Origin: Gammaproteobacteria bacterium
GTDB taxonomy: Bacteria; Pseudomonadota; Gammaproteobacteria; Steroidobacterales; Steroidobacteraceae
Direction of reading: 5' to 3'
NCBI GenBank assembly: GCA_028293765.1
Contig: JAQGOG010000048.1
Coordinates: forward strand, 1 to 64,000
Length of the DNA stretch: 64,000 nt
The notes below the pieces were generated by a model, which worked only from the letters and a program-made list of their open reading frames with translations, did no database searches and was not told where the DNA came from. The first letter of the stretch is position 1; each line of letters opens with the position of its first letter. Shown piece by piece: positions 1-64,000 of the stretch. The position numbers were made by a program, and so were the translations under genes.

Positions 1-619
1 CGAGCCGGGCCTCGACATAGTCGATGGCTCGCTTCAGCCGCCATTGCGCCAGTTTGCTCCCCCTCGATCGCTCTGAAGTGGCCACGCGGCTCGCCGAGGC
101 CAGGAGTCGTGCGACGATGGCCATGCTGATGCAGTCCGCGTAGGTCTGTCCGAACGAACCGCCAACCCGGTTGGCTTCAAGCAATGCGCGACCCAGCGAA
201 TCAATCACTATATCTTTGCGTGGAACGGCCTCCGAGTAGAGAACCGGGACGTGGTGACCGGATAGGCCGCGGGCGCATTCGGCGATCAGAGTGTTTGGTA
301 CGTACAAGTGCAGGACGTCGTAAGGCCCACGAAACAGGCAACGAACGGGCATGGCGGGCTCGGTCACGTGGACCATCCCGGCGGTGGTGACACCATCCTG
401 CACGGTCCGGCCGGACACGGAGAACCGGATATTCATGGTCCGCAACACGATCTTGACGACGTGGTAGTCAGCGGTTGTTTCGGCGCAAAACTCCAGCGTC
501 CGGTCGCTGCTGGCGTGCCATCTCGTGGCGATGACTCTCGAGGTTGTTAAAGCCGTCGCGCAGGTGGGGCGCAGAACCCGCCACTCGGGCTCGTCAACGA
601 CGATGTTTTTGGGATGCAT
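1..619 (-). CDS. AraC-family transcriptional regulator, partial (C-terminus outside window)
   Basis: Reading the minus strand from an ATG at 617-619 gives 206 open codons running off the left edge. The translation ends in a stretch resembling the start of an AraC DNA-binding domain (LAQWRLKRAIDYVEARL). Before it are an AraC_binding-like region with a conserved SLGRALLEANR segment and a helical block rich in Ala and Ser. Family members are usually about 290-310 residues, so the HTH pair lies outside the window. It is transcribed away from the cyo operon and could regulate genes beyond the edge. The start is the first ATG found; an upstream start cannot be excluded. Confidence 0.8.
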   Translation of the reverse strand, partial: MHPKNIVVDEPEWRVLRPTCATALTTSRVIATRWHASSDRTLEFCAETTADYHVVKIVLRTMNIRFSVSGRTVQDGVTTAGMVHVTEPAMPVRCLFRGPYDVLHLYVPNTLIAECARGLSGHHVPVLYSEAVPRKDIVIDSLGRALLEANRVGGSFGQTYADCISMAIVARLLASASRVATSERSRGSKLAQWRLKRAIDYVEARL

Positions 620-872
620 CGGGCCGCGGTGCACGTCGAATACTGAAGTGGCCGGAGAGCCTGTGTGGGAAGTGGAACAGTGCATCGCACACCTCGCTGA
701 TTCGGCATCCCACTTTCTCGAGTGGATCGATTTAAGCTTTACCTGGTTCCGGACAATAGCGAACACATCCCTTGAAAATCCTCAACCGAATGATGGCGGG
801 TAGCGTTCGGCTTGCCGCGTCAGTCGTTTACGGCCGTGCGATTAGAAAATCGGACAGGCAATCAGGGAAGAT

Positions 873-986
873 TCATTTGGGCTCCAGGGTCAAGGTTCTC
901 CATGCGTGAGGTGCGCTCGGTGTGGTCATGAAATAACCAACCACCAAGACACCGCAGTAGAACGCGCGGCGTTGGATGTCAAACAT
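873..986 (-). CDS. small hydrophobic ORF (37 aa) with strong ribosome binding site
   Basis: A 37-codon minus-strand ORF starts at ATG 984-986. A GGAGGTG Shine-Dalgarno sequence at 993-999 lies 6 nt upstream of the start, unusually good for a random ORF. The product begins MFDIQRRAFYCGVLVVGYFM, a short basic N-terminus followed by one possible membrane-spanning stretch, and ends in a polar tail. It sits between the AraC regulator and cyoA, which diverges from it. I recognise no family. It may be a small membrane protein or a leader peptide. Confidence 0.4.
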   Translation of the reverse strand: MFDIQRRAFYCGVLVVGYFMTTPSAPHAWRTLTLEPK

Positions 987-1037
987 GAACTACACCTCCG
1001 CTGGCACGCGTGCATGCGACGGCAGGATTTCTGACCG

Positions 1038-1961
1038 ATGATGCCTGCAGGCGAGCACCGTCCACCGCCTCATGGCCGGTTCCAGGGCTGTGAGCGCGCT
1101 TTACGCTTGCGTATCTTGGCGGCTCCCGCTGCAGCCTGCCTCGTCGCGTCTTGCCGCCAAGCGGGAGTGCTTGATCCGCAGGGTCCGGTCGCGTCCGCCG
1201 AACGGCTGATTCTATTCAATGCCACCGCCATCATGCTGGTCGTGGTGCTGCCGGTGATCGCACTCACGCTGGCCTTTGCGTGGTGGTATCGCGCCTCCAA
1301 CAGGCGAGCAGTCTACTGGCCCGATTGGTCCTATTCGGGCCATATCGAGCTGGTGGTGTGGGCCATTCCGGCGATGGTGGTGATCCTGCTGGCGGGAGTG
1401 GCCTGGACCGGCTCACATGTGCTCGATCCGGCCCACAAGCTCGACGCCAATGCCAACCCCATCCGAATTGAGGTCGTGTCGCTCGATTGGAAATGGCTGT
1501 TCATTTACCCAGACCTCGAGATTGCCACGGTCAACCAGCTCGTCGTTCCGACCGGAGTGCCGGTCGAATTCCAGTTGACCTCAGCAACCGTGATGAACTC
1601 CTTCTTCGTGCCGCAGCTCGGCAGCCAGATCTACACCATGCCTGGCATGACGACGCGCCTGAACCTGCTGGCCGAACGCCCCGGCGATTACGCGGGTCTG
1701 TCCGCGAATTTCAGCGGCGACGGCTTTTCTGACATGCGGTTTCTGGTGCACGTCGTTCCTGCTTCTGACTTCTCGAGCTGGCGCGAGCGCGCGCGGAGTG
1801 AAGGAGCGGTGCTGAACGCCGCTGCCTATTCCCAACTCGCGCGCACTGCCGGCACTACCCAGATGCAGACCTACCGCAGCGTCGATCCGAACTTGTTCGA
1901 ACGAATCGTGCAGCAGAATACCGCCGCGGAGCCAACCGCTGCGCCACCCAAGGAGGACTAA
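1038..1961 (+). CDS. cyoA: cytochrome bo3-type ubiquinol oxidase subunit II
   Basis: Subunit II of the proton-pumping terminal quinol oxidase in the inner membrane. The 307-residue protein has a basic N-terminus, a hydrophobic stretch ending in a possible lipobox (LVASC, about residue 39), two transmembrane helices (about 58-82 and 100-122) and a periplasmic cupredoxin domain. The CuA ligands of cytochrome c oxidases are absent: the region that would carry Cys-x3-Cys reads SANFSGDGFSDM. That fits quinol rather than cytochrome c as the electron donor. The SFFVPQLGSQIY segment is typical of CyoA. It is the first gene of cyoABCD, and its stop is followed directly by the ATG of cyoB. An ATG three bases downstream is an alternative start. 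Confidence 0.93.
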   Translation: MMPAGEHRPPPHGRFQGCERALRLRILAAPAAACLVASCRQAGVLDPQGPVASAERLILFNATAIMLVVVLPVIALTLAFAWWYRASNRRAVYWPDWSYSGHIELVVWAIPAMVVILLAGVAWTGSHVLDPAHKLDANANPIRIEVVSLDWKWLFIYPDLEIATVNQLVVPTGVPVEFQLTSATVMNSFFVPQLGSQIYTMPGMTTRLNLLAERPGDYAGLSANFSGDGFSDMRFLVHVVPASDFSSWRERARSEGAVLNAAAYSQLARTAGTTQMQTYRSVDPNLFERIVQQNTAAEPTAAPPKED

Positions 1962-3932
1962 ATGCTGGGCAAGCTCAACTGGCACGCGATCCCATTCGAC
2001 CAACCGATACCGATGGCGGCAGCCTTGCTGGTTGTCGTCACTATTCTCGCCGTTCTGAGCCTCGTCACCTGGAAGGGCTGGTGGCCCTATCTGTGGCGTG
2101 AATGGCTGACGAGCGTCGACCACAAGCGCATCGGCGTGATGTATGTGCTGTTGGCACTGGTGCTACTGCTGCGCGGCTTCATGGATGCCATCATGATGCG
2201 TTCGCAACTCGCCATCGCCGCGGGCGGCGCGCAAGGCTACCTGCCTCCCGAGCACTACGACCAGATTTTCTCCGCTCACGGCACCATCATGATCTTTTTC
2301 ATGGCGATGCCGTTCATGGTCGGGCTGATGAACTTCGTCGTGCCGCTACAGCTAGGCGTGCGCGACGTGGCGTTCCCCGTGCTGAACGCCATCAGCTTCT
2401 GGTTGACCGCTTCCGGCGCGCTGCTCGTGAATATCTCGCTCGTGGTGGGCGAGTTCGCGCGCACCGGCTGGCTCGCGTATCCGCCCCTCTCCGAGTTGCA
2501 ATTCTCGCCCGGTGTCGGCGTGGATTATTATCTGTGGGCGCTGCAGATCTCGGGCATCGGTACGCTGCTCGCCGGCATCAATATGGTCACGACGATCCTG
2601 AAGCTGCGCGCGCCGGGAATGGGGTACATGCGCATGCCGGTATTCTGCTGGACAGCGCTGTGCTCCAGCATGTTGATAGTGGCTGCCTTCCCGGTTTTGA
2701 CCGCCACCTTCGGCATGCTGCTGCTGGATCGCTACGTGGGTATGCACTTCTTTACCAACGACGGCGGCGGCAATTTCATGATGTACATCAATCTGATCTG
2801 GATCTGGGGCCACCCGGAAGTCTATATCCTGGCCCTTCCGGCGTTCGGCATTTTCTCCGAGGTGATCGCGACCTTCTCGGGCAAGCCTTTGTTCGGCTAT
2901 CGCTCCATGGTGCTCGCGACGCTGGCGATCTGCGTGCTGTCCTTCATGGTCTGGCTGCATCACTTCTTCACCATGGGAGCGGGCGCGGATGTAAATGCCG
3001 TCTTCGGCATCGCGTCGATGATCATCGCCATCCCCACCGGTGTAAAGCTATTCAACTGGTTATTCACCCTCTACCGGGGCCGCATCCGCTTTGAGGTGCC
3101 GGTGTTGTGGGCCATCGGATTCATGGTGACCTTCGCCATCGGTGGGATGACCGGCGTGCTGCAGGCGGTACCGCCCGCCGACTTCGTCCTGCACAACAGC
3201 CTGTTTCTCGTGGCCCACTTCCATAACGTGATCATCGGCTCGGTGGTATTCGGCGCCATGGCAGGCTATTACTACTGGTTCCCCAAGGCGTTCGGGTTCA
3301 CGCTCGAGCGGCGTTTAGGGGTCGTCAGTTTCTGGTGCTGGTTGATCGGCTTCTATCTTGCGTTCATGCCGCTCTACGCTCTTGGGTTGCTCGGCATGAC
3401 CCGGCGAATGCAGCATTACGCCGACCTGAGCTGGCAGCCTTACTTGATCGTGGCGGAGGTGGGCGCGGTCATTATCCTCTGCGGCATCGTCGCGACCGTC
3501 GCGCAGCTCGTAGTCAGCATCCGCACGCGCGAGAGCCGTCGCGACCTCGGCGGCGACCCCTGGAATGGCAGAACCCTTGAATGGTCCACCTCTTCGCCGC
3601 CGCCGGCCTACAATTTCGCCGTTTTGCCGCAGGTCGATTCGTTGGATGCCTTCTGGGCCATGAAGCAACGCGGGCCGAGGAGGGCGGCAGCGCGCTACGA
3701 GTCGATCGAGGTGCCCAGGAACAGCGCCAATGGGTTCGTCACGGCTTTCTTCGCCGTCGTCACCGGCTTTGCCATGATTTGGCACATCTGGTGGCTGGCG
3801 ATACTCGGACTGGTATGCGCAGTGCTGACGTTGCTTGCCTTTGGATGGGTTGAGCGGGTCGAGCAAGAGGTGTCGGGCGAGCAATTGGCCAATGATGAGC
3901 GGGTACGTCTTCGACCGATGGATCCCGCATGA
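1962..3932 (+). CDS. cyoB: cytochrome bo3-type ubiquinol oxidase subunit I
   Basis: Catalytic haem-copper subunit that reduces oxygen to water with quinol electrons and pumps protons. At 656 residues it has the usual CyoB length. Metal ligands fall at the positions known from E. coli CyoB: His106 (SAHGT), His284 in WGHPEVY with Tyr288, His333/His334 (LHHFF), and His419/His421 (AHFHN). The quinone-site residues Arg71, Asp75, His98 and Gln101 are also in place. This supports a quinol oxidase assignment. About 15 hydrophobic segments are visible. The stop overlaps the start of cyoC by four bases, indicating translational coupling. No haem O synthase gene (cyoE) follows, so haem O must be supplied from elsewhere. 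Confidence 0.97.
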
Positions 3933-4567
3933 GCGCGCAGGCGGCAACGGCCGGCCTCGCCGGGGAGGAGGAGGCGACACCGCGCGGCCAAGGCAGTGAC
4001 GGGCCGGCGCCGGTTCGAATCGTCGTCGCTTACGGGTTTTGGATCTTCCTGCTTTCCGACATCATCATGTTCTCGGCACTGTTCGCAACGTACGCAGTGC
4101 TGTCCGGACAGACCGCGCGGGGTCCTTCCGGTCACGACTTGTTCGAGTTGCGCCATGTCGGCATTGAGACTGTCTGCCTGCTATTCTCGAGCTATACCTG
4201 CGGCCTCGGTGTCTTAGCGATCGAGCGGCGCCGCCTGACCTTCTTCTATGTGAGTTTCGCGCTCACGTTTGCGCTCGGCGCCACGTTTCTGGGTTTGGAA
4301 TTGAGTGAATTCGTCGGCTTGGTCGCGCGCGGGGCCGGCCCTTCCCGCAGCGCGTTTCTCTCGGCCTTCTTTTCCCTCGTAGGTCTGCACGGTGCGCACG
4401 TCACGGCAGGCCTCTTGTGGCTCGGCTTCATGGTGGCACAGACCGCCGCAAGGGGCCCGCGGGACTTTGTACGCCGCCGACTACTCTGCTTCAGTTTGTT
4501 CTGGCACGCGCTCGACATCATCTGGGTAGCGCTGCTGACTCTGGTTTACTTGATGGGAGCCCGATGA
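3929..4567 (+). CDS. cyoC: cytochrome bo3-type ubiquinol oxidase subunit III
   Basis: 212-residue membrane subunit of the oxidase, with five hydrophobic helices after a polar N-terminal tail of about 35 residues. [29 protein letters not shown] and [10 protein letters not shown] are characteristic of COX3/CyoC proteins. The start ATG overlaps the end of cyoB (ATGA), and its own stop overlaps the start of cyoD the same way. It stabilises subunit I and is part of the quinol oxidase complex. Confidence 0.95.
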
Positions 4568-4944
4568 TGGAACAGCAAGCGAGCTCAACCGATCAGGCGC
4601 CTGGTGTTGGCGACCCTGAGCACTCGGGCAGCTTGGCAACCTACACCGCCGGCCTGGGCTTTGCGCTCCTGCTGACCGGCGCATCGTTCATGGTCTCGCA
4701 AACCGATCTGCTGTGGCCGCCCGGCGTCCCGGCCGGCCTTGCCGTGCTCGCCATCGCTCAGATGGGCGTTCACCTGGTTTTCTTCCTGCACATAGGCACC
4801 GGGCCCGATAACACCAACAACGTGCTTGCGCTCGCCTTCGGCCTGCTGGTGGTCACCCTCATCGTCTCAGGCTCGCTGTGGATCATGGCCCATCTCAACG
4901 CGAACATGATGCCAGCATCTGCCGTTATGGAGATGCAGCGGTAG
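4564..4944 (+). CDS. cyoD: cytochrome bo3 ubiquinol oxidase subunit IV
   Basis: 126-residue small subunit. A polar N-terminus is followed by three predicted transmembrane helices, with the family-typical AIAQMGVHLVFFLHI in the middle helix. The start ATG overlaps the cyoC stop codon. It is the last recognisable oxidase gene; the approximately 400 nt after it have no clear gene before the next regulator. Confidence 0.92.
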   Translation: MMEQQASSTDQAPGVGDPEHSGSLATYTAGLGFALLLTGASFMVSQTDLLWPPGVPAGLAVLAIAQMGVHLVFFLHIGTGPDNTNNVLALAFGLLVVTLIVSGSLWIMAHLNANMMPASAVMEMQR

Positions 4945-5350
4945 CGCTCATCGCCTCTGCTTGCCGGAAAGAACCGATGATCTTGCCTCCGTGTGGCTGG
5001 GCATTGGCCGCGATCTGGGTCTGTCTCGAGCTGTTCCAGCTAACTGGCGAAGCGCGCCTTGCGTACGGAGATCCGTGCCCCGAGCGGTCGGGAATTGTTT
5101 CCGTACGTGCACAATGTAACGGGGCGCGCTTAAATCGGACATAGACGGACAAAAGTCCGCGCGTAGACTCGCGCCGCTCTGCAATGTCAGGCGTGCGGAG
5201 CGATTGTTTGCAGGGTGCCTTGAAATAATTACAGCGACGCGGGGAGTCATACGAGTGTCAACAGCGATATCCTGATTCCGGGGTTGCCCCGTGTAACGCT
5301 CGTGTACATCCGGACATCAGCCGGCAAAAAGACTGTGGTCCACTTAGAGG
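4945..5350. other. intergenic region after cyoD; weak small ORF and short hairpin
   Basis: No clear gene. A 55-codon plus-strand ORF at 4978-5144 has a hydrophobic N-terminus (MILPPCGWALAAIWVCLELF). It has only a weak upstream GGAAAG and no recognised family, so I do not call it. A short perfect hairpin (CGGAC-AAAA-GTCCG) lies near 5147-5160, but without a T-run it is a poor terminator. The rest should hold the promoter of the following regulator. Confidence 0.4.
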
Positions 5351-6073
5351 ATGCTCTCGATGCCCCATCTCCTGCTCGTCGATGACGACGAGGATATCTT
5401 GTCGTTGCTGACCGCTTTTTTCCGCAAGCACGGTCATACGGTGTCCGTCGCTGAGGATGGCAACGCCATGTTCGCCGCCCTGGAGCAACGGACGATCGAT
5501 CTGATCATTTTGGACGTGATGCTCAAGCAGGAGGACGGCTTCAGTCTTTGCCGCCGCCTGCGATAAACCTCCACCTTGCCGATCATCATGCTCACTGCCG
5601 TGGCGGACCACACTGATCGTGTCGTGGGACTCGAAGTCGGTGCCGACGACTACCTGACAAAACCCTTCGACCAGCGCGAGTTGCTCGCCCGGGTCAAAGC
5701 GGTTCTGCGCAGGACCGCTGCGACCGCTGCGGCTCCCAAGCACGAAGTGACGCGCCCGTCGCTATGCTTCGCCGGCTGGCGCCTGGATGTGGTCAGGCGC
5801 GAGCTGAGGTCTGCAGAGAACGCGCTCGTACTGCTTTCGGGGGCTGAATTCGACCTCTTGCTGGCATTTGCGGAGCATCCTCGGCAAGTGTTGACCCGTG
5901 AGCAATTAATCGACGTCGCTCGTGGTTCTGCGCATGTTGCCTTCGATCGCAGCATCGATGTGCAAGTGAGCCGCCTGCGTTACAAGCTCGAGCAGGACCC
6001 GAAGAACCCCTCGCTCATCCGCACGGTCCGTAATGCCGGATACATGTTTCTGCCCCAGGTCACGCGAGGGTGA
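5351..6073 (+). pseudogene. OmpR-family response regulator interrupted by an in-frame TAA
   Basis: The receiver and winged-helix domains of a PhoB/OmpR-type regulator are both present in one frame, but a TAA at 5564-5566 splits them at about residue 72. The first part holds the acidic pocket (VDDDED) and the phospho-acceptor region (IILDVML). The second holds GADDYLTKPFDQRELLARVKA and the DNA-binding wing (SLIRTVRNAGYMF). The intact paralogue at 14621 aligns codon for codon with ACG at the stop position, so this is a nonsense change rather than a frameshift. A TTG at 5576 could restart the second half. The gene ends in GTGA, the kind of overlap its paralogue uses to start a kinase, but no kinase follows. 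It is probably inactive unless read through. Confidence 0.85.
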
Positions 6074-6194
6074 AGACTGCTGATAGCCTGTGTTTACCGT
6101 CGAACATCCCGCGAGGCTATGACGCGAAAGCGTCTGCCAGATCTTCGATTTGCTGCAGCGGAACAGTCAATGCTGATCCGTCGGTCGCACTTAC

Positions 6195-6219
6195 ATTGAT
6201 TATATGAATCAAGATTGAC
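6195..6219. promoter_or_regulatory. candidate operator box A upstream of the TonB receptor
   Basis: The site contains a perfect inverted repeat, TTGATT-ATATG-AATCAA (6196-6212), followed by GATTGAC. Its reverse complement begins GTCAATCTTGATT. The same 13 bases recur at 13221-13233, between the divergent MFS and citrate-synthase-like genes. It lies about 95-115 nt upstream of the receptor start. Confidence 0.5.
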
Positions 6220-6287
6220 GCAGGCTTTTCCCCGCAAGTAGTGTTGCCCGTCCGATAAAGACAAAAACAATGTATTGATCGTAGCAG

Positions 6288-6305
6288 TCAATGTATGAGG
6301 GGGGT
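6288..6305 (+). promoter_or_regulatory. candidate regulatory box B at the receptor translation start
   Basis: TCAATGTATGAGG followed by a G-run. A nearly identical sequence, TCAATGTATGAGGAGGGG, is at 13163-13180. Here the G-rich end also serves as the ribosome binding site for the ATG at 6312, so binding or pairing here could affect translation as well as transcription. Confidence 0.4.
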
Positions 6306-6311
6306 GCTTGC

Positions 6312-8699
6312 ATGAGACCTGTCGCGTACTGGGCCATGGTTGCCGAAACCGTCTCGTTTCGATCGGGCGAGCCCCTGACCAGAATCAATGTAGGCCGGTT
6401 GTTCGTGTTGGGACTCGCCGCAGCAGTCCTGCTTCCATCGATGGTGCTGGCGAATGCCGACGCCGAATCACCTTCGCCCGGCGTCTCCCCCCGGGCTTCC
6501 GCCACGCAGTCGGCGGTCGGCATCCTCGAGGAAGTGACCGTGACCGCGCAAAAGCGCGATACCAAGCTCGAGAACACGCCTATAGCCGTGTCTGCGTTCA
6601 CACCGGACTTCATCGACCGCAATCGCATTCAGACCCTCGATGACGTAGCGCTGCGGACGCCGAGCGTCGCGTTCGTGCAACTCAACAAGGGCGAGGTCTA
6701 CATCTCCATTCGTGGCACGCTGGTCAATACTCCGGGTGCCGGCTGGGACGATTCGGTGACGACCTTCATCGACGATGTGCCGATGACGGGTGCGGGGGAC
6801 AACAGTCCCGACTTGTACGACCTGAGAAGCATCGAAGTACTGCGGGGCCCGCAGGGGACCCTGTTCGGGCGCAACGTGACAGGCGGGGCCATCGTCATTC
6901 ACACCCAGCAGCCGAGCTTCGATGCGCAGGGAAAGATCGAAGGGACTTATGGGCTGGACAATCTTGCGCAAGTGCGCGGCTTGTGGACCGGGCCCCTCGT
7001 AGGTCACGAGCTGGCGGGCAAGCTCACGGTGGACGTGAAGCGCCGCGACGGCTATCTCAACAACATCACCTTGCACGACAAGACTTTCGGCGATGCCGTT
7101 GGCAATGGCCGCGGCCAGCTGTTGTGGGAGCCGTCTGACAGCCTCACGGTGCTCCTCAGTGGCGATTATACGCACGACCAGTCGAGCGGCAAGATCGTGC
7201 GCCTTTCCGGAAGCCTCGAGCCGTCCTTGTTCCCAAACCTGTCATACAACCCGGATGCGACGAATCAGGGCAAAAACAGCGAAACCCGCAAGAACGTCAT
7301 GGGGCTGAGCGCGCGCGTCGATTGGAATGCCGCGTGGGGGACGCTTACGTCGATTACCGGCCTGCGCCACGTCCACAACGACACGAACTGGTCGCGACTT
7401 GGCGATCCGGACAATCAAGCGCTCACGACGGCCATCGTCCAGGACAAGCAGTATACCGAGGAACTGCGCGCAGCATCTGCCTCCAGTGGTCGGTTCACCT
7501 GGCTGGGCGGCCTGTTCTACCTGCATGCAGACAAGCAGGAGAACGACCAATACACGTTCAATCTGAATCCCAATACCGTGAACGGTGGAGCATTCCCGTT
7601 TCCAATCCTCGGTGTCGGGCAAAACGTGCAACAGCACGTGGTCGATGAGGTCGGTGCGCTCTTTGGGGAGGTCAGTTATACGATTCTCGAGCCGTTGAAG
7701 CTCACCCTGGGGGGTCGGGGACAATGGGAGCGAAAGGGCGGATCTTCGGCCATTCGCGCCAGCTTTGCTCCGGGAAACCCGCTCGATGCCTTCTATCCCC
7801 TGGTGTTTCCGAACGCCGCCGCGAACTACTCCGACACCTGGTGGTCCTTCACGCCCAAGGCGACACTGGCCTACCAGGTACAGGACGGCTTGCTGCTGTA
7901 TGCGACGACCGCGAAAGGCTACAAGAGCGGCGGGTGGGATACTTCGGCGTCGTCCGACTTCGGCAAGCCGAGTGCAGCCGTAGCGCAGCACCTCGCAACG
8001 GCGTTCCAGCCCGAGCAAGTGTGGAGTTATGAGCTCGGCGCCAAGTATTTCTCGCCCGACAGGCGCTGGCAGGTAAACGCGGCGGCTTTCATTGCCGACT
8101 ATCGCGATATGCAGACGAACCAGTTCAATCCGCAAACCGCCGTGTTTCAAACGAGCAACGTCGGCAGGGCGAGGGCAAAAGGGATCGAGCTGGAAACGAC
8201 GGAGGCGCTTACGGACTGGCTGACGCTGGGTGTCAACTACACCTACCAGCTCGCGCGGTACACCGAGTACGTGCAGTCCGCCGCACAGAACAACACCGGC
8301 AATGCAATTCCGGAGACGCCGAAACACAGCATCAATCTGAACGCCGAAACGAGGTTCATGCTCGGGTCAGCTCCCGGGTACGTGACCGTGGGCGGCGACT
8401 ATACCTACCGCAGCGCCGTTCATTTTGCCGACTCGAACGCCGAACCCGCCTTCCTCCTGGAACAGAGCAAGTTCGACGGGATCGTCAACCTTCACACGAC
8501 CTGGAACTCGGGCGATGACGGGTGGCATGTCTCGCTCTTCGCCACCAATCTCGCGAATCGACACACGGTCACCTACGCGACCGACGTCTCCGGGTTCTAT
8601 TTGACGCGGGCCGAGGCAGCGAGTGCCGCGAACCGAATCTACTCGGTCATCAGAACGCCGTCGCGCCTGGTTGGTCTGACAGTCAAACACGAGTTCTGA
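6312..8699 (+). CDS. TonB-dependent outer-membrane receptor
   Basis: 795-residue protein with a signal-peptide-like segment (VLGLAAAVLLPSMVLANA, about residues 28-48) and a TonB-box-like EEVTVTAQKR. A plug domain follows (TPIAVSAFTPDFIDR through LRGPQGTLFGRNVTGGAIVI), then a long beta-barrel ending in aromatic KHEF, as outer-membrane porins do. The ATG at 6312 is preferred because AGGGGGG lies just upstream; an in-frame ATG at 6291 is the alternative. Substrate is unknown. This iron-complex/organic-compound receptor class is common in Steroidobacter-like bacteria and often takes up organic nutrients. Candidate boxes A and B link it to the MFS/AtuA/citrate-synthase genes at 10-14.5 kb. Confidence 0.92.
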   Translation: MRPVAYWAMVAETVSFRSGEPLTRINVGRLFVLGLAAAVLLPSMVLANADAESPSPGVSPRASATQSAVGILEEVTVTAQKRDTKLENTPIAVSAFTPDFIDRNRIQTLDDVALRTPSVAFVQLNKGEVYISIRGTLVNTPGAGWDDSVTTFIDDVPMTGAGDNSPDLYDLRSIEVLRGPQGTLFGRNVTGGAIVIHTQQPSFDAQGKIEGTYGLDNLAQVRGLWTGPLVGHELAGKLTVDVKRRDGYLNNITLHDKTFGDAVGNGRGQLLWEPSDSLTVLLSGDYTHDQSSGKIVRLSGSLEPSLFPNLSYNPDATNQGKNSETRKNVMGLSARVDWNAAWGTLTSITGLRHVHNDTNWSRLGDPDNQALTTAIVQDKQYTEELRAASASSGRFTWLGGLFYLHADKQENDQYTFNLNPNTVNGGAFPFPILGVGQNVQQHVVDEVGALFGEVSYTILEPLKLTLGGRGQWERKGGSSAIRASFAPGNPLDAFYPLVFPNAAANYSDTWWSFTPKATLAYQVQDGLLLYATTAKGYKSGGWDTSASSDFGKPSAAVAQHLATAFQPEQVWSYELGAKYFSPDRRWQVNAAAFIADYRDMQTNQFNPQTAVFQTSNVGRARAKGIELETTEALTDWLTLGVNYTYQLARYTEYVQSAAQNNTGNAIPETPKHSINLNAETRFMLGSAPGYVTVGGDYTYRSAVHFADSNAEPAFLLEQSKFDGIVNLHTTWNSGDDGWHVSLFATNLANRHTVTYATDVSGFYLTRAEAASAANRIYSVIRTPSRLVGLTVKHEF

Positions 8700-8720
8700 G
8701 CAGGTATCCACCGAAGCATT

Positions 8721-8757
8721 GTATCTGAGCCGAAACAAACGAAAACAATCCGTACAT
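8721..8757 (+). promoter_or_regulatory. repeated upstream element C, copy 1
   Basis: A 37-nt stretch that matches 14548-14584, upstream of the response regulator, at 27 of 37 positions without gaps. A shorter match is at 18012. The core is GAAACAAA followed by TCCG.ACAT. It lies about 65-100 nt before the beta-propeller gene start and ends near a second shared block (CGATTT, GAATGCTA). Confidence 0.45.
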
Positions 8758-8819
8758 AACGATTTGGAATTGGAATGCTAATCTGCTCGCGTGGCGGGTC
8801 GAAACTGGAGATCGAATCT

Positions 8820-9848
8820 ATGCGATGTCGAGCAGCGTTAGCTGGCCTCGTTGCGAGTGTCTGCCTTGGTCCGCATGCGTTCGCGCAGAAGGTCAACACT
8901 GGGCAGAGAAATATGGCTCTGGTCAAGACGATCGCCCATCAGGAAGGCGACGCGCGCCTGGACTACGCGTCTATAGATGGGATGTCGAGGCGTCTCTACG
9001 TTGCCAGAGGATTCGGCGTCACGGCAGTTGACCTGGATACCGAGCAGGTGACCAGGCAGTTGGTCGCCGGCCAGCACGTGCATGCCGTCATTCCGTTACC
9101 GGGCGGACGCGCGCTCAGCACGAACGGTGACACCAATACAGCGACGTTGTTCGAAGGGAGTTCGGGCAAGATCCTGGCGCAAATCGAGACCGGGAGAGAC
9201 CCGGACGCAGCCGTCTTCGATCCGATGAGCGGTCTCGTATTCGTAATGAACGCCAAAGACGGTGATGCGACGCTGGTCGATCCTGTCGGCGGTAAAGCGG
9301 TCGGACGCCTGTCGCTCGGGGGGAAGCCGGAGTTTGCCGTTGTCGACGGGCACGGCCGGTTGTTCGTCAATATCGAAGACCAGAATAAAACGGCCGTGAT
9401 CGACACAGTCGGTCGCAAAATTCTCGGCGGTTACGCTCTGCCTGGCTGTGAGGGCCCATCGGCTCTTGGAATCGATATTGAGTCGGGAGTGCTGGTCGCG
9501 GCGTGCGCAAACCGTACGGCTGTGGCCCTTCGTGCCGCCGACGGCGGCATCATCACACCGCACCTCCGGATCGACCGGAAGCCCGATGCCGTCATCTTCG
9601 ACGCGGCAAACAAGACCTTTTACATCCCTTGTGGGCGCGACGGAACGCTCGCTGTGATTTCCGGATCAAACGACGGCGCCTGGTCGGTTCGGGCGAGCGT
9701 CTCGACTGCGGTGGGTGCTCACACCGGTGCGCTGGATACCAAGACTGGCCGCCTCTACCTTCCTACGGCCGATTACCAACTCACCCTCAGCGGCATCGCG
9801 CCTGCTGACGGCACTTTTCGTATACTCGTGCTCGCATCGAAGCCTTAG
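8820..9848 (+). CDS. secreted YVTN/YncE-like beta-propeller protein
   Basis: 342-residue protein with a signal peptide (LAGLVASVCLGPHAFAQK). Repeated blades of about 40 residues follow, carrying motifs such as RLYVARG, GLVFVMNAKDGDATLVD, GRLFVNIEDQNKTAVID and TKTGRLYLPTADYQL. Such seven-bladed propellers bind ligands or partner proteins in the periplasm; no enzyme activity is implied. I prefer the ATG at 8820 because it gives a proper signal peptide; an in-frame ATG lies at 8775. The gene follows the TonB receptor and faces the DUF4387 gene tail to tail. Confidence 0.82.
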   Translation: MRCRAALAGLVASVCLGPHAFAQKVNTGQRNMALVKTIAHQEGDARLDYASIDGMSRRLYVARGFGVTAVDLDTEQVTRQLVAGQHVHAVIPLPGGRALSTNGDTNTATLFEGSSGKILAQIETGRDPDAAVFDPMSGLVFVMNAKDGDATLVDPVGGKAVGRLSLGGKPEFAVVDGHGRLFVNIEDQNKTAVIDTVGRKILGGYALPGCEGPSALGIDIESGVLVAACANRTAVALRAADGGIITPHLRIDRKPDAVIFDAANKTFYIPCGRDGTLAVISGSNDGAWSVRASVSTAVGAHTGALDTKTGRLYLPTADYQLTLSGIAPADGTFRILVLASKP

Positions 9849-10013
9849 GTGCAGCTGCGGCGCAAATGCAGGCCTAGGATGGCGGCGATGCGCTGGCCGC
9901 CCCCGATGCATTGGGTAACGATGCTTTTCATACGATCACTCCGGTTGCGGCCGGCATTGCCACCGGTGTTCGCTCGTGCGGGGAATCGAAGCCGCGATCG
10001 GCGGCGCGACAAA

Positions 10014-10322
10014 TCAGGCGACTTCGATCTGCAGCAGCGGGACGTACTGCTGTCCGCCGTAGCAATCCCCGTCCTCCAGCTCGCCCTGAAAAATGGGCCG
10101 GGGCATCGAGGCTTTGATGGCCATCGCATGGTCGTGATAGACGAGCGTGATGTCATCCACCCGCTGGCGATAGATGGCCGCCAACAGGTCCCTCGTCAGC
10201 GGCTGTGACCGCTTCGCGCGCTCGTAGTTCTCCTGGCTCGAGAACATGAGATCGAACGTCAGGACGAAGGGTCCCGCGTTCTTGGAGCGAATCAGGCTAC
10301 ACAGATCAAACAAGGTTGCCAT
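10014..10322 (-). CDS. DUF4387 domain protein
   Basis: 102-residue protein matching the DUF4387 pattern: LCSLIRSKNAGPFVLTFDLMF at the N-terminus, a middle ITLVYHDHAMAIKASMPRP and a C-terminal QQYVPLLQIEV. Genes of this family typically sit next to, or are fused to, DUF1446/AtuA proteins. Here it starts two bases after the AtuA-like gene, so the two are almost certainly co-translated and may form one enzyme. Biochemical function is not established. Confidence 0.88.
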   Translation of the reverse strand: MATLFDLCSLIRSKNAGPFVLTFDLMFSSQENYERAKRSQPLTRDLLAAIYRQRVDDITLVYHDHAMAIKASMPRPIFQGELEDGDCYGGQQYVPLLQIEVA

Positions 10323-10324
10323 GG

Positions 10325-11695
10325 CTACACTTCCACGAACTCGGTGCGAAACATCTCGTAGGGGTCATCGGGTGCGACCACGTGATTGACGCTGAACCGA
10401 TACACGGCGCCTCGGGGCAGCTCCGGTGGGGAAAACGGGTAGGCAATGCTGCTGATGATTCCGTGATACTCCGGTACCGGCAGGTGAGCGCTCACGTGGC
10501 TCACGAAAGTGGCAATCTTGTTAGCCAGTTCCTGCGTCGGTGCAGTGATTGTGATGAGCACGCCGACCTCGTATGCCAGTGCCGAATTGCGGTTAGGCTC
10601 GAGGCCGCCCATCACGGCATCGCGCCCGTATATTCGGTAGCTGATGTCATAGTCTTTGCCCGTCAGCTGCCCCGGAAACAGGTCGGCGATCCGCGCGTCG
10701 AAGAACGCTCGTGCCTTGGGAAGCAAGGTGTCGAGCGCCCGAATGATGTAAGGGTCACGAATTCCGCCGATGACGATGGTCTGATACCCCACGAGCTGTG
10801 AGCCCTCGAGCTTGACCGTGTACTGGGTGGCCGCCCTGAAGCGCGAGCCGGTGACCCGCACCAGGCGGGCGGAGAGCGCCTGGTACTCGGCTGCCTCGGT
10901 ATCGATGACCCCTGAGGGTTCCGTGAGAAGAAACGGGTTCGCATTCTCGTAAAGGGTGTGCGCGGCAATGGTTTGCGGCGTGCACCTTGCGTTGAGATCC
11001 AGCGGCTCGATATCAAAGTGGTCAGCGCGGATGCTTGCGAACATGCAATCCGCGGCGGGCACGACCGCACAAGCGGCGCCGCACTCGAGAGTCTTGGCCG
11101 CGTGCCAGGACAGGCCGGGGTCCGCACCCAGGGTGAGAGGAATCGCGGCGTACAATGCCGAGTCACTGGCCCTGCCAGCGAGCACTACCTCAGCTCCTGC
11201 GGCAACGGCGGCCTGTATGGGTTCCGTGCCCATCATGCCGACGATGTGACTCGAGTCGATGACCTGTTCGGAAATGGGTGGCGCAGGGAAGAGCGGCCGG
11301 ATGCGCTGCTCGGCCAGCCGCCGCTTCAGATACGCTTTTGACTGGTCGGATTTGATTAAGGCCAGCTTGAAATGAAGTCGCTCCTCGCCGGCGATTTCCC
11401 GCGCGAGTTGCGCCATCCAGTCGACACCCACGTCGCGGCCGCTCGTACCGCACGAGCCGATGATGAGCGGCACTTTGAGCGTGTCGCGAGCCTTCAGCAG
11501 CAGCCGCAGGTCGCGTGCACACGCCTCCCGCGATAGTTTCGGTTTGCCGGATCCCAGGTAAGCGGGCCCGGAATCGGTCGACCCGGCGTCACAGGCTATG
11601 AAGGTCGGCGCGAGCGCGATGCCGCGGTTCAATGACTCGACCTTGAATCCAGCCCCCAGCACCCCGGTAGCCGCAAGCACCTTTATTTCCATCAA
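10325..11695 (-). CDS. AtuA-like (DUF1446) acyclic terpene utilization family protein
   Basis: 456-residue cytoplasmic protein with the family's features: VLAATGVLGAGF near the start, FIACDAGSTDSGPAYLG, LIIGSCGTSGRDVGVDW and AEVVLAGRASDSALYAA. AtuA of Pseudomonas is needed for citronellol/geranyl catabolism, but its reaction is unclear and the family is broader than terpene use. It is in an operon with the upstream MFS gene (37 nt gap) and the downstream DUF4387 gene. The context suggests degradation of an imported organic acid or terpenoid-like compound. Confidence 0.87.
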   Translation of the reverse strand: MMEIKVLAATGVLGAGFKVESLNRGIALAPTFIACDAGSTDSGPAYLGSGKPKLSREACARDLRLLLKARDTLKVPLIIGSCGTSGRDVGVDWMAQLAREIAGEERLHFKLALIKSDQSKAYLKRRLAEQRIRPLFPAPPISEQVIDSSHIVGMMGTEPIQAAVAAGAEVVLAGRASDSALYAAIPLTLGADPGLSWHAAKTLECGAACAVVPAADCMFASIRADHFDIEPLDLNARCTPQTIAAHTLYENANPFLLTEPSGVIDTEAAEYQALSARLVRVTGSRFRAATQYTVKLEGSQLVGYQTIVIGGIRDPYIIRALDTLLPKARAFFDARIADLFPGQLTGKDYDISYRIYGRDAVMGGLEPNRNSALAYEVGVLITITAPTQELANKIATFVSHVSAHLPVPEYHGIISSIAYPFSPPELPRGAVYRFSVNHVVAPDDPYEMFRTEFVEV

Positions 11696-11732
11696 AATTT
11701 CCCCTCGGGCTGCAGCCGCAGGTTCGCGTTCT

Positions 11733-13097
11733 TCACTGGGACGATTCTTCGAGTGTCAGGCCCCGGGTTCGCGGGCCGAATGCGCCCACCGCAACGACGA
11801 CCACGGGCATGCAGGAGGCAATGAAGACGAATACGCCGGTCGTTCCGAAATCGCGCAGTGCGATCGCGATCGCGAAGCCCGACACAATCGTGGCCAACCG
11901 GCTGAAGGAATAGACAAAGCCGACCGCTCTTGCACGGATGCGCGTGGGGTAGAGTTCGGTCTGATAGGCGTGATACGAGTACGACAGCACGATGTTGGAA
12001 ATCGTCACCAGGCTGCCGAACAGGACCAGCTCCGCCGCGGCGGACTGTTGCGAAAACAGCAGGCCGAAGAGCGCGGTGCCGGCGGCCCCGATGACGATCT
12101 GCCACTTGCGTTCGATGCGGTCGGCGATGAAGGAGCACAGCAGCGGCGTCAGCGGATACACGATCGCAATGACGAATGAATACTGCAGGCTCTTGACGAA
12201 ACTGACACCCTGGGATGTCAGGAGTGCGGGGACCCAGTTGCTGAATCCGTAGAATCCCAGCGCCTGGAAGATGTTCAAGGCGAGGAGCATCCAGGTGCGG
12301 CGCAGATACGGCGGCCGGAATATTTCACCGAAGCCCGAGCTGCCGGGTGTTTCGGCAACCTTCACCGGCAGTACCGGCGGGAGCTCGCCGCCGATCTCCT
12401 GCCGCACCCGCCACTCGAGCTTCGACACCAGGCGCTCAGCGGCGTCCACGTGGCCTTGCTGCAGTAGCCAGCGCGGGGATTCGGGAAGGAATCGGTACAC
12501 CCACCACGCTACGGCTGTTGCGCATAGCGGAAACGCCGCAGCGTCGCGCCACCCGGATATCCCGAATGGAGCTCGTGGCAGCAGCAACCACGACAGCAAC
12601 GCGGCTACCGGAACCGCCAGGTACATGAGGCCGTAATTGATTGCGAAGGCCTTGCCCCGCCGATCCTTCGGAACCCACTCGGCGATGTAGCTGTCGATCG
12701 TGACCAACTGTACGCCGACGCCTAGCCCAGCGATGAATCGCCACAAGTCCACGCCGACGGCCGTGCTCTGCGCAGCCATGACCAGCGTTGCGGCGACGTA
12801 CCAGACAAGGGAGCCGAGCAGAATCGCGCGGCGGCCGAATCGATCGGCAACGGCTGCAAATGAGGAGGTTCCGATGAAGAGTCCGAGGAACGTCGCAGCG
12901 GCGAAACTCGCTTGATCGGTGAGGCCGAACAAGCCTTTCGCATCCGCGTTGAATACTCCGGCGCGAATCAAGCCCGGACTGAGCGTACTGGTCAGAGCGA
13001 TCTCGTAAATTTCGAAGAATCCGCACAGCGAAAGCAGGGCGATGAGCTGCCACATGTAGCGCGAGGCAGGCAGCCGGTTGAACCGAGCCGTGATCAT
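11733..13097 (-). CDS. MFS transporter (sugar/organic-acid porter type)
   Basis: 454 residues with 12 predicted membrane helices. The loop motif DRFGRRAILLG after helix 2, the RFLPESPRWLL signature after helix 6 and the second-half ADRIERKWQIVIG/YPTRIRARAVGF motifs are typical of the metabolite:H+ symporter/sugar porter branch. The start at MITARF (13095-13097) is chosen because the protein then begins just before helix 1 and no ATG lies immediately upstream in frame. It is first in the operon with the AtuA-like and DUF4387 genes, and divergent from the citrate-synthase-like gene. It likely imports the compound this module consumes. Confidence 0.88.
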   Translation of the reverse strand: MITARFNRLPASRYMWQLIALLSLCGFFEIYEIALTSTLSPGLIRAGVFNADAKGLFGLTDQASFAAATFLGLFIGTSSFAAVADRFGRRAILLGSLVWYVAATLVMAAQSTAVGVDLWRFIAGLGVGVQLVTIDSYIAEWVPKDRRGKAFAINYGLMYLAVPVAALLSWLLLPRAPFGISGWRDAAAFPLCATAVAWWVYRFLPESPRWLLQQGHVDAAERLVSKLEWRVRQEIGGELPPVLPVKVAETPGSSGFGEIFRPPYLRRTWMLLALNIFQALGFYGFSNWVPALLTSQGVSFVKSLQYSFVIAIVYPLTPLLCSFIADRIERKWQIVIGAAGTALFGLLFSQQSAAAELVLFGSLVTISNIVLSYSYHAYQTELYPTRIRARAVGFVYSFSRLATIVSGFAIAIALRDFGTTGVFVFIASCMPVVVVAVGAFGPRTRGLTLEESSQ

Positions 13098-13162
13098 GGC
13101 GACCTGCTGCAGGGATTCCGAGTGCTCGTCCGTCGCGTCGCGCTGTATGTTGATGGAGTTAA

Positions 13163-13180
13163 TCAATGTATGAGGAGGGG
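13163..13180 (+). promoter_or_regulatory. candidate regulatory box B, second copy
   Basis: TCAATGTATGAGG plus AGGGG, nearly identical to 6288-6305. It lies in the 177-nt divergent region between the MFS gene and the HTH/citrate synthase gene, 66 nt upstream of the MFS start. Confidence 0.4.
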
Positions 13181-13220
13181 TTTCCACGATATCCGGATTA
13201 GAGCGGTCGTCTCCGCGGTG

Positions 13221-13246
13221 GTCAATCTTGATTCCATATGTCAATC
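13221..13246 (-). promoter_or_regulatory. candidate operator box A, second copy
   Basis: GTCAATCTTGATT followed by CCATATG and TCAATC. The first 13 bases plus CATAT match the reverse complement of 6195-6219, so this copy is inverted relative to the one before the TonB receptor. It sits 29 nt upstream of the citrate-synthase-like start and 124 nt upstream of the MFS start, well placed to control both divergent promoters. Confidence 0.5.
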
Positions 13247-13274
13247 TATGGGCCGTGCACTCGGGAGGCGACGT

Positions 13275-14504
13275 ATGGTTGTTCCGGGACCGGCCGGCAG
13301 CGAAGCTCTGTATACCACCGCGAAAGAAGCCGCCGGCGCGCTCGGCGTGAGTATTCCCACGCTCTACGCCTATGTGAGTCGCGGCCTCATCCGGTCTCAA
13401 GGCGTGCCAGGCTCACGCAACCGCCGTTATTGGAAGGTGGACATCGAGCGTCTCAAGGGGAGACGCATCCCGGATGAACAGCATGAGAGACCGCCTGTTC
13501 CGGGCGAAGAAAGCAGGGGGCCGGTCGGTGAAACGAAGATCACGCTGCTGACCCAGCGCGGCCTGTATTACCGCGGGCGGGATGTTGCTGAGCTGGCCGA
13601 GACGGAGACTTTCGAGTCGGTGGCGGCGCTGTTGTGGGAGGCGGATCCCGGGACGGTCTTTGGCAGGAGCTTGCCGGCAGCCCCGCCGTCCTATCCCAGA
13701 CTCAGACGCAGCCTGGCTGAGTTGACGGTGCTCGAACAGGCGATGGCATTGTTTCCGCTCATCGAGCGGGCCAATCCACGTTCCTACGATCTTTCCAAGG
13801 TGGGCTTCGCGCGCACGGGCGCCGATTTGTCGCGGTGGTTTGCGGCGATACTCGTGGGCGCAAATGGTCCGAGCGCGGCTCCCGTGCACGAATTCATTGC
13901 CGAGTCGCTTGGCGCGCCGCAGGGATTTGCGGACATCATCCGGCGCCTGCTGATTGTTTGCGCCGATCATGAGTTCGATCCGACTACGTACGCGGTGCGC
14001 GCGACGGCCAATGCTGGCGTGACGCCGTATTACGCCGTCGTCACGGGGATCATCGCCTCCAGAGGTCAGCGGCTTCAATCAGGGCGAATCGAAGCCGCCG
14101 CGCGCCTGCTCGAAGAGATCGTCAGTACCCCGGATCCACGCGACTCGATCGTTGCGCGGTTCCGCAATGGCGAACAACTGGTCGGCTTCGGTTCGCCCGT
14201 GCATGACAAGAAGGACCCGCGCGCCGCCATAGTGATGGATGCGCTCACAAAGAGGTTCGGCGACGACATCGAGCTCAAGCGCCTGCACCGGGCCGCCGAC
14301 ACGGCTGCCGAGATCTCCGGGGCGCTGATGGACTTTATCCTGCCGGCACTCTTTGTCGGTCGCAAGCTGGGACTGAAGGGCCAGGAGCTGGCCGTCGCCT
14401 CTTTGGGGCGGATGGCCGGATGGATTGCTCATGCGTCGGAGCAATACCATGGACATCCGATGATCAGACCCAGGGCGCGCTACACGGGCCCCTTGCCGCC
14501 GTGA
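13275..14504 (+). CDS. helix-turn-helix/citrate synthase fusion protein
   Basis: 409 residues. An N-terminal MerR/excisionase-type helix-turn-helix (about 10-60: TTAKEAAGALGVSIPTLYAYVSRGLI followed by RRYWKVDIERL) is joined to a citrate-synthase fold (about 80-405). The citrate-synthase catalytic His and Asp positions are not obvious by eye: the usual NHE and PGFGH stretches read VRATANAGVTPYY and LVGFGSPVHDKKDPRA. Activity is therefore uncertain. GGGAGGCG just before the ATG at 13275 decides the start. The protein may be an enzyme, or a citrate-synthase-derived sensor controlling the divergent MFS operon; the latter is inference. Confidence 0.85.
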   Translation: MVVPGPAGSEALYTTAKEAAGALGVSIPTLYAYVSRGLIRSQGVPGSRNRRYWKVDIERLKGRRIPDEQHERPPVPGEESRGPVGETKITLLTQRGLYYRGRDVAELAETETFESVAALLWEADPGTVFGRSLPAAPPSYPRLRRSLAELTVLEQAMALFPLIERANPRSYDLSKVGFARTGADLSRWFAAILVGANGPSAAPVHEFIAESLGAPQGFADIIRRLLIVCADHEFDPTTYAVRATANAGVTPYYAVVTGIIASRGQRLQSGRIEAAARLLEEIVSTPDPRDSIVARFRNGEQLVGFGSPVHDKKDPRAAIVMDALTKRFGDDIELKRLHRAADTAAEISGALMDFILPALFVGRKLGLKGQELAVASLGRMAGWIAHASEQYHGHPMIRPRARYTGPLPP

Positions 14505-14547
14505 CCCCGGGTGGATTAACTGCCGTTTGCGCAAGCAGCGCAATAAT

Positions 14548-14584
14548 GTGTCTGGAGTGAAACAAATGAGAGCAGTCCGCACAT
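14548..14584 (+). promoter_or_regulatory. repeated upstream element C, copy 2
   Basis: Matches 8721-8757 at 27 of 37 positions and the 18012 copy at about 20 of its first 26. It lies 36 nt before the start of the intact response regulator, so it could be its promoter or autoregulatory site. Confidence 0.45.
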
Positions 14585-14620
14585 CAGGAAAGCGATTTCG
14601 AATGCTACCCTCATGAGAGA

Positions 14621-15343
14621 ATGACCTCGCTGCCTCATCTCCTGATTGTCGACGATGACGAGGATATTCTCTCCTTGTTGACGAAGTTCTTTCACAAGCA
14701 TTCGCATACGGTGACGGTTGCGGCGGACGGGGCCGCAATGTTCGCCGCCCTCGAAGCGCACTCGATCGATCTCGTCATCCTCGACCTGATGTTGCGGGGA
14801 GAAGATGGACTCGCCCTGTGCCGGCGGCTGCGCACGATATCCCACGTTCCGGTCATCATGCTCACCGCAATGGGAGACCATATGGATCGTGTCGTTGGAC
14901 TCGAGGTGGGGGCCGATGACTACCTGACAAAACCGTTCGACCAGCGCGAATTGCTGGCCCGCGTCAAGGCGGTGCTGCGCCGGGTGGCGGCAACTGAGGC
15001 CCTGCCGACGCCCGCCGACACGCGGCCGGCACTTTGCTTCGCAGACTGGCGGCTCGACGTCGCACGGCGGGAGCTGCGGTCAGCGGACAACACTCTTGTC
15101 GTCCTCTCGGGCGGGGAGTTCGATCTGCTACTGGTGTTTGCGGAGCATCCCCAGAGGGTTCTGACGCGCGACCAGTTGCTTGACTTATCGCGAGGCGCGT
15201 CGCATGCCGCCTATGACCGCAGCATCGATGTCCAGGTGAGCCGGCTGCGCTACAAGCTGGAGGCCGATCCAAAGAACCCCTCGCTGATTCGCACTGTTCG
15301 CAATGGCGGCTATATCTTCGTACCAAAGGTGACGCGCGGATGA
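14621..15343 (+). CDS. OmpR-family response regulator
   Basis: 240 residues: receiver domain (about 5-120) with acidic pocket VDDDED, phospho-acceptor Asp55 in ILDLML, and the Lys of LTKPF; then a winged-helix DNA-binding domain (about 135-235, ending TVRNGGYIFVPKV). The stop overlaps the start of the kinase gene by four bases, so the two form a two-component pair. It is a close paralogue of the interrupted gene at 5351. A scar of an RND efflux operon lies just beyond the kinase, so the original target may have been an efflux pump. Confidence 0.95.
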   Translation: MTSLPHLLIVDDDEDILSLLTKFFHKHSHTVTVAADGAAMFAALEAHSIDLVILDLMLRGEDGLALCRRLRTISHVPVIMLTAMGDHMDRVVGLEVGADDYLTKPFDQRELLARVKAVLRRVAATEALPTPADTRPALCFADWRLDVARRELRSADNTLVVLSGGEFDLLLVFAEHPQRVLTRDQLLDLSRGASHAAYDRSIDVQVSRLRYKLEADPKNPSLIRTVRNGGYIFVPKVTRG

Positions 15344-16704
15344 AGATCCTTGCCTGGCCGCGTGACACCATCGCATCACGTTTCATCTGGACGGTTGTTT
15401 TGGCCGTCGTGGTCTCTTTGGCGCTCGTCCGTCTGTTTTTTGTCTTTGGCGGTGTCTGGGCGCGCGAGCCCTTGGATCATTCGATCCTGCGTGCGCGGGC
15501 GGGCGATGTCGTCCGCGTGATTGAAGCGGCGCCGTCGCAACTGCGTTCAACATTAGCGGCCGCTGCAGCGACGAAGGAGGTCGCCGTGGACTGGTACGAC
15601 GCCGCGTCGCCCGTCTCGGCGATGCTTTGGCGCGACAGCGGTCTGCTCAAGAGCAAGCCGCTGCAGAGGAGCCTTTTAGGTGATTTGCAGCGAACTGCCG
15701 TGGTGTTCGAACCGAAAAGTGCGATAAGGCCGCCTCTGGCCTTCAGCCGCGATCAGCCGCGATACGCTGCCGCGTATTTTTTGTCCGTCCAGCTCAGGGA
15801 TCACAGTTGGCTGGTCTTCAGCGTACCGCGCAGAACCTGGGGTCTGCCTGACCTGCAGCGCTGGACTGTCTGGTTGACATTTGTGACGCTGTCGACCGCA
15901 ACCGTTTGCGCGATCGCCACACGCCGATTCGTCCGACCCATCAAGCAACTCGCCGCGGCGGTACGCCGCTTTGGCGTAAATCCCCAAGCGCCTCCACTCG
16001 CCGAGAGCGGGCCGCAGGAATTCCGAGACGTGATCCGCGCGTTCAATACCATGCAAGCGCAAATCCAGAAGTTCGTGACGTACCGCACGATGATGCTCGC
16101 CGCCATCTCGCACGATCTGCGTACGCCGTTGACCCGGGTGCGTTTGCGCGGGGAGTTGATCGACGACGAGATACAGCAGGCGAGACTATTCAGGGATGTC
16201 GACGAGATGCACACGATGGTCGACGGCGCTCTCGCGTTCTTCAGGGGCGATGCGGACGAGGAGGCGACGACGACGTTCGATCTCGCGGGCGTGCTACAGA
16301 CCATCGCCAACGATTACGCCGATCAAGGCATTGCAATTGGTTACGTGGGGCCGGCCCATGCGGTCTATTGCGGGCGGCCGTTCGGCTTGAAGAGGGCTTT
16401 CACCAACTTGATTGAGAACGCTGTGAAATACGCCACGCCCCCCGAGATCGAACTTTGCTGCCGGGAGAAGTCCGTTACGGTTGCGGTCCGGGATCAAGGA
16501 ACCGGAATCCCACCCGACGCGCTGGCTCGGGTCTTTGCCCCGTTTTTCCGGGTCGACAGATCGCGCAATCGGGCCACCGGGGGTGTCGGTCTCGGCTTGA
16601 CGGCAGCGCAGGCCATCATCAGCGGTCACGGCGGCGACATCACCCTCTCCAATCAAGATACCGGCGGATTGGAAGCGCTCGTCACGTTGCCCTACGTCGT
16701 CTGA
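15340..16704 (+). CDS. EnvZ-like sensor histidine kinase
   Basis: 454 residues: transmembrane helix about 15-37, periplasmic domain about 38-165, second helix about 172-195, HAMP linker ([14 protein letters not shown]), HisKA with phospho-acceptor His258 ([12 protein letters not shown]), and HATPase_c with an N box ([10 protein letters not shown]), DQGTGIP and GVGLGL. Architecture and order (regulator then kinase) match OmpR/EnvZ-type pairs. The signal is unknown. The last 23 bases overlap the 3' end of the convergent RND remnant. Confidence 0.94.
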
Positions 16705-16966
16705 GCCGCAAGGCCCAGAGGCGAAGCGGCTCGAGATAGAGATAGACGACGGGCGTCGTGTAAAGCGTCAGTATCCGGCTCACGATCAACCCGCCGGCGA
16801 TGGATATTCCGAGCGGCCTGCGCAGCTCCGAGCCGGCGCCATTGTCGAGAATCATCGGCACCGCGCTCAGCTCGAAAGTCTGCCGTGATGTCGAGTTTTG
16901 GGCCAGCAGTCGCTCATGGCGCGTGAGGTCGAGCTGCGCATTGCGCAGCAGCGACTGGTCCGTCAT
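16682..16966 (-). pseudogene. deletion scar joining an efflux adaptor (MFP) fragment to an RND pump C-terminus
   Basis: One open frame whose first third reads as the helical hairpin of an MdtA-type periplasmic adaptor ([20 protein letters not shown]). It then passes directly into the last transmembrane segment of an MdtB/C-like RND pump ([20 protein letters not shown], then [17 protein letters not shown]). In living operons these sequences are thousands of bases apart in separate genes. A single large in-frame deletion explains the join. The frame stays open a little upstream of the ATG at 16966, to about 16990. It is unlikely to be functional. It shows that the adjacent two-component system once neighboured an mdtABC-like operon. 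Confidence 0.8.
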
Positions 16967-16999
16967 GAGTTGCGCATTTTGATATCTGTAGACCCTGCG

Positions 17000-17812
17000 T
17001 CATTCGGGCGACTGGCGCGGCATGTCCCCGTGCTTACTTTCATCGGGACCGGGCGACTCGTCATCATCGGGCAACTTGTGGTCATCCAGACCGGGCATCT
17101 TGTCGTCGGTACCGCTGTCACCATGCACCTTGTGAGCGCGCCGCTGAAACCAAAAATTGCGCAGCAACGCGTAGGGATCGTAGGCGGAATCAATAACGTG
17201 GTCGAAAGGCAGCAGGCTCGCGCGACTGTTGACTTTATCCGTGACGGTGAGGCTCGCCTGTATTACCGGGTCGGTGATCTGCCCTTCGATGCTCATGAAC
17301 CGATCTGGAATCAGGCCGAAGGCGTCGCGCACATCCGAGGGCCCCAACAAAGGCAGCATCAGATAGGTCCCCGTGGGCAAGCCCCACTTGCCGAGCGTTT
17401 GTCCGAAGTCTCTATCGTGCTTATCGAGTCCCCACCCGCTGGCCGGATCGAACACACCGCCTATGCCGATAGTCGTGTTGACCACGAAGCGTCCGATATC
17501 GCTGCCGAAGTCGCGGAACTGGCCTTGGAAAATATCGTTGCCGATGGTCTTGGTGTACCCGAGATTGCTGAAGAAGTTCGCCACGCCGGTGCGCACCGGG
17601 CGCGGCGTCACTTTGACATAGCCGCGCGCCACGGGCCGCAAAAGTGCATGATCGAGGGCGGTATTGAACTTGTAAATCGAGCGGTTGAACCGCTCGATGT
17701 GATCGCGTGGATCCCGTTTGCTGCCCTCCGGCAGACTGGCGCAGCCGACCAGGCTGTACGCCAGCACCAACATGACGCTCGCAATAGCAACAGACCGATG
17801 CGAGGTGCGCAT
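17000..17812 (-). CDS. mlaA: MlaA/VacJ family outer-membrane lipoprotein
   Basis: 270 residues. A lipoprotein signal with lipobox LVGC is followed by the MlaA core: RDHIERFNRSIYKFN, ANFFSNLGYTKTIGNDIFQGQF, GRFVVNTTIGIGGVFDPASGWGL and LPTGTYLMLPLLGPSDVRDAFG. MlaA removes misplaced phospholipids from the outer leaflet of the outer membrane, with porins and MlaC. The start at 17810-17812 is chosen for the GGAAGG four bases upstream and because it gives a normal signal peptide. The last 50 residues form an unusual Asp/His/Pro-rich polar tail. No other mla genes are adjacent. Confidence 0.92.
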   Translation of the reverse strand: MRTSHRSVAIASVMLVLAYSLVGCASLPEGSKRDPRDHIERFNRSIYKFNTALDHALLRPVARGYVKVTPRPVRTGVANFFSNLGYTKTIGNDIFQGQFRDFGSDIGRFVVNTTIGIGGVFDPASGWGLDKHDRDFGQTLGKWGLPTGTYLMLPLLGPSDVRDAFGLIPDRFMSIEGQITDPVIQASLTVTDKVNSRASLLPFDHVIDSAYDPYALLRNFWFQRRAHKVHGDSGTDDKMPGLDDHKLPDDDESPGPDESKHGDMPRQSPE

Positions 17813-17881
17813 CCAGCCTTCCGGCGTGGACTGCGGATGCGGCAGCTCCGAGGTCGCACTAATCGGGTTCACAGTTGGCAT

Positions 17882-18485
17882 AGGCTTCCTTCTCTATCGA
17901 TGCGATAGACCTTGCGATGTAGAGTTGACGCGCTTCCGCAGGCGTAGAGAGGTAACTCTAAAGGCCGGCTTTGTGTTCTTGATGTGCGGCTTGCGGCGGG
18001 ACCGAAACAATGTGTACGGAGCGAGACAAATCAGAGCCGCCGCAATGGCAGGGGCAATGTCGGACGGGATCCCGCAAGTAGAGCTGCAGCCCAGGCGCGG
18101 CTGAAGCGGCTGGCTGTGCGAGATTTGCTCCCGCAGAGGCGCTGTGCCAATGCACAACAAACAAGTATGTGACAGAACGTTAATGAGAACTTAACGTGCC
18201 ATCCGCCTACGACTGGTCGGTCAAGCTGCGGCTAGTCAATTGGATCGGGGGCTCCTCGTCGTGCCTCGATTTTCCAGGGGTGATCATCCTTTTTGTAGAT
18301 ACACAAGTGCTGGTCATATTTGTATAACTGAGCGGACGTCAATGGATCGGGCACGAAGATCCTCCCGGAGACGTCTTGGAGAACTGTATACCGTTCGAGC
18401 TGCATCGATCCTTGGTGGGCCGCATCACGGATATTCGCTGGCGCCTGCCGCCGCGTGATCGCCTCATTGCGGGCTTCAGCAGGGG
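17882..18485. other. 604-nt intergenic region with element C copy 3 and a palindrome
   Basis: No convincing gene. Element C recurs at about 18012-18037 (GTGTACGGAG through GACAAATCAGAGC). A perfect 7-bp inverted repeat, ACGTTAA-7 nt-TTAACGT, is at 18177-18197. Open frames here lack ribosome binding sites and family resemblance. The region probably contains the promoters of mlaA (leftward) and the hybrid kinase (rightward). Confidence 0.45.
18177..18197. promoter_or_regulatory. palindromic candidate operator
   Basis: Perfect inverted repeat ACGTTAA / TTAACGT with a 7-nt spacer (TGAGAAC), a geometry suited to a dimeric regulator. It lies about 290 nt upstream of the hybrid kinase and about 365 nt upstream of mlaA. 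Confidence 0.35.
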
Positions 18486-20759
18486 ATGATGAGTAACCGG
18501 GCCACGAGAGTCTGGCGCTTAGCTGCGCAATACTTTCTCGGTAGCGTGGGTCTGGCGTTGGCGACCGTTGGTTCCTACGGGCTCGGGCTCGACCTCGCGA
18601 CCACGAGCTGCGTCTATTTGATCCTCATCGCGCTGCTGTCCCTGACGGGCAGCTTCGTCGGGTCGGTCTTTCTTGCCATCATCGCAGTCGCATGCCTGGC
18701 CCATTTCTTCGCTTCGCCAATCTTCAGTTTCCGGATGGACTCTTCGCAACAGATCGTGCTGACGATCACATTCCTGCTGACGTCGCTCATAGTGACGCGG
18801 CTGGTCGGGAGGGCCCGCAAGCAGACTGCGGCGGCGCTCCAGGCCAAAGAGAAGTTGCGGCAAAGCGAGACGTATCTGGCCGAAGCACAGCGAATCAGTC
18901 AAACCGGCAGCTTCGGCTGGGACGTCTCCAGCGGCGAGCTCCTGTGGTCCGAGGAGACCTTTCGAATCTATGAATACGACCCAACCACGAAACCGACCTG
19001 GGAGCTCGTTCTCCAGCGGGTTCACCCGCAAGAGGTAGCCCTCGCGAAACAGACTCTCGAGCGCGCGTCGCAGGAAGTTGGAGATTTTGATTTCGTACGC
19101 CGCTTGCTGATGCCGGACGGAAGAGTCAAGCACATCCACGTCTTGGCGCGTGTGTTGCGGGATTCATCGGGCGGCCTCGAGTATCGGGGCGCCGTGATGG
19201 ACATTACGGCGAGCAAGCGAGCCGAGGAAGCACTACGCAAAAGCGAAGAGCAATGGCGGGATGTCTTTGAAAATAACCCGACCATGTACTTCATGGTGGA
19301 CGTCGCCGGCAAGATCATGGCGGTGAACCCCTTTGGCGCCGAGCAGCTCGGTTACAGGGTGGATGAGTTAGCCGGTCAGCCGGTGCTCAGCGTTTTTCAC
19401 GAGTCGGAACGCGCAGCGGTCCAAAGAGATGTCGCCATCTGCCTGGACGAAGTCGGCCGAGCCAAGAGCTGGGAGGCTCGGAAGGTTCGTAAGGACGGCA
19501 AAGTGCTCTGGGTTCGCGAAACGGCCAAGGCGGTGCCGCGGGCGGATGGCCCGATTGTCTTGATCGTCTGCGAGGACATCAGCGAGCGCAAGCAGGCCGA
19601 TGCCGACAAGGAGCGCCTCGAGGCTGAGCTCCGCCAGTCGCAGAAAATGGAAGCGATGGGAGCGCTCGCCGGCGGGATCGCGCACGACTTCAACAATATC
19701 CTCGGCGCGATCCTGGGGTACGGCGAGCTTGCGGAAAAGGCCGCGCCCGAGGGTAGTGTCGTGCGCCGCTATGTCGATAACATGATGCACGCCGGCGGTC
19801 GAGGCAAGTCACTCGTCGAACGCATCCTCGCGTTCAGCCGTAGCGGCCTGAGCGACCGAAGTCCAATCAACGTGCAGGCCGTGATCGAGGAAGCACTCGA
19901 GCTGCTTGCCGGTTCACTGGCGCCCAGCGTACGTCTCGAGAAACGGCTCGAGGCCGGCAACGCGGCGGTCATCGGCGATGCGACCCAGTTGCACCAGGTC
20001 GCGATGAATCTCTGCACGAATGCCTTACAGGCCATGGAGAATTTCGGTGTGCTCGAGGTGGCTCTCGATCGGGCGAACGTGGCGCAACGTTGCAGGCTCA
20101 CGCACGGCGATCTCGCCCCTGGTGTCTACGTGCGGCTACTCGTGAGCGACACCGGAAGTGGAATTCCGCCGCACGTGCTCGATCGGATGTTCGACCCTTT
20201 CTTCACGACGAAGGCTGCCGGCGAAGGAACCGGGCTGGGTCTGTCGCTGGTGCATGGCATCGTGTCGGATCTGGGCGGTTCTATCGACGTTCGCACCACC
20301 CTGGGGAGCGGCACGACCTTTACGATCTGGTTACCAATTCGCGGCGAAGCGACCGTCCCTGCGGTCGAGATCGTTACCGAGGTGCCACGCGGTCATGGCC
20401 AATCGGTCATGATCGTTGACGATGAGAGATCGTTGGTTGCGCTCGCCGAAGAGATGCTGACCGAGCTCGGTTACGAGCCCATCGGGTTCAGTTCCAGCAG
20501 GGCGGCCCTGGCGGCATTCCGGGCTGCACCGCAGCGTTTCCATATTGTCCTGACAGACGAGTCGATGCCTGAGCTCATCGGCACCGATCTTGCCCGAGAG
20601 ATTCGCCTGCTGCGGCCCGATATCCCGATCGTACTCACGAGTGGCTACAGCGGTGCGCCGTTGCATGAGCGTGCGCATGCGGTCGCGATCCAGGAAGTTC
20701 TGCGCAAGCCGCTGCTGAGCAAGGATATCGCGGAGTGTTTCGGGCGCATCTTGCGTTGA
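18486..20759 (+). CDS. hybrid sensor histidine kinase with two PAS domains and a receiver
   Basis: 757 residues: four membrane helices resembling the KdpD/DUF4118 type (about 12-100), PAS (about 125-240) with a PAC-like end, second PAS (about 250-375), HisKA with phospho-acceptor His400 (GIAHDFNNILGAI), HATPase_c (DTGSGIPPHVLDRMFDPFFTTK, GTGLGLSLV), and a C-terminal receiver with Asp691 (IVLTDESMPEL). This is a cytoplasm-facing hybrid kinase that probably passes phosphate to another protein. No separate response regulator is adjacent. Start is one of two adjacent ATGs. Confidence 0.93.
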   Translation: MMSNRATRVWRLAAQYFLGSVGLALATVGSYGLGLDLATTSCVYLILIALLSLTGSFVGSVFLAIIAVACLAHFFASPIFSFRMDSSQQIVLTITFLLTSLIVTRLVGRARKQTAAALQAKEKLRQSETYLAEAQRISQTGSFGWDVSSGELLWSEETFRIYEYDPTTKPTWELVLQRVHPQEVALAKQTLERASQEVGDFDFVRRLLMPDGRVKHIHVLARVLRDSSGGLEYRGAVMDITASKRAEEALRKSEEQWRDVFENNPTMYFMVDVAGKIMAVNPFGAEQLGYRVDELAGQPVLSVFHESERAAVQRDVAICLDEVGRAKSWEARKVRKDGKVLWVRETAKAVPRADGPIVLIVCEDISERKQADADKERLEAELRQSQKMEAMGALAGGIAHDFNNILGAILGYGELAEKAAPEGSVVRRYVDNMMHAGGRGKSLVERILAFSRSGLSDRSPINVQAVIEEALELLAGSLAPSVRLEKRLEAGNAAVIGDATQLHQVAMNLCTNALQAMENFGVLEVALDRANVAQRCRLTHGDLAPGVYVRLLVSDTGSGIPPHVLDRMFDPFFTTKAAGEGTGLGLSLVHGIVSDLGGSIDVRTTLGSGTTFTIWLPIRGEATVPAVEIVTEVPRGHGQSVMIVDDERSLVALAEEMLTELGYEPIGFSSSRAALAAFRAAPQRFHIVLTDESMPELIGTDLAREIRLLRPDIPIVLTSGYSGAPLHERAHAVAIQEVLRKPLLSKDIAECFGRILR

Positions 20760-20803
20760 TTCGAACGGCCGCTACGCGATATTTCGAGCCGCGGAGGGCG
20801 GGT

Positions 20804-22861
20804 GTGGTCGGAGGTCATGACAAATTGCGGACTGAGTGGAGTCTTATTGAGGAGAGAGCAACGAGCAGAGCTTTCAGAGCGGCCCTGTTGAGCGGCCTGT
20901 TGGCTTTTCTTTCGACGGGCGGCGTTCAGGCGCAGGCGCCATTGGCAGCAGGCTCACCACAGGCCGCGGGCCACGAAGTCTTCGCCACGCGATGTGCATC
21001 ATGCCACGGCACCAACGCGACCGGCGGAGAGTTCGCGCCGTCCATTGTGGACCGGGTTCCGGTGCACACTGATGACGATCTGAGAGAGCTGTTGCACAAT
21101 GGTCTGCTGTCCTCGGGCATGCCGGCATTTCCGGATATCGTCGATCCAGAGCGAGCCAACCTCATCAGTTTTCTGCGAACTCTCAAGCCGTCTGCTGGCA
21201 CGGTGGCTGCGCGCGCCGCAGTCACGCTGCAGGGTGGGAAGACGTTGGAGGGCGTAGCCCTAAACCGTTCCGCCGGCGGCATGCAGCTGTTGGGAGACGA
21301 CCATCGGCTGTACCTGCTGCGCAAAACAGACGCGGGTACTTATAGAAGCGTCACTTCGCAGTCCGATTGGCCGAGCTATAACGGCCAAACGACGGGCAGC
21401 CGCTATAGCGCGCTGAGTCAGATCACCACCGCCAATGCCTCCCGGCTGCAGGCAAAGTGGGTGTTCACGCTGCGTAACACCAGTGAAATCGAAGCAACAC
21501 CGGTCGTCGCTGACGGCGTGATGTATGTGACCTACGCCAATGAGTGCTTCGCGCTCGATGCGGGCAGTGGACGCCAGATTTGGCATTATCAGCGTCCGCG
21601 CACAAGAGGAATTGGCGGAGTGGCCGCAAAAGGCGCGAACCGCGGTGCGGCAGTAGCCGGGGACAGGGTGTTTATGGCGACTGACAATGCTCACCTGATT
21701 GCGCTGGACCGCACTACTGGCAAGCTGATCTGGGACACCGCGATGGCCGATTGGCATCAGAATTACAATGCCACGAGTGCACCGCTCGCTGTCGGCACGA
21801 TGGTGGTCTCCGGCATCGCAGGCGGAGATGAGGGGGCGCGCGGCTTTGTGGTCGCATATGACCAGACCACCGGTAAGGAGGTGTGGCGCTTCTGGACGGT
21901 GCCGAAACCAGGCGAACCGGGCTCCGAAACCTGGCAGGGAGCGGCGATCGACCATCCAGGCGGATCGACCTGGATGACTGGAACCTACGATCAAGAACTG
22001 CACACTCTTTACTGGCCCGTCGGCAATCCCGGCCCCGACCTCATCGGAGACGACCGCCTGGGCGACAATCTCTATACCGACTCGATCGTCGCGCTCGATC
22101 CCGACACGGGCAAACTGAAGTGGTACTTTCAATTCACGCCGCATGACGTGCATGACTTCGACGCTATGGCTCCGCCGTCGCTGATCGATGCGACCTGGCA
22201 GGGCAAACCGCGCAAGTTGATGGTTCAGGCCAACCGCAACGGATTTCTCTATGTGCTGGACCGCACCAACGGAAAATTTCTTCTGGGGCGCGCTTATACG
22301 AAGAGGTTGACCTGGGCCACTGGCCTGACACCTGAGGGCCGGCCGCTCGTCGCTTCGGGCCACGATGCGACGTATGAGGGCAGGTTGAGCTGTCCCTGGC
22401 TGAATGGGGCGTCAAACTGGTATTCGGCCTCCTGGAATCCGCTGACGTCGCTCTATTACGTACAGACCAACGACAAGTGCGGAATCTTCACGCGCACCGA
22501 CATGCACTATCAAGAGGGGCGGGGTTTTATGGGCGGCTCATTCAGCGGCGACCCGGCCGATCCGGGACAACGCATCCTGCGGGCATTTGATATCCACACC
22601 GGCAAGGCAGTATGGGAGCTTCCCCAGACCGGCGACGGCAGTACCTTCGGGGGCGTGCTCAGCACAGCCGGTGGGCTGGTCTTCTATGGAGCCGACGACT
22701 ACTCCTTTGCCGCCGCGGACGCGAAGACCGGTAAGCCGCTTTGGAGTTTCCAGGCCAACCAGCCCCCGCATGCTTCGCCGATGACTTATCTGTTCGACGA
22801 GCAGCAATATGTTGCTGTCGCGATCGGTTCGGACGTCATTGCCTTCGGACTTCCGAACTAG
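20804..22861 (+). CDS. PQQ-dependent dehydrogenase with N-terminal cytochrome c
   Basis: About 685 residues: signal-peptide-like segment (ALLSGLLAFLSTGGVQAQA), a cytochrome c domain with the haem motif CASCH and axial Met in SSGMPAFP, then an eight-bladed PQQ propeller (SRYSALSQITTANASRLQAKW at its start, GNPGPDLIGDDRLGDNLYTD, QFTPHDVHDFD). The Asp in NPGPD is the expected catalytic base. Type II quinohaemoproteins carry cytochrome c at the C-terminus, so the order is reversed here. It should oxidise an alcohol or sugar in the periplasm. The GTG at 20804 has a GGAGGG upstream and is my best start; the frame stays open upstream to at least 20735. Confidence 0.88.
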   Translation: MVGGHDKLRTEWSLIEERATSRAFRAALLSGLLAFLSTGGVQAQAPLAAGSPQAAGHEVFATRCASCHGTNATGGEFAPSIVDRVPVHTDDDLRELLHNGLLSSGMPAFPDIVDPERANLISFLRTLKPSAGTVAARAAVTLQGGKTLEGVALNRSAGGMQLLGDDHRLYLLRKTDAGTYRSVTSQSDWPSYNGQTTGSRYSALSQITTANASRLQAKWVFTLRNTSEIEATPVVADGVMYVTYANECFALDAGSGRQIWHYQRPRTRGIGGVAAKGANRGAAVAGDRVFMATDNAHLIALDRTTGKLIWDTAMADWHQNYNATSAPLAVGTMVVSGIAGGDEGARGFVVAYDQTTGKEVWRFWTVPKPGEPGSETWQGAAIDHPGGSTWMTGTYDQELHTLYWPVGNPGPDLIGDDRLGDNLYTDSIVALDPDTGKLKWYFQFTPHDVHDFDAMAPPSLIDATWQGKPRKLMVQANRNGFLYVLDRTNGKFLLGRAYTKRLTWATGLTPEGRPLVASGHDATYEGRLSCPWLNGASNWYSASWNPLTSLYYVQTNDKCGIFTRTDMHYQEGRGFMGGSFSGDPADPGQRILRAFDIHTGKAVWELPQTGDGSTFGGVLSTAGGLVFYGADDYSFAAADAKTGKPLWSFQANQPPHASPMTYLFDEQQYVAVAIGSDVIAFGLPN

Positions 22862-22982
22862 GGAGCCTGTGCTGAAGGGGGAAGATCGCTTTCCGCGGCT
22901 GCCGTTTCCGATGCTGAAAATCGCGCTCCCGACTGCCGTCAACGTTAAGATGAGCGCAGCCGCAGGACACCAGGACAGGATC

Positions 22983-23612
22983 ATGCAACTGATCGGAATG
23001 CTCGACTCCCCGTACGTCCGGCGCGTCGCCGTGTCATTACAATTCCTCGGATTGTCGTTCGAGCATCGTTCCCTGTCGGTGTTCCGCACGTTCGAGCAGT
23101 TCAGGGAGCTCAACCCAGTGGTGAAGGCCCCATCCCTGATATGCGAGGACGGCACGGTCTTGATGGACTCCACGCTCATCCTCGAATACGCCGAGAGCAT
23201 CGCAGCCCCAGCGAAATCCTTGATGCCGCAAAGCGTTGCCACGCGCCAATACGCATTGCGCATCATTGGCTTGGCGCTGGCGGCATGCGAGAAGAGCGTG
23301 CAGGTTATCTACGAGCGCAATCTACGGCCGCCCGAGAAGCAGCACGCGCCCTGGATCTCCAGAGTGACGGGCCAGCTCCTCGCAGCCTATGGTGCACTGG
23401 AAACCGAGCTGGCCCGAAGACCCTTGAGCGTCGAGCCGATGGATCAGGCGGGGATCACGACGGCGGTGGCTTGGAACTTCACCCACGAGATGCTGGCTGA
23501 TGTCGTCCCGGAAAAGGACTTTCCCGCTCTGGGCGCGCTCTCGGCGCAAGCGGAGCGGTTACCGCAGTTCGCGGCCGCCCCGCATGGGCCTGATACATAT
23601 GGCCAGGCCTGA
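22983..23612 (+). CDS. glutathione S-transferase family protein
   Basis: 209 residues. An N-terminal thioredoxin-fold half (MQLIGMLDSPYVRRVAVSLQ, the cis-Pro region VVKAPSLI, then ED.TVLMDSTLILEYAE) is joined to an all-helical C-terminal half. The Ser/Tyr near DSPYVRR fits the glutathione-activating position of beta/theta-like enzymes. The start is set at 22983, where GST homology begins. The substrate cannot be inferred. Confidence 0.88.
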   Translation: MQLIGMLDSPYVRRVAVSLQFLGLSFEHRSLSVFRTFEQFRELNPVVKAPSLICEDGTVLMDSTLILEYAESIAAPAKSLMPQSVATRQYALRIIGLALAACEKSVQVIYERNLRPPEKQHAPWISRVTGQLLAAYGALETELARRPLSVEPMDQAGITTAVAWNFTHEMLADVVPEKDFPALGALSAQAERLPQFAAAPHGPDTYGQA

Positions 23613-23627
23613 GGCGATTATCTGCGG

Positions 23628-25001
23628 ATGACTGAATTTTCTACTTTGGCACTGATCGACCCTCTACAGCGCGGCCTCAAAGAGGTGGGATATGGACAGA
23701 TGACGCCGGTTCAGGCGTCGAGCCTACCGGCCATCCTGGCGGGGCGAGACGTTGTTGCCCAGGCGCGTACCGGTAGTGGAAAAACCGCAGCGTTCGCACT
23801 TGGGCTGCTATCGGCACTGAATGCCACGTCGAGCAAGCTACAAGGGCTGGTACTATGCCCCACGCGTGAATTGGCTGACCAGGTCAGTCGCGAGATTCGC
23901 CGACTCGCGAGGTTCATTCCGAACGTGAAAGTGCTGACGTTGTGCGGTGGTGTGCCGCTGCGACCGCACCTCGCCTCGCTGTCCCACGAACCAAATATCG
24001 TCGTTGGCACGCCGGGTCGTATTCTCGAGCTGATACAGAAGGAAGCATTGCCGCTCAAAGCCATCCGTGTGCTGGTGCTGGATGAAGCCGATCGCATGCT
24101 CGATATGGGCTTTGCGGACGATCTGCGCAGCATCCTCGAGGCCACGCCGACGCAACGTCAGACATTGCTTTTTTCCGCGACGATGCCGCAATCGATCCGG
24201 GAGATCAGTCGAGAATTGCAACGTGATCCCCTCGACATCACGTTGCACATCGAGCCCGATGAGACAACCATCGAGCAGACCTTCTTCGAAGTTGAGGCGG
24301 AGCAGAAGCTCGCAGCGCTCGAAGCGCTGCTCCTGCAGTACCGCCCGGAATCCGCAGTTGTGTTCTGCAATACCCGAGAGGACGTCCGTGCGGTGGCCGG
24401 AGAGCTGGCCGCTCATGACTTCGCAGTGCTGGCCCTGCACGGGGAACTCGATCAACGCGAACGTGAGGAAATGCTGGTGCGCTTCGCCAATCGCAGTTGC
24501 ACGGTTCTGGTCGCCTCCGACGTTGCAGCGCGCGGGCTCGACATCACTGATCTTCCAATGGTGATCAACTTCGATCTTGCGACCAACGCCGATACGCATC
24601 TGCATCGCATCGGCCGCACTGGTCGGGCCGGCCGTCGGGGTGTAGCCCTAAGTCTCTGCCTGTCACGTGAATCGAATCGCGCGAAACTGATCGAGGATTG
24701 CCTCGGCGAACCGCTTCAGTGGGCTAAACCGGCCTTTTCCACCGATAGCACGCCGTTGGCGGCTCCTTTCGTCACGCTTGCCGTCGACGCAGGTCGTCAG
24801 CAAAAGCTGCGCCCCGGCGACCTGCTGGGCGCGCTCACCGGCGATGCGGGAATTCCAGCCGCGGCTGTCGGAAAAATAGACGTGTTTCCCACGCGCACCT
24901 ATGTCGCTGTCGCGCGCGATTGGCATGAAAAGGCGTTGCAGCGTTTACGCGCAGGTAAGATCAAAGGCAGAACCATCCGGGTTCGCAGGATCGGCAGTTA
25001 G
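23628..25001 (+). CDS. dbpA: DEAD-box ATP-dependent RNA helicase DbpA
   Basis: 457 residues with all helicase motifs: Q motif region, ARTGSGKT (I), PTRELA (Ia), TPGR (Ib), DEAD (II), SAT (III), ARGLDI (V) and HRIGRTGRAG (VI). A C-terminal RRM-like domain follows (KIDVFPTRTYVAVARDWHEKALQRL then KGRTIRVR), the mark of DbpA, which binds hairpin 92 of 23S rRNA during 50S assembly. The RhlE-type helicase gene begins at the very next base, so the two are co-transcribed. Confidence 0.94.
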   Translation: MTEFSTLALIDPLQRGLKEVGYGQMTPVQASSLPAILAGRDVVAQARTGSGKTAAFALGLLSALNATSSKLQGLVLCPTRELADQVSREIRRLARFIPNVKVLTLCGGVPLRPHLASLSHEPNIVVGTPGRILELIQKEALPLKAIRVLVLDEADRMLDMGFADDLRSILEATPTQRQTLLFSATMPQSIREISRELQRDPLDITLHIEPDETTIEQTFFEVEAEQKLAALEALLLQYRPESAVVFCNTREDVRAVAGELAAHDFAVLALHGELDQREREEMLVRFANRSCTVLVASDVAARGLDITDLPMVINFDLATNADTHLHRIGRTGRAGRRGVALSLCLSRESNRAKLIEDCLGEPLQWAKPAFSTDSTPLAAPFVTLAVDAGRQQKLRPGDLLGALTGDAGIPAAAVGKIDVFPTRTYVAVARDWHEKALQRLRAGKIKGRTIRVRRIGS

Positions 25002-26156
25002 ATGCCATTCTCCCTCCTAGGCTTATCGCCCGAATTGCTGCGTGCCGTCGGCGAGAGCAACTATCCCGCCCCGACTCCGATCCAGAAAGAGGCGATACCG
25101 GCGATTCTCAAGGGCAAGGACGTGTGGGCCTGCGCCCAGACCGGGTCGGGCAAGACGGCTGCCTTTGCATTGCCACTGCTGCAGAACACGCTGAACCTTG
25201 ACCGCGGGCCGCCGCTTCGCGTTCGCACGCTGATACTGGTCCCCACGCGTGAACTCGCGGCACAGGTTGGGGAATCGATGCAACTCTTTGCCGGCTACCT
25301 GCGACAACCGGTCAAGGTGATCGCCGTCTTCGGCGGCGTATCCATCAATCCACAGATGATGGCATTGCGCGGTGGCGCCGACATCGTCGTAGCTACCCCC
25401 GGACGCCTGTTGGATTTGGTGGACCATAATGCGCTGCGGATTGGGGACGTAACAACGCTGGTGCTCGACGAGGCTGACCGACTTTTGGATCTGGGATTTG
25501 CCGATGAGCTGGCGAGCATCATTGAACGACTGCCACAGCGGCGACAGAACCTCCTGTTCTCCGCAACGTTTCCGGCGGCCGTCCGAGCACTTGCGGAGCA
25601 GTCACTACACGATCCGATTCGTATCGATGTGCCTGCGACCGCCGTCACGCAACCTGCCATCCTGCAGCGGTCCATTCATGTCGACGCGGCGCGCCGCACC
25701 CAGCTTCTACGTCACCTCATTAACAAACATGGCTGGACCCGGACTCTGGTATTCGTCGCGACCCGATACTCGACCGGACACGTGGCGGAGAAATTGCGCC
25801 GGGCAGGAATCCCGGCGGCTGCGTTCAGCGGCGACCTGAGTCAGGGCGCTAGAACCAAAGCGCTCGCCGATTTCAAGGCAGCTCGTGTAAAGGTTCTCAT
25901 CGCCACCGATGTCGCAGCTCGCGGCATCGATATCGCGCAGTTACCGGCAGTCGTGAATTACGACCTGCCGCGCTCAACCACCGACTATGTGCATCGCATA
26001 GGCCGCACGGGACGTGCAGGTGAAAGCGGCGTCGCGGTGAGTTTCGTCCCCGCCAATCTCGAGGACCACTTCCGCCTGATCGAAAAGCGTCAGGGCGTGC
26101 GTGTGCCGCGCGAGATCATCGCAGGGTTCGAACCGAGTGGCGGACGCTCGTCGTAG
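25002..26156 (+). CDS. rhlE: DEAD-box RNA helicase, RhlE type
   Basis: 384 residues, with FSLLGLSPELLRAVGESNYPAPTPIQKEAIPAI-like Q-motif region, AQTGSGKT, PTRELAAQVGES, TPGRLLDLVDH, DEADRLLDLGF, SATF, ARGIDIAQLPAVVNYDLP and HRIGRTGRAGE. It lacks the DbpA RRM and has only a short tail, like RhlE/RhlB-size helicases. It begins at the base after the dbpA stop. Probable role: RNA remodelling in ribosome assembly, decay or cold adaptation. Confidence 0.92.
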   Translation: MPFSLLGLSPELLRAVGESNYPAPTPIQKEAIPAILKGKDVWACAQTGSGKTAAFALPLLQNTLNLDRGPPLRVRTLILVPTRELAAQVGESMQLFAGYLRQPVKVIAVFGGVSINPQMMALRGGADIVVATPGRLLDLVDHNALRIGDVTTLVLDEADRLLDLGFADELASIIERLPQRRQNLLFSATFPAAVRALAEQSLHDPIRIDVPATAVTQPAILQRSIHVDAARRTQLLRHLINKHGWTRTLVFVATRYSTGHVAEKLRRAGIPAAAFSGDLSQGARTKALADFKAARVKVLIATDVAARGIDIAQLPAVVNYDLPRSTTDYVHRIGRTGRAGESGVAVSFVPANLEDHFRLIEKRQGVRVPREIIAGFEPSGGRSS

Positions 26157-26182
26157 CCGGCGGCCTCGTTACCGGATCCGGG

Positions 26183-26665
26183 TCAGCCAAGTAACGCCTG
26201 CCGCCGCGCAAGACTCTCCGCGGGCCAGTATTTGTTTCGTTCGTAGTAGCCAGGGACTGAGGGCTTGTCGGGCGGCAGAAGTATCCACGGTTGCCTGCTC
26301 GACGTGAAGATGTGGATGTCCGGCGGCAAACGATCCGGTTCGTCCAGGGTTCCTACGCGAACGAATCTAAGCGCGTCACCTGCGCCTGCATAGTTGCTCC
26401 AGAGAGCGATACGGCACTGAGGGCAGCGGATGATCTTCTGTCCCTTGCCGCTATTCGACGGCGTGTTCACCGCCTCCGGCACACCACACTGCAGAACGAC
26501 GCGGTCGGCTTCGATCAGGGCGTTGTGTGCGAACGCCGACCCGGTTTCGCGCTGACACCACCTGCAGTGACAGCAATGCACGAACAACGGCTTGCTCGTC
26601 ATCAGATATCGTACTGCGCGGCAGGTGCAACCACCTTCCAGCGTAGCCGAGTTGTTGTCGGTCAT
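26183..26665 (-). CDS. GFA/CENP-V family zinc-binding protein
   Basis: 160 residues. The zinc-binding Cys pattern of the glutathione-dependent formaldehyde-activating family is present: GGCTCRAVRY near residue 12, CHCRWCQRETGSAF at about 32-45 and CPQCRIALWS at about 80-90. Members bind zinc and may bind glutathione-formaldehyde adducts; many have unknown roles. It is convergent with the rhlE gene. Confidence 0.93.
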   Translation of the reverse strand: MTDNNSATLEGGCTCRAVRYLMTSKPLFVHCCHCRWCQRETGSAFAHNALIEADRVVLQCGVPEAVNTPSNSGKGQKIIRCPQCRIALWSNYAGAGDALRFVRVGTLDEPDRLPPDIHIFTSSRQPWILLPPDKPSVPGYYERNKYWPAESLARRQALLG

Positions 26666-27256
26666 CGGATTCTCTCTCCCGCGGGAGGGCGCATGCCTTG
26701 CGCGAGATTAGCATCTCAGGCGATCACAGGCACGTTCGATACTTGCGCCCACACGGAAGTCCATCGTGTGATGGGTCGCCGTAAAGCCGCGCGGACCGGG
26801 CCAGCACGCCAGGGTGTATCAGGGTCGCTCCATCACGCCCGCTTCACCTGCCTTGCCAGGATGGCCCGCCGGTAGGCTCTGCGAGTGCCGCAAAATGTCG
26901 CGCTGAGTCGATCGGTGCGCATTGATAATACTGTCGTTATATAACTTATAGGGTTTATAAGACCCGACCACAAATCTGTCAAGGGCCCGCCCAGGCTGCG
27001 GCCGCAGCGCTCTACTATTCAATAACTTGGGACCGTACGGCGCACGCATCGCAATCACGTCGGTAGTTTCGAATACAATAGGCAGGGCGGGGAACCGGGC
27101 CGGCGCAGCCTCCCATGATGCTCATCGCGAAAGCCCGGTCGGATCAGACAGAGACGTTGCCATGTAGCAACGTGCAACAGTTCGCTAAGATCAGGGGTCT
27201 GCCGAATTCTGCCGACCGTTCGCTGTGGCTCATCCGATCCCCTAGAGGGCGTTTCC
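26666..27256. other. 591-nt intergenic region with AT-rich island and hairpin
   Basis: I see no gene. An AT-rich patch near 26925-26960 includes CTTATA-GGGTT-TATAAG. A perfect hairpin is at 27154-27173. Promoters for the GFA gene (leftward) and the sensor kinase (rightward) should lie here. Confidence 0.45.
27154..27173. promoter_or_regulatory. perfect inverted repeat upstream of the sensor kinase
   Basis: ACGTTGC-CATGTA-GCAACGT, a 7-bp stem and 6-nt spacer, ends 83 nt before the kinase start. It could be a dimeric operator or a leader RNA hairpin. No T-run follows, so it is not an intrinsic terminator. Confidence 0.35.
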
Positions 27257-28369
27257 ATGGGCAACATGACGCATCTCAGCAGCCTGCTCTCCGCGCGGCG
27301 CGTGGAAATCCTCGAGCGCTGGACCCAGCGGATCAGCCGGGAGCATGTAGACAGGGAATTGAGTGGCGGGGAGCTATGGGACGATCTGCCCAACTTTTTT
27401 GATGAGATGCTGGCAGCACTTCGTGCCGCAGAGGCCTCGAGCAGTGATGTACCCGCTTGCGACGGGAGCCCCGCCTCGGTTGCTCACGGCGCCCAGCGGC
27501 TGCGGGTGGGATTTGATCTGGCGGAGGTAATTCGCGAGTACGAGATTCTCACCGAGTGCATTCTTGACGAGATGGAAACGATCGCCGGGACCGTATCGAC
27601 ACGGGCCTTGCGGCGCGTGCAGGCTCTACTGAACGCCGGCCGGGCGCAGGCCGTGTCGGCCTATATCGATCGCCGGGACGCGGAAATGACTCACGCGCAT
27701 TCCCAGCACGTGGCTTTCATTGCGCACGAGTTGCGCAGCCCGTTGATGAGCGCGTTTCTCGGCGTCACTGTGCTGCGAAAGAATGAGCGGCCGGAAGATC
27801 AGTGGGCTTTGGGCATGTTGACGCGCAACCTGACCGCTCTACGTGAGCTCGTCGACCAGGTGCTAACGGCCGATCGGCTCGCGGCACAGATCCAAGTGAG
27901 GCGCGAATCGCTTGATCTGCGGGCACTACTCGAGCAGGCGGTTGCGGATACCCAATTGGCGGCGGAGCAGTGCCACGTCGAAGTCGCAATGCATGCTCCG
28001 GACGTACTTGCCTTCAACGGCGATCAACGCCTGCTGCGCTCGGCGATTGGGAACTTGCTCGGAAACGCCATCAAGTTCAGCCATGAGGGGAGCGGGGTCA
28101 TCGTCCGAGCGTGGCGCCACGACATTGGCATTACTGTTGAGGTCGAGGACAGCTGTGGGGGCTTGCCTGAAGGCAACGCCGCCGAGCTGTTTGAACCCTT
28201 TGTGCAGCGGGGTGACAACCGCACGGGCTTCGGGTTAGGTCTCGCGATCGTCAAGCAGGCGCTCGAAGCCCACAGCGGCAAAGTTTCCGTGCGCAACCTC
28301 CCCGGCAAGGGGTGCGTGTTTTCGCTTGATTTGCCGGACAATCTGTCGCTTAGTACTGGCGACCACTGA
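27257..28369 (+). CDS. sensor histidine kinase with RsbRD-like N-terminal domain
   Basis: 370 residues. The first half is helical and soluble (LSSLLSARRVEILERWTQRI, VGFDLAEVIREYEILTECI), resembling the globin-like/RsbRD sensor region found in stress-related kinases. Next come HisKA with His157 (FIAHELRSPLMSAF) and HATPase_c (LLGNAIKFSHEG, EDSCGGLPEG, TGFGLGLAIV). No transmembrane helix is present, so it senses an intracellular cue. No cognate response regulator is adjacent. Confidence 0.9.
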   Translation: MGNMTHLSSLLSARRVEILERWTQRISREHVDRELSGGELWDDLPNFFDEMLAALRAAEASSSDVPACDGSPASVAHGAQRLRVGFDLAEVIREYEILTECILDEMETIAGTVSTRALRRVQALLNAGRAQAVSAYIDRRDAEMTHAHSQHVAFIAHELRSPLMSAFLGVTVLRKNERPEDQWALGMLTRNLTALRELVDQVLTADRLAAQIQVRRESLDLRALLEQAVADTQLAAEQCHVEVAMHAPDVLAFNGDQRLLRSAIGNLLGNAIKFSHEGSGVIVRAWRHDIGITVEVEDSCGGLPEGNAAELFEPFVQRGDNRTGFGLGLAIVKQALEAHSGKVSVRNLPGKGCVFSLDLPDNLSLSTGDH

Positions 28370-28419
28370 CCGGGCCGAGAACACCGCCCGGTGCGCTCTA
28401 CCCCCCGTTGCTCGGCTCG

Positions 28420-30030
28420 TCACGCAAGAGTGGCGGAGTCCGTGATCGGGGATCCCTCGGCCGCGATCAGTGCTTCCAGAGCTCGTATCACGGTATCGAC
28501 ATCAGTGAACTCGAGCGACGGGGCGTCCGTCGAAATTATGTGGCTATCGGTACCATAGGGTCCCCAGCACGCGGCGCCTCCTCCAACAAACATGACGACC
28601 GTCGGCTTCCAGAAGGCGGAGGCAATGTGTGTCACCGATGTATCCGCGGTGAACACCAAATCACTCGTCGCGACAACGGCCATCATCTGCCGATAGTGAG
28701 GCGTATATGCGATCAGCGCGCCAGCCCCACGAGCAATCCGTGCCATGCGCGCCGCGTCGTCCGGGGAGCCGATAATGAGGGTTGACACATCCGGGTAATG
28801 CATCCGAATGCGGATCAGCGTCGTGATGAAGAGCTCCTCCGGCCAGTAACGCTCACGGGAACTCGCGGATACGTTCACGACAAGCCGCCGCCTGGCTCCT
28901 CGACGGTAGGGTGCCAGGCCATCCGCTGAGTGCCAGCGCGCTTCGCCTTCGCGCAATTCGGCGGGGGCGAGAAAGAGTTCGGGGCGCCAGATCCCCCAGC
29001 CAGTAGCCGCGATGGACGACCCTGCCGCCGGATAAGTGTCCGACGCCAGGAGCGCGCCGCGGCGCTCGGCTGAACTCCTCTGTGGATCGACGCCGAAGGC
29101 TGCAAGGAGTGCTGCTGAGCGATCAATCCAATGGACCGCACCCTGGACTCGATTGACCAGCATGGTTAAAGCCGAGTCATTTCCCCGCTCGGCGATGCCG
29201 ATGCGATGACGGGCGCTACTGGCCCACATAAGTAGAGTGGATGTGAGCGATGGGGCGAAAACCATTGCGTCCACAACGGCGTCGTACCGAGTGCGCCGAA
29301 TGCGCAGGAGAGCCGTCAAATAGCTCCAGGGACGCTTCTTATCGATAGTAACGATGGCCTGGACGTAAGGGTTGCCACGCAGTACCGCAGCATTACCGAC
29401 TGAGGCCAGCACATCTACTGTGACCGTCGGCTGCGCAGACACGATCGCCTTGATGATGCCAGTCGCCAACACCATGTCGCCAATCCGATCATATCGCAGG
29501 TACAGCACGCGGTGCGGACCAGCGCTCCAGTTCGGGGGCTCGCGTGCGCCGCGCGGGCGCATAAGGTTTCCGAGAGCCGCAATCAGTCGGGTCTTGAGCC
29601 GGCGCTCAATGGCGCGAAGCGAGGCCCGCCAGCGATCACGGTGCGCGGGCATTACCTCAGAGAGTTCAGCTTGCCGATCGACAAGCGGCGAGGTTGGGGC
29701 TGGCAGATTCGTGCGCTTCTCGCGCTCGTGAGGGAGCGCCTCTGTGGTCGTGGCGGCCTTGGCCGTGCCCGCGTGTTCCTCGGCGGTGCTCTTGGCCTCC
29801 GCAACGAAGCGGTGGCCACACCCTGAGATGGTTTTAAGGAAACCGCGATCTTTTCCCAGCGCTCTGCGCACCCGGACGAGCTGAACCCGCAAAGTGTTCT
29901 CCTCGACTATGATCGGCCAGATGTGGCTGACAGCGGAACCGGCACGCCGTCGAAAAAGAGCCCGCGCCGGTTGGTGAACGGTGGGCAGTGCCGAACTGCG
30001 CAATGGTCGTGCCTGCCTGGTGTCTGGCAT
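28420..30030 (-). CDS. GT9 heptosyltransferase-like protein fused to a truncated winged-helix domain
   Basis: 536 residues. From about residue 175 it is a GT9 (ADP-heptose:LPS heptosyltransferase) fold: HRVLYLRYDRIGDMVLATG, RLVVNVSASSRERYWPEE and, near the end, VFTADTSVTHIASAFWKPTVVMF. The N-terminal region (about 37-77: HIWPIIVEENTLRVQLVRVRRA, ISGCGHRFVAE) is the second half of an OmpR/CadC-type winged helix. Its first half is missing in this frame, but the family-typical LFFDGVPVPLSA is readable one frame over immediately upstream (about 29935-29975). A frame-changing deletion therefore damaged the domain. The GT9 part looks intact and might start at the internal MPAHRD. Confidence 0.8.
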   Translation of the reverse strand: MPDTRQARPLRSSALPTVHQPARALFRRRAGSAVSHIWPIIVEENTLRVQLVRVRRALGKDRGFLKTISGCGHRFVAEAKSTAEEHAGTAKAATTTEALPHEREKRTNLPAPTSPLVDRQAELSEVMPAHRDRWRASLRAIERRLKTRLIAALGNLMRPRGAREPPNWSAGPHRVLYLRYDRIGDMVLATGIIKAIVSAQPTVTVDVLASVGNAAVLRGNPYVQAIVTIDKKRPWSYLTALLRIRRTRYDAVVDAMVFAPSLTSTLLMWASSARHRIGIAERGNDSALTMLVNRVQGAVHWIDRSAALLAAFGVDPQRSSAERRGALLASDTYPAAGSSIAATGWGIWRPELFLAPAELREGEARWHSADGLAPYRRGARRRLVVNVSASSRERYWPEELFITTLIRIRMHYPDVSTLIIGSPDDAARMARIARGAGALIAYTPHYRQMMAVVATSDLVFTADTSVTHIASAFWKPTVVMFVGGGAACWGPYGTDSHIISTDAPSLEFTDVDTVIRALEALIAAEGSPITDSATLA

Positions 30031-30453
30031 GGCCCCGGCCGCGGTCTCGCTTAATGTTCCGAGAATCGCTGCTCGTCGGAGGCTGAGCGGCTTAGTTGCG
30101 ATGATCGTCTTCGAAAGTCCATGTACCCGCGACGCGACGGCTACCGCGTGCGTACATTCCGGGTGGCCAATGTTACCGGACTGTTGCCTGGCGTCCGATG
30201 CGTGTTACAAATGTAACTTTCCGCAGTGCAGCGCTGGCTCGGCGCCGTCAAACCGCCGCGAAGCTAACAGCTCGACATCGAGCCCGCCGGGTGTTGCGCT
30301 TTTCTCCTGGATAGAATTTCGGTACTTGCGGAGCGCGCCGCCCGGCCGCTGCGCCAAAGGCGGCGGGCCGCCAGTGCCAGCGACTCGAGCGGCTCAGCCG
30401 GCGCCGAAGGTCTACTGGAGCCAGACGCCGCATATTGGGAGCGGGTACCGCGT
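30031..30453. other. intergenic region between the GT9 gene and a periplasmic protein gene
   Basis: 423 nt without a recognisable gene. A palindrome, GTTAC-AAAT-GTAAC, at 30204-30217 lies about 175 nt upstream of the GT9 fusion start and could be a promoter or operator remnant of the original winged-helix gene. Confidence 0.4.
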
Positions 30454-31224
30454 TTACTTTCCGTCCTCGACCTTGACGCAGGGCGCTTCGTGCGTAGCCC
30501 CGAATGCGTCAGTTAGCGGGCACATCGTAGCGCGACCTCGGACCTTGATCGTGCAGCCTACCTGTGCGGCGCTAAGATCCGTCTGACACGAGAGTAATCT
30601 CTGTCGTAAATGGCGGGATGCATCATCAGTCAGTAACGGGACATTCGGTTGGGTCGCGGCCTCTGGGTGGTATCTCGTCATGATAACGGCCTGCATATCC
30701 GCATAGAGCAGGCCGAGGTGGCCTTGGAGAATGTACGAGCCAGTAAGACTTACTTTGGCGTTCTCGGCCGCTAGCTTCGCCCCGTCGACCGCAAAGCCCC
30801 CCACACTCACGGACTGGTAATCGGTCGGGGGCTGGGGCGGCGCACCAGGCTTCGGTGCCTGCTGCCCATGCACCAGGCTTTGAAAAGCAACATACTTCAT
30901 TACTCCGAGGTACTCGCTAGTCAACATCACGATGCTCGAGTGGTCAATATCCTCCGGAGTGAAGCCGGCGCGATATAGCTCGGTCCGATCCGCGGCGTCG
31001 TACTTCATCTTGCAGATTTTGGCCAGCTGTTCCACGGCCTCACGGGCGAGCTTCTGTGCAACGGGGCTCTCAACGTCGCCAGATTGGGCCGCCTCTGCGA
31101 TGAACACTTTGTACGCGTCCATCGAAGCCCCATAAGGCGGCGCTTCGCATCGCTCGTCGTGCGCCTGCGCGGCGTCCCACGCGAGGCCCTGTAGCAGAAT
31201 GATGAGGCCCGCCTTGATTTTCAT
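30454..31224 (-). CDS. secreted protein of unknown function
   Basis: 256 residues with an N-terminal signal (MKIKAGLIILLQGLAWDAAQA) and a predicted mature start at HDERCEAPP. The mature part contains helical segments (YKVFIAEAAQSGDVESPVAQKLAREAVEQLAKI), a proline-rich linker (APKPGAPPQPPTD) and several Cys residues near both ends. GGAGGG just upstream decides the start at 31222-31224; the frame itself stays open further upstream. I do not recognise a family. Confidence 0.65.
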   Translation of the reverse strand: MKIKAGLIILLQGLAWDAAQAHDERCEAPPYGASMDAYKVFIAEAAQSGDVESPVAQKLAREAVEQLAKICKMKYDAADRTELYRAGFTPEDIDHSSIVMLTSEYLGVMKYVAFQSLVHGQQAPKPGAPPQPPTDYQSVSVGGFAVDGAKLAAENAKVSLTGSYILQGHLGLLYADMQAVIMTRYHPEAATQPNVPLLTDDASRHLRQRLLSCQTDLSAAQVGCTIKVRGRATMCPLTDAFGATHEAPCVKVEDGK

Positions 31225-31268
31225 GTCCCTCCATTCGCTCCAGATAGACCGGGTAGGTTGTCGGCCGG

Positions 31269-31295
31269 GGCGCGCCTGGCGCGCCTGGCGCGCCT
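31269..31295. repeat. three tandem copies of a 9-bp unit
   Basis: GGCGCGCCT is repeated three times without interruption, 45 nt upstream of the secreted protein gene. It is palindromic at its core (GGCGCGCC) and may vary in copy number. Confidence 0.85.
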
Positions 31296-31416
31296 GAATC
31301 TTGCGTGGTCCGAGGCGCACCATGGGGTGAATTCTCCAAACGGTGTTGCTTTTATATCACCGCCTGGTATGGACCTGAAATCCTTTCTGCAAGCCATGCT
31401 GCTACCGGAGCGCCTG

Positions 31417-31453
31417 TATTTCACTCGTAATGCGCGACCTGCACTGTGAAATA
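31417..31453. repeat. 8-bp inverted repeat in the intergenic region
   Basis: TATTTCAC at 31417-31424 and GTGAAATA at 31446-31453, separated by 21 nt. The 390-nt intergenic space around it (31225-31613) has no recognisable gene. Both flanking genes point away from it, so it could be an operator for either. Confidence 0.35.
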
Positions 31454-31613
31454 AACGGGTAACTGCCAGCCCGGAGTCTGACTCACAGCATGAGCACCGG
31501 TTCACGGCGCACCTACTCGGACATACGGGTAAACGGGGCCCGTGGCGTGCAAAGAGCCGCTGGACGTCGGTATCGGAGATCTTTGAAACGCAACACAACG
31601 AAGCGAGCAAGCC

Positions 31614-32012
31614 ATGAAGGAATGGGTTCTGTACGTCATGACGTGGGCTTCGCAACTGTCTGGGTATCAATTCCCGGATACCCTGCCCGAGGTGCAGTGG
31701 AAGTCGGAGAGCTGGTTCAGTCATCGGGTGTGCAAGGACCACATTCCGTGTCCGGTCTTCGGGCTGTACGAGGACCGTGATGTCGTTTTCATCAGGGAGG
31801 ACTTGACCGACTCCGCCAAGGACCACATTGCCGTTCACGAGTTCGTGCATTACTTGCAGCACTTCAGCGGCCGGTTCGACCTGAACTCCTGCTTCGACAC
31901 TGACAAGCGTGAGCAGGAGGCCTTTCTCGTGCAGAGCCGTTTTATCGCCGAGGTCCAGGGCGGCTTCACGAAGTTCACGATCAATCATCTCTCCTGCCGG
32001 CCTGAACCGTAG
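31614..32012 (+). CDS. small HExxH protein, DUF6647-like putative metallopeptidase
   Basis: 132 residues. The centre carries HEFVHYLQHFSG, a HExxH zinc-binding motif preceded by an acidic beta-strand-like segment (DVVFIREDLTDSAKDHIAV), as in minimal zinc metallopeptidases. A downstream helix with Glu residues (DKREQEAFLVQSRFIAEV) could supply the third ligand. Cys residues are at both ends (CKDHIPCP, HLSCRP). No signal peptide is obvious. The family name is tentative; the motif is seen directly. Confidence 0.7.
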   Translation: MKEWVLYVMTWASQLSGYQFPDTLPEVQWKSESWFSHRVCKDHIPCPVFGLYEDRDVVFIREDLTDSAKDHIAVHEFVHYLQHFSGRFDLNSCFDTDKREQEAFLVQSRFIAEVQGGFTKFTINHLSCRPEP

Positions 32013-32089
32013 CAGCGCAGTCGCTGCTGGCGGCGGCCCATACCCCTCTGGTGAAGAAGCGCCGGATGTCAAAAACGCCGCCGGGCAGG

Positions 32090-32285
32090 TTAGCCGGACG
32101 GTGCTAAGGACGTGCTCGCCTGCGGTGCCGGTGCGGTTTCCGGCATGAGAAACAGGCAGGCCACGAGCGCAACCGCCGCTGCACACCCCGGCTGTCATGA
32201 ACGTCGCACTGGCCCCAAAGTGATCCACGCTCACACCGGCTGCCAGTCCACTGAGCGAGGCGCCGATGCCCTGCACCGTTGGCCG
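32090..32285 (-). pseudogene. C-terminal fragment of an MFS transporter, frameshifted
   Basis: Minus-strand reading gives TVQGIGASLSGLAAGVSVDHFG and FMTAGVC, the helix 11 region of an MFS drug/sugar transporter. The remaining C-terminus (AAAVALVACLFLMPETAPAPQAS, then stop at 32090-32092) continues in a different frame, which implies a one-base change near 32181-32184. The 5' part of the gene is absent: the ArsB-like gene ends only 40 nt away. This is a dead remnant. Confidence 0.75.
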
Positions 32286-32325
32286 CGAAATCGGGCGGAA
32301 GCGGGGCGCGTCGACCCGCGAGAAC

Positions 32326-33603
32326 TCATCGCCCATCGTGGTATCCCGATATCGAAGCCGCCAGCGCCAACACCAGGGCTGGCACCATGACGAGTGTTCC
32401 TACACGCAGGAATCTCCAGGCGCTGATGTGCGCGCCTTCTCGACGTATCGCGACGAGCCAGAGGATGGTTGCAAGCGAGCCGGTGACCGAGAGGTTCGGT
32501 CCGAGATCCACGCCGATCAGCAGCGCGTTGGTCACGGATGGCGGGATGGGGGCGTCGGTCGCGAGCACGGAATGGGTGATCAGACCTGCCGGCAAGTTGT
32601 TCATGAGATTGCAGGAGAGAGCGACGATCGAGCCGGCTGCCCAACTAGTCGCGGCCGGCGCGCTCGCAGCGGCGGCCGTTAACGATCCGCTCAGATCCTG
32701 GATCACACCGGTGCGGATCAGACCTTCGACCAGAACGAACAATCCTGCTACCAGCGGCAGCACGCTCCAGGAGATCTCTTTGAGAAGGCTCCATGGAGAC
32801 TGGCGCGCCTCGAGCAGGACGACACTGGCCGTCAGGGCCGCCACCAAAAAAGTTGGCAACCCCAGCTTAAATTCGCAAGCCGAAGCCGCCAGCAGCACGG
32901 CCGCCGAGAGTCCGATCCCGAACGTCGTCCAGCGACCTGCGCGCGTGAGCCGCGGCACCTGGATCTCGGTGGCAATGGGCTGATGCAAGGGTGCACTCTG
33001 GGTCACGCGCAGCAGAACGTACGTGGCTCCGATCGACATCGCGGAGGGGAGGGCAAACTGCGCCAACCAGGAGCCGAGTGCCGGCATATGGCTACCGAAG
33101 ACCACCAGATTCGCGGGATTGGAGATTGGGAGCACGAAGCTCGCAGCGTTTGCCACGAAGGCGCAGATGAAGAGGTAAGGCAGCGGCTCTGCCTTGGCCG
33201 CCCTGGCGGCAGCAAACACCGCGGGGGTCAGTACGACGGCGGTGGCGTCGTTCGATAGAAGGGCGGTCACCAGGGTCCCCACCGTGAAGACCAGAGCGAA
33301 CAGACGCTTTGCCGATCCTCTCGCCAGCCGCACAGTCCGCGTCGCGAGCCAATCGAACACTCCTTGCTGCCGCGCTAACTCGGCGAGCAGCATCATTCCG
33401 CCGAGGAAGAGATACACGTCGGCCCCGCTCCCCACAACGCGTACCGCGTCGCGCCAAGGGAGCAGTGACAGTACGACCAGACCGATGGCGCCGAGCACTG
33501 CCCAGAGGGCCTCCGGCACCCTCCAAGGCCGGACGATGACGCAGCCGGTGGCAAGGGCTGCGATGACCCAAGTGGCGCCTTGCCCCATCGTGATCGCACT
33601 CAT
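32326..33603 (-). CDS. ArsB/SLC13-type membrane permease
   Basis: 425 residues, close to the 429 typical of ArsB, with about 11-12 membrane helices. Family features are LFLGGMMLLAELARQQGVFDWLA, LVTALLSNDATAVVLTPAVFA, NPANLVVFGSHMP, CNLMNNLPAGLI and a late GVDLGPNLSVTGSLATILW. This resembles ArsB arsenite/antimonite efflux permease and related ion transporters. No arsR, arsC or arsA is adjacent, so arsenic resistance is plausible but unproven. Confidence 0.86.
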   Translation of the reverse strand: MSAITMGQGATWVIAALATGCVIVRPWRVPEALWAVLGAIGLVVLSLLPWRDAVRVVGSGADVYLFLGGMMLLAELARQQGVFDWLATRTVRLARGSAKRLFALVFTVGTLVTALLSNDATAVVLTPAVFAAARAAKAEPLPYLFICAFVANAASFVLPISNPANLVVFGSHMPALGSWLAQFALPSAMSIGATYVLLRVTQSAPLHQPIATEIQVPRLTRAGRWTTFGIGLSAAVLLAASACEFKLGLPTFLVAALTASVVLLEARQSPWSLLKEISWSVLPLVAGLFVLVEGLIRTGVIQDLSGSLTAAAASAPAATSWAAGSIVALSCNLMNNLPAGLITHSVLATDAPIPPSVTNALLIGVDLGPNLSVTGSLATILWLVAIRREGAHISAWRFLRVGTLVMVPALVLALAASISGYHDGR

Positions 33604-33630
33604 CTAACAGCCACCTACGTGGGTTGCGAG

Positions 33631-33798
33631 TTACGCGTGATTGGGATGCTTTTCATCTTTCGGGTGTTTCGGCTTCTCATGCTTCAGGGTATGGAGATCG
33701 TCCGGGGACGCACCGAGCTCCCGTGCGTCTATTACAGTGCCGAGCGCCGCTTCCAATCCTTCACCGCGAACCGCGATCTTGCCGCCCGCAGTGAGCAC
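33631..33798 (-). CDS. small Lys/His-rich ORF (55 aa)
   Basis: A minus-strand frame from a GTG at 33796-33798 to TAA at 33631 encodes MLTAGGKIAVRGEGLEAALG and, at the C-terminus, HEKPKHPKDEKHPNHA. Periodic Glu/Ala/Leu use in the middle and the basic, His-rich tail look protein-like rather than random. An in-frame TGA a few codons upstream of the GTG, and the lack of a close Shine-Dalgarno, mean it could instead be the tail of a broken gene. No family recognised. Confidence 0.35.
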   Translation of the reverse strand: MLTAGGKIAVRGEGLEAALGTVIDARELGASPDDLHTLKHEKPKHPKDEKHPNHA

Positions 33799-34081
33799 GT
33801 GCGCGATACGTTTTGCCTCAGGTCAACGGTTGACACAGTCTGTCAGCGATCTCACAACCGGCATCCAGTATCGGGGGTGAGAGTCATCGAATGATTCCAA
33901 GGTGCCGGCCGCGTGTCTCAATTGAAACAGGTCTCGACCCGGACCGCGGCCAGCGCGGACTTGTTCTCGACACGGGATGAGCACGACGCGGGGGCCTGCT
34001 GGAAATCCGACTGGAGGATTCGACTGGCGCTCGAGATGGAATAAAATGGGGCGTGGCCTTCCTTCACATCGGGGTCTCACG

Positions 34082-35221
34082 ATGGCTCACGGAGGAAATG
34101 TCCTCGATTTGATTGCGATGATCTATGCCGCCGCCGCGGATCCCGCACTGTGGCCGGTATTCCTCGAACGCTTTGCCGAAGATGTCAGCGGTAGCACCAC
34201 GTCGCTCTTCGCGTACAGCGCGGAGAAGCGGAGCGGCAGCGTGATGGCGTCTGCGAGATTCGATCCGGCGGATGCGCACAAGTACAACGAATACTATGCG
34301 GGCATCGACTGTTGGGGTACGCACGGGGGACACCTTATAACCCCCGGGGCCGTGTTTTTAGGGCAACAGTTGTGCCCTGACGGCGTTCTCGAGCGCTCGG
34401 AGTTCTACGCTGACTTCCTGCGTCCGATGCACACCTTTCATGAGTTCTGCGGGGTCATTGCGGTGGACGCATCGGCGGCTTTCGTGATTGCGTGCCTGCG
34501 ACCCAAGGAGCGTGGTCCCTTCGACGACTCGGATACGCTGTTGCTCAAGACTCTCATGCCCCACCTTCAGAGAGCTCTATCCCTGCAACAGCGGATCGCA
34601 GCGCTGGAGGCCTCGGCTGCATCCGCAGTGGACGTACTCGATACACTTCCGTACGGTGTCGTTTTGATTTCGGCAGATGTGAAAGTTCTGCTGGTCAACC
34701 GATTTGCCCAGGCAATCATCGCTAAAAATGATGGGCTGACGATCAGCGGGAGCAACCTTTGCACCCGGCGGACCGCAGACACTCTAAGTCTGCAAAGGCT
34801 CATCCATGAGTCGGTCGCGACAAGCCTCGGGCGTGGACTTCGCGCGGGCGGTACGATGAACGTCCTGCGTCCCTCGCAGCGGCGCTCTTTTCACGTGTTA
34901 GTCACCCCGCTGCATCTGAGACCCATTTTACCTTCGGCGCAACAACCCGCCGCAGTCGCTTTCATCAGTGACCCGGAGTGTCAGTTGGACACTCCGGTTC
35001 AGGCGCTGGGCCACCTGTTCGCACTGAGCCACGCGGAGGCGCGCTTGGCGGCAGTCTTGGTCAAAGGCTGCAGTCTGCGAGAAGCCGCAGAAGAGCTTGG
35101 CGTGAGTCTCAGCACTGTGCGAACGCAGCTGAAGAAGCTCTTTGAAAAGACGGGAACAAAGCGTCAGTCAGCACTGATTCGAGCCTTCCTGATGAGCCCT
35201 GCGCGGTTGCTCTCGAATTGA
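34082..35221 (+). CDS. LuxR-family transcriptional regulator
   Basis: 379 residues. The C-terminus is a LuxR/GerE helix-turn-helix (about 315-372: FALSHAEARLAAVLVKGCSLREAAEELGVSLSTVRTQLKKLFEKTGTKRQ). The long N-terminal part contains a PAS-like segment (LDTLPYGVVLISADVKVLLVNRFAQAII) after a GAF-like region, a layout common in orphan LuxR regulators. The ATG at 34082 follows a good sequence context; the frame is open upstream to about 33977. It is not near an autoinducer synthase. It is a possible regulator of the lipid cluster 2.2 kb downstream, but nothing in the sequence proves this. Confidence 0.9.
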   Translation: MAHGGNVLDLIAMIYAAAADPALWPVFLERFAEDVSGSTTSLFAYSAEKRSGSVMASARFDPADAHKYNEYYAGIDCWGTHGGHLITPGAVFLGQQLCPDGVLERSEFYADFLRPMHTFHEFCGVIAVDASAAFVIACLRPKERGPFDDSDTLLLKTLMPHLQRALSLQQRIAALEASAASAVDVLDTLPYGVVLISADVKVLLVNRFAQAIIAKNDGLTISGSNLCTRRTADTLSLQRLIHESVATSLGRGLRAGGTMNVLRPSQRRSFHVLVTPLHLRPILPSAQQPAAVAFISDPECQLDTPVQALGHLFALSHAEARLAAVLVKGCSLREAAEELGVSLSTVRTQLKKLFEKTGTKRQSALIRAFLMSPARLLSN

Positions 35222-35457
35222 ACAATTGAGTTTCAGGGCGGCGACGCGCCGGCGAGCGAGGTCGACACCGCTGCGAATAGCGCTGACTCTGCGCTACTGG
35301 CAACCCGGGTGGATCCCGTACTGTGCGTCGTTCATCCGCCGCGCGCTCGCGTGGGTCGCGAATCATCCGAACGGGTGATTACTGTCGAGCGCAATTCGAC
35401 TAGCGTAACTCCTCGGTGCTTCCCCCAGTCCGCACACATAACGTAAGGAGCATCACA

Positions 35458-35859
35458 GTGAGTTCAAAAAAATCCAACTATTTGTCCGCATTTCGTGTGG
35501 GGTTCGTCGTCATGGGTATCGCTGTGTCGAACTCTGCGCTGCTCGTCGCCGGGGAGGTGACGCTATCCGATGACGGAATTCCAACAGTCAAGGTGGACTA
35601 CTCCGGGATGGATCTATCGACCAACACGGGGGCTACTCTGCTATATCATCAGCTTATGCATGCCGCTGCACAGGTATGCAGCAGATGGGACGGCCGCGAC
35701 CTTTCACTCCTCCCCAAACGGCAAAGGTGCTATGACAAGGCACTTGCGGACGCGGTGAGCGCTGTCAATAAACCATTAGTTGCAGAACTCCACCAAAGGC
35801 AATCCTCCGGGCTTCGCCCAACTCTCGTGGCTTCACGGGTCGTGAAACCGCGTGGTTAA
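35458..35859 (+). CDS. UrcA family protein
   Basis: 133 residues. A signal-peptide-like segment (GFVVMGIAVSNSALLVAG) is followed by the UrcA pattern: VKVDYSGMDLSTNTGATLLYHQL, then AAAQVCSRWDGRDL and RCYDKALADAVSAVNKP. Two conserved Cys probably form a disulfide in the periplasm. A GTG start is chosen because GTAAGGAG lies 7 nt upstream. Function of the family is unknown. Confidence 0.87.
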   Translation: MSSKKSNYLSAFRVGFVVMGIAVSNSALLVAGEVTLSDDGIPTVKVDYSGMDLSTNTGATLLYHQLMHAAAQVCSRWDGRDLSLLPKRQRCYDKALADAVSAVNKPLVAELHQRQSSGLRPTLVASRVVKPRG

Positions 35860-36049
35860 CTGCCGCACTCGAATATGGACAGAGCCATGAGCTGGTTCCG
35901 GTCGGGCGCTAGAAAGGTCGGGAGCCCATTGGATCTCCCGCCCTTGCCCGAGATTCGAGCTTTGTAGCGCCTATCCGATTCGGGTGCCGGCAGTTCCGGG
36001 CGGCACCTTTGCGGACGGGGCGGGCGCCTTGCAACGTTAAGGGTGCCCC

Positions 36050-36373
36050 TCACTCGTCGTCATCATCGTCTTCGTGTCTATGATGCCTGTGGCGATGACG
36101 CTCGTAATCGTCTTCATCTGCGTCATCGACGACCGGTGGGCGATAGTACTCCGGGGGATAGTACCCCGGCGGATAGTAACCTGGGGGATAGTAACCCGGA
36201 CCGTAGTACCTCGGAGGCGGGCGAACATAGACAGGCGTAGGTGAAATGACCACCACGCCCGGCAAGCCAATGCCGACTCCGATCGACCAGTCGTTGGCGC
36301 GGGCGGTCGGTGCGAACGAGCTGGCTACTGCGCCGAGTCCGATCACCGCGGTCAGGGTAGAAAGCGTGCCCAT
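36050..36373 (-). CDS. small secreted Tyr/Pro-repeat protein with His/Asp-rich tail
   Basis: 107 residues from ATG 36371-36373. A signal peptide (LTAVIGLGAVASSFAPTARA) is followed by GVGIGLPGVVVISP and a low-complexity block of tandem GYYPP units (about 36130-36200). The C-terminus is an acidic/His-rich tail (RHRHRHHRHEDDDDDE). Similar PYYG-type secreted proteins are common in beta/gammaproteobacteria and have unknown, probably envelope-related roles; the tail could bind metal ions. Confidence 0.75.
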   Translation of the reverse strand: MGTLSTLTAVIGLGAVASSFAPTARANDWSIGVGIGLPGVVVISPTPVYVRPPPRYYGPGYYPPGYYPPGYYPPEYYRPPVVDDADEDDYERHRHRHHRHEDDDDDE

Positions 36374-36839
36374 GGGAAATATCCTTACACTTGTGCCGCG
36401 AACGAAGAGAATGTCAACAGCCAGACCGAAGTTGCGACGGATGTGCTGCTTCGATCCATCCCACGTGCCTAGTGTCTCTCGACCAGGTTGAACGGTGCAT
36501 GAACGCCTGATTGCTGTAGATGCCGGCGCAGCGGAAGACCAATCCGTTGGGCCGATGCGCGCCTGATGGGGTACAGACCTCGGCAAATGTCAAATCAGCC
36601 GTCGTGCCGCCTTCAGTCCGCTGAGCCAGTCCCGAGCCGGCTGCCGCAGTCCAGGAGTTTGAGCGCCTCAACCAGGCCATCGAAGCAACGAAACTCCAAG
36701 TCCCGAGCGCCGCAGAATATCCGCTCGCAGATGCCGCGAAGGCTCAACACGCATGGAAAACGGGCACGTGCTCGGGAAGATTGTGTTGCGCTGCGCTGAC
36801 CCGGTCCAGGGCGCGGTTTCGAGTCGCGCTGCGACGTAG

Positions 36840-36985
36840 AAGGGGCCGCGCAGCACGTATCTACAACATTGTTGATGATGACCGGCACCCGTTCGTGAGT
36901 GGCTGCCGGCACTTGCCAGTGTGCTGGGCGCCAAGCCCCGAGACGAACGTCGCCTCCGACGCACACTCTGGCGGCTTGCCCTCAG
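36840..36985 (+). pseudogene. fragment of an NAD-dependent epimerase/dehydratase
   Basis: Plus-strand RIYNIVDDD followed, one frame over, by PAPVREWLPALASVLGAKP matches the C-terminal core of NAD-dependent epimerases (usually YNIVDDDPAPVREWLPALA). One missing C after GATGATGAC explains the frameshift. Nothing resembling the Rossmann half is seen upstream. A short relic. Confidence 0.55.
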
Positions 36986-37267
36986 CTACTGGACGAGCCG
37001 GCCCGCCACCGGTACCGCTCACGCTCACGTCCGCTCGAGCGACCGCAACGTTACCATTTCATTACAGCGGTGACACTGTGTTTCGACTGGAGTTCGGCTC
37101 TTCAGAGCCGCTGCCGCATCGCGCCGTGTTTTATTGCGCACCAGCGCGAGGCCCCCCGCGTTGCAAGGCTCCGTATTGGAGCAATCGTGTGCTGACTTGT
37201 CCGCTAAAAGAGACAACACGTCGGGACCTAAGTCCACAAAAAATATCGCCCCTGTGTATTGAGTTTG

Positions 37268-37285
37268 GTTGCGAGTCGTCGCAAC
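37268..37285 (+). promoter_or_regulatory. stable hairpin in the probable leader of the lipid-synthase operon
   Basis: GTTGCGA-GTCG-TCGCAAC, a perfect 7-bp stem with a tetraloop. It ends 182 nt before the chosen start of the megasynthase. No T-run follows, so it is not a standard terminator. It may be an operator, or a leader RNA structure if transcription starts upstream. Confidence 0.35.
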
Positions 37286-37467
37286 AATAGAGCGTGGCCG
37301 TATCAGCGGCCATTCGTTGCAGCGGTGGGTGCGGTCAGCGGGCCGCCATGATGAGCTCGGTTGATGCCAGGGATGCAGATCAGGTCACCACCGCAACCCG
37401 ATCGCAGCTGATGTTTGGTCGGTCGCGTGTCACTCACAATACTAAATGTACGAAAGGGACTTCAGCC

Positions 37468-40400
37468 ATGGCGACAGAGCCTGTTACGCGAAGAACTGTT
37501 GGTGCCAGCCGATTCCGCATGGATGAATGGGCGGGGCACGCTCGGGCCGCGCCGTTTCTAGCCATCACGCCTTTCGAGCGGCCGGACCTGTCTCTGGCGC
37601 GGGCGTTCGAGCGGCACGGCGCCGCAGTGGCTGTCGATGTCGGACGAAACCGCGCACATCACCCGCAGGTTCTCGAAGCGCTCCGTCCGTTGTGTTTGCG
37701 TTCGTGCAGCGGTGCGGTCGGGGTTCGCATCCCCGATCATGTGGCGATTGCGCCCCATCACCTGCCCGCTGAGGTCGGTTTCGTAATACTGACCGCGGGG
37801 GCGCCCCTGGATCAGTGGCTTGATCACTTCTTGATCATCGCCCAAGTGGGTTCCGAGGCCGAGGCCCGCGTGGCGATTGCGGCTGGCGTCTCGGCGCTGA
37901 TCGCGAAGGGTGTGGAAAGTGGCGGTCCCACTGGTCACAGCGGAGCTTTCATTCTGCTGCAACAAATTCTTGCGCTACCGGAGGCGCGCGGGGTTCCAGT
38001 CTGGTGCCAGGGGGGCATGGGCTTGTACACCGCCGCCGCGGCCATTGTGGCCGGAGCCCGCGGCATTGTCCTCGATAGCCAGCTCGCCTTATTGCACGAG
38101 AGCACGCTGCCGGCGCATATCAAAGCCGCGGTGAGCGCGATGGATGGCAGCGAGACGCGGGTGCTCGGTGGTTATCACATCTACAGTCGCCCAGGTACCG
38201 CGGCCGCGCAACACGTCGAGCTCGAACCTCATGCGGTGCGAGCGCTGCTCGGTAACGAATCGCTCCAGGAGCTGTTGCCGATCGGACAGGATGCGGCGCT
38301 AGCTGGTGCCATCGCCGCACAATATCCCACCGTGGAAACGCTGCTGCATGGACTGCGGACGCGCATTGCCGGGCAGATGCGGCAAGCCAAGCACTTGTCG
38401 CCCTTGGCCCAGATGAGTCCACTGGCCCGCGCACATCGCACGCGCTTTCCGATCGCGCAAGGCCCGATGACTCGTGTCAGCGACTCGGCTGACTTTGCAA
38501 TCGCAGTGGCGCAGAACGGTGCACTGCCGTTTCTCGCGTTATCGCTGATGCCAGCGCGTACTGCGCGCAGCCTGCTCGAGCAGACCCGCGGCGGCATCGG
38601 CGAGCATAGCTGGGGAGTCGGTGTGCTCGGCTTCGCGCCGCCGGAAATCCTCAATCCGCAGCTCGAATTGATTCGGGAATTTCGCCCTTCGGTCGTATTG
38701 CTGGCGGGGGGGCGGCCTTCGCAAGCGCGCCCCCTCGCAGAACTCGGGATTCCCGCCTACTTGCACGTTCCCTCGCCAGGTCTGCTGGCCCTGTTTCTCA
38801 AAGATGGCGCACGCCACTTCATTTTCGAAGGTCGCGAATGCGGTGGCCATGTCGGGCCGCGTTATAGCTTCGTGCTGTGGGAACAGCAAATCCAGCAACT
38901 GCTGGCGTTCGACCGTCCCGAAGAGCTGCATGTGTATTTTGCAGGCGGCATCCACGATGCGCGCTCGTCCGCGATGGTTGCCGCGTTTGCGGCGCCGCTC
39001 GCCGCACGCGGGGCAAAAATCGGCGTAATGATGGGCACCGCCTATCTGGCCACGGAAGAAGCGGTGAACACCGGCGCAATCGTTCCGGAGTTTCAGCGTC
39101 AGGTTCTGAGCGCGGTCGAGACCACATTGATCGAAACTGCGCCGGGGCACGCGGTTCGCTGTCTGCCGAGCGGGTTCATCGACACATTCGCCGCCGAGAA
39201 GCGCCGCCTGCAGGAAGAGGGTCTCGGCGCGCAGGAGAATTGGAAGGCGCTCGAAGCTTTTAACGTCGGCCGGCTGCGGGTGGCGAGCAAAGGTCTCAAA
39301 CGGCTCGGCGACGCGCTGCTGACCGTCGATGGCGCCACGCAGGAGCGCGAAGGCATGTACATGATCGGCCAAGCGGCGGCGCTGTGCGTCGAGGCCCAAA
39401 CGATGGCGAGTCTGCATCGGGCTGTCAGCGTCGACTCGACCGTATTGCTCGACGCCTGCCGTGCGCCGCCGTTATCACGCGCCACTGTCAATGAGCCCAT
39501 CGCGATCATCGGCATGGAGTGTATTTTTCCGGGGTCTCCCGATTTGGAGAGCTTCTGGGCCAATATTCTCGAAGGCCGTGACTTGATCACCGAAGTACCC
39601 GCCGAACGTTGGAATGCAGACCTGTACTACCGCAAGGGCTCGGCTGCGCAGAAGGGCAAGACGCCCAGCAAGTGGGGCGGTTTCATCGATGAGATCGGAT
39701 TCGATCCACTGCGGTACGGTATTCCGCCGCAATCGCTCGCGGCGATCGAACCGGCGCAGCTTTTGAGTCTGGAAGTGGCCTGTCGCGCGCTCGCGGATGC
39801 GGGCTACGGTGAGGAACGTCCCTTCGATCGGGACAAGACCTCGGTCATTTTCGGCGCCGAAGCCGGCATGGAGTTGTCCAACGCTTATGCGTTCCGCAAC
39901 AGCTTTGCGCAGTATTGCGGAGAGCTGCCGCCGCAACTCGACGCGGCGTTGCCCGACCTCACGGAAGATTCCTTCCCGGGTGTGTTGGCCAACGTCATCG
40001 CCGGCCGCATCGCAAACCGTCTGGGTCTGGGGGGTGTGAACTATTCAGTGGATGCTGCTTGTGCGAGCTCATTGACCGCCCTGGAGCTCGCGGTAAAGGA
40101 ATTGCGCAGCGGCAGCAGCGACATGGTGCTCGCGGGCGGCGCGGACTTTCATAACGGCATCAATGATTTTCTGATGTTCGCAAGCGTTCAGGCGCTGTCG
40201 CCTTCCGGCCGCTGCCGCTCCTTCGATGCCGACGCCGACGGCGTCTGTCTGGGCGAAGGCACTGGGGTCGTTGTTCTCAAAAGACTGCGCGACGCCGAGA
40301 GTGATGGTGACCGCATCTATGCAGTCATAGACGGCATCGCCGGTTCGAGCGACGGCAAGGGTCTGGGTCTGACCGCGCCGCGCAAGGAGGGTCAGAAGCG

Positions 40401-43400
40401 CGCCCTGGAGCGTGCTTATTGGCAAGCAGGCCAACTCCCGGGCGCCGTGGGACTCGTCGAAGCGCACGGTACGGGCACAGTAGTGGGCGACCGCACCGAA
40501 CTGAAGACGCTAACGGAGATTTACAATGCCGGCGGCGCCGTTGCGGGACAGACGGGATTGGGCTCCGTCAAGAGCCAGATCGGACACACCAAGTGCGCCG
40601 CTGGGATCGCGGGTGTGATCAAGGTTGCCAAAGCGCTATATCACCGTGTTCTGCCGCCCACACAAAACATCAAGACGCCGACGGAGTGGTATCGCCGCGC
40701 GAACAGTCCATTCGTGTTCTATGAGACGCCGCGAGTCTGGTTGGACGAGCACGCGCGCGCCGCGGTGAGCGCCTTCGGATTCGGTGGCACGAATTTCCAT
40801 GCACTTTTGTCGGCGCATACGGCGTCACGCGGCGGCAATCCGCCCGCCTTGCGGCGCTGGCCCGCGGAGTTGTTTGTCTTTCGCGGCCAGGATGCGGCCG
40901 AGGCGCACGGGCAGATGCGGCGTCTGCAGCAGTTCCTGGAAGAATCAACCGCGCCGCTGGTCTTGCGGGATCTCGGGTTTACGGCGAGCGGGTTGGGTGC
41001 AGGCGCAGTTCAATGCGCATTCGTTGCCGAGGATATGAGCGACCTCGCGGTGAGATTGAAGCTCGCGCTGAGCGGTGTGGCAGATTCTCGGATCCAGCGG
41101 CGCGGGGGCGCGAGCGATGGCAAGGTCGCGTTCCTCTTTCCCGGCCAGGGCAGCCAGGTACCAGGAATGCTGCAGGACGTCTTTATCGCGTTTCCGCAGC
41201 TGCGGCCGATTTTGCAATGCGGTCGGGCTTGGCTTGACGAACTGTATCCGTCCACTGCGTACAGCAGCGACGAGCAGCGGGAGCAGCAGCGCACGCTCAC
41301 TGATACGCGTGTCGCGCAGCCCGCGTTGGGAATCGTCGAATATGCGATGGCGACTCTGCTGCAGAGTTGCGGCGTGCGGCCGCAGCAGCTGGCCGGTCAC
41401 AGTTACGGGGAACTCGTCGCGCTGGCAGTGGCGGACACCTTCGACTTGCCGACGCTCCTGCAGCTGAGCCGCCAGCGTGGTGAGGCGATCGTGGCTGCAG
41501 CGGGTTCCGACCCCGGCAAGATGCTTGCCGTGAGTGGCACAACTACAGCCATTGCGGCCGCCCTGCGCGGGGTCGATGGCGTCGTGCTCGCGAATCAGAA
41601 CAGCCCCGCACAGACCGTCATTTCCGGTTCCTCACCGGCGATAGAGGCGGCACTCGTGGCACTGAAGCAGAGTGGTCTTGCGGCAAAGCCCATCGAGGTC
41701 GCGTGCGCTTTCCATTCGCCCGTAGTGGCGCGCGCCAGGGAGTTGTACGCCGATCATCTGCGTGATGTCGGCATGTCTGCACCGCAAGTGCCCGTGTACT
41801 CGAACTCCACGACTAGCCCCTATGGCGCCGATGTGGCCGCGATCAAGGATCAACTCGCCCGACACCTTGTCGAGCCCGTGCGTTTTGTCGAACAGATCGA
41901 GCGCATGTACGCTGACGGCGCGCGTATCTTCGTCGAGGTCGGCCCTGGACGCGTATTGACGGGATTCGTCGAGAAGATCCTCGCCGGCAAATCTCACCAC
42001 ACGGTCGTTACCGACCAGAAGGGCCGGCCCGGTATCGCGCAGTTTCTCGAAGCCCTCGCACGGCTTGCGGTCCTGACGGCAGATGTCGACATGGGCGCTC
42101 TTTATGCCGAGCGGCAGGCCCGCCGCCTCGATCTCGGCGAGCCGTGCAGGCTCGCTCCATCCACCTGGCTGATCAATGGCCAGCGCGCACGGCCTCTGGA
42201 AGGAACGCTGCCGAGCCATGCCGGCAAAGCACTGACCCAACCGGTGAAACTCACCGATGCTTCCATAACGCCTGGCAAAGTAGATGGCCCGCAAGAACGT
42301 GTGTTACTGGATTTCCTCAACAATGTGCGCGAGATGGTCAACGCGCAGCGCGACGTGATGCTGGGCTTTCTAGGTCAAGCAACCTCTGCGAGTAAGGTCG
42401 CGCCGACGCATCCGCCCGTGGTCATCGAAGCGGTGGCGGTCCCGCCGGCAATGGCGAACGCAGAGCGCGCCCTCGCACGGACTACGGACGTAGCGCCCGA
42501 CCGCGAACCCTCCGGCCTCCAGGAGACCCTGCTTGCCATCGTCAGCGGGCGCACGGGGTATCCCGCTGAAATGCTCGATGTGGATCTGGATCTCGAAGCG
42601 GATTTGTCGATCGATTCGATCAAGCGGGTGGAAATCATCGGCGAGCTGTCCGAGCGCCTCGGCTTCAAGGACAAGCTCGGCGCCGATGCCGATGCCCTTC
42701 TGGAGCAGCTGGCGGCTCAAAAAACCTTGCGGGCGGTTTTGGAGTGGCTCTCGCAACAACTCCCCGAGGACCTGTCGACGCCGGCTGTGTCTCTGCCTGG
42801 CAGCGCTCGTCCGTTGAGTGTTGGCCCCTCATCGAGCGCGGTCGATTCATCGAACCGCGAGGTTGCGGTCATAGTGCCAGACATTCAAACCCTGTTGCTG
42901 TCCGTGATCGGTGAGCGCACCGGATACCCGCCCGATGTGCTCGATCTCGATCTGGACCTGGAAGCCGATTTGTCGATCGATTCCATCAAGCGCGTGGAAA
43001 TCGTCGGTGAATTGCTGCAGCAGCTCGGTACCAGGCTAACTGCGGTGGATCGCGATGCCGCGCTGGAAAATCTGGCGGCATTGAAAACCCTGCGTGCCGT
43101 GATCGAGTCGCTGCAGGCGATGACGCGCACCACTGAGCCGGCGACAGCTCCATCCGCCAAGGCTGCCAGCAGTCCGGGTGCCGTTGCCGGAACGATCGCT
43201 CGGCTCCGGCTGCGCAGTGTAGCTATCGATATGCCCGCAGTGCACGCGACTGGGCTGGCCGGCAAACAGTTCCTGATTACTGACGACGGTCGCGGTATTG
43301 CCGAGGAGCTCGCGGCACGCATCGAGCTACAGGGCGCACAGGTGCGTCTCCTGGATTTTGCGGCAGACCTGCCGGCTTCCGGCGATCTGGAGTCGGTCGA

Positions 43401-44688
43401 CGGGCTCATTCACCTGTGGGGCCTGCATGCGGGCCACTGCGACCGTGATCTCGCGCGCTTCTATGATCTGCTACGCCGGATGTTGGTGCACAAGGTGGCG
43501 TATCTGGTGGCTGCGAGCGGATTGAGCGGACGCTACGGTCATTTTCGGGACCCCGCCGCGCCGCTCGACCACCACCGGGGCGCGGGGCTGGCGGGATTGA
43601 TCAAATCGGTCGCCCAAGAGCGGCCGGAGATTCATGCGCGCTGTGTCGATCTCGAGCTGCGGGAGGCACCCCGCGCTCTCGCCGAGTATCTGGAGCTCGA
43701 GCTGCTCAGCAAGGACCGTCTGGTCGAAGTTTGCTACCGCAACGGCAGCCGCCATCGAATGGAGTTGGTGCCGGCAGCGCTGCCGCGGAGACCTGAGGGA
43801 CACAACGTCAAACTCGGTCCGGACAGCGTCGTGTTGCTCACCGGCGGCGCGCGCGGCATCACGGCAGCCTTGTCGCGGTCGCTCGCGAGTGAATACCGCT
43901 GTCGCCTGGAATTCGTGGGGCGCACGTGCCTTGAAACAGCATCTGATAAGCCCGAGTACGCGTCAGCGCGCGATCCGAAGGCGCTGCGGCAACGGGTGCT
44001 CGCGGATAGTCCGGGCCTGGCGCCAGCGGCAGTGGAGAAGCGCTGCGCCCACATCCTTGCAGCGCGCGAGATTCGCCAGACCTTGGATGCAATTTGTGAG
44101 GCCGGCGGACAGGCGAATTACACGCAACTCGACGTGCGCGATATGGACCGCTTCGGCGAATTCGTCGAAGGCTTGTATCGGCGATATGGCCGCATCGACG
44201 GGGTGATTCATGGTGCGGGAGTGGTCGAAGATAAGCTCGTGCGCGATAAAAGCGTCGAAAGCTTCACGCGAGTGTTCGAGACCAAGGTGCGCGGCGCAGT
44301 AACGTTATACAAAGCTTTGCGCGACGATGTGGGGTTCGTGGTGTTCTTTTCCAGTGTGGCCAGCGTGTTTGGCAATCGCGGCCAAGCTGATTATGCCGCG
44401 GCGAACGACATTTTGGACAAGCTGGCGCACGCATTGCAAGCGCGCGTACAGGGGCGCGTCTTGTCGGTCAACTGGGGGCCGTGGGCGGGGAAAGGTATGG
44501 TTTCGCCGGAGTTGGAGCGCGAATACGCGCGCCGCGGCATAGGCCTGATTCCCTTGCATGACGGTGTAGAGGCGCTGTTGCATGAGCTGCGTGAAGGCGA
44601 CCGCGAGGACGTGCAGATCATCATGATGTGCGGTAGCCCCGAGAGTATGAGCGTTCCGCAACTTCGAAGCGTGCACGCAGGTGCGTAA
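37468..44688 (+). CDS. PUFA-synthase-like type I PKS (NMO-NMO-KS-AT-ACP-ACP-KR)
   Basis: 2406 residues. Two nitronate-monooxygenase/PfaD-like TIM-barrel domains come first (about 30-305 and 320-630; ESGGPTGHSG and ECGGHVGPR). Next are KS 675-1110 with Cys865 (DAACASS), His1000 (EAHGTGT) and His1040 (GHTKCAAG); AT 1215-1515 with Ser1312 (GHSYGE); two ACPs with Ser1717 and Ser1839 (both LSIDSIKRVEI, the PUFA-type signature); and KR 1900-2400 with TGGARGI at 2125 and Tyr2309. PfaD-type domains act as enoyl reductases, so chain reduction could be complete once the partner supplies DH. The ATG at 37468 follows AAAGGGA; the frame is open upstream to about 37294. The partner gene starts 2 nt after the stop. 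Confidence 0.93.
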   Translation: MATEPVTRRTVGASRFRMDEWAGHARAAPFLAITPFERPDLSLARAFERHGAAVAVDVGRNRAHHPQVLEALRPLCLRSCSGAVGVRIPDHVAIAPHHLPAEVGFVILTAGAPLDQWLDHFLIIAQVGSEAEARVAIAAGVSALIAKGVESGGPTGHSGAFILLQQILALPEARGVPVWCQGGMGLYTAAAAIVAGARGIVLDSQLALLHESTLPAHIKAAVSAMDGSETRVLGGYHIYSRPGTAAAQHVELEPHAVRALLGNESLQELLPIGQDAALAGAIAAQYPTVETLLHGLRTRIAGQMRQAKHLSPLAQMSPLARAHRTRFPIAQGPMTRVSDSADFAIAVAQNGALPFLALSLMPARTARSLLEQTRGGIGEHSWGVGVLGFAPPEILNPQLELIREFRPSVVLLAGGRPSQARPLAELGIPAYLHVPSPGLLALFLKDGARHFIFEGRECGGHVGPRYSFVLWEQQIQQLLAFDRPEELHVYFAGGIHDARSSAMVAAFAAPLAARGAKIGVMMGTAYLATEEAVNTGAIVPEFQRQVLSAVETTLIETAPGHAVRCLPSGFIDTFAAEKRRLQEEGLGAQENWKALEAFNVGRLRVASKGLKRLGDALLTVDGATQEREGMYMIGQAAALCVEAQTMASLHRAVSVDSTVLLDACRAPPLSRATVNEPIAIIGMECIFPGSPDLESFWANILEGRDLITEVPAERWNADLYYRKGSAAQKGKTPSKWGGFIDEIGFDPLRYGIPPQSLAAIEPAQLLSLEVACRALADAGYGEERPFDRDKTSVIFGAEAGMELSNAYAFRNSFAQYCGELPPQLDAALPDLTEDSFPGVLANVIAGRIANRLGLGGVNYSVDAACASSLTALELAVKELRSGSSDMVLAGGADFHNGINDFLMFASVQALSPSGRCRSFDADADGVCLGEGTGVVVLKRLRDAESDGDRIYAVIDGIAGSSDGKGLGLTAPRKEGQKRALERAYWQAGQLPGAVGLVEAHGTGTVVGDRTELKTLTEIYNAGGAVAGQTGLGSVKSQIGHTKCAAGIAGVIKVAKALYHRVLPPTQNIKTPTEWYRRANSPFVFYETPRVWLDEHARAAVSAFGFGGTNFHALLSAHTASRGGNPPALRRWPAELFVFRGQDAAEAHGQMRRLQQFLEESTAPLVLRDLGFTASGLGAGAVQCAFVAEDMSDLAVRLKLALSGVADSRIQRRGGASDGKVAFLFPGQGSQVPGMLQDVFIAFPQLRPILQCGRAWLDELYPSTAYSSDEQREQQRTLTDTRVAQPALGIVEYAMATLLQSCGVRPQQLAGHSYGELVALAVADTFDLPTLLQLSRQRGEAIVAAAGSDPGKMLAVSGTTTAIAAALRGVDGVVLANQNSPAQTVISGSSPAIEAALVALKQSGLAAKPIEVACAFHSPVVARARELYADHLRDVGMSAPQVPVYSNSTTSPYGADVAAIKDQLARHLVEPVRFVEQIERMYADGARIFVEVGPGRVLTGFVEKILAGKSHHTVVTDQKGRPGIAQFLEALARLAVLTADVDMGALYAERQARRLDLGEPCRLAPSTWLINGQRARPLEGTLPSHAGKALTQPVKLTDASITPGKVDGPQERVLLDFLNNVREMVNAQRDVMLGFLGQATSASKVAPTHPPVVIEAVAVPPAMANAERALARTTDVAPDREPSGLQETLLAIVSGRTGYPAEMLDVDLDLEADLSIDSIKRVEIIGELSERLGFKDKLGADADALLEQLAAQKTLRAVLEWLSQQLPEDLSTPAVSLPGSARPLSVGPSSSAVDSSNREVAVIVPDIQTLLLSVIGERTGYPPDVLDLDLDLEADLSIDSIKRVEIVGELLQQLGTRLTAVDRDAALENLAALKTLRAVIESLQAMTRTTEPATAPSAKAASSPGAVAGTIARLRLRSVAIDMPAVHATGLAGKQFLITDDGRGIAEELAARIELQGAQVRLLDFAADLPASGDLESVDGLIHLWGLHAGHCDRDLARFYDLLRRMLVHKVAYLVAASGLSGRYGHFRDPAAPLDHHRGAGLAGLIKSVAQERPEIHARCVDLELREAPRALAEYLELELLSKDRLVEVCYRNGSRHRMELVPAALPRRPEGHNVKLGPDSVVLLTGGARGITAALSRSLASEYRCRLEFVGRTCLETASDKPEYASARDPKALRQRVLADSPGLAPAAVEKRCAHILAAREIRQTLDAICEAGGQANYTQLDVRDMDRFGEFVEGLYRRYGRIDGVIHGAGVVEDKLVRDKSVESFTRVFETKVRGAVTLYKALRDDVGFVVFFSSVASVFGNRGQADYAAANDILDKLAHALQARVQGRVLSVNWGPWAGKGMVSPELEREYARRGIGLIPLHDGVEALLHELREGDREDVQIIMMCGSPESMSVPQLRSVHAGA

Positions 44689-44690
44689 TC

Positions 44691-47600
44691 GTGGAACCTA
44701 TAGCGATTATCGGCATGGATTGCATCTTTCCGGGTGCGCCCGACCTCGAACGCTATTGGCACAACATTCAGCACGGTGTCGATGCGATTGCCGAGGTGCC
44801 TGAGCACCGCTGCTCGAAAACATTTTTCGATCCGGACTCCGACCAAGTCGATCGCTTTTATTGCCGGCGTGGCGGATTCGTAGACGAGTACGCCGAATTC
44901 GATCCGATTGAATTCGGCATCATGCCCAAGGCTGCGGCGGCCGCCGAGCCGGACCAGCTATTGACCCTGCGTGTGGGCGCCAACGCGTTGCGGGATGCCG
45001 GCTACCTGGATCGAGAGTTTCCGCGGGAGAAGACTGCGGTCATCCTGGGGCGCGGCAACTACGCAGGCGCCGGCACGCTGCGCCTCCAGCAGCACGCGCG
45101 CATGGTGCAGCAGACATTGCAAACTTTGCAGGACCTCCTGCCGAATATCGGCGCTCTGGAACTGCAGACGGTGCGCAAGCAGATCAAGGCGGAACTGGAT
45201 CATTGCGGCCCGGATGTCGCGGCGGGCGTCATACCGAATCTGGCGGCCTCCCGTTTGGCGAATCGCCTCGATTTGCGCGGACCCGCCTACACGGTGGATG
45301 CAGCTTGTGCGAGCGCCCTCATCGCCGTCGAGCAGGCGTGTCACGCGCTCACGCGTGGCGATTGCGCGATGGCGCTAACCGGCGGTCTGCACTTCACTCA
45401 CGACCTTACATTTTGGGCGACTTTCTGCCAACTGGGTGCGTTGTCGCGCTCACAGCAGATCCGGCCGCTGTCGCAGGATGCCGATGGCATTCTCGCCGGC
45501 GAGGGAATCGGTTTGCTGGTGTTGAAGCGGCTGCGCGAGGCGCAAGCGGACGGAGATCGCATCTATGCCGTATTGCACGGCATTGCGTCGGCGAGCGATG
45601 GGCGCAGCAGCAGCTTACTGGCGCCCTCGGTCTCCGGCCAGTTATTGGCCTTGCGCCGGGCTTGGCAGCACACGGCGTTTCGCCCGGAGGATATCGGCCT
45701 GCTCGAAGCGCACGGCACCGGCACGCCGGCCGGCGATCAAGCGGAGCTGGAAACGGTACGGCAATTCTTCGGCGCACCGACGAGCACGAAGTCACGCGCG
45801 GTGATCGGTTCGGTGAAGTCGATGATCGGGCATACGATGCCCGCCGCAGGCGCCGCCGGTCTCATCAAGGCGGCGCTATCGATCTATCATGGCGTCCTGC
45901 CGCCGACTCTACATTGCCACCGGCCGCATCTCCTGTTGAATACCACGCGCTTTCGCGCTATCGCAAACCAAGAGCCGTGGCCCGAAACCAGTGTGCGCAT
46001 CGCCGCCGTCAATGCCTTCGGCTTCGGCGGCATCAATGCGCACGCCGTGCTGAGTTCCGCTCCCGCCCCCACGGCCGCGCCATTACCGCACCGGAAAACG
46101 ATCCTCCTGCCGCAAGTCGCGGTGGTCGCGGCCGACTCGAAGGAGTCTTTGCTGGAGAAGCTCGCGCAGCGCCGTTGGGATCGCACGGAGCAAGCGGGGC
46201 GTTTTCGCCTCGCGATAGTCGAGCCCGACGACACCCGCCTGAGCTTCGCGCACAAAGTGGTCACTGCGGGCGCCGCCTGGCACGGGCAGCATCAAATCTA
46301 CTTTTCGGCGGATCGACTGCTCACCCGCGGCAAGCTCGCGTTTGTGTTTCCCGGCGTGGACAGCAGCTTCGATCCGCAAGTCGCAGATGTTGTAGAACAC
46401 TTTCGTCTGCCGCCGCCGAGCCACGCGAGGAGGCTCGATCCGGCCAAGGATCTACTACAGGTGGCGCTCGGCGTCTACGACGTCGATATGGTGCTCTTCA
46501 AGGCCCTCGAAGCGCTGCGCATCAAGGCTGACGCGATGGCGGGTCATAGCTTGGGGGAGTGGTGCGCCATGGCTGCGTGCAACATGCTCCCGCTGCAATA
46601 CGTGCACGGCGCCATACAGCAGGTGCAAAACGAAGCGATGCCCGACATCGACCTGCTGTTCCTCGCCGCGGCTTGCACGGAGGCGCAAGCGCTGGAAGTG
46701 CTCTCCGGCCTGCACGATCTCACGCTTTCTCACGACAACTGCCCGCATCAAGTGATCTTCTGCGGCCGCAGGTCGCACATCGAGACCGCCCTCGAGCGCT
46801 TTCGAGCACAGCGCGTCTTCGCCCAAGTGCTGCCGTTTGCATCCGGGTTTCACTCGCCGCTGTTCGCTCCTCATGTGGAGCGCTATCGCGCGTTCTTCTC
46901 CAACACTCCGCTGCACGAACCGAGCGTGCCGTTGTGGTCCACCACCACCGGCTGCAAATTTCCGCCATCGATCCTCGAGAAGCAGCAACTTGCCGTGGAG
47001 CATCTGCTGCGCCCCGTGCGTTTTCGCCAGCTCATCGAGAACATGTATGCGGACGGATTCCGCGCCTTCGTGCAGGTGGGCACCGGCAGCCTGGTCGGCT
47101 TCGTCGCGGATACGCTCAAAGGCAGAGCACATCTGACTGTCAGCGCGAACATCGCAAAGCGCTCCGGCCTGCAGCAGCTGACTCACGTGTGCGCCGCATT
47201 GTGGGTGGAGGGTGCGCAGCTGGAGTTGTCGTTGCTCGGGCTTGACGAGAAGCCATTGCGCAGCTCTCCCAGCGCGACCTTGCAGCGTCTTTCACTCGGT
47301 GTGCCACTGATCAGATTGAAAACGCCGCTGGCCCGCAGCGTTCCGACCGCGGCTGAGAATTGGACGGCAATCGGCACGAGCGACGATCCGCTGCAAGTGG
47401 CATTTTCGGCTGCACTTACTGACATCCGGCAGGCAGGGCACGACGTGCTTGCCGCGTGGGGGCAGCGCCAGAAGTCGCGCGCGGAACCCATCTCTACGCC
47501 TGCACCTTTTGAGGTACGCGTCGGACGGCATCTGGATGTGAACTCCACGATTCCTCTCGTGCGTGATCATTCATTTCATCGCGAGCGCGAGGGCTGGCCC

Positions 47601-48986
47601 GTGCTCGCGGATTGTCGGCCCGTCGTGCCTTTGACGATGGAGATCGAATTGCTGCGCGAGGCTCTGGAGTCGTACTTGCCCGGCTACGTCGTGATCGCGT
47701 TCGAGCAGATCCTGGCGTTTCGCTGGTTGCTGGTGGCCGAGCCGGTTGACATCAGCATTCATTTATCGATGCAGGAGTATCCGCTGGTCGATGTCGAGAT
47801 CGAGGGGTTCATTCGGGGCCGGGCGGTGCTCGCCAGGGACTACCCTGTGCCGCCAGCGCAGCGCACGGCGCCTTTGCGACAATCGCGCGCGTGCTCGATC
47901 ACGGCCGCTGAGCTGTACTCCCAGAATTGGATGTTTCATCGCGACGCGTATTGCGGAGTCACTCAGCTGGGGCCGGTCGGCGACAATGGCATCGCGGGAT
48001 CGATCAAAGTGCCGCCGGGTCCCGGAGCGCTCCTCGATAACATGGGACAGCTTGCCGGCTTCTGGGTAATGGAGACGCAGGCGCAGGCCCCGCTCGCCAT
48101 GCCCATCGGTGTGGAGAAAGTACGTTTCTATCGTCCGCAGCCTGCGGTTGGCGAAGCATTCGAGTGTCAGATCCGCATCGACAAGCTCGATGATCAGAAC
48201 TGCTGGAGCGATCAGCAGCTCCTCGATCCCACAGGACGGGTGGCCGTCGAGATGCTGGGCTGGCATACCCGCCGGTACCTGATGACGCGCGAGTTCTATC
48301 GGCGTACGCGTGAAGTCGAAATTCACCTGCTTTGCGAGGACACCGGTCATCCGTTCGTGCTGTTCGAGGATCACTACGATACCGCGAACATGCGCGAGTA
48401 CATTTCGCTGCGGATGCTCAATCAGCCGGAGCTGCGTGAGTACGAAGCTTTGCCGCCGCGGCGCAAGCGTCCCTGGCTCAATGGCCGCATTGCCGCGAAG
48501 GATGCGGTGCGACAGTACTTGTGGCGCAAACACGGGCACCGGGCGTTGTTTCCGAAGGAGCTGGCGATCAGTAACGCCCCGAATGGACAGCCGCGCGTAC
48601 AGCCCCATATCACCGAGCCTTACGTGCGCCCGCTGCATATTTCCATTACTCATAAGGGCCGCCTGGCAGCTGCGATCGCTGCCAGCCACCCCGTCGGCAT
48701 CGACGTCGAGACAATCGAAGCACGCTCGGACAGTTTCCTGGCACTCGCCTTTTCTGCCGAAGAGCTCGAGCTGCTGCCCAGCCACGGCCGCGAGGAGTGG
48801 ATTGCACGGGCGTGGGCCGCCAAAGAGGTGGTTGGCAAAGTCGCCGGGACGGGTTTGAGGGCTAATCCCCGTGCGTTCCGTCTCGAGTCGATTCGACAGG
48901 AACGGATCTGCGTGAACGGCCTGTGGGTCGACACGCTCAAGCGTCAGAACGATGTCATTGCATGGCGAGGAGAGGAGGACGCATGA
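44691..48986 (+). CDS. PfaC-like PKS with integral phosphopantetheinyl transferase (KS-AT-DH-PPTase)
   Basis: 1431 residues starting at GTG. KS about 3-455 keeps Cys206 (DAACASA), His341 (EAHGTGT) and His381 (GHTMPAAG). AT-like domain about 540-840 has Ser620 (GHSLGE). A double-hotdog dehydratase spans about 935-1190, with a candidate catalytic His near 959 (RDHSFH) and Asp near 1117 (LLDNMGQ). A C-terminal Sfp-type PPTase (about 1225-1425) carries WLNGRIAAKDAVR, GIDVE and WAAKEVVGK. PfaC of marine bacteria is KS-CLF-DH-DH without AT or PPTase, so this is a different arrangement. The PPTase can activate the ACPs of the cluster. Confidence 0.91.
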   Translation: MEPIAIIGMDCIFPGAPDLERYWHNIQHGVDAIAEVPEHRCSKTFFDPDSDQVDRFYCRRGGFVDEYAEFDPIEFGIMPKAAAAAEPDQLLTLRVGANALRDAGYLDREFPREKTAVILGRGNYAGAGTLRLQQHARMVQQTLQTLQDLLPNIGALELQTVRKQIKAELDHCGPDVAAGVIPNLAASRLANRLDLRGPAYTVDAACASALIAVEQACHALTRGDCAMALTGGLHFTHDLTFWATFCQLGALSRSQQIRPLSQDADGILAGEGIGLLVLKRLREAQADGDRIYAVLHGIASASDGRSSSLLAPSVSGQLLALRRAWQHTAFRPEDIGLLEAHGTGTPAGDQAELETVRQFFGAPTSTKSRAVIGSVKSMIGHTMPAAGAAGLIKAALSIYHGVLPPTLHCHRPHLLLNTTRFRAIANQEPWPETSVRIAAVNAFGFGGINAHAVLSSAPAPTAAPLPHRKTILLPQVAVVAADSKESLLEKLAQRRWDRTEQAGRFRLAIVEPDDTRLSFAHKVVTAGAAWHGQHQIYFSADRLLTRGKLAFVFPGVDSSFDPQVADVVEHFRLPPPSHARRLDPAKDLLQVALGVYDVDMVLFKALEALRIKADAMAGHSLGEWCAMAACNMLPLQYVHGAIQQVQNEAMPDIDLLFLAAACTEAQALEVLSGLHDLTLSHDNCPHQVIFCGRRSHIETALERFRAQRVFAQVLPFASGFHSPLFAPHVERYRAFFSNTPLHEPSVPLWSTTTGCKFPPSILEKQQLAVEHLLRPVRFRQLIENMYADGFRAFVQVGTGSLVGFVADTLKGRAHLTVSANIAKRSGLQQLTHVCAALWVEGAQLELSLLGLDEKPLRSSPSATLQRLSLGVPLIRLKTPLARSVPTAAENWTAIGTSDDPLQVAFSAALTDIRQAGHDVLAAWGQRQKSRAEPISTPAPFEVRVGRHLDVNSTIPLVRDHSFHREREGWPVLADCRPVVPLTMEIELLREALESYLPGYVVIAFEQILAFRWLLVAEPVDISIHLSMQEYPLVDVEIEGFIRGRAVLARDYPVPPAQRTAPLRQSRACSITAAELYSQNWMFHRDAYCGVTQLGPVGDNGIAGSIKVPPGPGALLDNMGQLAGFWVMETQAQAPLAMPIGVEKVRFYRPQPAVGEAFECQIRIDKLDDQNCWSDQQLLDPTGRVAVEMLGWHTRRYLMTREFYRRTREVEIHLLCEDTGHPFVLFEDHYDTANMREYISLRMLNQPELREYEALPPRRKRPWLNGRIAAKDAVRQYLWRKHGHRALFPKELAISNAPNGQPRVQPHITEPYVRPLHISITHKGRLAAAIAASHPVGIDVETIEARSDSFLALAFSAEELELLPSHGREEWIARAWAAKEVVGKVAGTGLRANPRAFRLESIRQERICVNGLWVDTLKRQNDVIAWRGEEDA

Positions 48987-49285
48987 GTTTCAACGTCGAT
49001 CCGGCAATCATTCGAGAGATTACCGCGGTGATCCGCGAGGCCGTGGCGGAGGACTGGATACAGCAATTCGAGATCGGCGCGGACACCAGCTTCAACGCTG
49101 ATCTGGAGCTCGAGAGCATCGAGTTCGTCACCATTGCTGCGGGCTTGCAGCAGCACTTCGGCGTGCAGGTCGATCTCATCGGCTGGCTGTCGACGAAGGC
49201 GTTCGATGAGCTGATTGCACTGCGCGTCGGGAATATCGGCGAGTTTGTCGCGAACACTCGCGTCGCCGGCGGCGGGCAGAGCTGA
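48983..49285 (+). CDS. free acyl carrier protein
   Basis: 100 residues with an ACP fold: predicted helix 1 (PAIIREITAVIREAVAEDW), then the phosphopantetheine site DLELESIEFVTIAAGLQQHFG with its Ser, then helices 3-4. It overlaps the PKS stop by four bases and has an excellent GGAGAGGAGG ribosome binding site. It differs from the two PUFA-type ACPs in the megasynthase, so it may carry a separate acyl unit, for example for the tailoring acyltransferases. Confidence 0.92.
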   Translation: MSFNVDPAIIREITAVIREAVAEDWIQQFEIGADTSFNADLELESIEFVTIAAGLQQHFGVQVDLIGWLSTKAFDELIALRVGNIGEFVANTRVAGGGQS

Positions 49286-50526
49286 TGGCGAAGATGCTGA
49301 TCGTCGTGCCGCCGCTCACGGGCCATATCAATCCCGCTTTGTCGGTGGCCGCAGAACTGCGCCTGCGTGGGCATGAAGTGGCCTGGGCGGTGCATCGAGC
49401 GCTGATTCCCGATCTGTTGCCTGCCGACGCCGAGATCCACGCGCTGCCGGTGGAATCGAACTTCGACCCGGGCGGACGCTCGTCTGCGGTGAGAGGCCTG
49501 GAGAGCATCAGATTCTTCTACGAGCAATTTTGCCTGCCACTGGCGCGGGCATCCCTGCAGCCCTTGCAGGAGATCGTGGAAAGCGTAAAGCCCGATCTCA
49601 TGATTTGCGATCACCAGATGATTGCCGGTGCGCTCGTCGCCCGGGCACGAAAGATTCCCTGGATCACGCTGGCCTCAACCAACGTCTCCATTCTGAAGAT
49701 GTCGGGGATGGTCGATGCCTGGCTGGAAGAGCAATTCGCCGGTCTGCAGCGCGACTACGGCGTGCCGGTGCAAGCACGTCCCGACTTTTCGCCCTCCGGC
49801 GTCATCGTGTTCTCGTCCGAAGCCCTGCTCGGCGGCAAGTACACATACTACGACGCACCTTATTACTTTGTCGGTCCGGCACTCACGAATCGCAAGCTTG
49901 CGGTCGAGTTCCCATGGCAGGAGCTGCGCGCCGACGCCGCAAGACTGCTCATATCCTTGGGTACCGTCAGCCGCGATCGGGGAGTGCGCTTCTATGACGT
50001 CATGATGCAAGCCCTCGATGACTTGAATCTCTCCGACTCGTATTTGTCGCGCCGGCCCTTGCAAGTCGTGATGGTCGCCCCGGAAGAGCTGTGCGAGCGA
50101 GCGCCCGCCAACTTCATCGTTCGGCCGCGGGTGCCCCAGATTGAGTTGCTCGCGCACATGGATGCCGTGGTGTGTCATGCCGGGCACAACACCGTGTGCG
50201 AAGCACTGTCATTCGGCTTGCCGCTCATTGTCGCTCCGATCCGCGATGATCAACCGATTGTGGCGCGGCAGGTAATCGATGCGGGCGCGGGAATGTTCAT
50301 GCGCTACGGCAAAGTCACTGTTGGCACGGCTCGCGCGGCGGTCGAGGAATTGCTCCGCGAGCCAGCTTACCGCGACGGCGCGCTGCGCCTGAAGGCGGCA
50401 TTCCGGGATCTCGGGGGCGCAAGGCAAGCAGCGGACATTCTCGAGCGGTTTCTGAGCGGTAAGGTTTTGGCACCGAGCGGGCAGTTGAGCGCGGTGCAGC
50501 CGAGACCCAGTCATGCGGTGGGTTGA
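49285..50526 (+). CDS. GT1-family (MGT-like) glycosyltransferase
   Basis: 413 residues with GT-B fold: N-terminal VVPPLTGHINPALSVAAELRLRGHEV acceptor half, and a C-terminal nucleotide-sugar half with CHAGHNTVCEALSFGLPLIVAP and DDQPIVARQVIDAGAG. These are hallmarks of macrolide/flavonoid/sterol-type glycosyltransferases acting on small lipophilic acceptors. The first base overlaps the ACP stop (TGATG). In this cluster it probably attaches a sugar to the lipid product. Confidence 0.92.
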   Translation: MAKMLIVVPPLTGHINPALSVAAELRLRGHEVAWAVHRALIPDLLPADAEIHALPVESNFDPGGRSSAVRGLESIRFFYEQFCLPLARASLQPLQEIVESVKPDLMICDHQMIAGALVARARKIPWITLASTNVSILKMSGMVDAWLEEQFAGLQRDYGVPVQARPDFSPSGVIVFSSEALLGGKYTYYDAPYYFVGPALTNRKLAVEFPWQELRADAARLLISLGTVSRDRGVRFYDVMMQALDDLNLSDSYLSRRPLQVVMVAPEELCERAPANFIVRPRVPQIELLAHMDAVVCHAGHNTVCEALSFGLPLIVAPIRDDQPIVARQVIDAGAGMFMRYGKVTVGTARAAVEELLREPAYRDGALRLKAAFRDLGGARQAADILERFLSGKVLAPSGQLSAVQPRPSHAVG

Positions 50527-51334
50527 ATCCGATGGTGTGAGGCTGAACACGCTGAGCATCGGTAGCGGGCCGTTGCTGGTGATGTGCCACGGGCTGGTGA
50601 CCGCCAGCCTCGCCACCTGGTATTTCTCCGCCGCCCCCGCCTTGGCGCGCCGTTATCAAGTAGTGCTCTATGACCTGCGCGGGCACGGCAAGAGCGACCT
50701 GGCGGCCACAGGCTATGATTTGGATACGATGGCGCGCGATCTGGCGCAGGTGATCCTTGCGTACCAGCCGAAGCAACCAGCGCAGAAATGGGTAAAGGTC
50801 GCGCTGGTCGGCCACAGTTATGGCGCTCTGATCGTCCTTCACTATGCGCTGCGGCATCCTCAAACTGTCGCACGACTTGCACTGATCGACGCACCGTTAC
50901 CCGCGGTGCGTTATGTGCACCCGTCATTGGTCGATATCGATTCGCCGGCGGCCTTGGAACAGCAGTTCTCCGTTCACCTCGAAGGACAAGCCCCGCGCGG
51001 TTCGCGTCAACGGCAGCGAGTGCGCGAGCGGCTCGAGTTCCTATTTCTACACAGTTCGTTGCGGGAGGATCTGCGCACAGCGGTCGATGTGCCCGATGCG
51101 TGCCTGAGGATGCTGAACGTTCCCACGCTGTGCCTGTATGGCAGACATTCCGACTGCGCGGCGGCGGGAAAGCGCCTCGGAAGCCTGCTGCCAAGCGGCG
51201 CGCTACGGTGGTTGGACTGCGGTCATTTCATTCCCACGCAAGCCCCCGCCGCCATGACAGAGCAATTGTTATCGTATTTTGCACCAGACAGGATCGAGGT
51301 AAAGGACTATGGCGTCCACGATGTCTCTGGATAA
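50513..51334 (+). CDS. alpha/beta hydrolase (putative thioesterase or lipid hydrolase)
   Basis: 273 residues. Oxyanion-hole motif CHGLVT, strand-turn DLRGHGKS, nucleophile Ser102 in GHSYGA, an acidic residue near CLYGRHSD and a catalytic His in DCGHFIP complete the triad. The start overlaps the glycosyltransferase gene by 14 nt. Neither PKS protein has a thioesterase domain, so this enzyme is a candidate for product release. Confidence 0.9.
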   Translation: MRWVESDGVRLNTLSIGSGPLLVMCHGLVTASLATWYFSAAPALARRYQVVLYDLRGHGKSDLAATGYDLDTMARDLAQVILAYQPKQPAQKWVKVALVGHSYGALIVLHYALRHPQTVARLALIDAPLPAVRYVHPSLVDIDSPAALEQQFSVHLEGQAPRGSRQRQRVRERLEFLFLHSSLREDLRTAVDVPDACLRMLNVPTLCLYGRHSDCAAAGKRLGSLLPSGALRWLDCGHFIPTQAPAAMTEQLLSYFAPDRIEVKDYGVHDVSG

Positions 51335-52139
51335 ACACAATATCCCGCCGTCGGCGCTCTACACCGCGGCGACTTGGCAGTGGGGAAAGCTTCCCGGCGC
51401 AGAACTGGTCACGCCGCCCAACGCGCGGCTTGTATTTCGGGTCATGAACGCCTATTCGTCCCTGTATCGTCTGCTCAATCCGAAGTGGCATTCCCTCAAG
51501 CACACTCTGCTGCACCGACATGCGGGCATCGAGCACCTGTTGCGCGAATCGAACTGCTCACAGGTGATCGAGATCGCCGCGGGATTCTCGCCGCGCGGCA
51601 CCGCCTTCAGCGCCGATCCTGCGCTGCGATACTTCGAAGTCGATTTGCCGCCGGTGGTCGCCGCCAAACGCGCATTGCTTCAGAGCACAGCGGCGGGTCA
51701 AGGGGTATTGCGTCGCGAGAATTTCGTGCTGCTCGAAGGCGATGTCACTGGCATGGATTGGACGAAATTTGCGGTGTCCCCGAGCTTCATCATCACCGAA
51801 GGCTTGATGATGTATTTCGACCGCGGCGTGCAGATGCCAATCTGGCGGGCCATCGCCGAATTCTTGCGCGGCAATCGCGGCGAGTACGTCTTTGACTATC
51901 TGCCGGTTCCCGATGAGCCGAGGCGCAGCGTCGCCGGCCTTTTATTGTCACGGATGCGCGGTACGCAGCGGCGCGCGTTTCCCCAAGATGGGCGCAATCG
52001 CTACGAAATTGCGGATGACCTGCGCGCTGCCGGTTTCGAAGACGTCACGATGCATTCGAGCGTCGAGTTCGCAAGTGCATGGAATTTACCGCATGAGATG
52101 GCGCACACACGTGTGATCCTCTATCGGTGCCGCTGTTAA
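51309..52139 (+). CDS. SAM-dependent methyltransferase, LCMT-like
   Basis: 276 residues. The SAM site is VIEIAAGFSPRG; the acidic loop EVDLPPVVAAKRALL and ITEGLMMYFDR match the leucine carboxyl methyltransferase/PPM family, whose bacterial members O-methylate natural products. The start overlaps the hydrolase gene by 26 nt. Probable role: O-methylation of a carboxyl or hydroxyl group on the lipid or its precursor. Confidence 0.88.
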   Translation: MASTMSLDKHNIPPSALYTAATWQWGKLPGAELVTPPNARLVFRVMNAYSSLYRLLNPKWHSLKHTLLHRHAGIEHLLRESNCSQVIEIAAGFSPRGTAFSADPALRYFEVDLPPVVAAKRALLQSTAAGQGVLRRENFVLLEGDVTGMDWTKFAVSPSFIITEGLMMYFDRGVQMPIWRAIAEFLRGNRGEYVFDYLPVPDEPRRSVAGLLLSRMRGTQRRAFPQDGRNRYEIADDLRAAGFEDVTMHSSVEFASAWNLPHEMAHTRVILYRCRC

Positions 52140-52150
52140 GGAGTACGCAG

Positions 52151-53389
52151 ATGGCGATCTGGAAAGGACGATATTCCCGCAAGCTCTCGCCGATTGAGCG
52201 GGCCTCGCTCGTCTTGAACGAGTTCTGCAACTACAATTGCGACATCATCGTGCAGGGATACGGCGCGCTTTCGGTCGAAACGCTGCGAACCGCTGTAGAA
52301 AAGGCGGCGCAGGCGAATCCTGGAAGCCGCGTGCGGCTGCGGGGCATTCTCGGATTCTCGCGTTGGGTCGATAGCGGCATCGCACCTGAGGTGCAGGAAG
52401 TTCACGCTTCGGTGTGGGACGGACACAGTGAGCGCGGAGCTGCGTTCATGCAGGAGCGCTTTGATGCACTTGCAGGAGGTCCCATTTGCAAAGTGCTGTA
52501 TGTGCGCGGCAGTCCTGCACATATCGTCTTTCGGGCACTGCATGCGGCGGTCGACGGACGCTCCATACTGCACTGGATGGCGGAAGTCTTTCGCGCACTG
52601 CGCGGTGAGCCGTTGCTGGGTTCGCCGTGCACCTATATCGACTGGGACATCATGCGCAAGTTCCAGGAGAAGGTAAACCGAAGCGCCCTGGACGGGCCAT
52701 CGACGGAGCCGAACCTGCCGGTAATTCCCTGCAGTTCTCCGCGCGAAGCGCGGTTGCGCTATATCTGGCGGGCCGTGGTCTTTCCCAAGATCATCCCTAA
52801 TGTCTTGCCGAAGTTCGCGATATTTCTCGCCGAATACGCGCGGCGAAATGCGCAAGGCAGGGTTTGCTTTACGGTACCGGTCGATCTGCGCACGCTGCGC
52901 GAAGAAGTGTTGTCGCTCGGAAATTTGACTGGTTATCTCAGTATCCCGATCGAGCCAGGGGATACGACCAGGAGCTTCAGCCGGCAGCTGAGTCTGCGAG
53001 TGCGCAACTACGCCGAGTGTCATCGGCCGGACATTCTGAAGAAGCTCCCCTGGGTGCCAGTGCGTACCATTCGCCGCGCAATTGCCCGCAACATGCAGCG
53101 CGCGTTGTATGAGCCGGCTGCCGACGCTATGAGCGGCGGTGTCGTTTCAATGGGAAACTTTCCGTTGCAGAATGTGTCCGCGCCGGCTTTTACGGCGCTC
53201 GAGCTCATACCGATTCCGGGTTTTGCGGGCAAGCTGAACGTTGTGACTATTTTCACCGAACGCCATACCATCACCAGCTTCGCTGCGCCGGAAAGTTACA
53301 ACGGCGACGGACAACTCGACGGGCTGCTCGATGACTTCCAAAGAGAATTTGGTGAACAGCGCACACCCAATACTGCCGTGGCGGTATGA
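52151..53389 (+). CDS. HxxxDG acyltransferase (condensation/Pap-like), first of a tandem pair
   Basis: 412 residues. The active-site motif HAAVDG (His131, Asp135) lies in the N-terminal half, and the chloramphenicol-acetyltransferase-like second half includes GRVCFTVPVDLRTLR and GVVSMGNFPL. This fits CoA- or ACP-dependent acyltransferases of the condensation/PapA/wax-ester type. The ATG at 52151 has AAGGAG eight bases upstream. The stop overlaps the next gene by four bases. It likely esterifies or amidates the glycolipid. Confidence 0.86.
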   Translation: MAIWKGRYSRKLSPIERASLVLNEFCNYNCDIIVQGYGALSVETLRTAVEKAAQANPGSRVRLRGILGFSRWVDSGIAPEVQEVHASVWDGHSERGAAFMQERFDALAGGPICKVLYVRGSPAHIVFRALHAAVDGRSILHWMAEVFRALRGEPLLGSPCTYIDWDIMRKFQEKVNRSALDGPSTEPNLPVIPCSSPREARLRYIWRAVVFPKIIPNVLPKFAIFLAEYARRNAQGRVCFTVPVDLRTLREEVLSLGNLTGYLSIPIEPGDTTRSFSRQLSLRVRNYAECHRPDILKKLPWVPVRTIRRAIARNMQRALYEPAADAMSGGVVSMGNFPLQNVSAPAFTALELIPIPGFAGKLNVVTIFTERHTITSFAAPESYNGDGQLDGLLDDFQREFGEQRTPNTAVAV

Positions 53390-54699
53390 GCGCATTTTGG
53401 TCGCGAGAGAGAATGAAACTGGAACTGGCGCCGCAAACGAGCATCGCACGCCGGCTTAGCGTTTTCGAATACGGCCACGCGGCCGCCGGCGCGAGTGCGA
53501 AGACGCTGGATCCGCCTCGCATCATCACAATGGTGCTGGAAGGCGAAAGCAGCGTACCGCCTGCACAGTGGGAGGAGGCGTTGCGATGCGCGGTTGCTGC
53601 AAACCCGGGCATACGATTGCGTATTCAGGGGTCCAGACGGCGCGCGCGCTGGACCGGCGACGGAGCACTTCCCCCGCAAGTGCGGGTCATCGAGAATTGC
53701 CGATGGGACGGGAGCTCACATCGCGGCATCGAGCTCATCGAGCAGACGCCCCTGCCGCTACAGACCGGGCCCTCCACTGAATTGATCATTGCCACCGGAG
53801 AGATCACTCGGCTGATTCTGCGCACGAGTCACGCGGTTATGGACGGCGGGGGCGTACTGCATTTCTTACAGGAATTGTTTCGGGCGCTGCGCGGCGAACC
53901 GCTGCTCGGTAGCAACGCGCCGTTCAGCGATGTCGATCTAATGCGTGCGGTTACGAGCGAGGGTTGGAAAGGCGGGCGTGGGGGCGAAAGTCCGATTCCG
54001 CTCACCGGTGGCGCGCGAGGAGCAAGCATAGGCGACGTGTGGCAGCGTCTCACCTTGCCGGCGAGGCCACAGCAAAATCTCATGGGCCGTGTTGCGGAGG
54101 TTGCCGCGCGGCATGCATGGAGCTTTGGACCGGGGACGGTGCGTATCGCCGTTCCGGTAAATTTGCGGCGGCACTTGCCGGGCCTGAAGTCGACCATGAA
54201 TTTCAGCGGGCTGCTGCATGTGGAAATGGCTCCCGGTGAAACGGCCGAGGAGTTTCGGCGCAAAGTGCGTACTGGGCTGGAGCGGAATCGCGATGCTGCG
54301 TTCCCCGCGGTGGCGGAGTGCATACGTTATTTGTCATTCGGATGGTTCGATCAGATGACCGGACGGACGCCAAAGAACTATCTGCGGCGCAATCTGTTGG
54401 AAACTGTGCTCATCACGAATCTTGGCGTGATCGATATGGCGCCGCTCACCTGTCCTCAGTTCGAGCCGTATAACTATTACAGTCTACCCGTCATGGGTAA
54501 CTCGTTTATATCGCTCAGTGCGACGGGCAGGCATCTCAACATGGTTGTCGGGATGCCCGCGATCTATGCTTCAGCAGACCGGCTCGAGCACTTCCTCGAT
54601 CTGCTGCGCGAGGAATTCAGCGCGGATGCGTCGGATGCGGTGCGTCGCGGCGCCTGCGCAAGAAGCGGCGTAGTTCACGGGCCGGGTCCGGGAACCTAG
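53386..54699 (+). CDS. HxxxDG acyltransferase, second of a tandem pair
   Basis: 437 residues. Same architecture as the upstream gene, with HAVMDG (His149, Asp153), then ELFRALRGEPLLGS shared nearly unchanged with its neighbour, and a later AVPVNLRRHLPGLKSTMNFSG. The pair clearly arose by duplication but has diverged, so they probably acylate different positions or use different acyl donors. It is the last gene of the cluster; the next genes run the other way. Confidence 0.86.
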   Translation: MSAFWSRERMKLELAPQTSIARRLSVFEYGHAAAGASAKTLDPPRIITMVLEGESSVPPAQWEEALRCAVAANPGIRLRIQGSRRRARWTGDGALPPQVRVIENCRWDGSSHRGIELIEQTPLPLQTGPSTELIIATGEITRLILRTSHAVMDGGGVLHFLQELFRALRGEPLLGSNAPFSDVDLMRAVTSEGWKGGRGGESPIPLTGGARGASIGDVWQRLTLPARPQQNLMGRVAEVAARHAWSFGPGTVRIAVPVNLRRHLPGLKSTMNFSGLLHVEMAPGETAEEFRRKVRTGLERNRDAAFPAVAECIRYLSFGWFDQMTGRTPKNYLRRNLLETVLITNLGVIDMAPLTCPQFEPYNYYSLPVMGNSFISLSATGRHLNMVVGMPAIYASADRLEHFLDLLREEFSADASDAVRRGACARSGVVHGPGPGT

Positions 54700-54854
54700 G
54701 ACAGGCTTCAACGCAATACCCGCCGCCGATTGCTCAGGAGTCGACCAGTTCTCGCGTCCGACGATTTCAGGCGCGGGTATGCACGACCGAACTCGGCGAC
54801 ATGGCGCGCCTCAACTTATCGCGATGGCTCGAGCGCCGTCGCGCGTTGGCATTT

Positions 54855-55430
54855 TCACGTGTGCACAGGTTGCGCTTGTGCTGGTGCGTCCGCGGGACTC
54901 TCCTGTGACGCAGGGGAGGGAGCGTTGCCCGACAGGGCTGCTTGCAAGCGTGCTTCCTGCTCCGGAGATAGCGACGTGCGTAGCACTCGACCACGAAACC
55001 GTGACAGGTCGCTGAGAACCTTTTCTGGTTGCATTTTGCGCTCGAGTATGAAGATTGCCGAACTGTTCGGCTTGAGTGTCTGCGCCAGCTCGCGAATGAA
55101 GTCGTCACTAATGCCGTAGTCAGTCAGCGCTCCCGCCAGAGCCCCCGTACCGGCACCAACCATTGTGCCGACGGCGAAGCCTACCAGCGGATTGAGGAAT
55201 AGCATGCCCACGAGAGTGCCCCAGAGGGCTCCCCATAAGCCACCGGAAGCGGCGCTCATGCCGACCAGATTCACGCTCTGCTTGAGCTGAATTCCCCCGT
55301 CCGGACGGCGCACCGCGACGACTGCGTCCTCCAGGTCGATGAGGTACTCCCGCTGAAGTCTCCGAAGCTCGGTCAGCACCTCATCGGCTTTGTTCGGGTC
55401 ATCGAATGCCACCACTATGAGCTCCGACAT
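54855..55430 (-). CDS. DUF1269-type glycine-zipper membrane protein
   Basis: 191 residues. The N-terminus (SELIVVAFDDPNKADEVLTEL) and the central Gly/Ala-rich hydrophobic hairpin (GALWGTLVGMLFLNPLVGFAVGTMVGAGTGALAGAL) are DUF1269 features. The C-terminus is a Pro/Gln/Ala tail. AGGAGG four bases upstream fixes the ATG at 55428-55430. Such proteins are linked with stress and envelope functions; the exact role is unknown. Confidence 0.87.
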   Translation of the reverse strand: MSELIVVAFDDPNKADEVLTELRRLQREYLIDLEDAVVAVRRPDGGIQLKQSVNLVGMSAASGGLWGALWGTLVGMLFLNPLVGFAVGTMVGAGTGALAGALTDYGISDDFIRELAQTLKPNSSAIFILERKMQPEKVLSDLSRFRGRVLRTSLSPEQEARLQAALSGNAPSPASQESPADAPAQAQPVHT

Positions 55431-55626
55431 TGAACCTCCTCTCAGGCAGCACCCCGAAGCACAGCCTGCTGTGTTGAAGTTGACATCACGCGCTGGCGAT
55501 TTTTCCATCAAGTCCGGGGGGCGTCCTTGACGCCCATCAATACCGGGATCTTAGGCTGAAGCCCGGCTCGGCAGGGCGCTTGACGTGAAGCGCCGCATTG
55601 GCTTGTACCGGTGCCGCCAGTTGCAG

Positions 55627-56070
55627 CTAGGGCGCCTGGTCTGACTGCGGCCAGAGGTCCCGAATCTCGCTGGGCAATAGCTGCTTCACGTTCTTGATTT
55701 CGCCCTCGCTGACTCGGTTCGATAGCAGCGTGAATACTGCACGAGCGGCGCGCTCCGGATCGATAGGATCGGTGCCCTCGAGCTCCTGCCTGATGTGGTC
55801 GAGAAACTGGTCCTTATGGCGTATTTTGAGCGGCTTGTCGGTAGGGTCCCAGCCCTCGTAATATAAGCCTCGGATCAACATCGGCAGTTGCGCTCCAAGG
55901 TGCGCGACTTCCTCCGCCGTCAGCCTGTCCCGCAGGGCGTGGAGGGTTGCCCTGAGCGTCAAGTAAGCCGCGTGCCTGTTCTCCGAAGCTTGCACCTGCA
56001 TCAGATCCTTCAACCAACTGTTGGTCCTGTGAATCGTAGTATCGAATACTTCGAGGCCGGTGATACTCAT
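55627..56070 (-). CDS. DUF2267 domain protein
   Basis: 147 residues matching DUF2267: WLKDLMQVQASENRHAAYLTLRATLHALRDRLTAEEVAHLGAQLPMLIRGLYYEGWDP, then a second helical half (AARAVFTLLSNRVSEGEIKNVKQLLPSEIRDLWP). Soluble, helical, unknown function, often in stress-gene neighbourhoods. The start at 56068-56070 has GGACAAGGAT just upstream. Confidence 0.88.
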   Translation of the reverse strand: MSITGLEVFDTTIHRTNSWLKDLMQVQASENRHAAYLTLRATLHALRDRLTAEEVAHLGAQLPMLIRGLYYEGWDPTDKPLKIRHKDQFLDHIRQELEGTDPIDPERAARAVFTLLSNRVSEGEIKNVKQLLPSEIRDLWPQSDQAP

Positions 56071-56210
56071 ATCCTTGTCCAGTCCTGTGGCTTTGGCCGA
56101 TCGCAACCGAAGTACGGGAGCCTAATGCATCGGCCCAAGGCAGCCTTGACAGGCGTCAACTCGTCGGCAAGTTGCTCGGCCGCCGCTGAAGTCAATGTGC
56201 TCCTGTTGCT

Positions 56211-56684
56211 CTACGTCGCGACCGAGGGCTTTCCCTCAGACTTGAGGTCTGCGTGCAGGACGGTAGCGCCGAGCTCCCGCAAGCGCGCTGCCAGCCGTGC
56301 GCTCGTATCCTTGGCCACCTCAATGACCAGGGCGCTCTTACCCGGTGTGAGCTGCGCGGCGACAGCGTTGAAGAAACTCTCTTCCACGCCCAAGTTGGCG
56401 AGATCTCTCGTGAATCCGAGCCACCCCCCTGCGGCGAATCCGATCGCAGAGCCAACCGGTCCAGCAGCCAGGCCGATCAGTGCACCGACCAGAGCGCCGA
56501 CCGGGGCGCGAAACGGCAGCCGGCTGTTCCATTTCTGCTCCGAGACCGTTTCATCCGCATGCTTGACGATGACGGCGAGGCCACGGATGGCGGTGACCGC
56601 GGGATCGCCGGGATCCTCCAACGCGCGAGCCGCGTCGTAAGCCGCGGCTTCATCAGGGAAGATCGCGATGACTAGTTGATTCAC
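56211..56684 (-). CDS. DUF1269-like stress protein, second copy
   Basis: 157 residues from a GTG at 56682-56684 with GGGAG upstream. An N-terminal ferredoxin-like region (NQLVIAIFPDEAAAYDAARAL) is followed by a glycine-rich double membrane helix (APVGALVGALIGLAAGPVGSAIGFAAGGWLGF) and a C-terminal strand-helix pair. It resembles the 54855 gene in layout but only weakly in sequence. Runs in the same direction as its neighbours. Confidence 0.8.
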   Translation of the reverse strand: MNQLVIAIFPDEAAAYDAARALEDPGDPAVTAIRGLAVIVKHADETVSEQKWNSRLPFRAPVGALVGALIGLAAGPVGSAIGFAAGGWLGFTRDLANLGVEESFFNAVAAQLTPGKSALVIEVAKDTSARLAARLRELGATVLHADLKSEGKPSVAT

Positions 56685-56745
56685 AGGTTGGCTCCCTGCA
56701 GTCCCGATCCGTTCGCGAACACTTTTGGTCTCGGGGGGACGCGAT

Positions 56746-57300
56746 TCAGCGCCCCGGCCGTACCCGCGCCACGAACGCAACCAGCGCCTGCAGCTGCTCG
56801 ACGATGAGTCTTTGCGAGCCCTGATGGGTCAACTTGCCCTCCTTGCCGAAGCGCTCGTGCGCCTGGGCTACCATAACCTCGGGCTGGTTGAGCACGAACG
56901 CGTTCAGGTAAACGAAACACCTGCGCAGGTCATATTGCGCCCGGGCCGATCCGAGCATGCTCGGGCTCGCTCCGGTGAGCGCGATCGGCTTCTCGTTGAA
57001 CGGCTGGTCGGGTGGACGCGAGGCCCAGTCGATCGCGTTCTTCAGCACGCCAGGGATCGAGTAGTTGTATTCCGGCGTGACGATCAGCAAGGCGTCGGCG
57101 CGTTGAATCTGCTCCCGCAGGCGGCCGACAGGCGCGGGAAACCCCACCTGGCGGACATCCTCGTTGTAGGAAGGGATCTCATCGATGCGCGCAGTTTCGA
57201 TCGTCACATCCGGAGGCGCCCAGTCCGCATAGGCTCCCAGCAGCAAGGCATTGTATGAGCCTTTGCGCAGGCTGCCGCAGATGCCGAGGATGCGGAGCAT
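56746..57300 (-). CDS. NADPH-dependent FMN reductase family protein
   Basis: 184-residue flavodoxin-fold protein with GICGSLRKGSYNALLL (FMN phosphate loop) and IVTPEYNYSIPGVLKNAIDW, both hallmarks of the ChrR/YieF/azoreductase-like group. Reduces flavins or quinones with NAD(P)H. First gene of the minus-strand stress group. Confidence 0.92.
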   Translation of the reverse strand: MLRILGICGSLRKGSYNALLLGAYADWAPPDVTIETARIDEIPSYNEDVRQVGFPAPVGRLREQIQRADALLIVTPEYNYSIPGVLKNAIDWASRPPDQPFNEKPIALTGASPSMLGSARAQYDLRRCFVYLNAFVLNQPEVMVAQAHERFGKEGKLTHQGSQRLIVEQLQALVAFVARVRPGR

Positions 57301-57914
57301 AAGCTTCTCCTGCTGGGCTCTTGGCTCACCAAAGCATCATCGTCCGTCAACCCGATCGCAGTGGAATTGATGGGGATCAACACCTGCCCGGATTCTGCGA
57401 TCCGGGGCGGCGTGGCCCCACTGCGAAGGCTCAGCTGCGGCTTTGCCGGAGCGGCACGCAAGGTCTACAGCAATGCCAAGCTGCCGGCAACCTACTCGCG
57501 ATGGGGTTCCTCGTACGTTCGCGCTGAGTGCGCGCCAGCGTCGCAACCAATACGCGTACCCGGCCGTCGCGAGTCCTGGTCGTTCAACGCAAAGTGCGGC
57601 GCATTCATGAGTTGAACGAGCCGGCCGCAGGCTCGGTCTGAACCGGCAGTTTGGAATCCAAACGCGTTACATCTGAAACGCCTGCCAAGACTCATGACAT
57701 CGGCTGAATGTATTGGGGGCAGATAGTAACTCTCGACAACGCAAGAGTGATCCAGAACCCGAAAGGCGACTGCCTTGCAAACTATCCTGGGAGAGGAAGT
57801 TATTCGTCGAGGCCTCACGACACTGCAGAGTCGCCAGCGGCTGGCGTCGCTTTGCAACTCACTGCTGACTCGCTATGTCGGCGTCGGTACTGCACAAACC
57901 GGACTCGCGCACCA
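57301..57914. other. 614-nt intergenic region between divergent FMN reductase and RND operons
   Basis: I see no gene. Open frames here lack ribosome binding sites and recognisable motifs. The promoter of the efflux operon should be near 57700-57900. Confidence 0.4.
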
Positions 57915-60900
57915 ATGAATGCGATCGTGCTCGTAGCACTGAAGCGGCCTTACACGTTCGTCGTGTTAGCCATACTGATCCTCATTTTCGGAGGACGCGC
58001 CGCGCTGCAGACGCCTACGGACATTTTTCCGAACATAGGGATCCCCGTGGTCGCGGCCGTCTGGACCTATAACGGCCTGACGCCGGAGGACGTTTCGGGA
58101 CGGGTCGTTTATTACTACGAGCGCGCGCTGACCACGACGGTCAGCAACATCGAGCATATCGAGAGCGAGTCGCTCTACGGCCGCGGAATCGTAAAAATTT
58201 ATTTCCAGCCGGGAACGGACGTAGCGGCGGCGCAGGCACAGGTCACTGCCATCTCGCAAACCGTGCTGAAGCAGATGCCGGCGGGGATCACGCCGCCACT
58301 GGTGCTAACTTACAACGCCTCCTCGGTGCCGGTGCTGGACCTGCAGATCTCATCGGACCAGATGACAGGATCGCAGTTGAATGATACGGCCACCAACATG
58401 ATCCGGCCGATGCTGGTCTCGGTGCCGGGCGTGGCGGTGCCTGCACCCTATGGAGGGACGCAGAGCAACGTCCAGGTGGATCTCGACCAGCAAAAGCTGC
58501 TGGCGCACGGCCTGTCGGCGCAGGACGTAGCACACGCTCTGGCACAGCAGAACATCGTGCTGCCGGCGGGTGACCAGAAGATCGGAGCGATCGATTTCCT
58601 CGTCGTGACCAACGCGTCGCCGGTGAATGTGGCGAGCTTCAACGCGCTGCCGATCAAGCAGGTGGGCGGCACAGTGGTCACCGTCGGCGACGTCGCCCAT
58701 GTGTACCTCGGCGGGCCGCCGCAGACCAACTCCGTATTGGTTCGCGGGCACCAGGCCGTGCTGCTGGAGGTGCTCAAGGCCGGAGATGCCTCGACACTCG
58801 CGGTGGTCGCGGGTGTCAAGGCGAAAATACCGCAGATTCTGCGGACCTTGCCGGCGGGAGTGAAGATCACGGCACTGAACGATGCCTCGACCTTCGTGCG
58901 CGCCTCGGTGGCAGAGGTCGTGCAAGAGATGGTGACGGCGGCTGCGTTGACCGGCTTGGTCGTCCTGCTGTTCCTCGGTTCCGGACGCTCGACCTTGATC
59001 GTCGCGACTTCAATCCCGCTCTCGATTCTGTGCTCGATCCTCGGGCTCGCCTGGTTCGGTCAAACCATCAACGTCATGACCCTCGGTGGCCTGGCGCTTG
59101 CGGTCGGCATTCTGGTCGATGATGCCACGGTGATGATCGAGAACATCGATGCGCATCTGGCGACCGGCGCGGAGCTGCAGCCGGCGATCATCGAGGCGGC
59201 GAACCAGATCGTGATTCCAACCTTTGTCTCCACGCTGTGCATCTGCATCGTCTGGTTGCCGCTGTTCCAGTTATCCGGCGTCGCCGGCTACCTGTTTCTG
59301 CCGATGGCCGAAGCCATCGTCTTCGCGATGCTCGCCTCCTTTATTCTCTCGCGCACACTGGTGCCGACGTTGGCGGCCTATCTGCTGCCGGCGCAGGTAG
59401 CGGCGCGCAAAGCGGGCGGGGAGCCAAAAGGTGTCTTCGGGCGGTTCCAGGCGGCATTCGAGCGGCGCTTCGACCGGTTTCGCGACGGGTACCGAGAGCT
59501 GCTGGCCAAGGTGGTTGCGCGGCGCGGCCGATTCATCGTCGGGTTCATGGCGGCAGCAGTCGCCTCGATCAGCCTGCTGGTGCCCTGGCTGGGGCGCGAT
59601 TTCTTCCCGGGTATCAAGTCCGGCGAGATCGACATGCATTTCCGTGCGCCGATCGGGCTACGCCTCGAAGAGGCCGGCAAGGTCGCCTCGCTGGTGGACA
59701 CTGCCATTGGCAGGTTGCTGCCGGGCCATGTCACCAATGTGATCGACAACTGCGGCCTGCCGACCAGCGGTATCAACCAGGCCTACAGCGCGAGCGCCAC
59801 GATCGGACCGCAAGACTGCGACGTCACCATCAGCCTCAACGACCAGGCCTCACCGGTCGACGCGTACCGCGCGATTCTGCGCGACAAACTGCCGAAGCTG
59901 TTCCCTGGCACGGACTTCACCTTCCCACCCGGCGATATCACGGCGAAGATCCTGGACTTTGGCCTGCCGGCGCCACTTGATGTGCAGATCGTCGGACGCG
60001 ACCTCGCAGCGAACATGGCCTACGCCCAGCGAGTGGTCGCCGAGATGCGCCGCGTCCCTGGCATCGTGGACGCGACGATCCAACAGACGCTGGCGGAGCC
60101 GACGTTGCTGGTCTCCTCGCATAGAGCCTTCGCGCTCGGCGCAGGGCTGACGGAATCCGACATCGCCAACAATACGCTGGCGACGCTGTCGGGCTCCGGA
60201 CAGGTGTCGCCAACCTACTGGCTCGATTACAAGACGGGGGTCTCGCATCTCGTGAACCTGCAGACACCGCAGACGCAGCTGACCTCGATGAACGATCTGG
60301 AAACGATCCCCATCGACCAGGGCAACGGTGATCCGAACGGCAAGGGTGCGCAAATCCTCGGCAGCTCAAGCCAGATCACCCAGGTCGGAAAGCCGCTCGA
60401 GGTGTCGCATCACGACATCATGCCCGTGGTCGATATTTTCGCGGGCAACGCGGGACGGGATCTGGGCGCAGTGAGCGACGCGGTCGCGGGTGTGCTGCAG
60501 CGGATGAAAGGCGACGTGCCGCACGGCGCGACCGTGCAAGTGCAGGGCCAGGGGGTGACGATGAACGCGGCGTACGTGCAGCTGCTAGTGGGGCTCGCGT
60601 TCTCGATCCTGCTCGTCTACCTGGTGATCGTCGTTAATTTCCAGTCCTGGCTCGATCCCTTCATCATCATCACGGCGCTGCCGGGCGCGTTGACCGGGAT
60701 TGTCTGGTCCCTGTTCCTGACCGGCACCACGCTGTCAGTACCGGCCCTGACCGGCGCGATCATGTGCATGGGCACCGCGACGGCGAACTCGATCCTGGTG
60801 GTGGCCTTTGCCCGCGACGAGCTGGCCGCACATGGCGATCCGATCCGTGCGGCCGTGACGGCCGGGTATGCGCGCTTGCGGCCGGTGCTGATGACGGCGA

Positions 60901-61073
60901 CGGCAATGGTGATCGGCATGCTGCCCATGTCGATGTCCAACACGGAGAATGCGCCCCTGGGGCGCGCGGTGATAGGCGGGCTGCTCGTGGCAACATTCGC
61001 AACATTGATGTTCGTGCCCTGCGTCTTTGCTCTGCTGCACCAGAAGCGCTCAACAGTAGGAGAAGTACGATGA
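57915..61073 (+). CDS. RND efflux pump inner-membrane subunit
   Basis: 1052 residues, usual RND length. N-terminal helix (RPYTFVVLAILILIFGG), a large periplasmic loop, helix 4 with the proton-relay pair in GGLALAVGILVDDATVMIENI, then a second loop and helices to the C-terminus. The ATG at 57915 is chosen because the first membrane helix begins there; the frame runs 200 nt further upstream. The adaptor and outer-membrane partner genes follow with four-base overlaps, giving a complete tripartite pump. Substrates cannot be read from sequence. Confidence 0.92.
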   Translation: MNAIVLVALKRPYTFVVLAILILIFGGRAALQTPTDIFPNIGIPVVAAVWTYNGLTPEDVSGRVVYYYERALTTTVSNIEHIESESLYGRGIVKIYFQPGTDVAAAQAQVTAISQTVLKQMPAGITPPLVLTYNASSVPVLDLQISSDQMTGSQLNDTATNMIRPMLVSVPGVAVPAPYGGTQSNVQVDLDQQKLLAHGLSAQDVAHALAQQNIVLPAGDQKIGAIDFLVVTNASPVNVASFNALPIKQVGGTVVTVGDVAHVYLGGPPQTNSVLVRGHQAVLLEVLKAGDASTLAVVAGVKAKIPQILRTLPAGVKITALNDASTFVRASVAEVVQEMVTAAALTGLVVLLFLGSGRSTLIVATSIPLSILCSILGLAWFGQTINVMTLGGLALAVGILVDDATVMIENIDAHLATGAELQPAIIEAANQIVIPTFVSTLCICIVWLPLFQLSGVAGYLFLPMAEAIVFAMLASFILSRTLVPTLAAYLLPAQVAARKAGGEPKGVFGRFQAAFERRFDRFRDGYRELLAKVVARRGRFIVGFMAAAVASISLLVPWLGRDFFPGIKSGEIDMHFRAPIGLRLEEAGKVASLVDTAIGRLLPGHVTNVIDNCGLPTSGINQAYSASATIGPQDCDVTISLNDQASPVDAYRAILRDKLPKLFPGTDFTFPPGDITAKILDFGLPAPLDVQIVGRDLAANMAYAQRVVAEMRRVPGIVDATIQQTLAEPTLLVSSHRAFALGAGLTESDIANNTLATLSGSGQVSPTYWLDYKTGVSHLVNLQTPQTQLTSMNDLETIPIDQGNGDPNGKGAQILGSSSQITQVGKPLEVSHHDIMPVVDIFAGNAGRDLGAVSDAVAGVLQRMKGDVPHGATVQVQGQGVTMNAAYVQLLVGLAFSILLVYLVIVVNFQSWLDPFIIITALPGALTGIVWSLFLTGTTLSVPALTGAIMCMGTATANSILVVAFARDELAAHGDPIRAAVTAGYARLRPVLMTATAMVIGMLPMSMSNTENAPLGRAVIGGLLVATFATLMFVPCVFALLHQKRSTVGEVR

Positions 61074-62299
61074 AGCGTCGCGCGCTGCTGAGTTTCGGGT
61101 TGCCGGCCGTGCTCGCAGCGGCACTGGTGGTGTACGGCGTGGTGGGGCGCGAACGGTCGCTTGCGTCTCTGACGCGCGTCGCCAATGAACAGGCGAACGT
61201 TCCGGTCCAGGTCATCAGCCCTCAGCGGGGGCCCTCGACGCGCCCGCTCGTGCTGCCGGGAACGGTGCGCGCGTGGTACGAGGCGCCCATCTTCGCGCAG
61301 GTCGCCGGCTACGTGCAGAGCTGGAACGAGGACTACGGAGCTAGCGTAAAGGCGGGGCAGCTGCTGGCCACGATCGACGCGCCGAGCCTGGATGCCCAGT
61401 ACGCAGCGGCAAAGGCAAATCTTAATGTGGCACAAGCGAACTACCGACTTGCGGTCTCCACCGCGGCGCGCTGGCAGGCCCTGGCAGGAACCCCAGCGGT
61501 GTCGAAGCAGGAGGTGGATGTGCAGGCGGCCGGTGCGGCGGCACGCAAGGCCGAGATGGAAGCTTCGGCACAGGACGTCGCGCGGTATGCGGCACTTGAG
61601 GCATTCAAACGCGTGGTGGCGCCGTTTGACGGCGTGGTCACGGCGCGTCTCACCGATGTCGGCAGTTACGTCAACGCAGCGGGAGGTGATGTTTCGGTCC
61701 GTGGTAATTCGGCGGAACTCTTTACCGTATCCGACGTGCACGAGATGCGGGTGTTCGTGTCGGTGCCGCAGGACTATGCGAACCTGTTAGGCCCTCATAC
61801 CACAGCGACGCTCCATCAGCCCTCGCAACCGGGAAAATCCATTGAGGCGAAGTTCCTGACGACGGCACGGGCATTCAACCCAAGCACGCGGACCGCGGAG
61901 ACGGAGCTGACTGTTGACAACTCGAATCACGCACTGTGGCCTGGCACGTACGTGGACGTGGAGTTCCACGTGCCATCCGATCAGACGGTGCTCACAATGC
62001 CCGAAGCGGCTCTGATCTTTCGTGCGGACGGGGCGCAGGTGGCGATCGTCGACGCGCAGAATCGCGTCCATCTGCGCAACGTGACACTCGGCCAAAATCT
62101 GGGACAAACGGTGCAGGTCACGAGCGGCCTATCGCTCGGCGACAAGCTCGTGAACAATCCGCCCGCAGGCCTGCTCGAGGGGCAGTCGGTCCAATCCGTA
62201 ACGCCAGCTACGGGGTATGCCATGGCGCCCCAAAAGGCGCCGCAGCCGACGCACTCGGCAGGTTCCGCCAATGGGGATGGGCAGGCAACCAAGCCATGA
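61070..62299 (+). CDS. RND efflux periplasmic adaptor (MFP/HlyD family)
   Basis: 409 residues with an N-terminal membrane anchor or signal (LLSFGLPAVLAAALVVYGVVG). The lipoyl/barrel-sandwich halves are present: AQVAGYVQSWNEDYGASVKAGQLLATID and FDGVVTARLTDVGSYVNA. Between them is a helical hairpin (AAKANLNVAQANYRLAVSTAARWQAL). The stop overlaps the next gene by four bases. Confidence 0.93.
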   Translation: MKRRALLSFGLPAVLAAALVVYGVVGRERSLASLTRVANEQANVPVQVISPQRGPSTRPLVLPGTVRAWYEAPIFAQVAGYVQSWNEDYGASVKAGQLLATIDAPSLDAQYAAAKANLNVAQANYRLAVSTAARWQALAGTPAVSKQEVDVQAAGAAARKAEMEASAQDVARYAALEAFKRVVAPFDGVVTARLTDVGSYVNAAGGDVSVRGNSAELFTVSDVHEMRVFVSVPQDYANLLGPHTTATLHQPSQPGKSIEAKFLTTARAFNPSTRTAETELTVDNSNHALWPGTYVDVEFHVPSDQTVLTMPEAALIFRADGAQVAIVDAQNRVHLRNVTLGQNLGQTVQVTSGLSLGDKLVNNPPAGLLEGQSVQSVTPATGYAMAPQKAPQPTHSAGSANGDGQATKP

Positions 62300-63780
62300 G
62301 ACGCTATGCCATAGCGCTGGTCGCATTGCTCGGTGTCGGGCTCTCGGGCTGCGATCTTGCGCCGGTCTATGAGCCGCCGCATTTCATACTACCGGAGTCC
62401 TATCAGGGCAGCGGCCCTTTCGGGGTAGCCCATCCGGACGAGGCGCTCTCAGCGCGCGGGGATTGGTGGACGCTATTCGGCGACGAGCAGTTGAATCAGC
62501 TCGAGGACCAACTGGGGCATGCGAACCCGACCTTGCAGGCTGCCGCGGACGCCTACGCCCAGGCACGCAGCCTGGCAGCCGAGGCGCAGTCATCGCTGTC
62601 TCCACAGGTGAGTGCGAGCGCAGGAGTGTCGGAGAACAAGACGTCTGTGCATCGTCTCTTCCGCAACCCCACCAGCACCGCGCCGATCCGAGAGGCATCG
62701 AACCAGATCGGAGTGGCGGCATCATGGGAGCCGGATTTCTGGCATGCGCTGCGCAACAGCGCGCACGCGCAGAAGCGGCTGGCGCAGGCCAGCGCCGCGG
62801 ACCTTGAGACGGCGCGGTTGAGTCTCCAGGCTGAGTTGGCCAGCGACTATGTCACCGTCCGCGGACTGGACGCCGAACTCGAGGTGCTGCGCCAGTCGAT
62901 CGCCTCTTATCAGGCGGCAGCGGAGGTGGCGCGGCTGCGCACCAGCGGGGACATCGCTTCCGGCCTCGATCTGGCGCGGGCGCTGAGCCAACTCGATTCC
63001 GCACAAGCTCAGGAGACTGAGACCCGGTTGCAACGCGATCTGATGCAGCATGCCGTGGCGGCGCTGATCGGTGCGATGCCGAGCACCTTCTCGATCGCGC
63101 CGAGCAGCGAGTTCAAGTTGACTCCACCGCAACTTCCTGCGGGCGTGCCTTCGGAGCTGCTGCAACGTCGACCCGACATCGCGAGCGCCGAACGGCAGAT
63201 GGCGGCCGCGAACGCCTCAATCGGCGTGTCGCGCGCTGCGTTTTATCCCAATGTGACATTCAGCATAACGGGAGGATTCCAGGATAGCGGATTCAACCTG
63301 GTGAGCCTCCCGAACAGCCTCTGGTCGGTCGGGGCGGGAGCCGTGATGCCGCTGTTCGATGGCGGCCTGCGCCGCGCACAGCTGCGGCACTCATGGGCGC
63401 AATACGCGCAGACGCGCGACAACTATCGCGGGACGGTTCTGGCTGCCTTCCAGGAAGTGGCAGACGGGCTGAGCCAGACCCAACGTCTGGCGACCGAGGA
63501 CACGCAAGAACACCAGGCCAGCGATCAGGCTGCGCAGGCCTTGTCGATCTCGACGATGCTGTACAAAGACGGACTCGACAACTATCTGAGCGTCGCGGTT
63601 GCGCAGGTGCAGGCACTCGCTTCGCAACTCACCGAGGTCCAGATACGGATCCGCCAGATCCAGGCGGCCGTGTCGCTGATTCGCGCGTTGGGCGGCGGCT
63701 GGACGGTCCAGGTGCTGCCCGCCGAAAAGCAGACCCTGCAGTTCACGGAGTCCGATTACGGCGTGCCCGCAAACAAGTGA
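62296..63780 (+). CDS. outer-membrane efflux factor (NodT/TolC-type lipoprotein)
   Basis: 494 residues. The lipoprotein signal ends in LSGC, followed by DLAPVYEPP typical of NodT-family proteins. Two long helical repeats follow (LQLSLQAELASDYVTVRGL-like and RREQLRHSWAQYAQTR-like segments), with LQRRPDIASAERQMAAANASIGVSRAAFYP, the diagnostic motif. It forms the outer-membrane channel of the pump. Confidence 0.93.
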   Translation: MRRYAIALVALLGVGLSGCDLAPVYEPPHFILPESYQGSGPFGVAHPDEALSARGDWWTLFGDEQLNQLEDQLGHANPTLQAAADAYAQARSLAAEAQSSLSPQVSASAGVSENKTSVHRLFRNPTSTAPIREASNQIGVAASWEPDFWHALRNSAHAQKRLAQASAADLETARLSLQAELASDYVTVRGLDAELEVLRQSIASYQAAAEVARLRTSGDIASGLDLARALSQLDSAQAQETETRLQRDLMQHAVAALIGAMPSTFSIAPSSEFKLTPPQLPAGVPSELLQRRPDIASAERQMAAANASIGVSRAAFYPNVTFSITGGFQDSGFNLVSLPNSLWSVGAGAVMPLFDGGLRRAQLRHSWAQYAQTRDNYRGTVLAAFQEVADGLSQTQRLATEDTQEHQASDQAAQALSISTMLYKDGLDNYLSVAVAQVQALASQLTEVQIRIRQIQAAVSLIRALGGGWTVQVLPAEKQTLQFTESDYGVPANK

Positions 63781-63805
63781 TCAAACTGGCAATGACGAGC
63801 GCCTG

Positions 63806-64000
63806 TCAGGTCTCGCCATGCGGTCCAATGCGAGCAAAGAGTACCCGGTAGGCGAGGGCGGCAGCGAACAGCAACACAACCAGCAGCAACAGCAGCCCCG
63901 CTATATGCCAGAAAATATAGTTGACGAGGTATTTCGCGTCCGCGAACGCACCGTGAGTGATGGCGACAACTCCCGGCGCGCCCGAATCCAGCGTGCGAAT
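63806..64000 (-). CDS. membrane protein, partial (N-terminus outside window)
   Basis: The minus strand gives 64 open codons entering from the right edge and ending at TGA 63806-63808. The visible part includes one transmembrane helix (YIFWHIAGLLLLLVVLLFAAALAYRVLF). It is convergent with the efflux operon. No family assigned. Confidence 0.6.
   Translation of the reverse strand: MRTLDSGAPGVVAITHGAFADAKYLVNYIFWHIAGLLLLLVVLLFAAALAYRVLFARIGPHGET

Follow-up and report, generated by a model that had tools for sequence, protein, structure and literature searches.

An operon joining a Pfa-like iterative synthase to glycosylation and acylation-type genes in a gammaproteobacterium, and its conserved relatives

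What kind of product is specified by an operon in which two fused synthase proteins are followed by a glycosyltransferase, a hydrolase, a methyltransferase and two HxxxDG proteins? The locus lies in a stretch of 64,000 nucleotides from a Steroidobacteraceae genome (contig JAQGOG010000048.1), here called the window. Eight intact open reading frames on the plus strand at 37468–54699 confirm the operon, and the close packing noted in a preliminary description is borne out by the coordinates, with a single gap of 2 nt between genes 1 and 2 and then six overlaps of, in order, 4, 1, 14, 26, 13 and 4 nt. The open frames of 2,464 and 1,431 codons are conserved elsewhere, at 46–60% identity to their counterparts, and are therefore not due to chance. 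Scans of both operon ends gave no promoter-like or terminator-like sites, and no tRNA or Rfam matches were obtained within the window. As the GC content is nearly equal in the cluster (0.624) and in the remainder of the window (0.615), composition gives no sign of transfer. Contamination of the assembly is judged unlikely because the window matches G197, a genome of the same genus. The synthase proteins and the free acyl carrier protein that follows them have these features:

37468–44688, plus strand: gene 1, type I FAS/PKS megasynthase ER-KS-AT-ACP-ACP-KR (Pfam/NCBIfam domains; residues conserved in relatives)
37555–39414, plus strand: gene 1 ER region, NMO/FabK-type flavin reductase, residues ~88–707 (Pfam NMO in two stretches, as halves)
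39493–40671, plus strand: gene 1 KS1, residues 734–1126 (Cys923, His1058 and His1098 present)
41131–42066, plus strand: gene 1 AT1, residues 1280–1591 (Ser1370 and Arg1395 conserved)
42523–43080, plus strand: gene 1 tandem ACP1-ACP2, outer limits approximate (phosphopantetheine Ser1775 and Ser1897)
43828–44487, plus strand: gene 1 KR, residues 2179–2398 (domain match, conserved in relatives)
44691–48986, plus strand: gene 2, KS-AT-DH-PPTase (Pfam/NCBIfam; single KS domain)
46458–47096, plus strand: gene 2 AT2, residues 590–802 (Ser620 present)
47559–48278, plus strand: gene 2 DH of PS-DH type (domain match; His960 and Asp1116)
48546–48917, plus strand: gene 2 built-in PPTase (ACPS) domain (domain match; conserved motifs GIDVE and WAAKE)
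48983–49285, plus strand: gene 3, free ACP with LELESIEFV (domain match, conserved in relatives)

The frame of gene 1 opens at a GTG (37294), with an ATG at 37468. Two ACPs with the LSIDSIKRVEI signature had been proposed, and DLSIDSIKRVEI is indeed present in both gene 1 ACPs; the proposed built-in PPTase is likewise found in gene 2, as the ACPS domain with its two motifs. The earlier inventory of KS, AT, KR, DH, PPTase and ACPs also holds, except that two KS and two AT are actually counted. Of the reported PfaD-like reductase, the presence of an NMO/FabK-type ER stands, but no PfaD model in Pfam or NCBIfam matched the region (671 aa), and the one match obtained, to FabK (TIGR03151), is well under its cut-off (107 bits against 453, E 8e-31). 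In gene 2, Cys206, His341 and His381 are present and KS2 looks catalytically complete. AT2 has no Arg at 643–647 in 23/23 aligned rows, and the DH region gave no PDB match by sequence at E<=1. As a side observation, the completeness of KS2 may mean a second chain or a polyketide extension.

The secondary lipid (Pfa-like) synthases of Shulse & Allen 2011 have at least one KS, ACP and KR, all of which occur here, as do tandem ACPs (two), which are typical of the class but optional. Proximity of the KS to those of validated pathways is seen in the grouping of KS1, which in a midpoint-rooted FastTree phylogeny of a small set, lacking any Azotobacter, hgl or Pfa reference, clusters with the KS of Beijerinckia, a Type P strain, and with other PfaA-like KS, apart from Nostoc PKS (local support 0.995). 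One explanation is then a PUFA synthase cluster with accessory genes, as gene 1 reaches 986 bits to the omega_3_PfaA model TIGR02813 (slightly below the cut-off of 1010) and its tandem ACPs bear the Pfa signature. However, with 1156 bits the Type P synthase of Beijerinckia exceeds this cut-off, so that a match to the model does not mean a PUFA product. There are only two tandem ACPs, compared to 4–6 in Types A/B; ER and PPTase are fused, compared to separate pfaD and pfaE; and glycosyl-, methyl- and CAT-fold genes lie downstream. In place of two FabA-like DH/isomerase domains only the PS-DH of gene 2 is found, with no FabA-type match in genes 1–2 at E<=0.001; the genome holds two FabA matches, both on other contigs. 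No chain-length factor (CLF) was found in genes 1–2: Pfam gives one KS per protein, and KS2, its cysteine present, has no CLF beside it. Because genes 1–2 contain neither CLF nor FabA-type domain, a PUFA product appears unlikely from the domain content, and this explanation as a whole is given very little credence. The former label "PUFA-type" may thus be kept for ancestry but not for the product, given the single PS-DH, the lack of CLF and the fused ER.

A closer counterpart is found in Beijerinckia indica ATCC 9039, a strain classed as Type P, the alkylresorcinol type (PMC3098273). Gene 1 is collinear with its synthase (ER-KS-AT-ACP-KR; 39% identity over 88%) and with that of Methylosinus, and the DH-PPT end of gene 2 is 28–29% identical to the DH-PPT proteins of both. 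The Beijerinckia replicon pBIND02 likewise carries a DH-PPT fusion, and a GT and an ABC exporter adjoin the synthase, the GT being of another family than that of gene 4. Sequences were compared with Beijerinckia and Methylosinus, and Azotobacter vinelandii by published description only. The likeness would favour an alkylresorcinol or alkylpyrone phenolic lipid pathway (Type P, ars), but searches for a type III PKS were negative in the window, in the 22 relatives (flanks <=10 kb), in the Streptomyces loci L060 and L079 or, by PF00195, in the genome, which leaves such a product most improbable. Compared to ars, which has a single ACP (PMC3098273), the window also has an extra KS-AT in gene 2, where the Type P layout lacks a second KS and KS2 looks complete, and adds the free ACP, the hydrolase, the LCM methyltransferase and the two CAT-fold proteins. 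According to an excerpt of PMC4824345, ArsA of A. vinelandii supplies C23–C25 acids; as phenolic lipids were not found in Beijerinckia (PMC3098273), the analogy in chain length is drawn from Azotobacter only.

Pfa and heterocyst glycolipid synthases had been named as the closest in logic; a Type P/ars fatty acid synthase without its type III PKS, the C23–C25 supplier of that excerpt, is nearer. The heterocyst glycolipid (hgl) islands do share the logic of a long-chain synthase with a glycosyltransferase, but HglC of Type F is a KS-CLF-AT protein without DH/I domains (PMC3098273), while gene 2 has no CLF and has DH and PPTase built in. For Type M (Frankia, Renibacterium, S. avermitilis), a fused pair similar to genes 1–2 is likened by published description only: an excerpt of PMC13291983 reports fused pfaDA and pfaBC-plus-PPTase in a cluster resembling that of Renibacterium. 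Nothing describing the eight-gene cluster was found among the literature matches listed, in agreement with the earlier statement that no characterised cluster has exactly this set, and no measured product was found for any carrier. The tailoring part of the operon is as follows:

49285–50526, plus strand: gene 4, GT1/MGT-like UDP-glycosyltransferase (Pfam/NCBIfam and PDB matches)
50513–51334, plus strand: gene 5, alpha/beta-hydrolase (domain match, conserved residues)
51309–52139, plus strand: gene 6, LCM-family SAM methyltransferase (Pfam/NCBIfam)
52127–53389, plus strand: gene 7, HxxxDG protein with a predicted condensation-domain (CAT) fold (motif, model)
53386–54699, plus strand: gene 8, second HxxxDG protein with the same predicted fold (motif, model)

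The MGT match of gene 4 is below the model cut-off and its PDB matches are YjiC-type and other GTs, which leaves room for an acceptor other than a lipid. In the hydrolase, Ser102, His238 and Ser213 are invariant in 21/21 rows, and none of the 21 has Asp at the expected catalytic place; Ser213 occupies what we take to be the position of the usual catalytic Asp of alpha/beta-hydrolases. Gene 6, formerly called an O-methyltransferase, is a methyltransferase of the LCM family, with O-methylation presumed. For genes 7 and 8, neither Pfam nor NCBIfam gave a match; they are classified by fold prediction and by the HxxxDG motif, which reads HAAVDG and HAVMDG in the window. The DG is retained in 18/21 rows of gene 7 (three Sterolibacterium rows have HxxxDA) and in 17/17 orthologue rows of gene 8. 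The predicted models (mean pLDDT 87.3 and 87.6; best Foldseek E 1.8e-18 and 2.0e-16 for genes 7 and 8, respectively) have in common with the CAT-fold superfamily, which includes NRPS condensation domains and PapA5, both motif and fold; the two proteins are stand-alone, with 10–19% identity among the structural matches listed, where PapA5 (1q9j, E 4.3e-15) appears for gene 8 only. Both are thus predicted members of this superfamily with a putative acyltransferase role. The two acyltransferases proposed previously therefore stand as to motif and predicted fold, but acyl transfer by gene 7 is not certain, since its best structural match, 8s6l, has the title "AzeD dehydratase" (molecule name mycocerosyl transferase) and the PDB match by sequence is a weak one (E 0.04).

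These features would also suit a product other than an envelope glycolipid or surfactant, namely a glycosylated polyketide or a bioactive lipid, with the CAT-fold proteins joining a small second building block or performing other chemistry. The likeness of gene 4 to the MGT subfamily, that of genes 7 and 8 to NRPS condensation domains, the dehydratase title of the gene 7 match and an apparently active KS2 are consistent with this. However, no adenylation domain or modular PKS is found among the eight genes, the KR-DH-ER set implies full reduction, and the conservation across genera would suggest a structural or physiological role. This explanation is rather unlikely, though it deserves more weight than the phenolic lipid or PUFA routes.

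The cluster is conserved and not unique to the window organism. One pattern scan gave 22 loci at 46–57% identity to gene 2 (examined with flanks <=10 kb), in Solimonas, Hydrocarboniphaga, Stagnimonas, Sterolibacterium MAGs and others; named-strain carriers belong to Solimonas, Hydrocarboniphaga, Stagnimonas and Paraperlucidibaca. The order of genes 1–5 is unchanged in these loci as far as the contigs extend, with ACP and GT in 21/22, hydrolase and gene 7 in 20/22, and parts missing from short or truncated loci (L026, L035). The methyltransferase is present in seven of the 20 relatives reaching gene 7. A shorter version occurs on plasmids of Streptomyces sp. NBC_01243 and NBC_00984, where the two corresponding megasynthases (46% and 40% identity) form one run with ACP, GT1, alpha/beta-hydrolase and methyltransferase; genes 7 and 8 and the exporter are absent from this run, the order of hydrolase and GT is swapped, and the methyltransferase is UbiG-like, not LCM. 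Within the genus of the window organism, gene 7 was found in 0/57 other genomes searched, and the nearest KS rows are those of Sterolibacterium MAGs, for which reasons the cluster was probably acquired horizontally.

In 16 of the 20 relatives reaching gene 7, HlyD/ABC/FtsX exporter genes follow it, while the window has no cognate exporter, which weakens the view of the cluster as self-contained. This exporter may be comparable to the DevBCA export of the hgl systems. An RND pump (57708–61070) and an outer-membrane factor (61936–63780) lie downstream but are rejected as a dedicated exporter, because the block from 57906 onward is shared, at 83.7% nucleotide identity, with G197, where no gene 7 was found. 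A displaced exporter elsewhere in the genome was also considered, and the candidate pair is taken as a paralogue, because the second FtsX has its best relative there at 35% identity, compared to 55–73% between clusters, and the ABC neighbour of that relative reaches 58%, compared to 74–88%.

The evidence thus supports an iterative synthase of Pfa-like type that is associated with genes for glycosylation and acylation-type steps, the whole recurring as a syntenic block in other bacteria. On balance we favour an iterative type I FAS whose acyl chain would be very long, for the most part saturated and possibly hydroxylated, together with enzymes making an acylated glycolipid; chain length, saturation, step order, sugar, acylation and export are inferred. 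The PPTase domain would activate the three ACPs, AT1 would load malonyl units, KS1 with KS2 would extend the chain, and KR, DH and ER would reduce it fully in most cycles. As AT2 lacks the malonyl-binding Arg, the acyl group that it handles may be a non-carboxylated one, either the starter or the finished chain. The chain would then pass to the free ACP, the GT would add the sugar, the alpha/beta-hydrolase would release or transfer the chain, the two CAT-fold proteins would esterify sugar or lipid hydroxyls, and the methyltransferase would cap a hydroxyl or a carboxyl group. The HlyD/ABC/FtsX exporter of most relatives would carry the product to the envelope; as it is missing from the window, either another pump would have to act there or the product would stay inside.

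To our knowledge, few secondary-lipid synthases have known products, and a new class of bacterial glycolipid may emerge from this family, in which named strains carry an almost constant set of tailoring genes. The family also suggests a single core synthase type that has been re-headed, by a type III PKS in ars and by sugar and acyl groups here. A bolder proposal, which we put forward tentatively and regard as somewhat doubtful, is a new secondary-lipid pathway type across Gammaproteobacteria, Betaproteobacteria and Actinomycetes, in which a saturated, ArsA-like FAS, equipped with an active second KS, would be coupled to CAT-fold acyltransferases and to an exporter and would yield an exported, doubly acylated very-long-chain glycolipid. 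If true, this would be a new class of envelope lipid or biosurfactant.

Two wider searches gave matches that were set aside. The DH-PPT half of gene 2, used as query across the order, matched 24/196 genomes, and those beyond G000, G008 and G022 are not counted as relatives, since among the matches listed only the PPTase end is covered. A phage link was likewise rejected: 43 phage records match gene 1, none over 80%, and the five listed cover 20–24%.

The cluster consists of eight open reading frames in one operon-like run, with a single gap (2 nt) and six overlaps of 1-26 nt, and encodes the following products.

37468-54699, plus strand: the complete run, the frame of gene 1 being open from 37294
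Gene 1, plus strand, frame of 2,464 codons: N-terminal flavin reductase region (two NMO/FabK-like halves), KS, AT, two ACPs and KR
Gene 2, plus strand, 1,431 codons: KS, AT, PS-DH dehydratase and PPTase
Gene 3, plus strand: free ACP
Gene 4, plus strand: GT1/MGT-like glycosyltransferase (GT)
Gene 5, 50513-51334, plus strand: alpha/beta-hydrolase
Gene 6, plus strand: LCM-family methyltransferase
Genes 7 and 8, plus strand: two proteins, both carrying HxxxDG, neither with a match in Pfam or NCBIfam

Some 2 kb 5' of gene 1, on the same strand, lies a gene (33977-35221) whose regulator-like product has a C-terminal helix-turn-helix and may regulate the cluster.

With six short gene 2 peptides as probes, a scan covering a single genome for each of 84,980 species recovered 22 related loci, a count that is a lower bound, with 46-57% identity in the best segment. 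The carriers, all named by record title, are Solimonas, Hydrocarboniphaga, Stagnimonas, Stenotrophobium, Paraperlucidibaca and Sterolibacterium MAGs, as well as MAGs or contigs titled Nevskiaceae, Burkholderiales, Mesorhizobium, Rhizobiaceae, Verrucomicrobia and Proteobacteria. Genes 1 and 2 are neighbours in all 22 relatives, followed by the ACP and the GT in 21 (the exception, L035, is a 4.8 kb contig) and by the hydrolase and gene 7 in 20 (L026 and L035 stop earlier). This conserved gene order identifies the window cluster as a member of a conserved family. Among the 20 relatives reaching gene 7, the methyltransferase is present in seven and a gene 8 orthologue in 16. An HlyD-type adaptor and an ABC ATPase lie 3' of gene 7 in 16 of these 20, with gene 8 after the exporter, and are accompanied by two FtsX permeases in 15 relatives (L043 ends within the ATPase). 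The window cluster thus lacks an exporter typical of the family, and the closest relative of the second FtsX in the window's genome is 35% identical. The window arrangement, with gene 8 directly after gene 7, recurs in L038. In the three Sterolibacterium loci (L036, L037 and L040) gene 7 is inverted and its motif reads HxxxDA, not HxxxDG, and gene 8 was not seen up to the contig end.

Each cluster protein was aligned with the best-matching proteins of the 22 relatives, giving 23 rows, window included, for genes 1 and 2. In gene 1, Cys923, His1058 and His1098 of KS1 and Ser1370 and Arg1395 of AT1 are kept in all 21 rows covering them (the genes of L027 and L035 are incomplete). Ser1775 of ACP1 is found in 20 rows and Ser1897 of ACP2 in 21; the remaining rows have a gap here or, in L040, a cut end. 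In gene 2, Ser620 and His721 of AT2 and His960 of the DH are present in 23/23 rows; DH Asp1116 and PPTase Asp1338, Lys1378 and Glu1379 are present in 22 (L035 is incomplete), as are Cys206, His341 and His381 of KS2. The exception for KS2 is L039 (9986-14570, Hydrocarboniphaga effusa AP103), where gene 2 is split over two overlapping frames by a frameshift or sequencing error and the row used has no KS. At positions 643-647 of AT2, where by FabD spacing the malonyl-binding Arg would lie, this residue is absent from all 23 rows, so AT2 probably accepts a non-carboxylated acyl group. Ser102 and His238 of the hydrolase are invariant (21/21 rows). In the region of position 213, by motif presumably the usual place of the catalytic Asp, Ser213 and Cys215 are invariant and an acid stands beside Ser213 in five rows; Asp126, also invariant, could act as a stand-in.

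The presence of KR, DH and ER, and the lack of FabA-type and chain-length factor domains in a domain search of genes 1 and 2, make a saturated and presumably very long chain the likely product of the synthase pair; the role of KS2 and the order of steps are what we infer. Gene 1 is collinear with the pBIND02 synthase of Beijerinckia indica (39% identity over 88%). The Beijerinckia strain is listed by Shulse and Allen under Type P, the alkylresorcinol (ars) class of secondary lipid synthases, and their paper states that phenolic lipids have not been found in Beijerinckia (PMC3098273). In Azotobacter, C23-C25 acids are made by ArsA, and ArsD is a PPTase (PMC4824345). Beijerinckia (PPTase and PS-DH by Pfam) and Methylosinus have proteins that match gene 2 at its DH-PPT end. 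A resorcinol head is unlikely, since searches of the window and its genome, of the 22 relatives and of the two Streptomyces plasmid loci L060 and L079 detected no type III PKS. Rather, gene 4 most likely adds a sugar, which would form the head group, and genes 7 and 8 would add acyl groups at presumed acceptor sites. The AlphaFold models of gene 7 (pLDDT 87.3) and gene 8 (pLDDT 87.6) both match condensation domains. The structural matches of gene 8 include PapA5, and its profile retrieves condensation domains from the PDB (E 9e-7). The best structural match of gene 7 is 8s6l, entitled AzeD dehydratase with the molecule name mycocerosyl transferase, and is weak by sequence (E 0.04). The acyl-transfer assignment is less clear for gene 7 than for gene 8. 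An envelope or surface lipid as product would fit the conserved exporter of the relatives.

Gene 7 was not found in 57 other genomes of the genus nor in 195 others sampled in the order. The GT was detected at E<=1e-40 in two of 369 genomes of a class-wide sample, its own included, and 6 of 99 genomes from the family of the second GT match have gene 7. In a midpoint-rooted FastTree of KS domains, the window KS1 and KS2 each join Sterolibacterium rows (support 0.95 and 0.97) inside one clade of the 22 relatives' loci, with the Streptomyces plasmid pair as neighbour. Of the 58 members of the genus one has the cluster, and its nearest rows come from MAGs labelled Sterolibacterium (Betaproteobacteria), a pattern that points to acquisition by horizontal transfer; composition gave no added sign of it. 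The contig belongs to the genus, as the window from 57906 on aligns with the same-genus genome G197. G008 and G022, both large genomes from this order, have their own more distant Pfa-like synthase pair (L058 and L057), which shares 37-43% identity with genes 1 and 2.

A fused ER-KS-AT-ACP-KR protein paired with a partner that bears a PPTase has precedents. For one Aquimarina and one Flavobacterium, fused pfaDA and pfaBC with PPTase have been described and likened to Renibacterium (PMC13291983), a strain of Type M (PMC3098273), a class that may include the window family. A screen of hgl-like clusters in 225,388 prokaryotic genomes reported relatedness to PUFA synthases (PMC11804610), and the window family might appear in its supplementary lists. 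Outside subscription journals, supplements and MIBiG, none of the titles or abstract beginnings among the literature matches listed describes the tailoring set or its product.

Compact versions of the cluster are carried near IS3 transposases on linear plasmids of Streptomyces NBC_01243 and NBC_00984 (L060:14040-29014 and L079:12028-26999), with KS-AT-DH-PPT as in the window family (Pfam check for NBC_01243). Another uncharacterised variant, on a Rhodobacteraceae plasmid (L063:9620-24474), combines a gene 1-like synthase, a TauD dioxygenase and a methyltransferase with an AT-DH-PPT protein. Just downstream of the window cluster, 57708-63780 encodes an AcrB-type RND pump and an outer membrane factor, 83.7% identical in nucleotides to G197; used as a query, the pump matched 47 pieces of the window's genome. 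Two DEAD-box helicase genes, one DbpA-like, lie side by side at 23628-26156.
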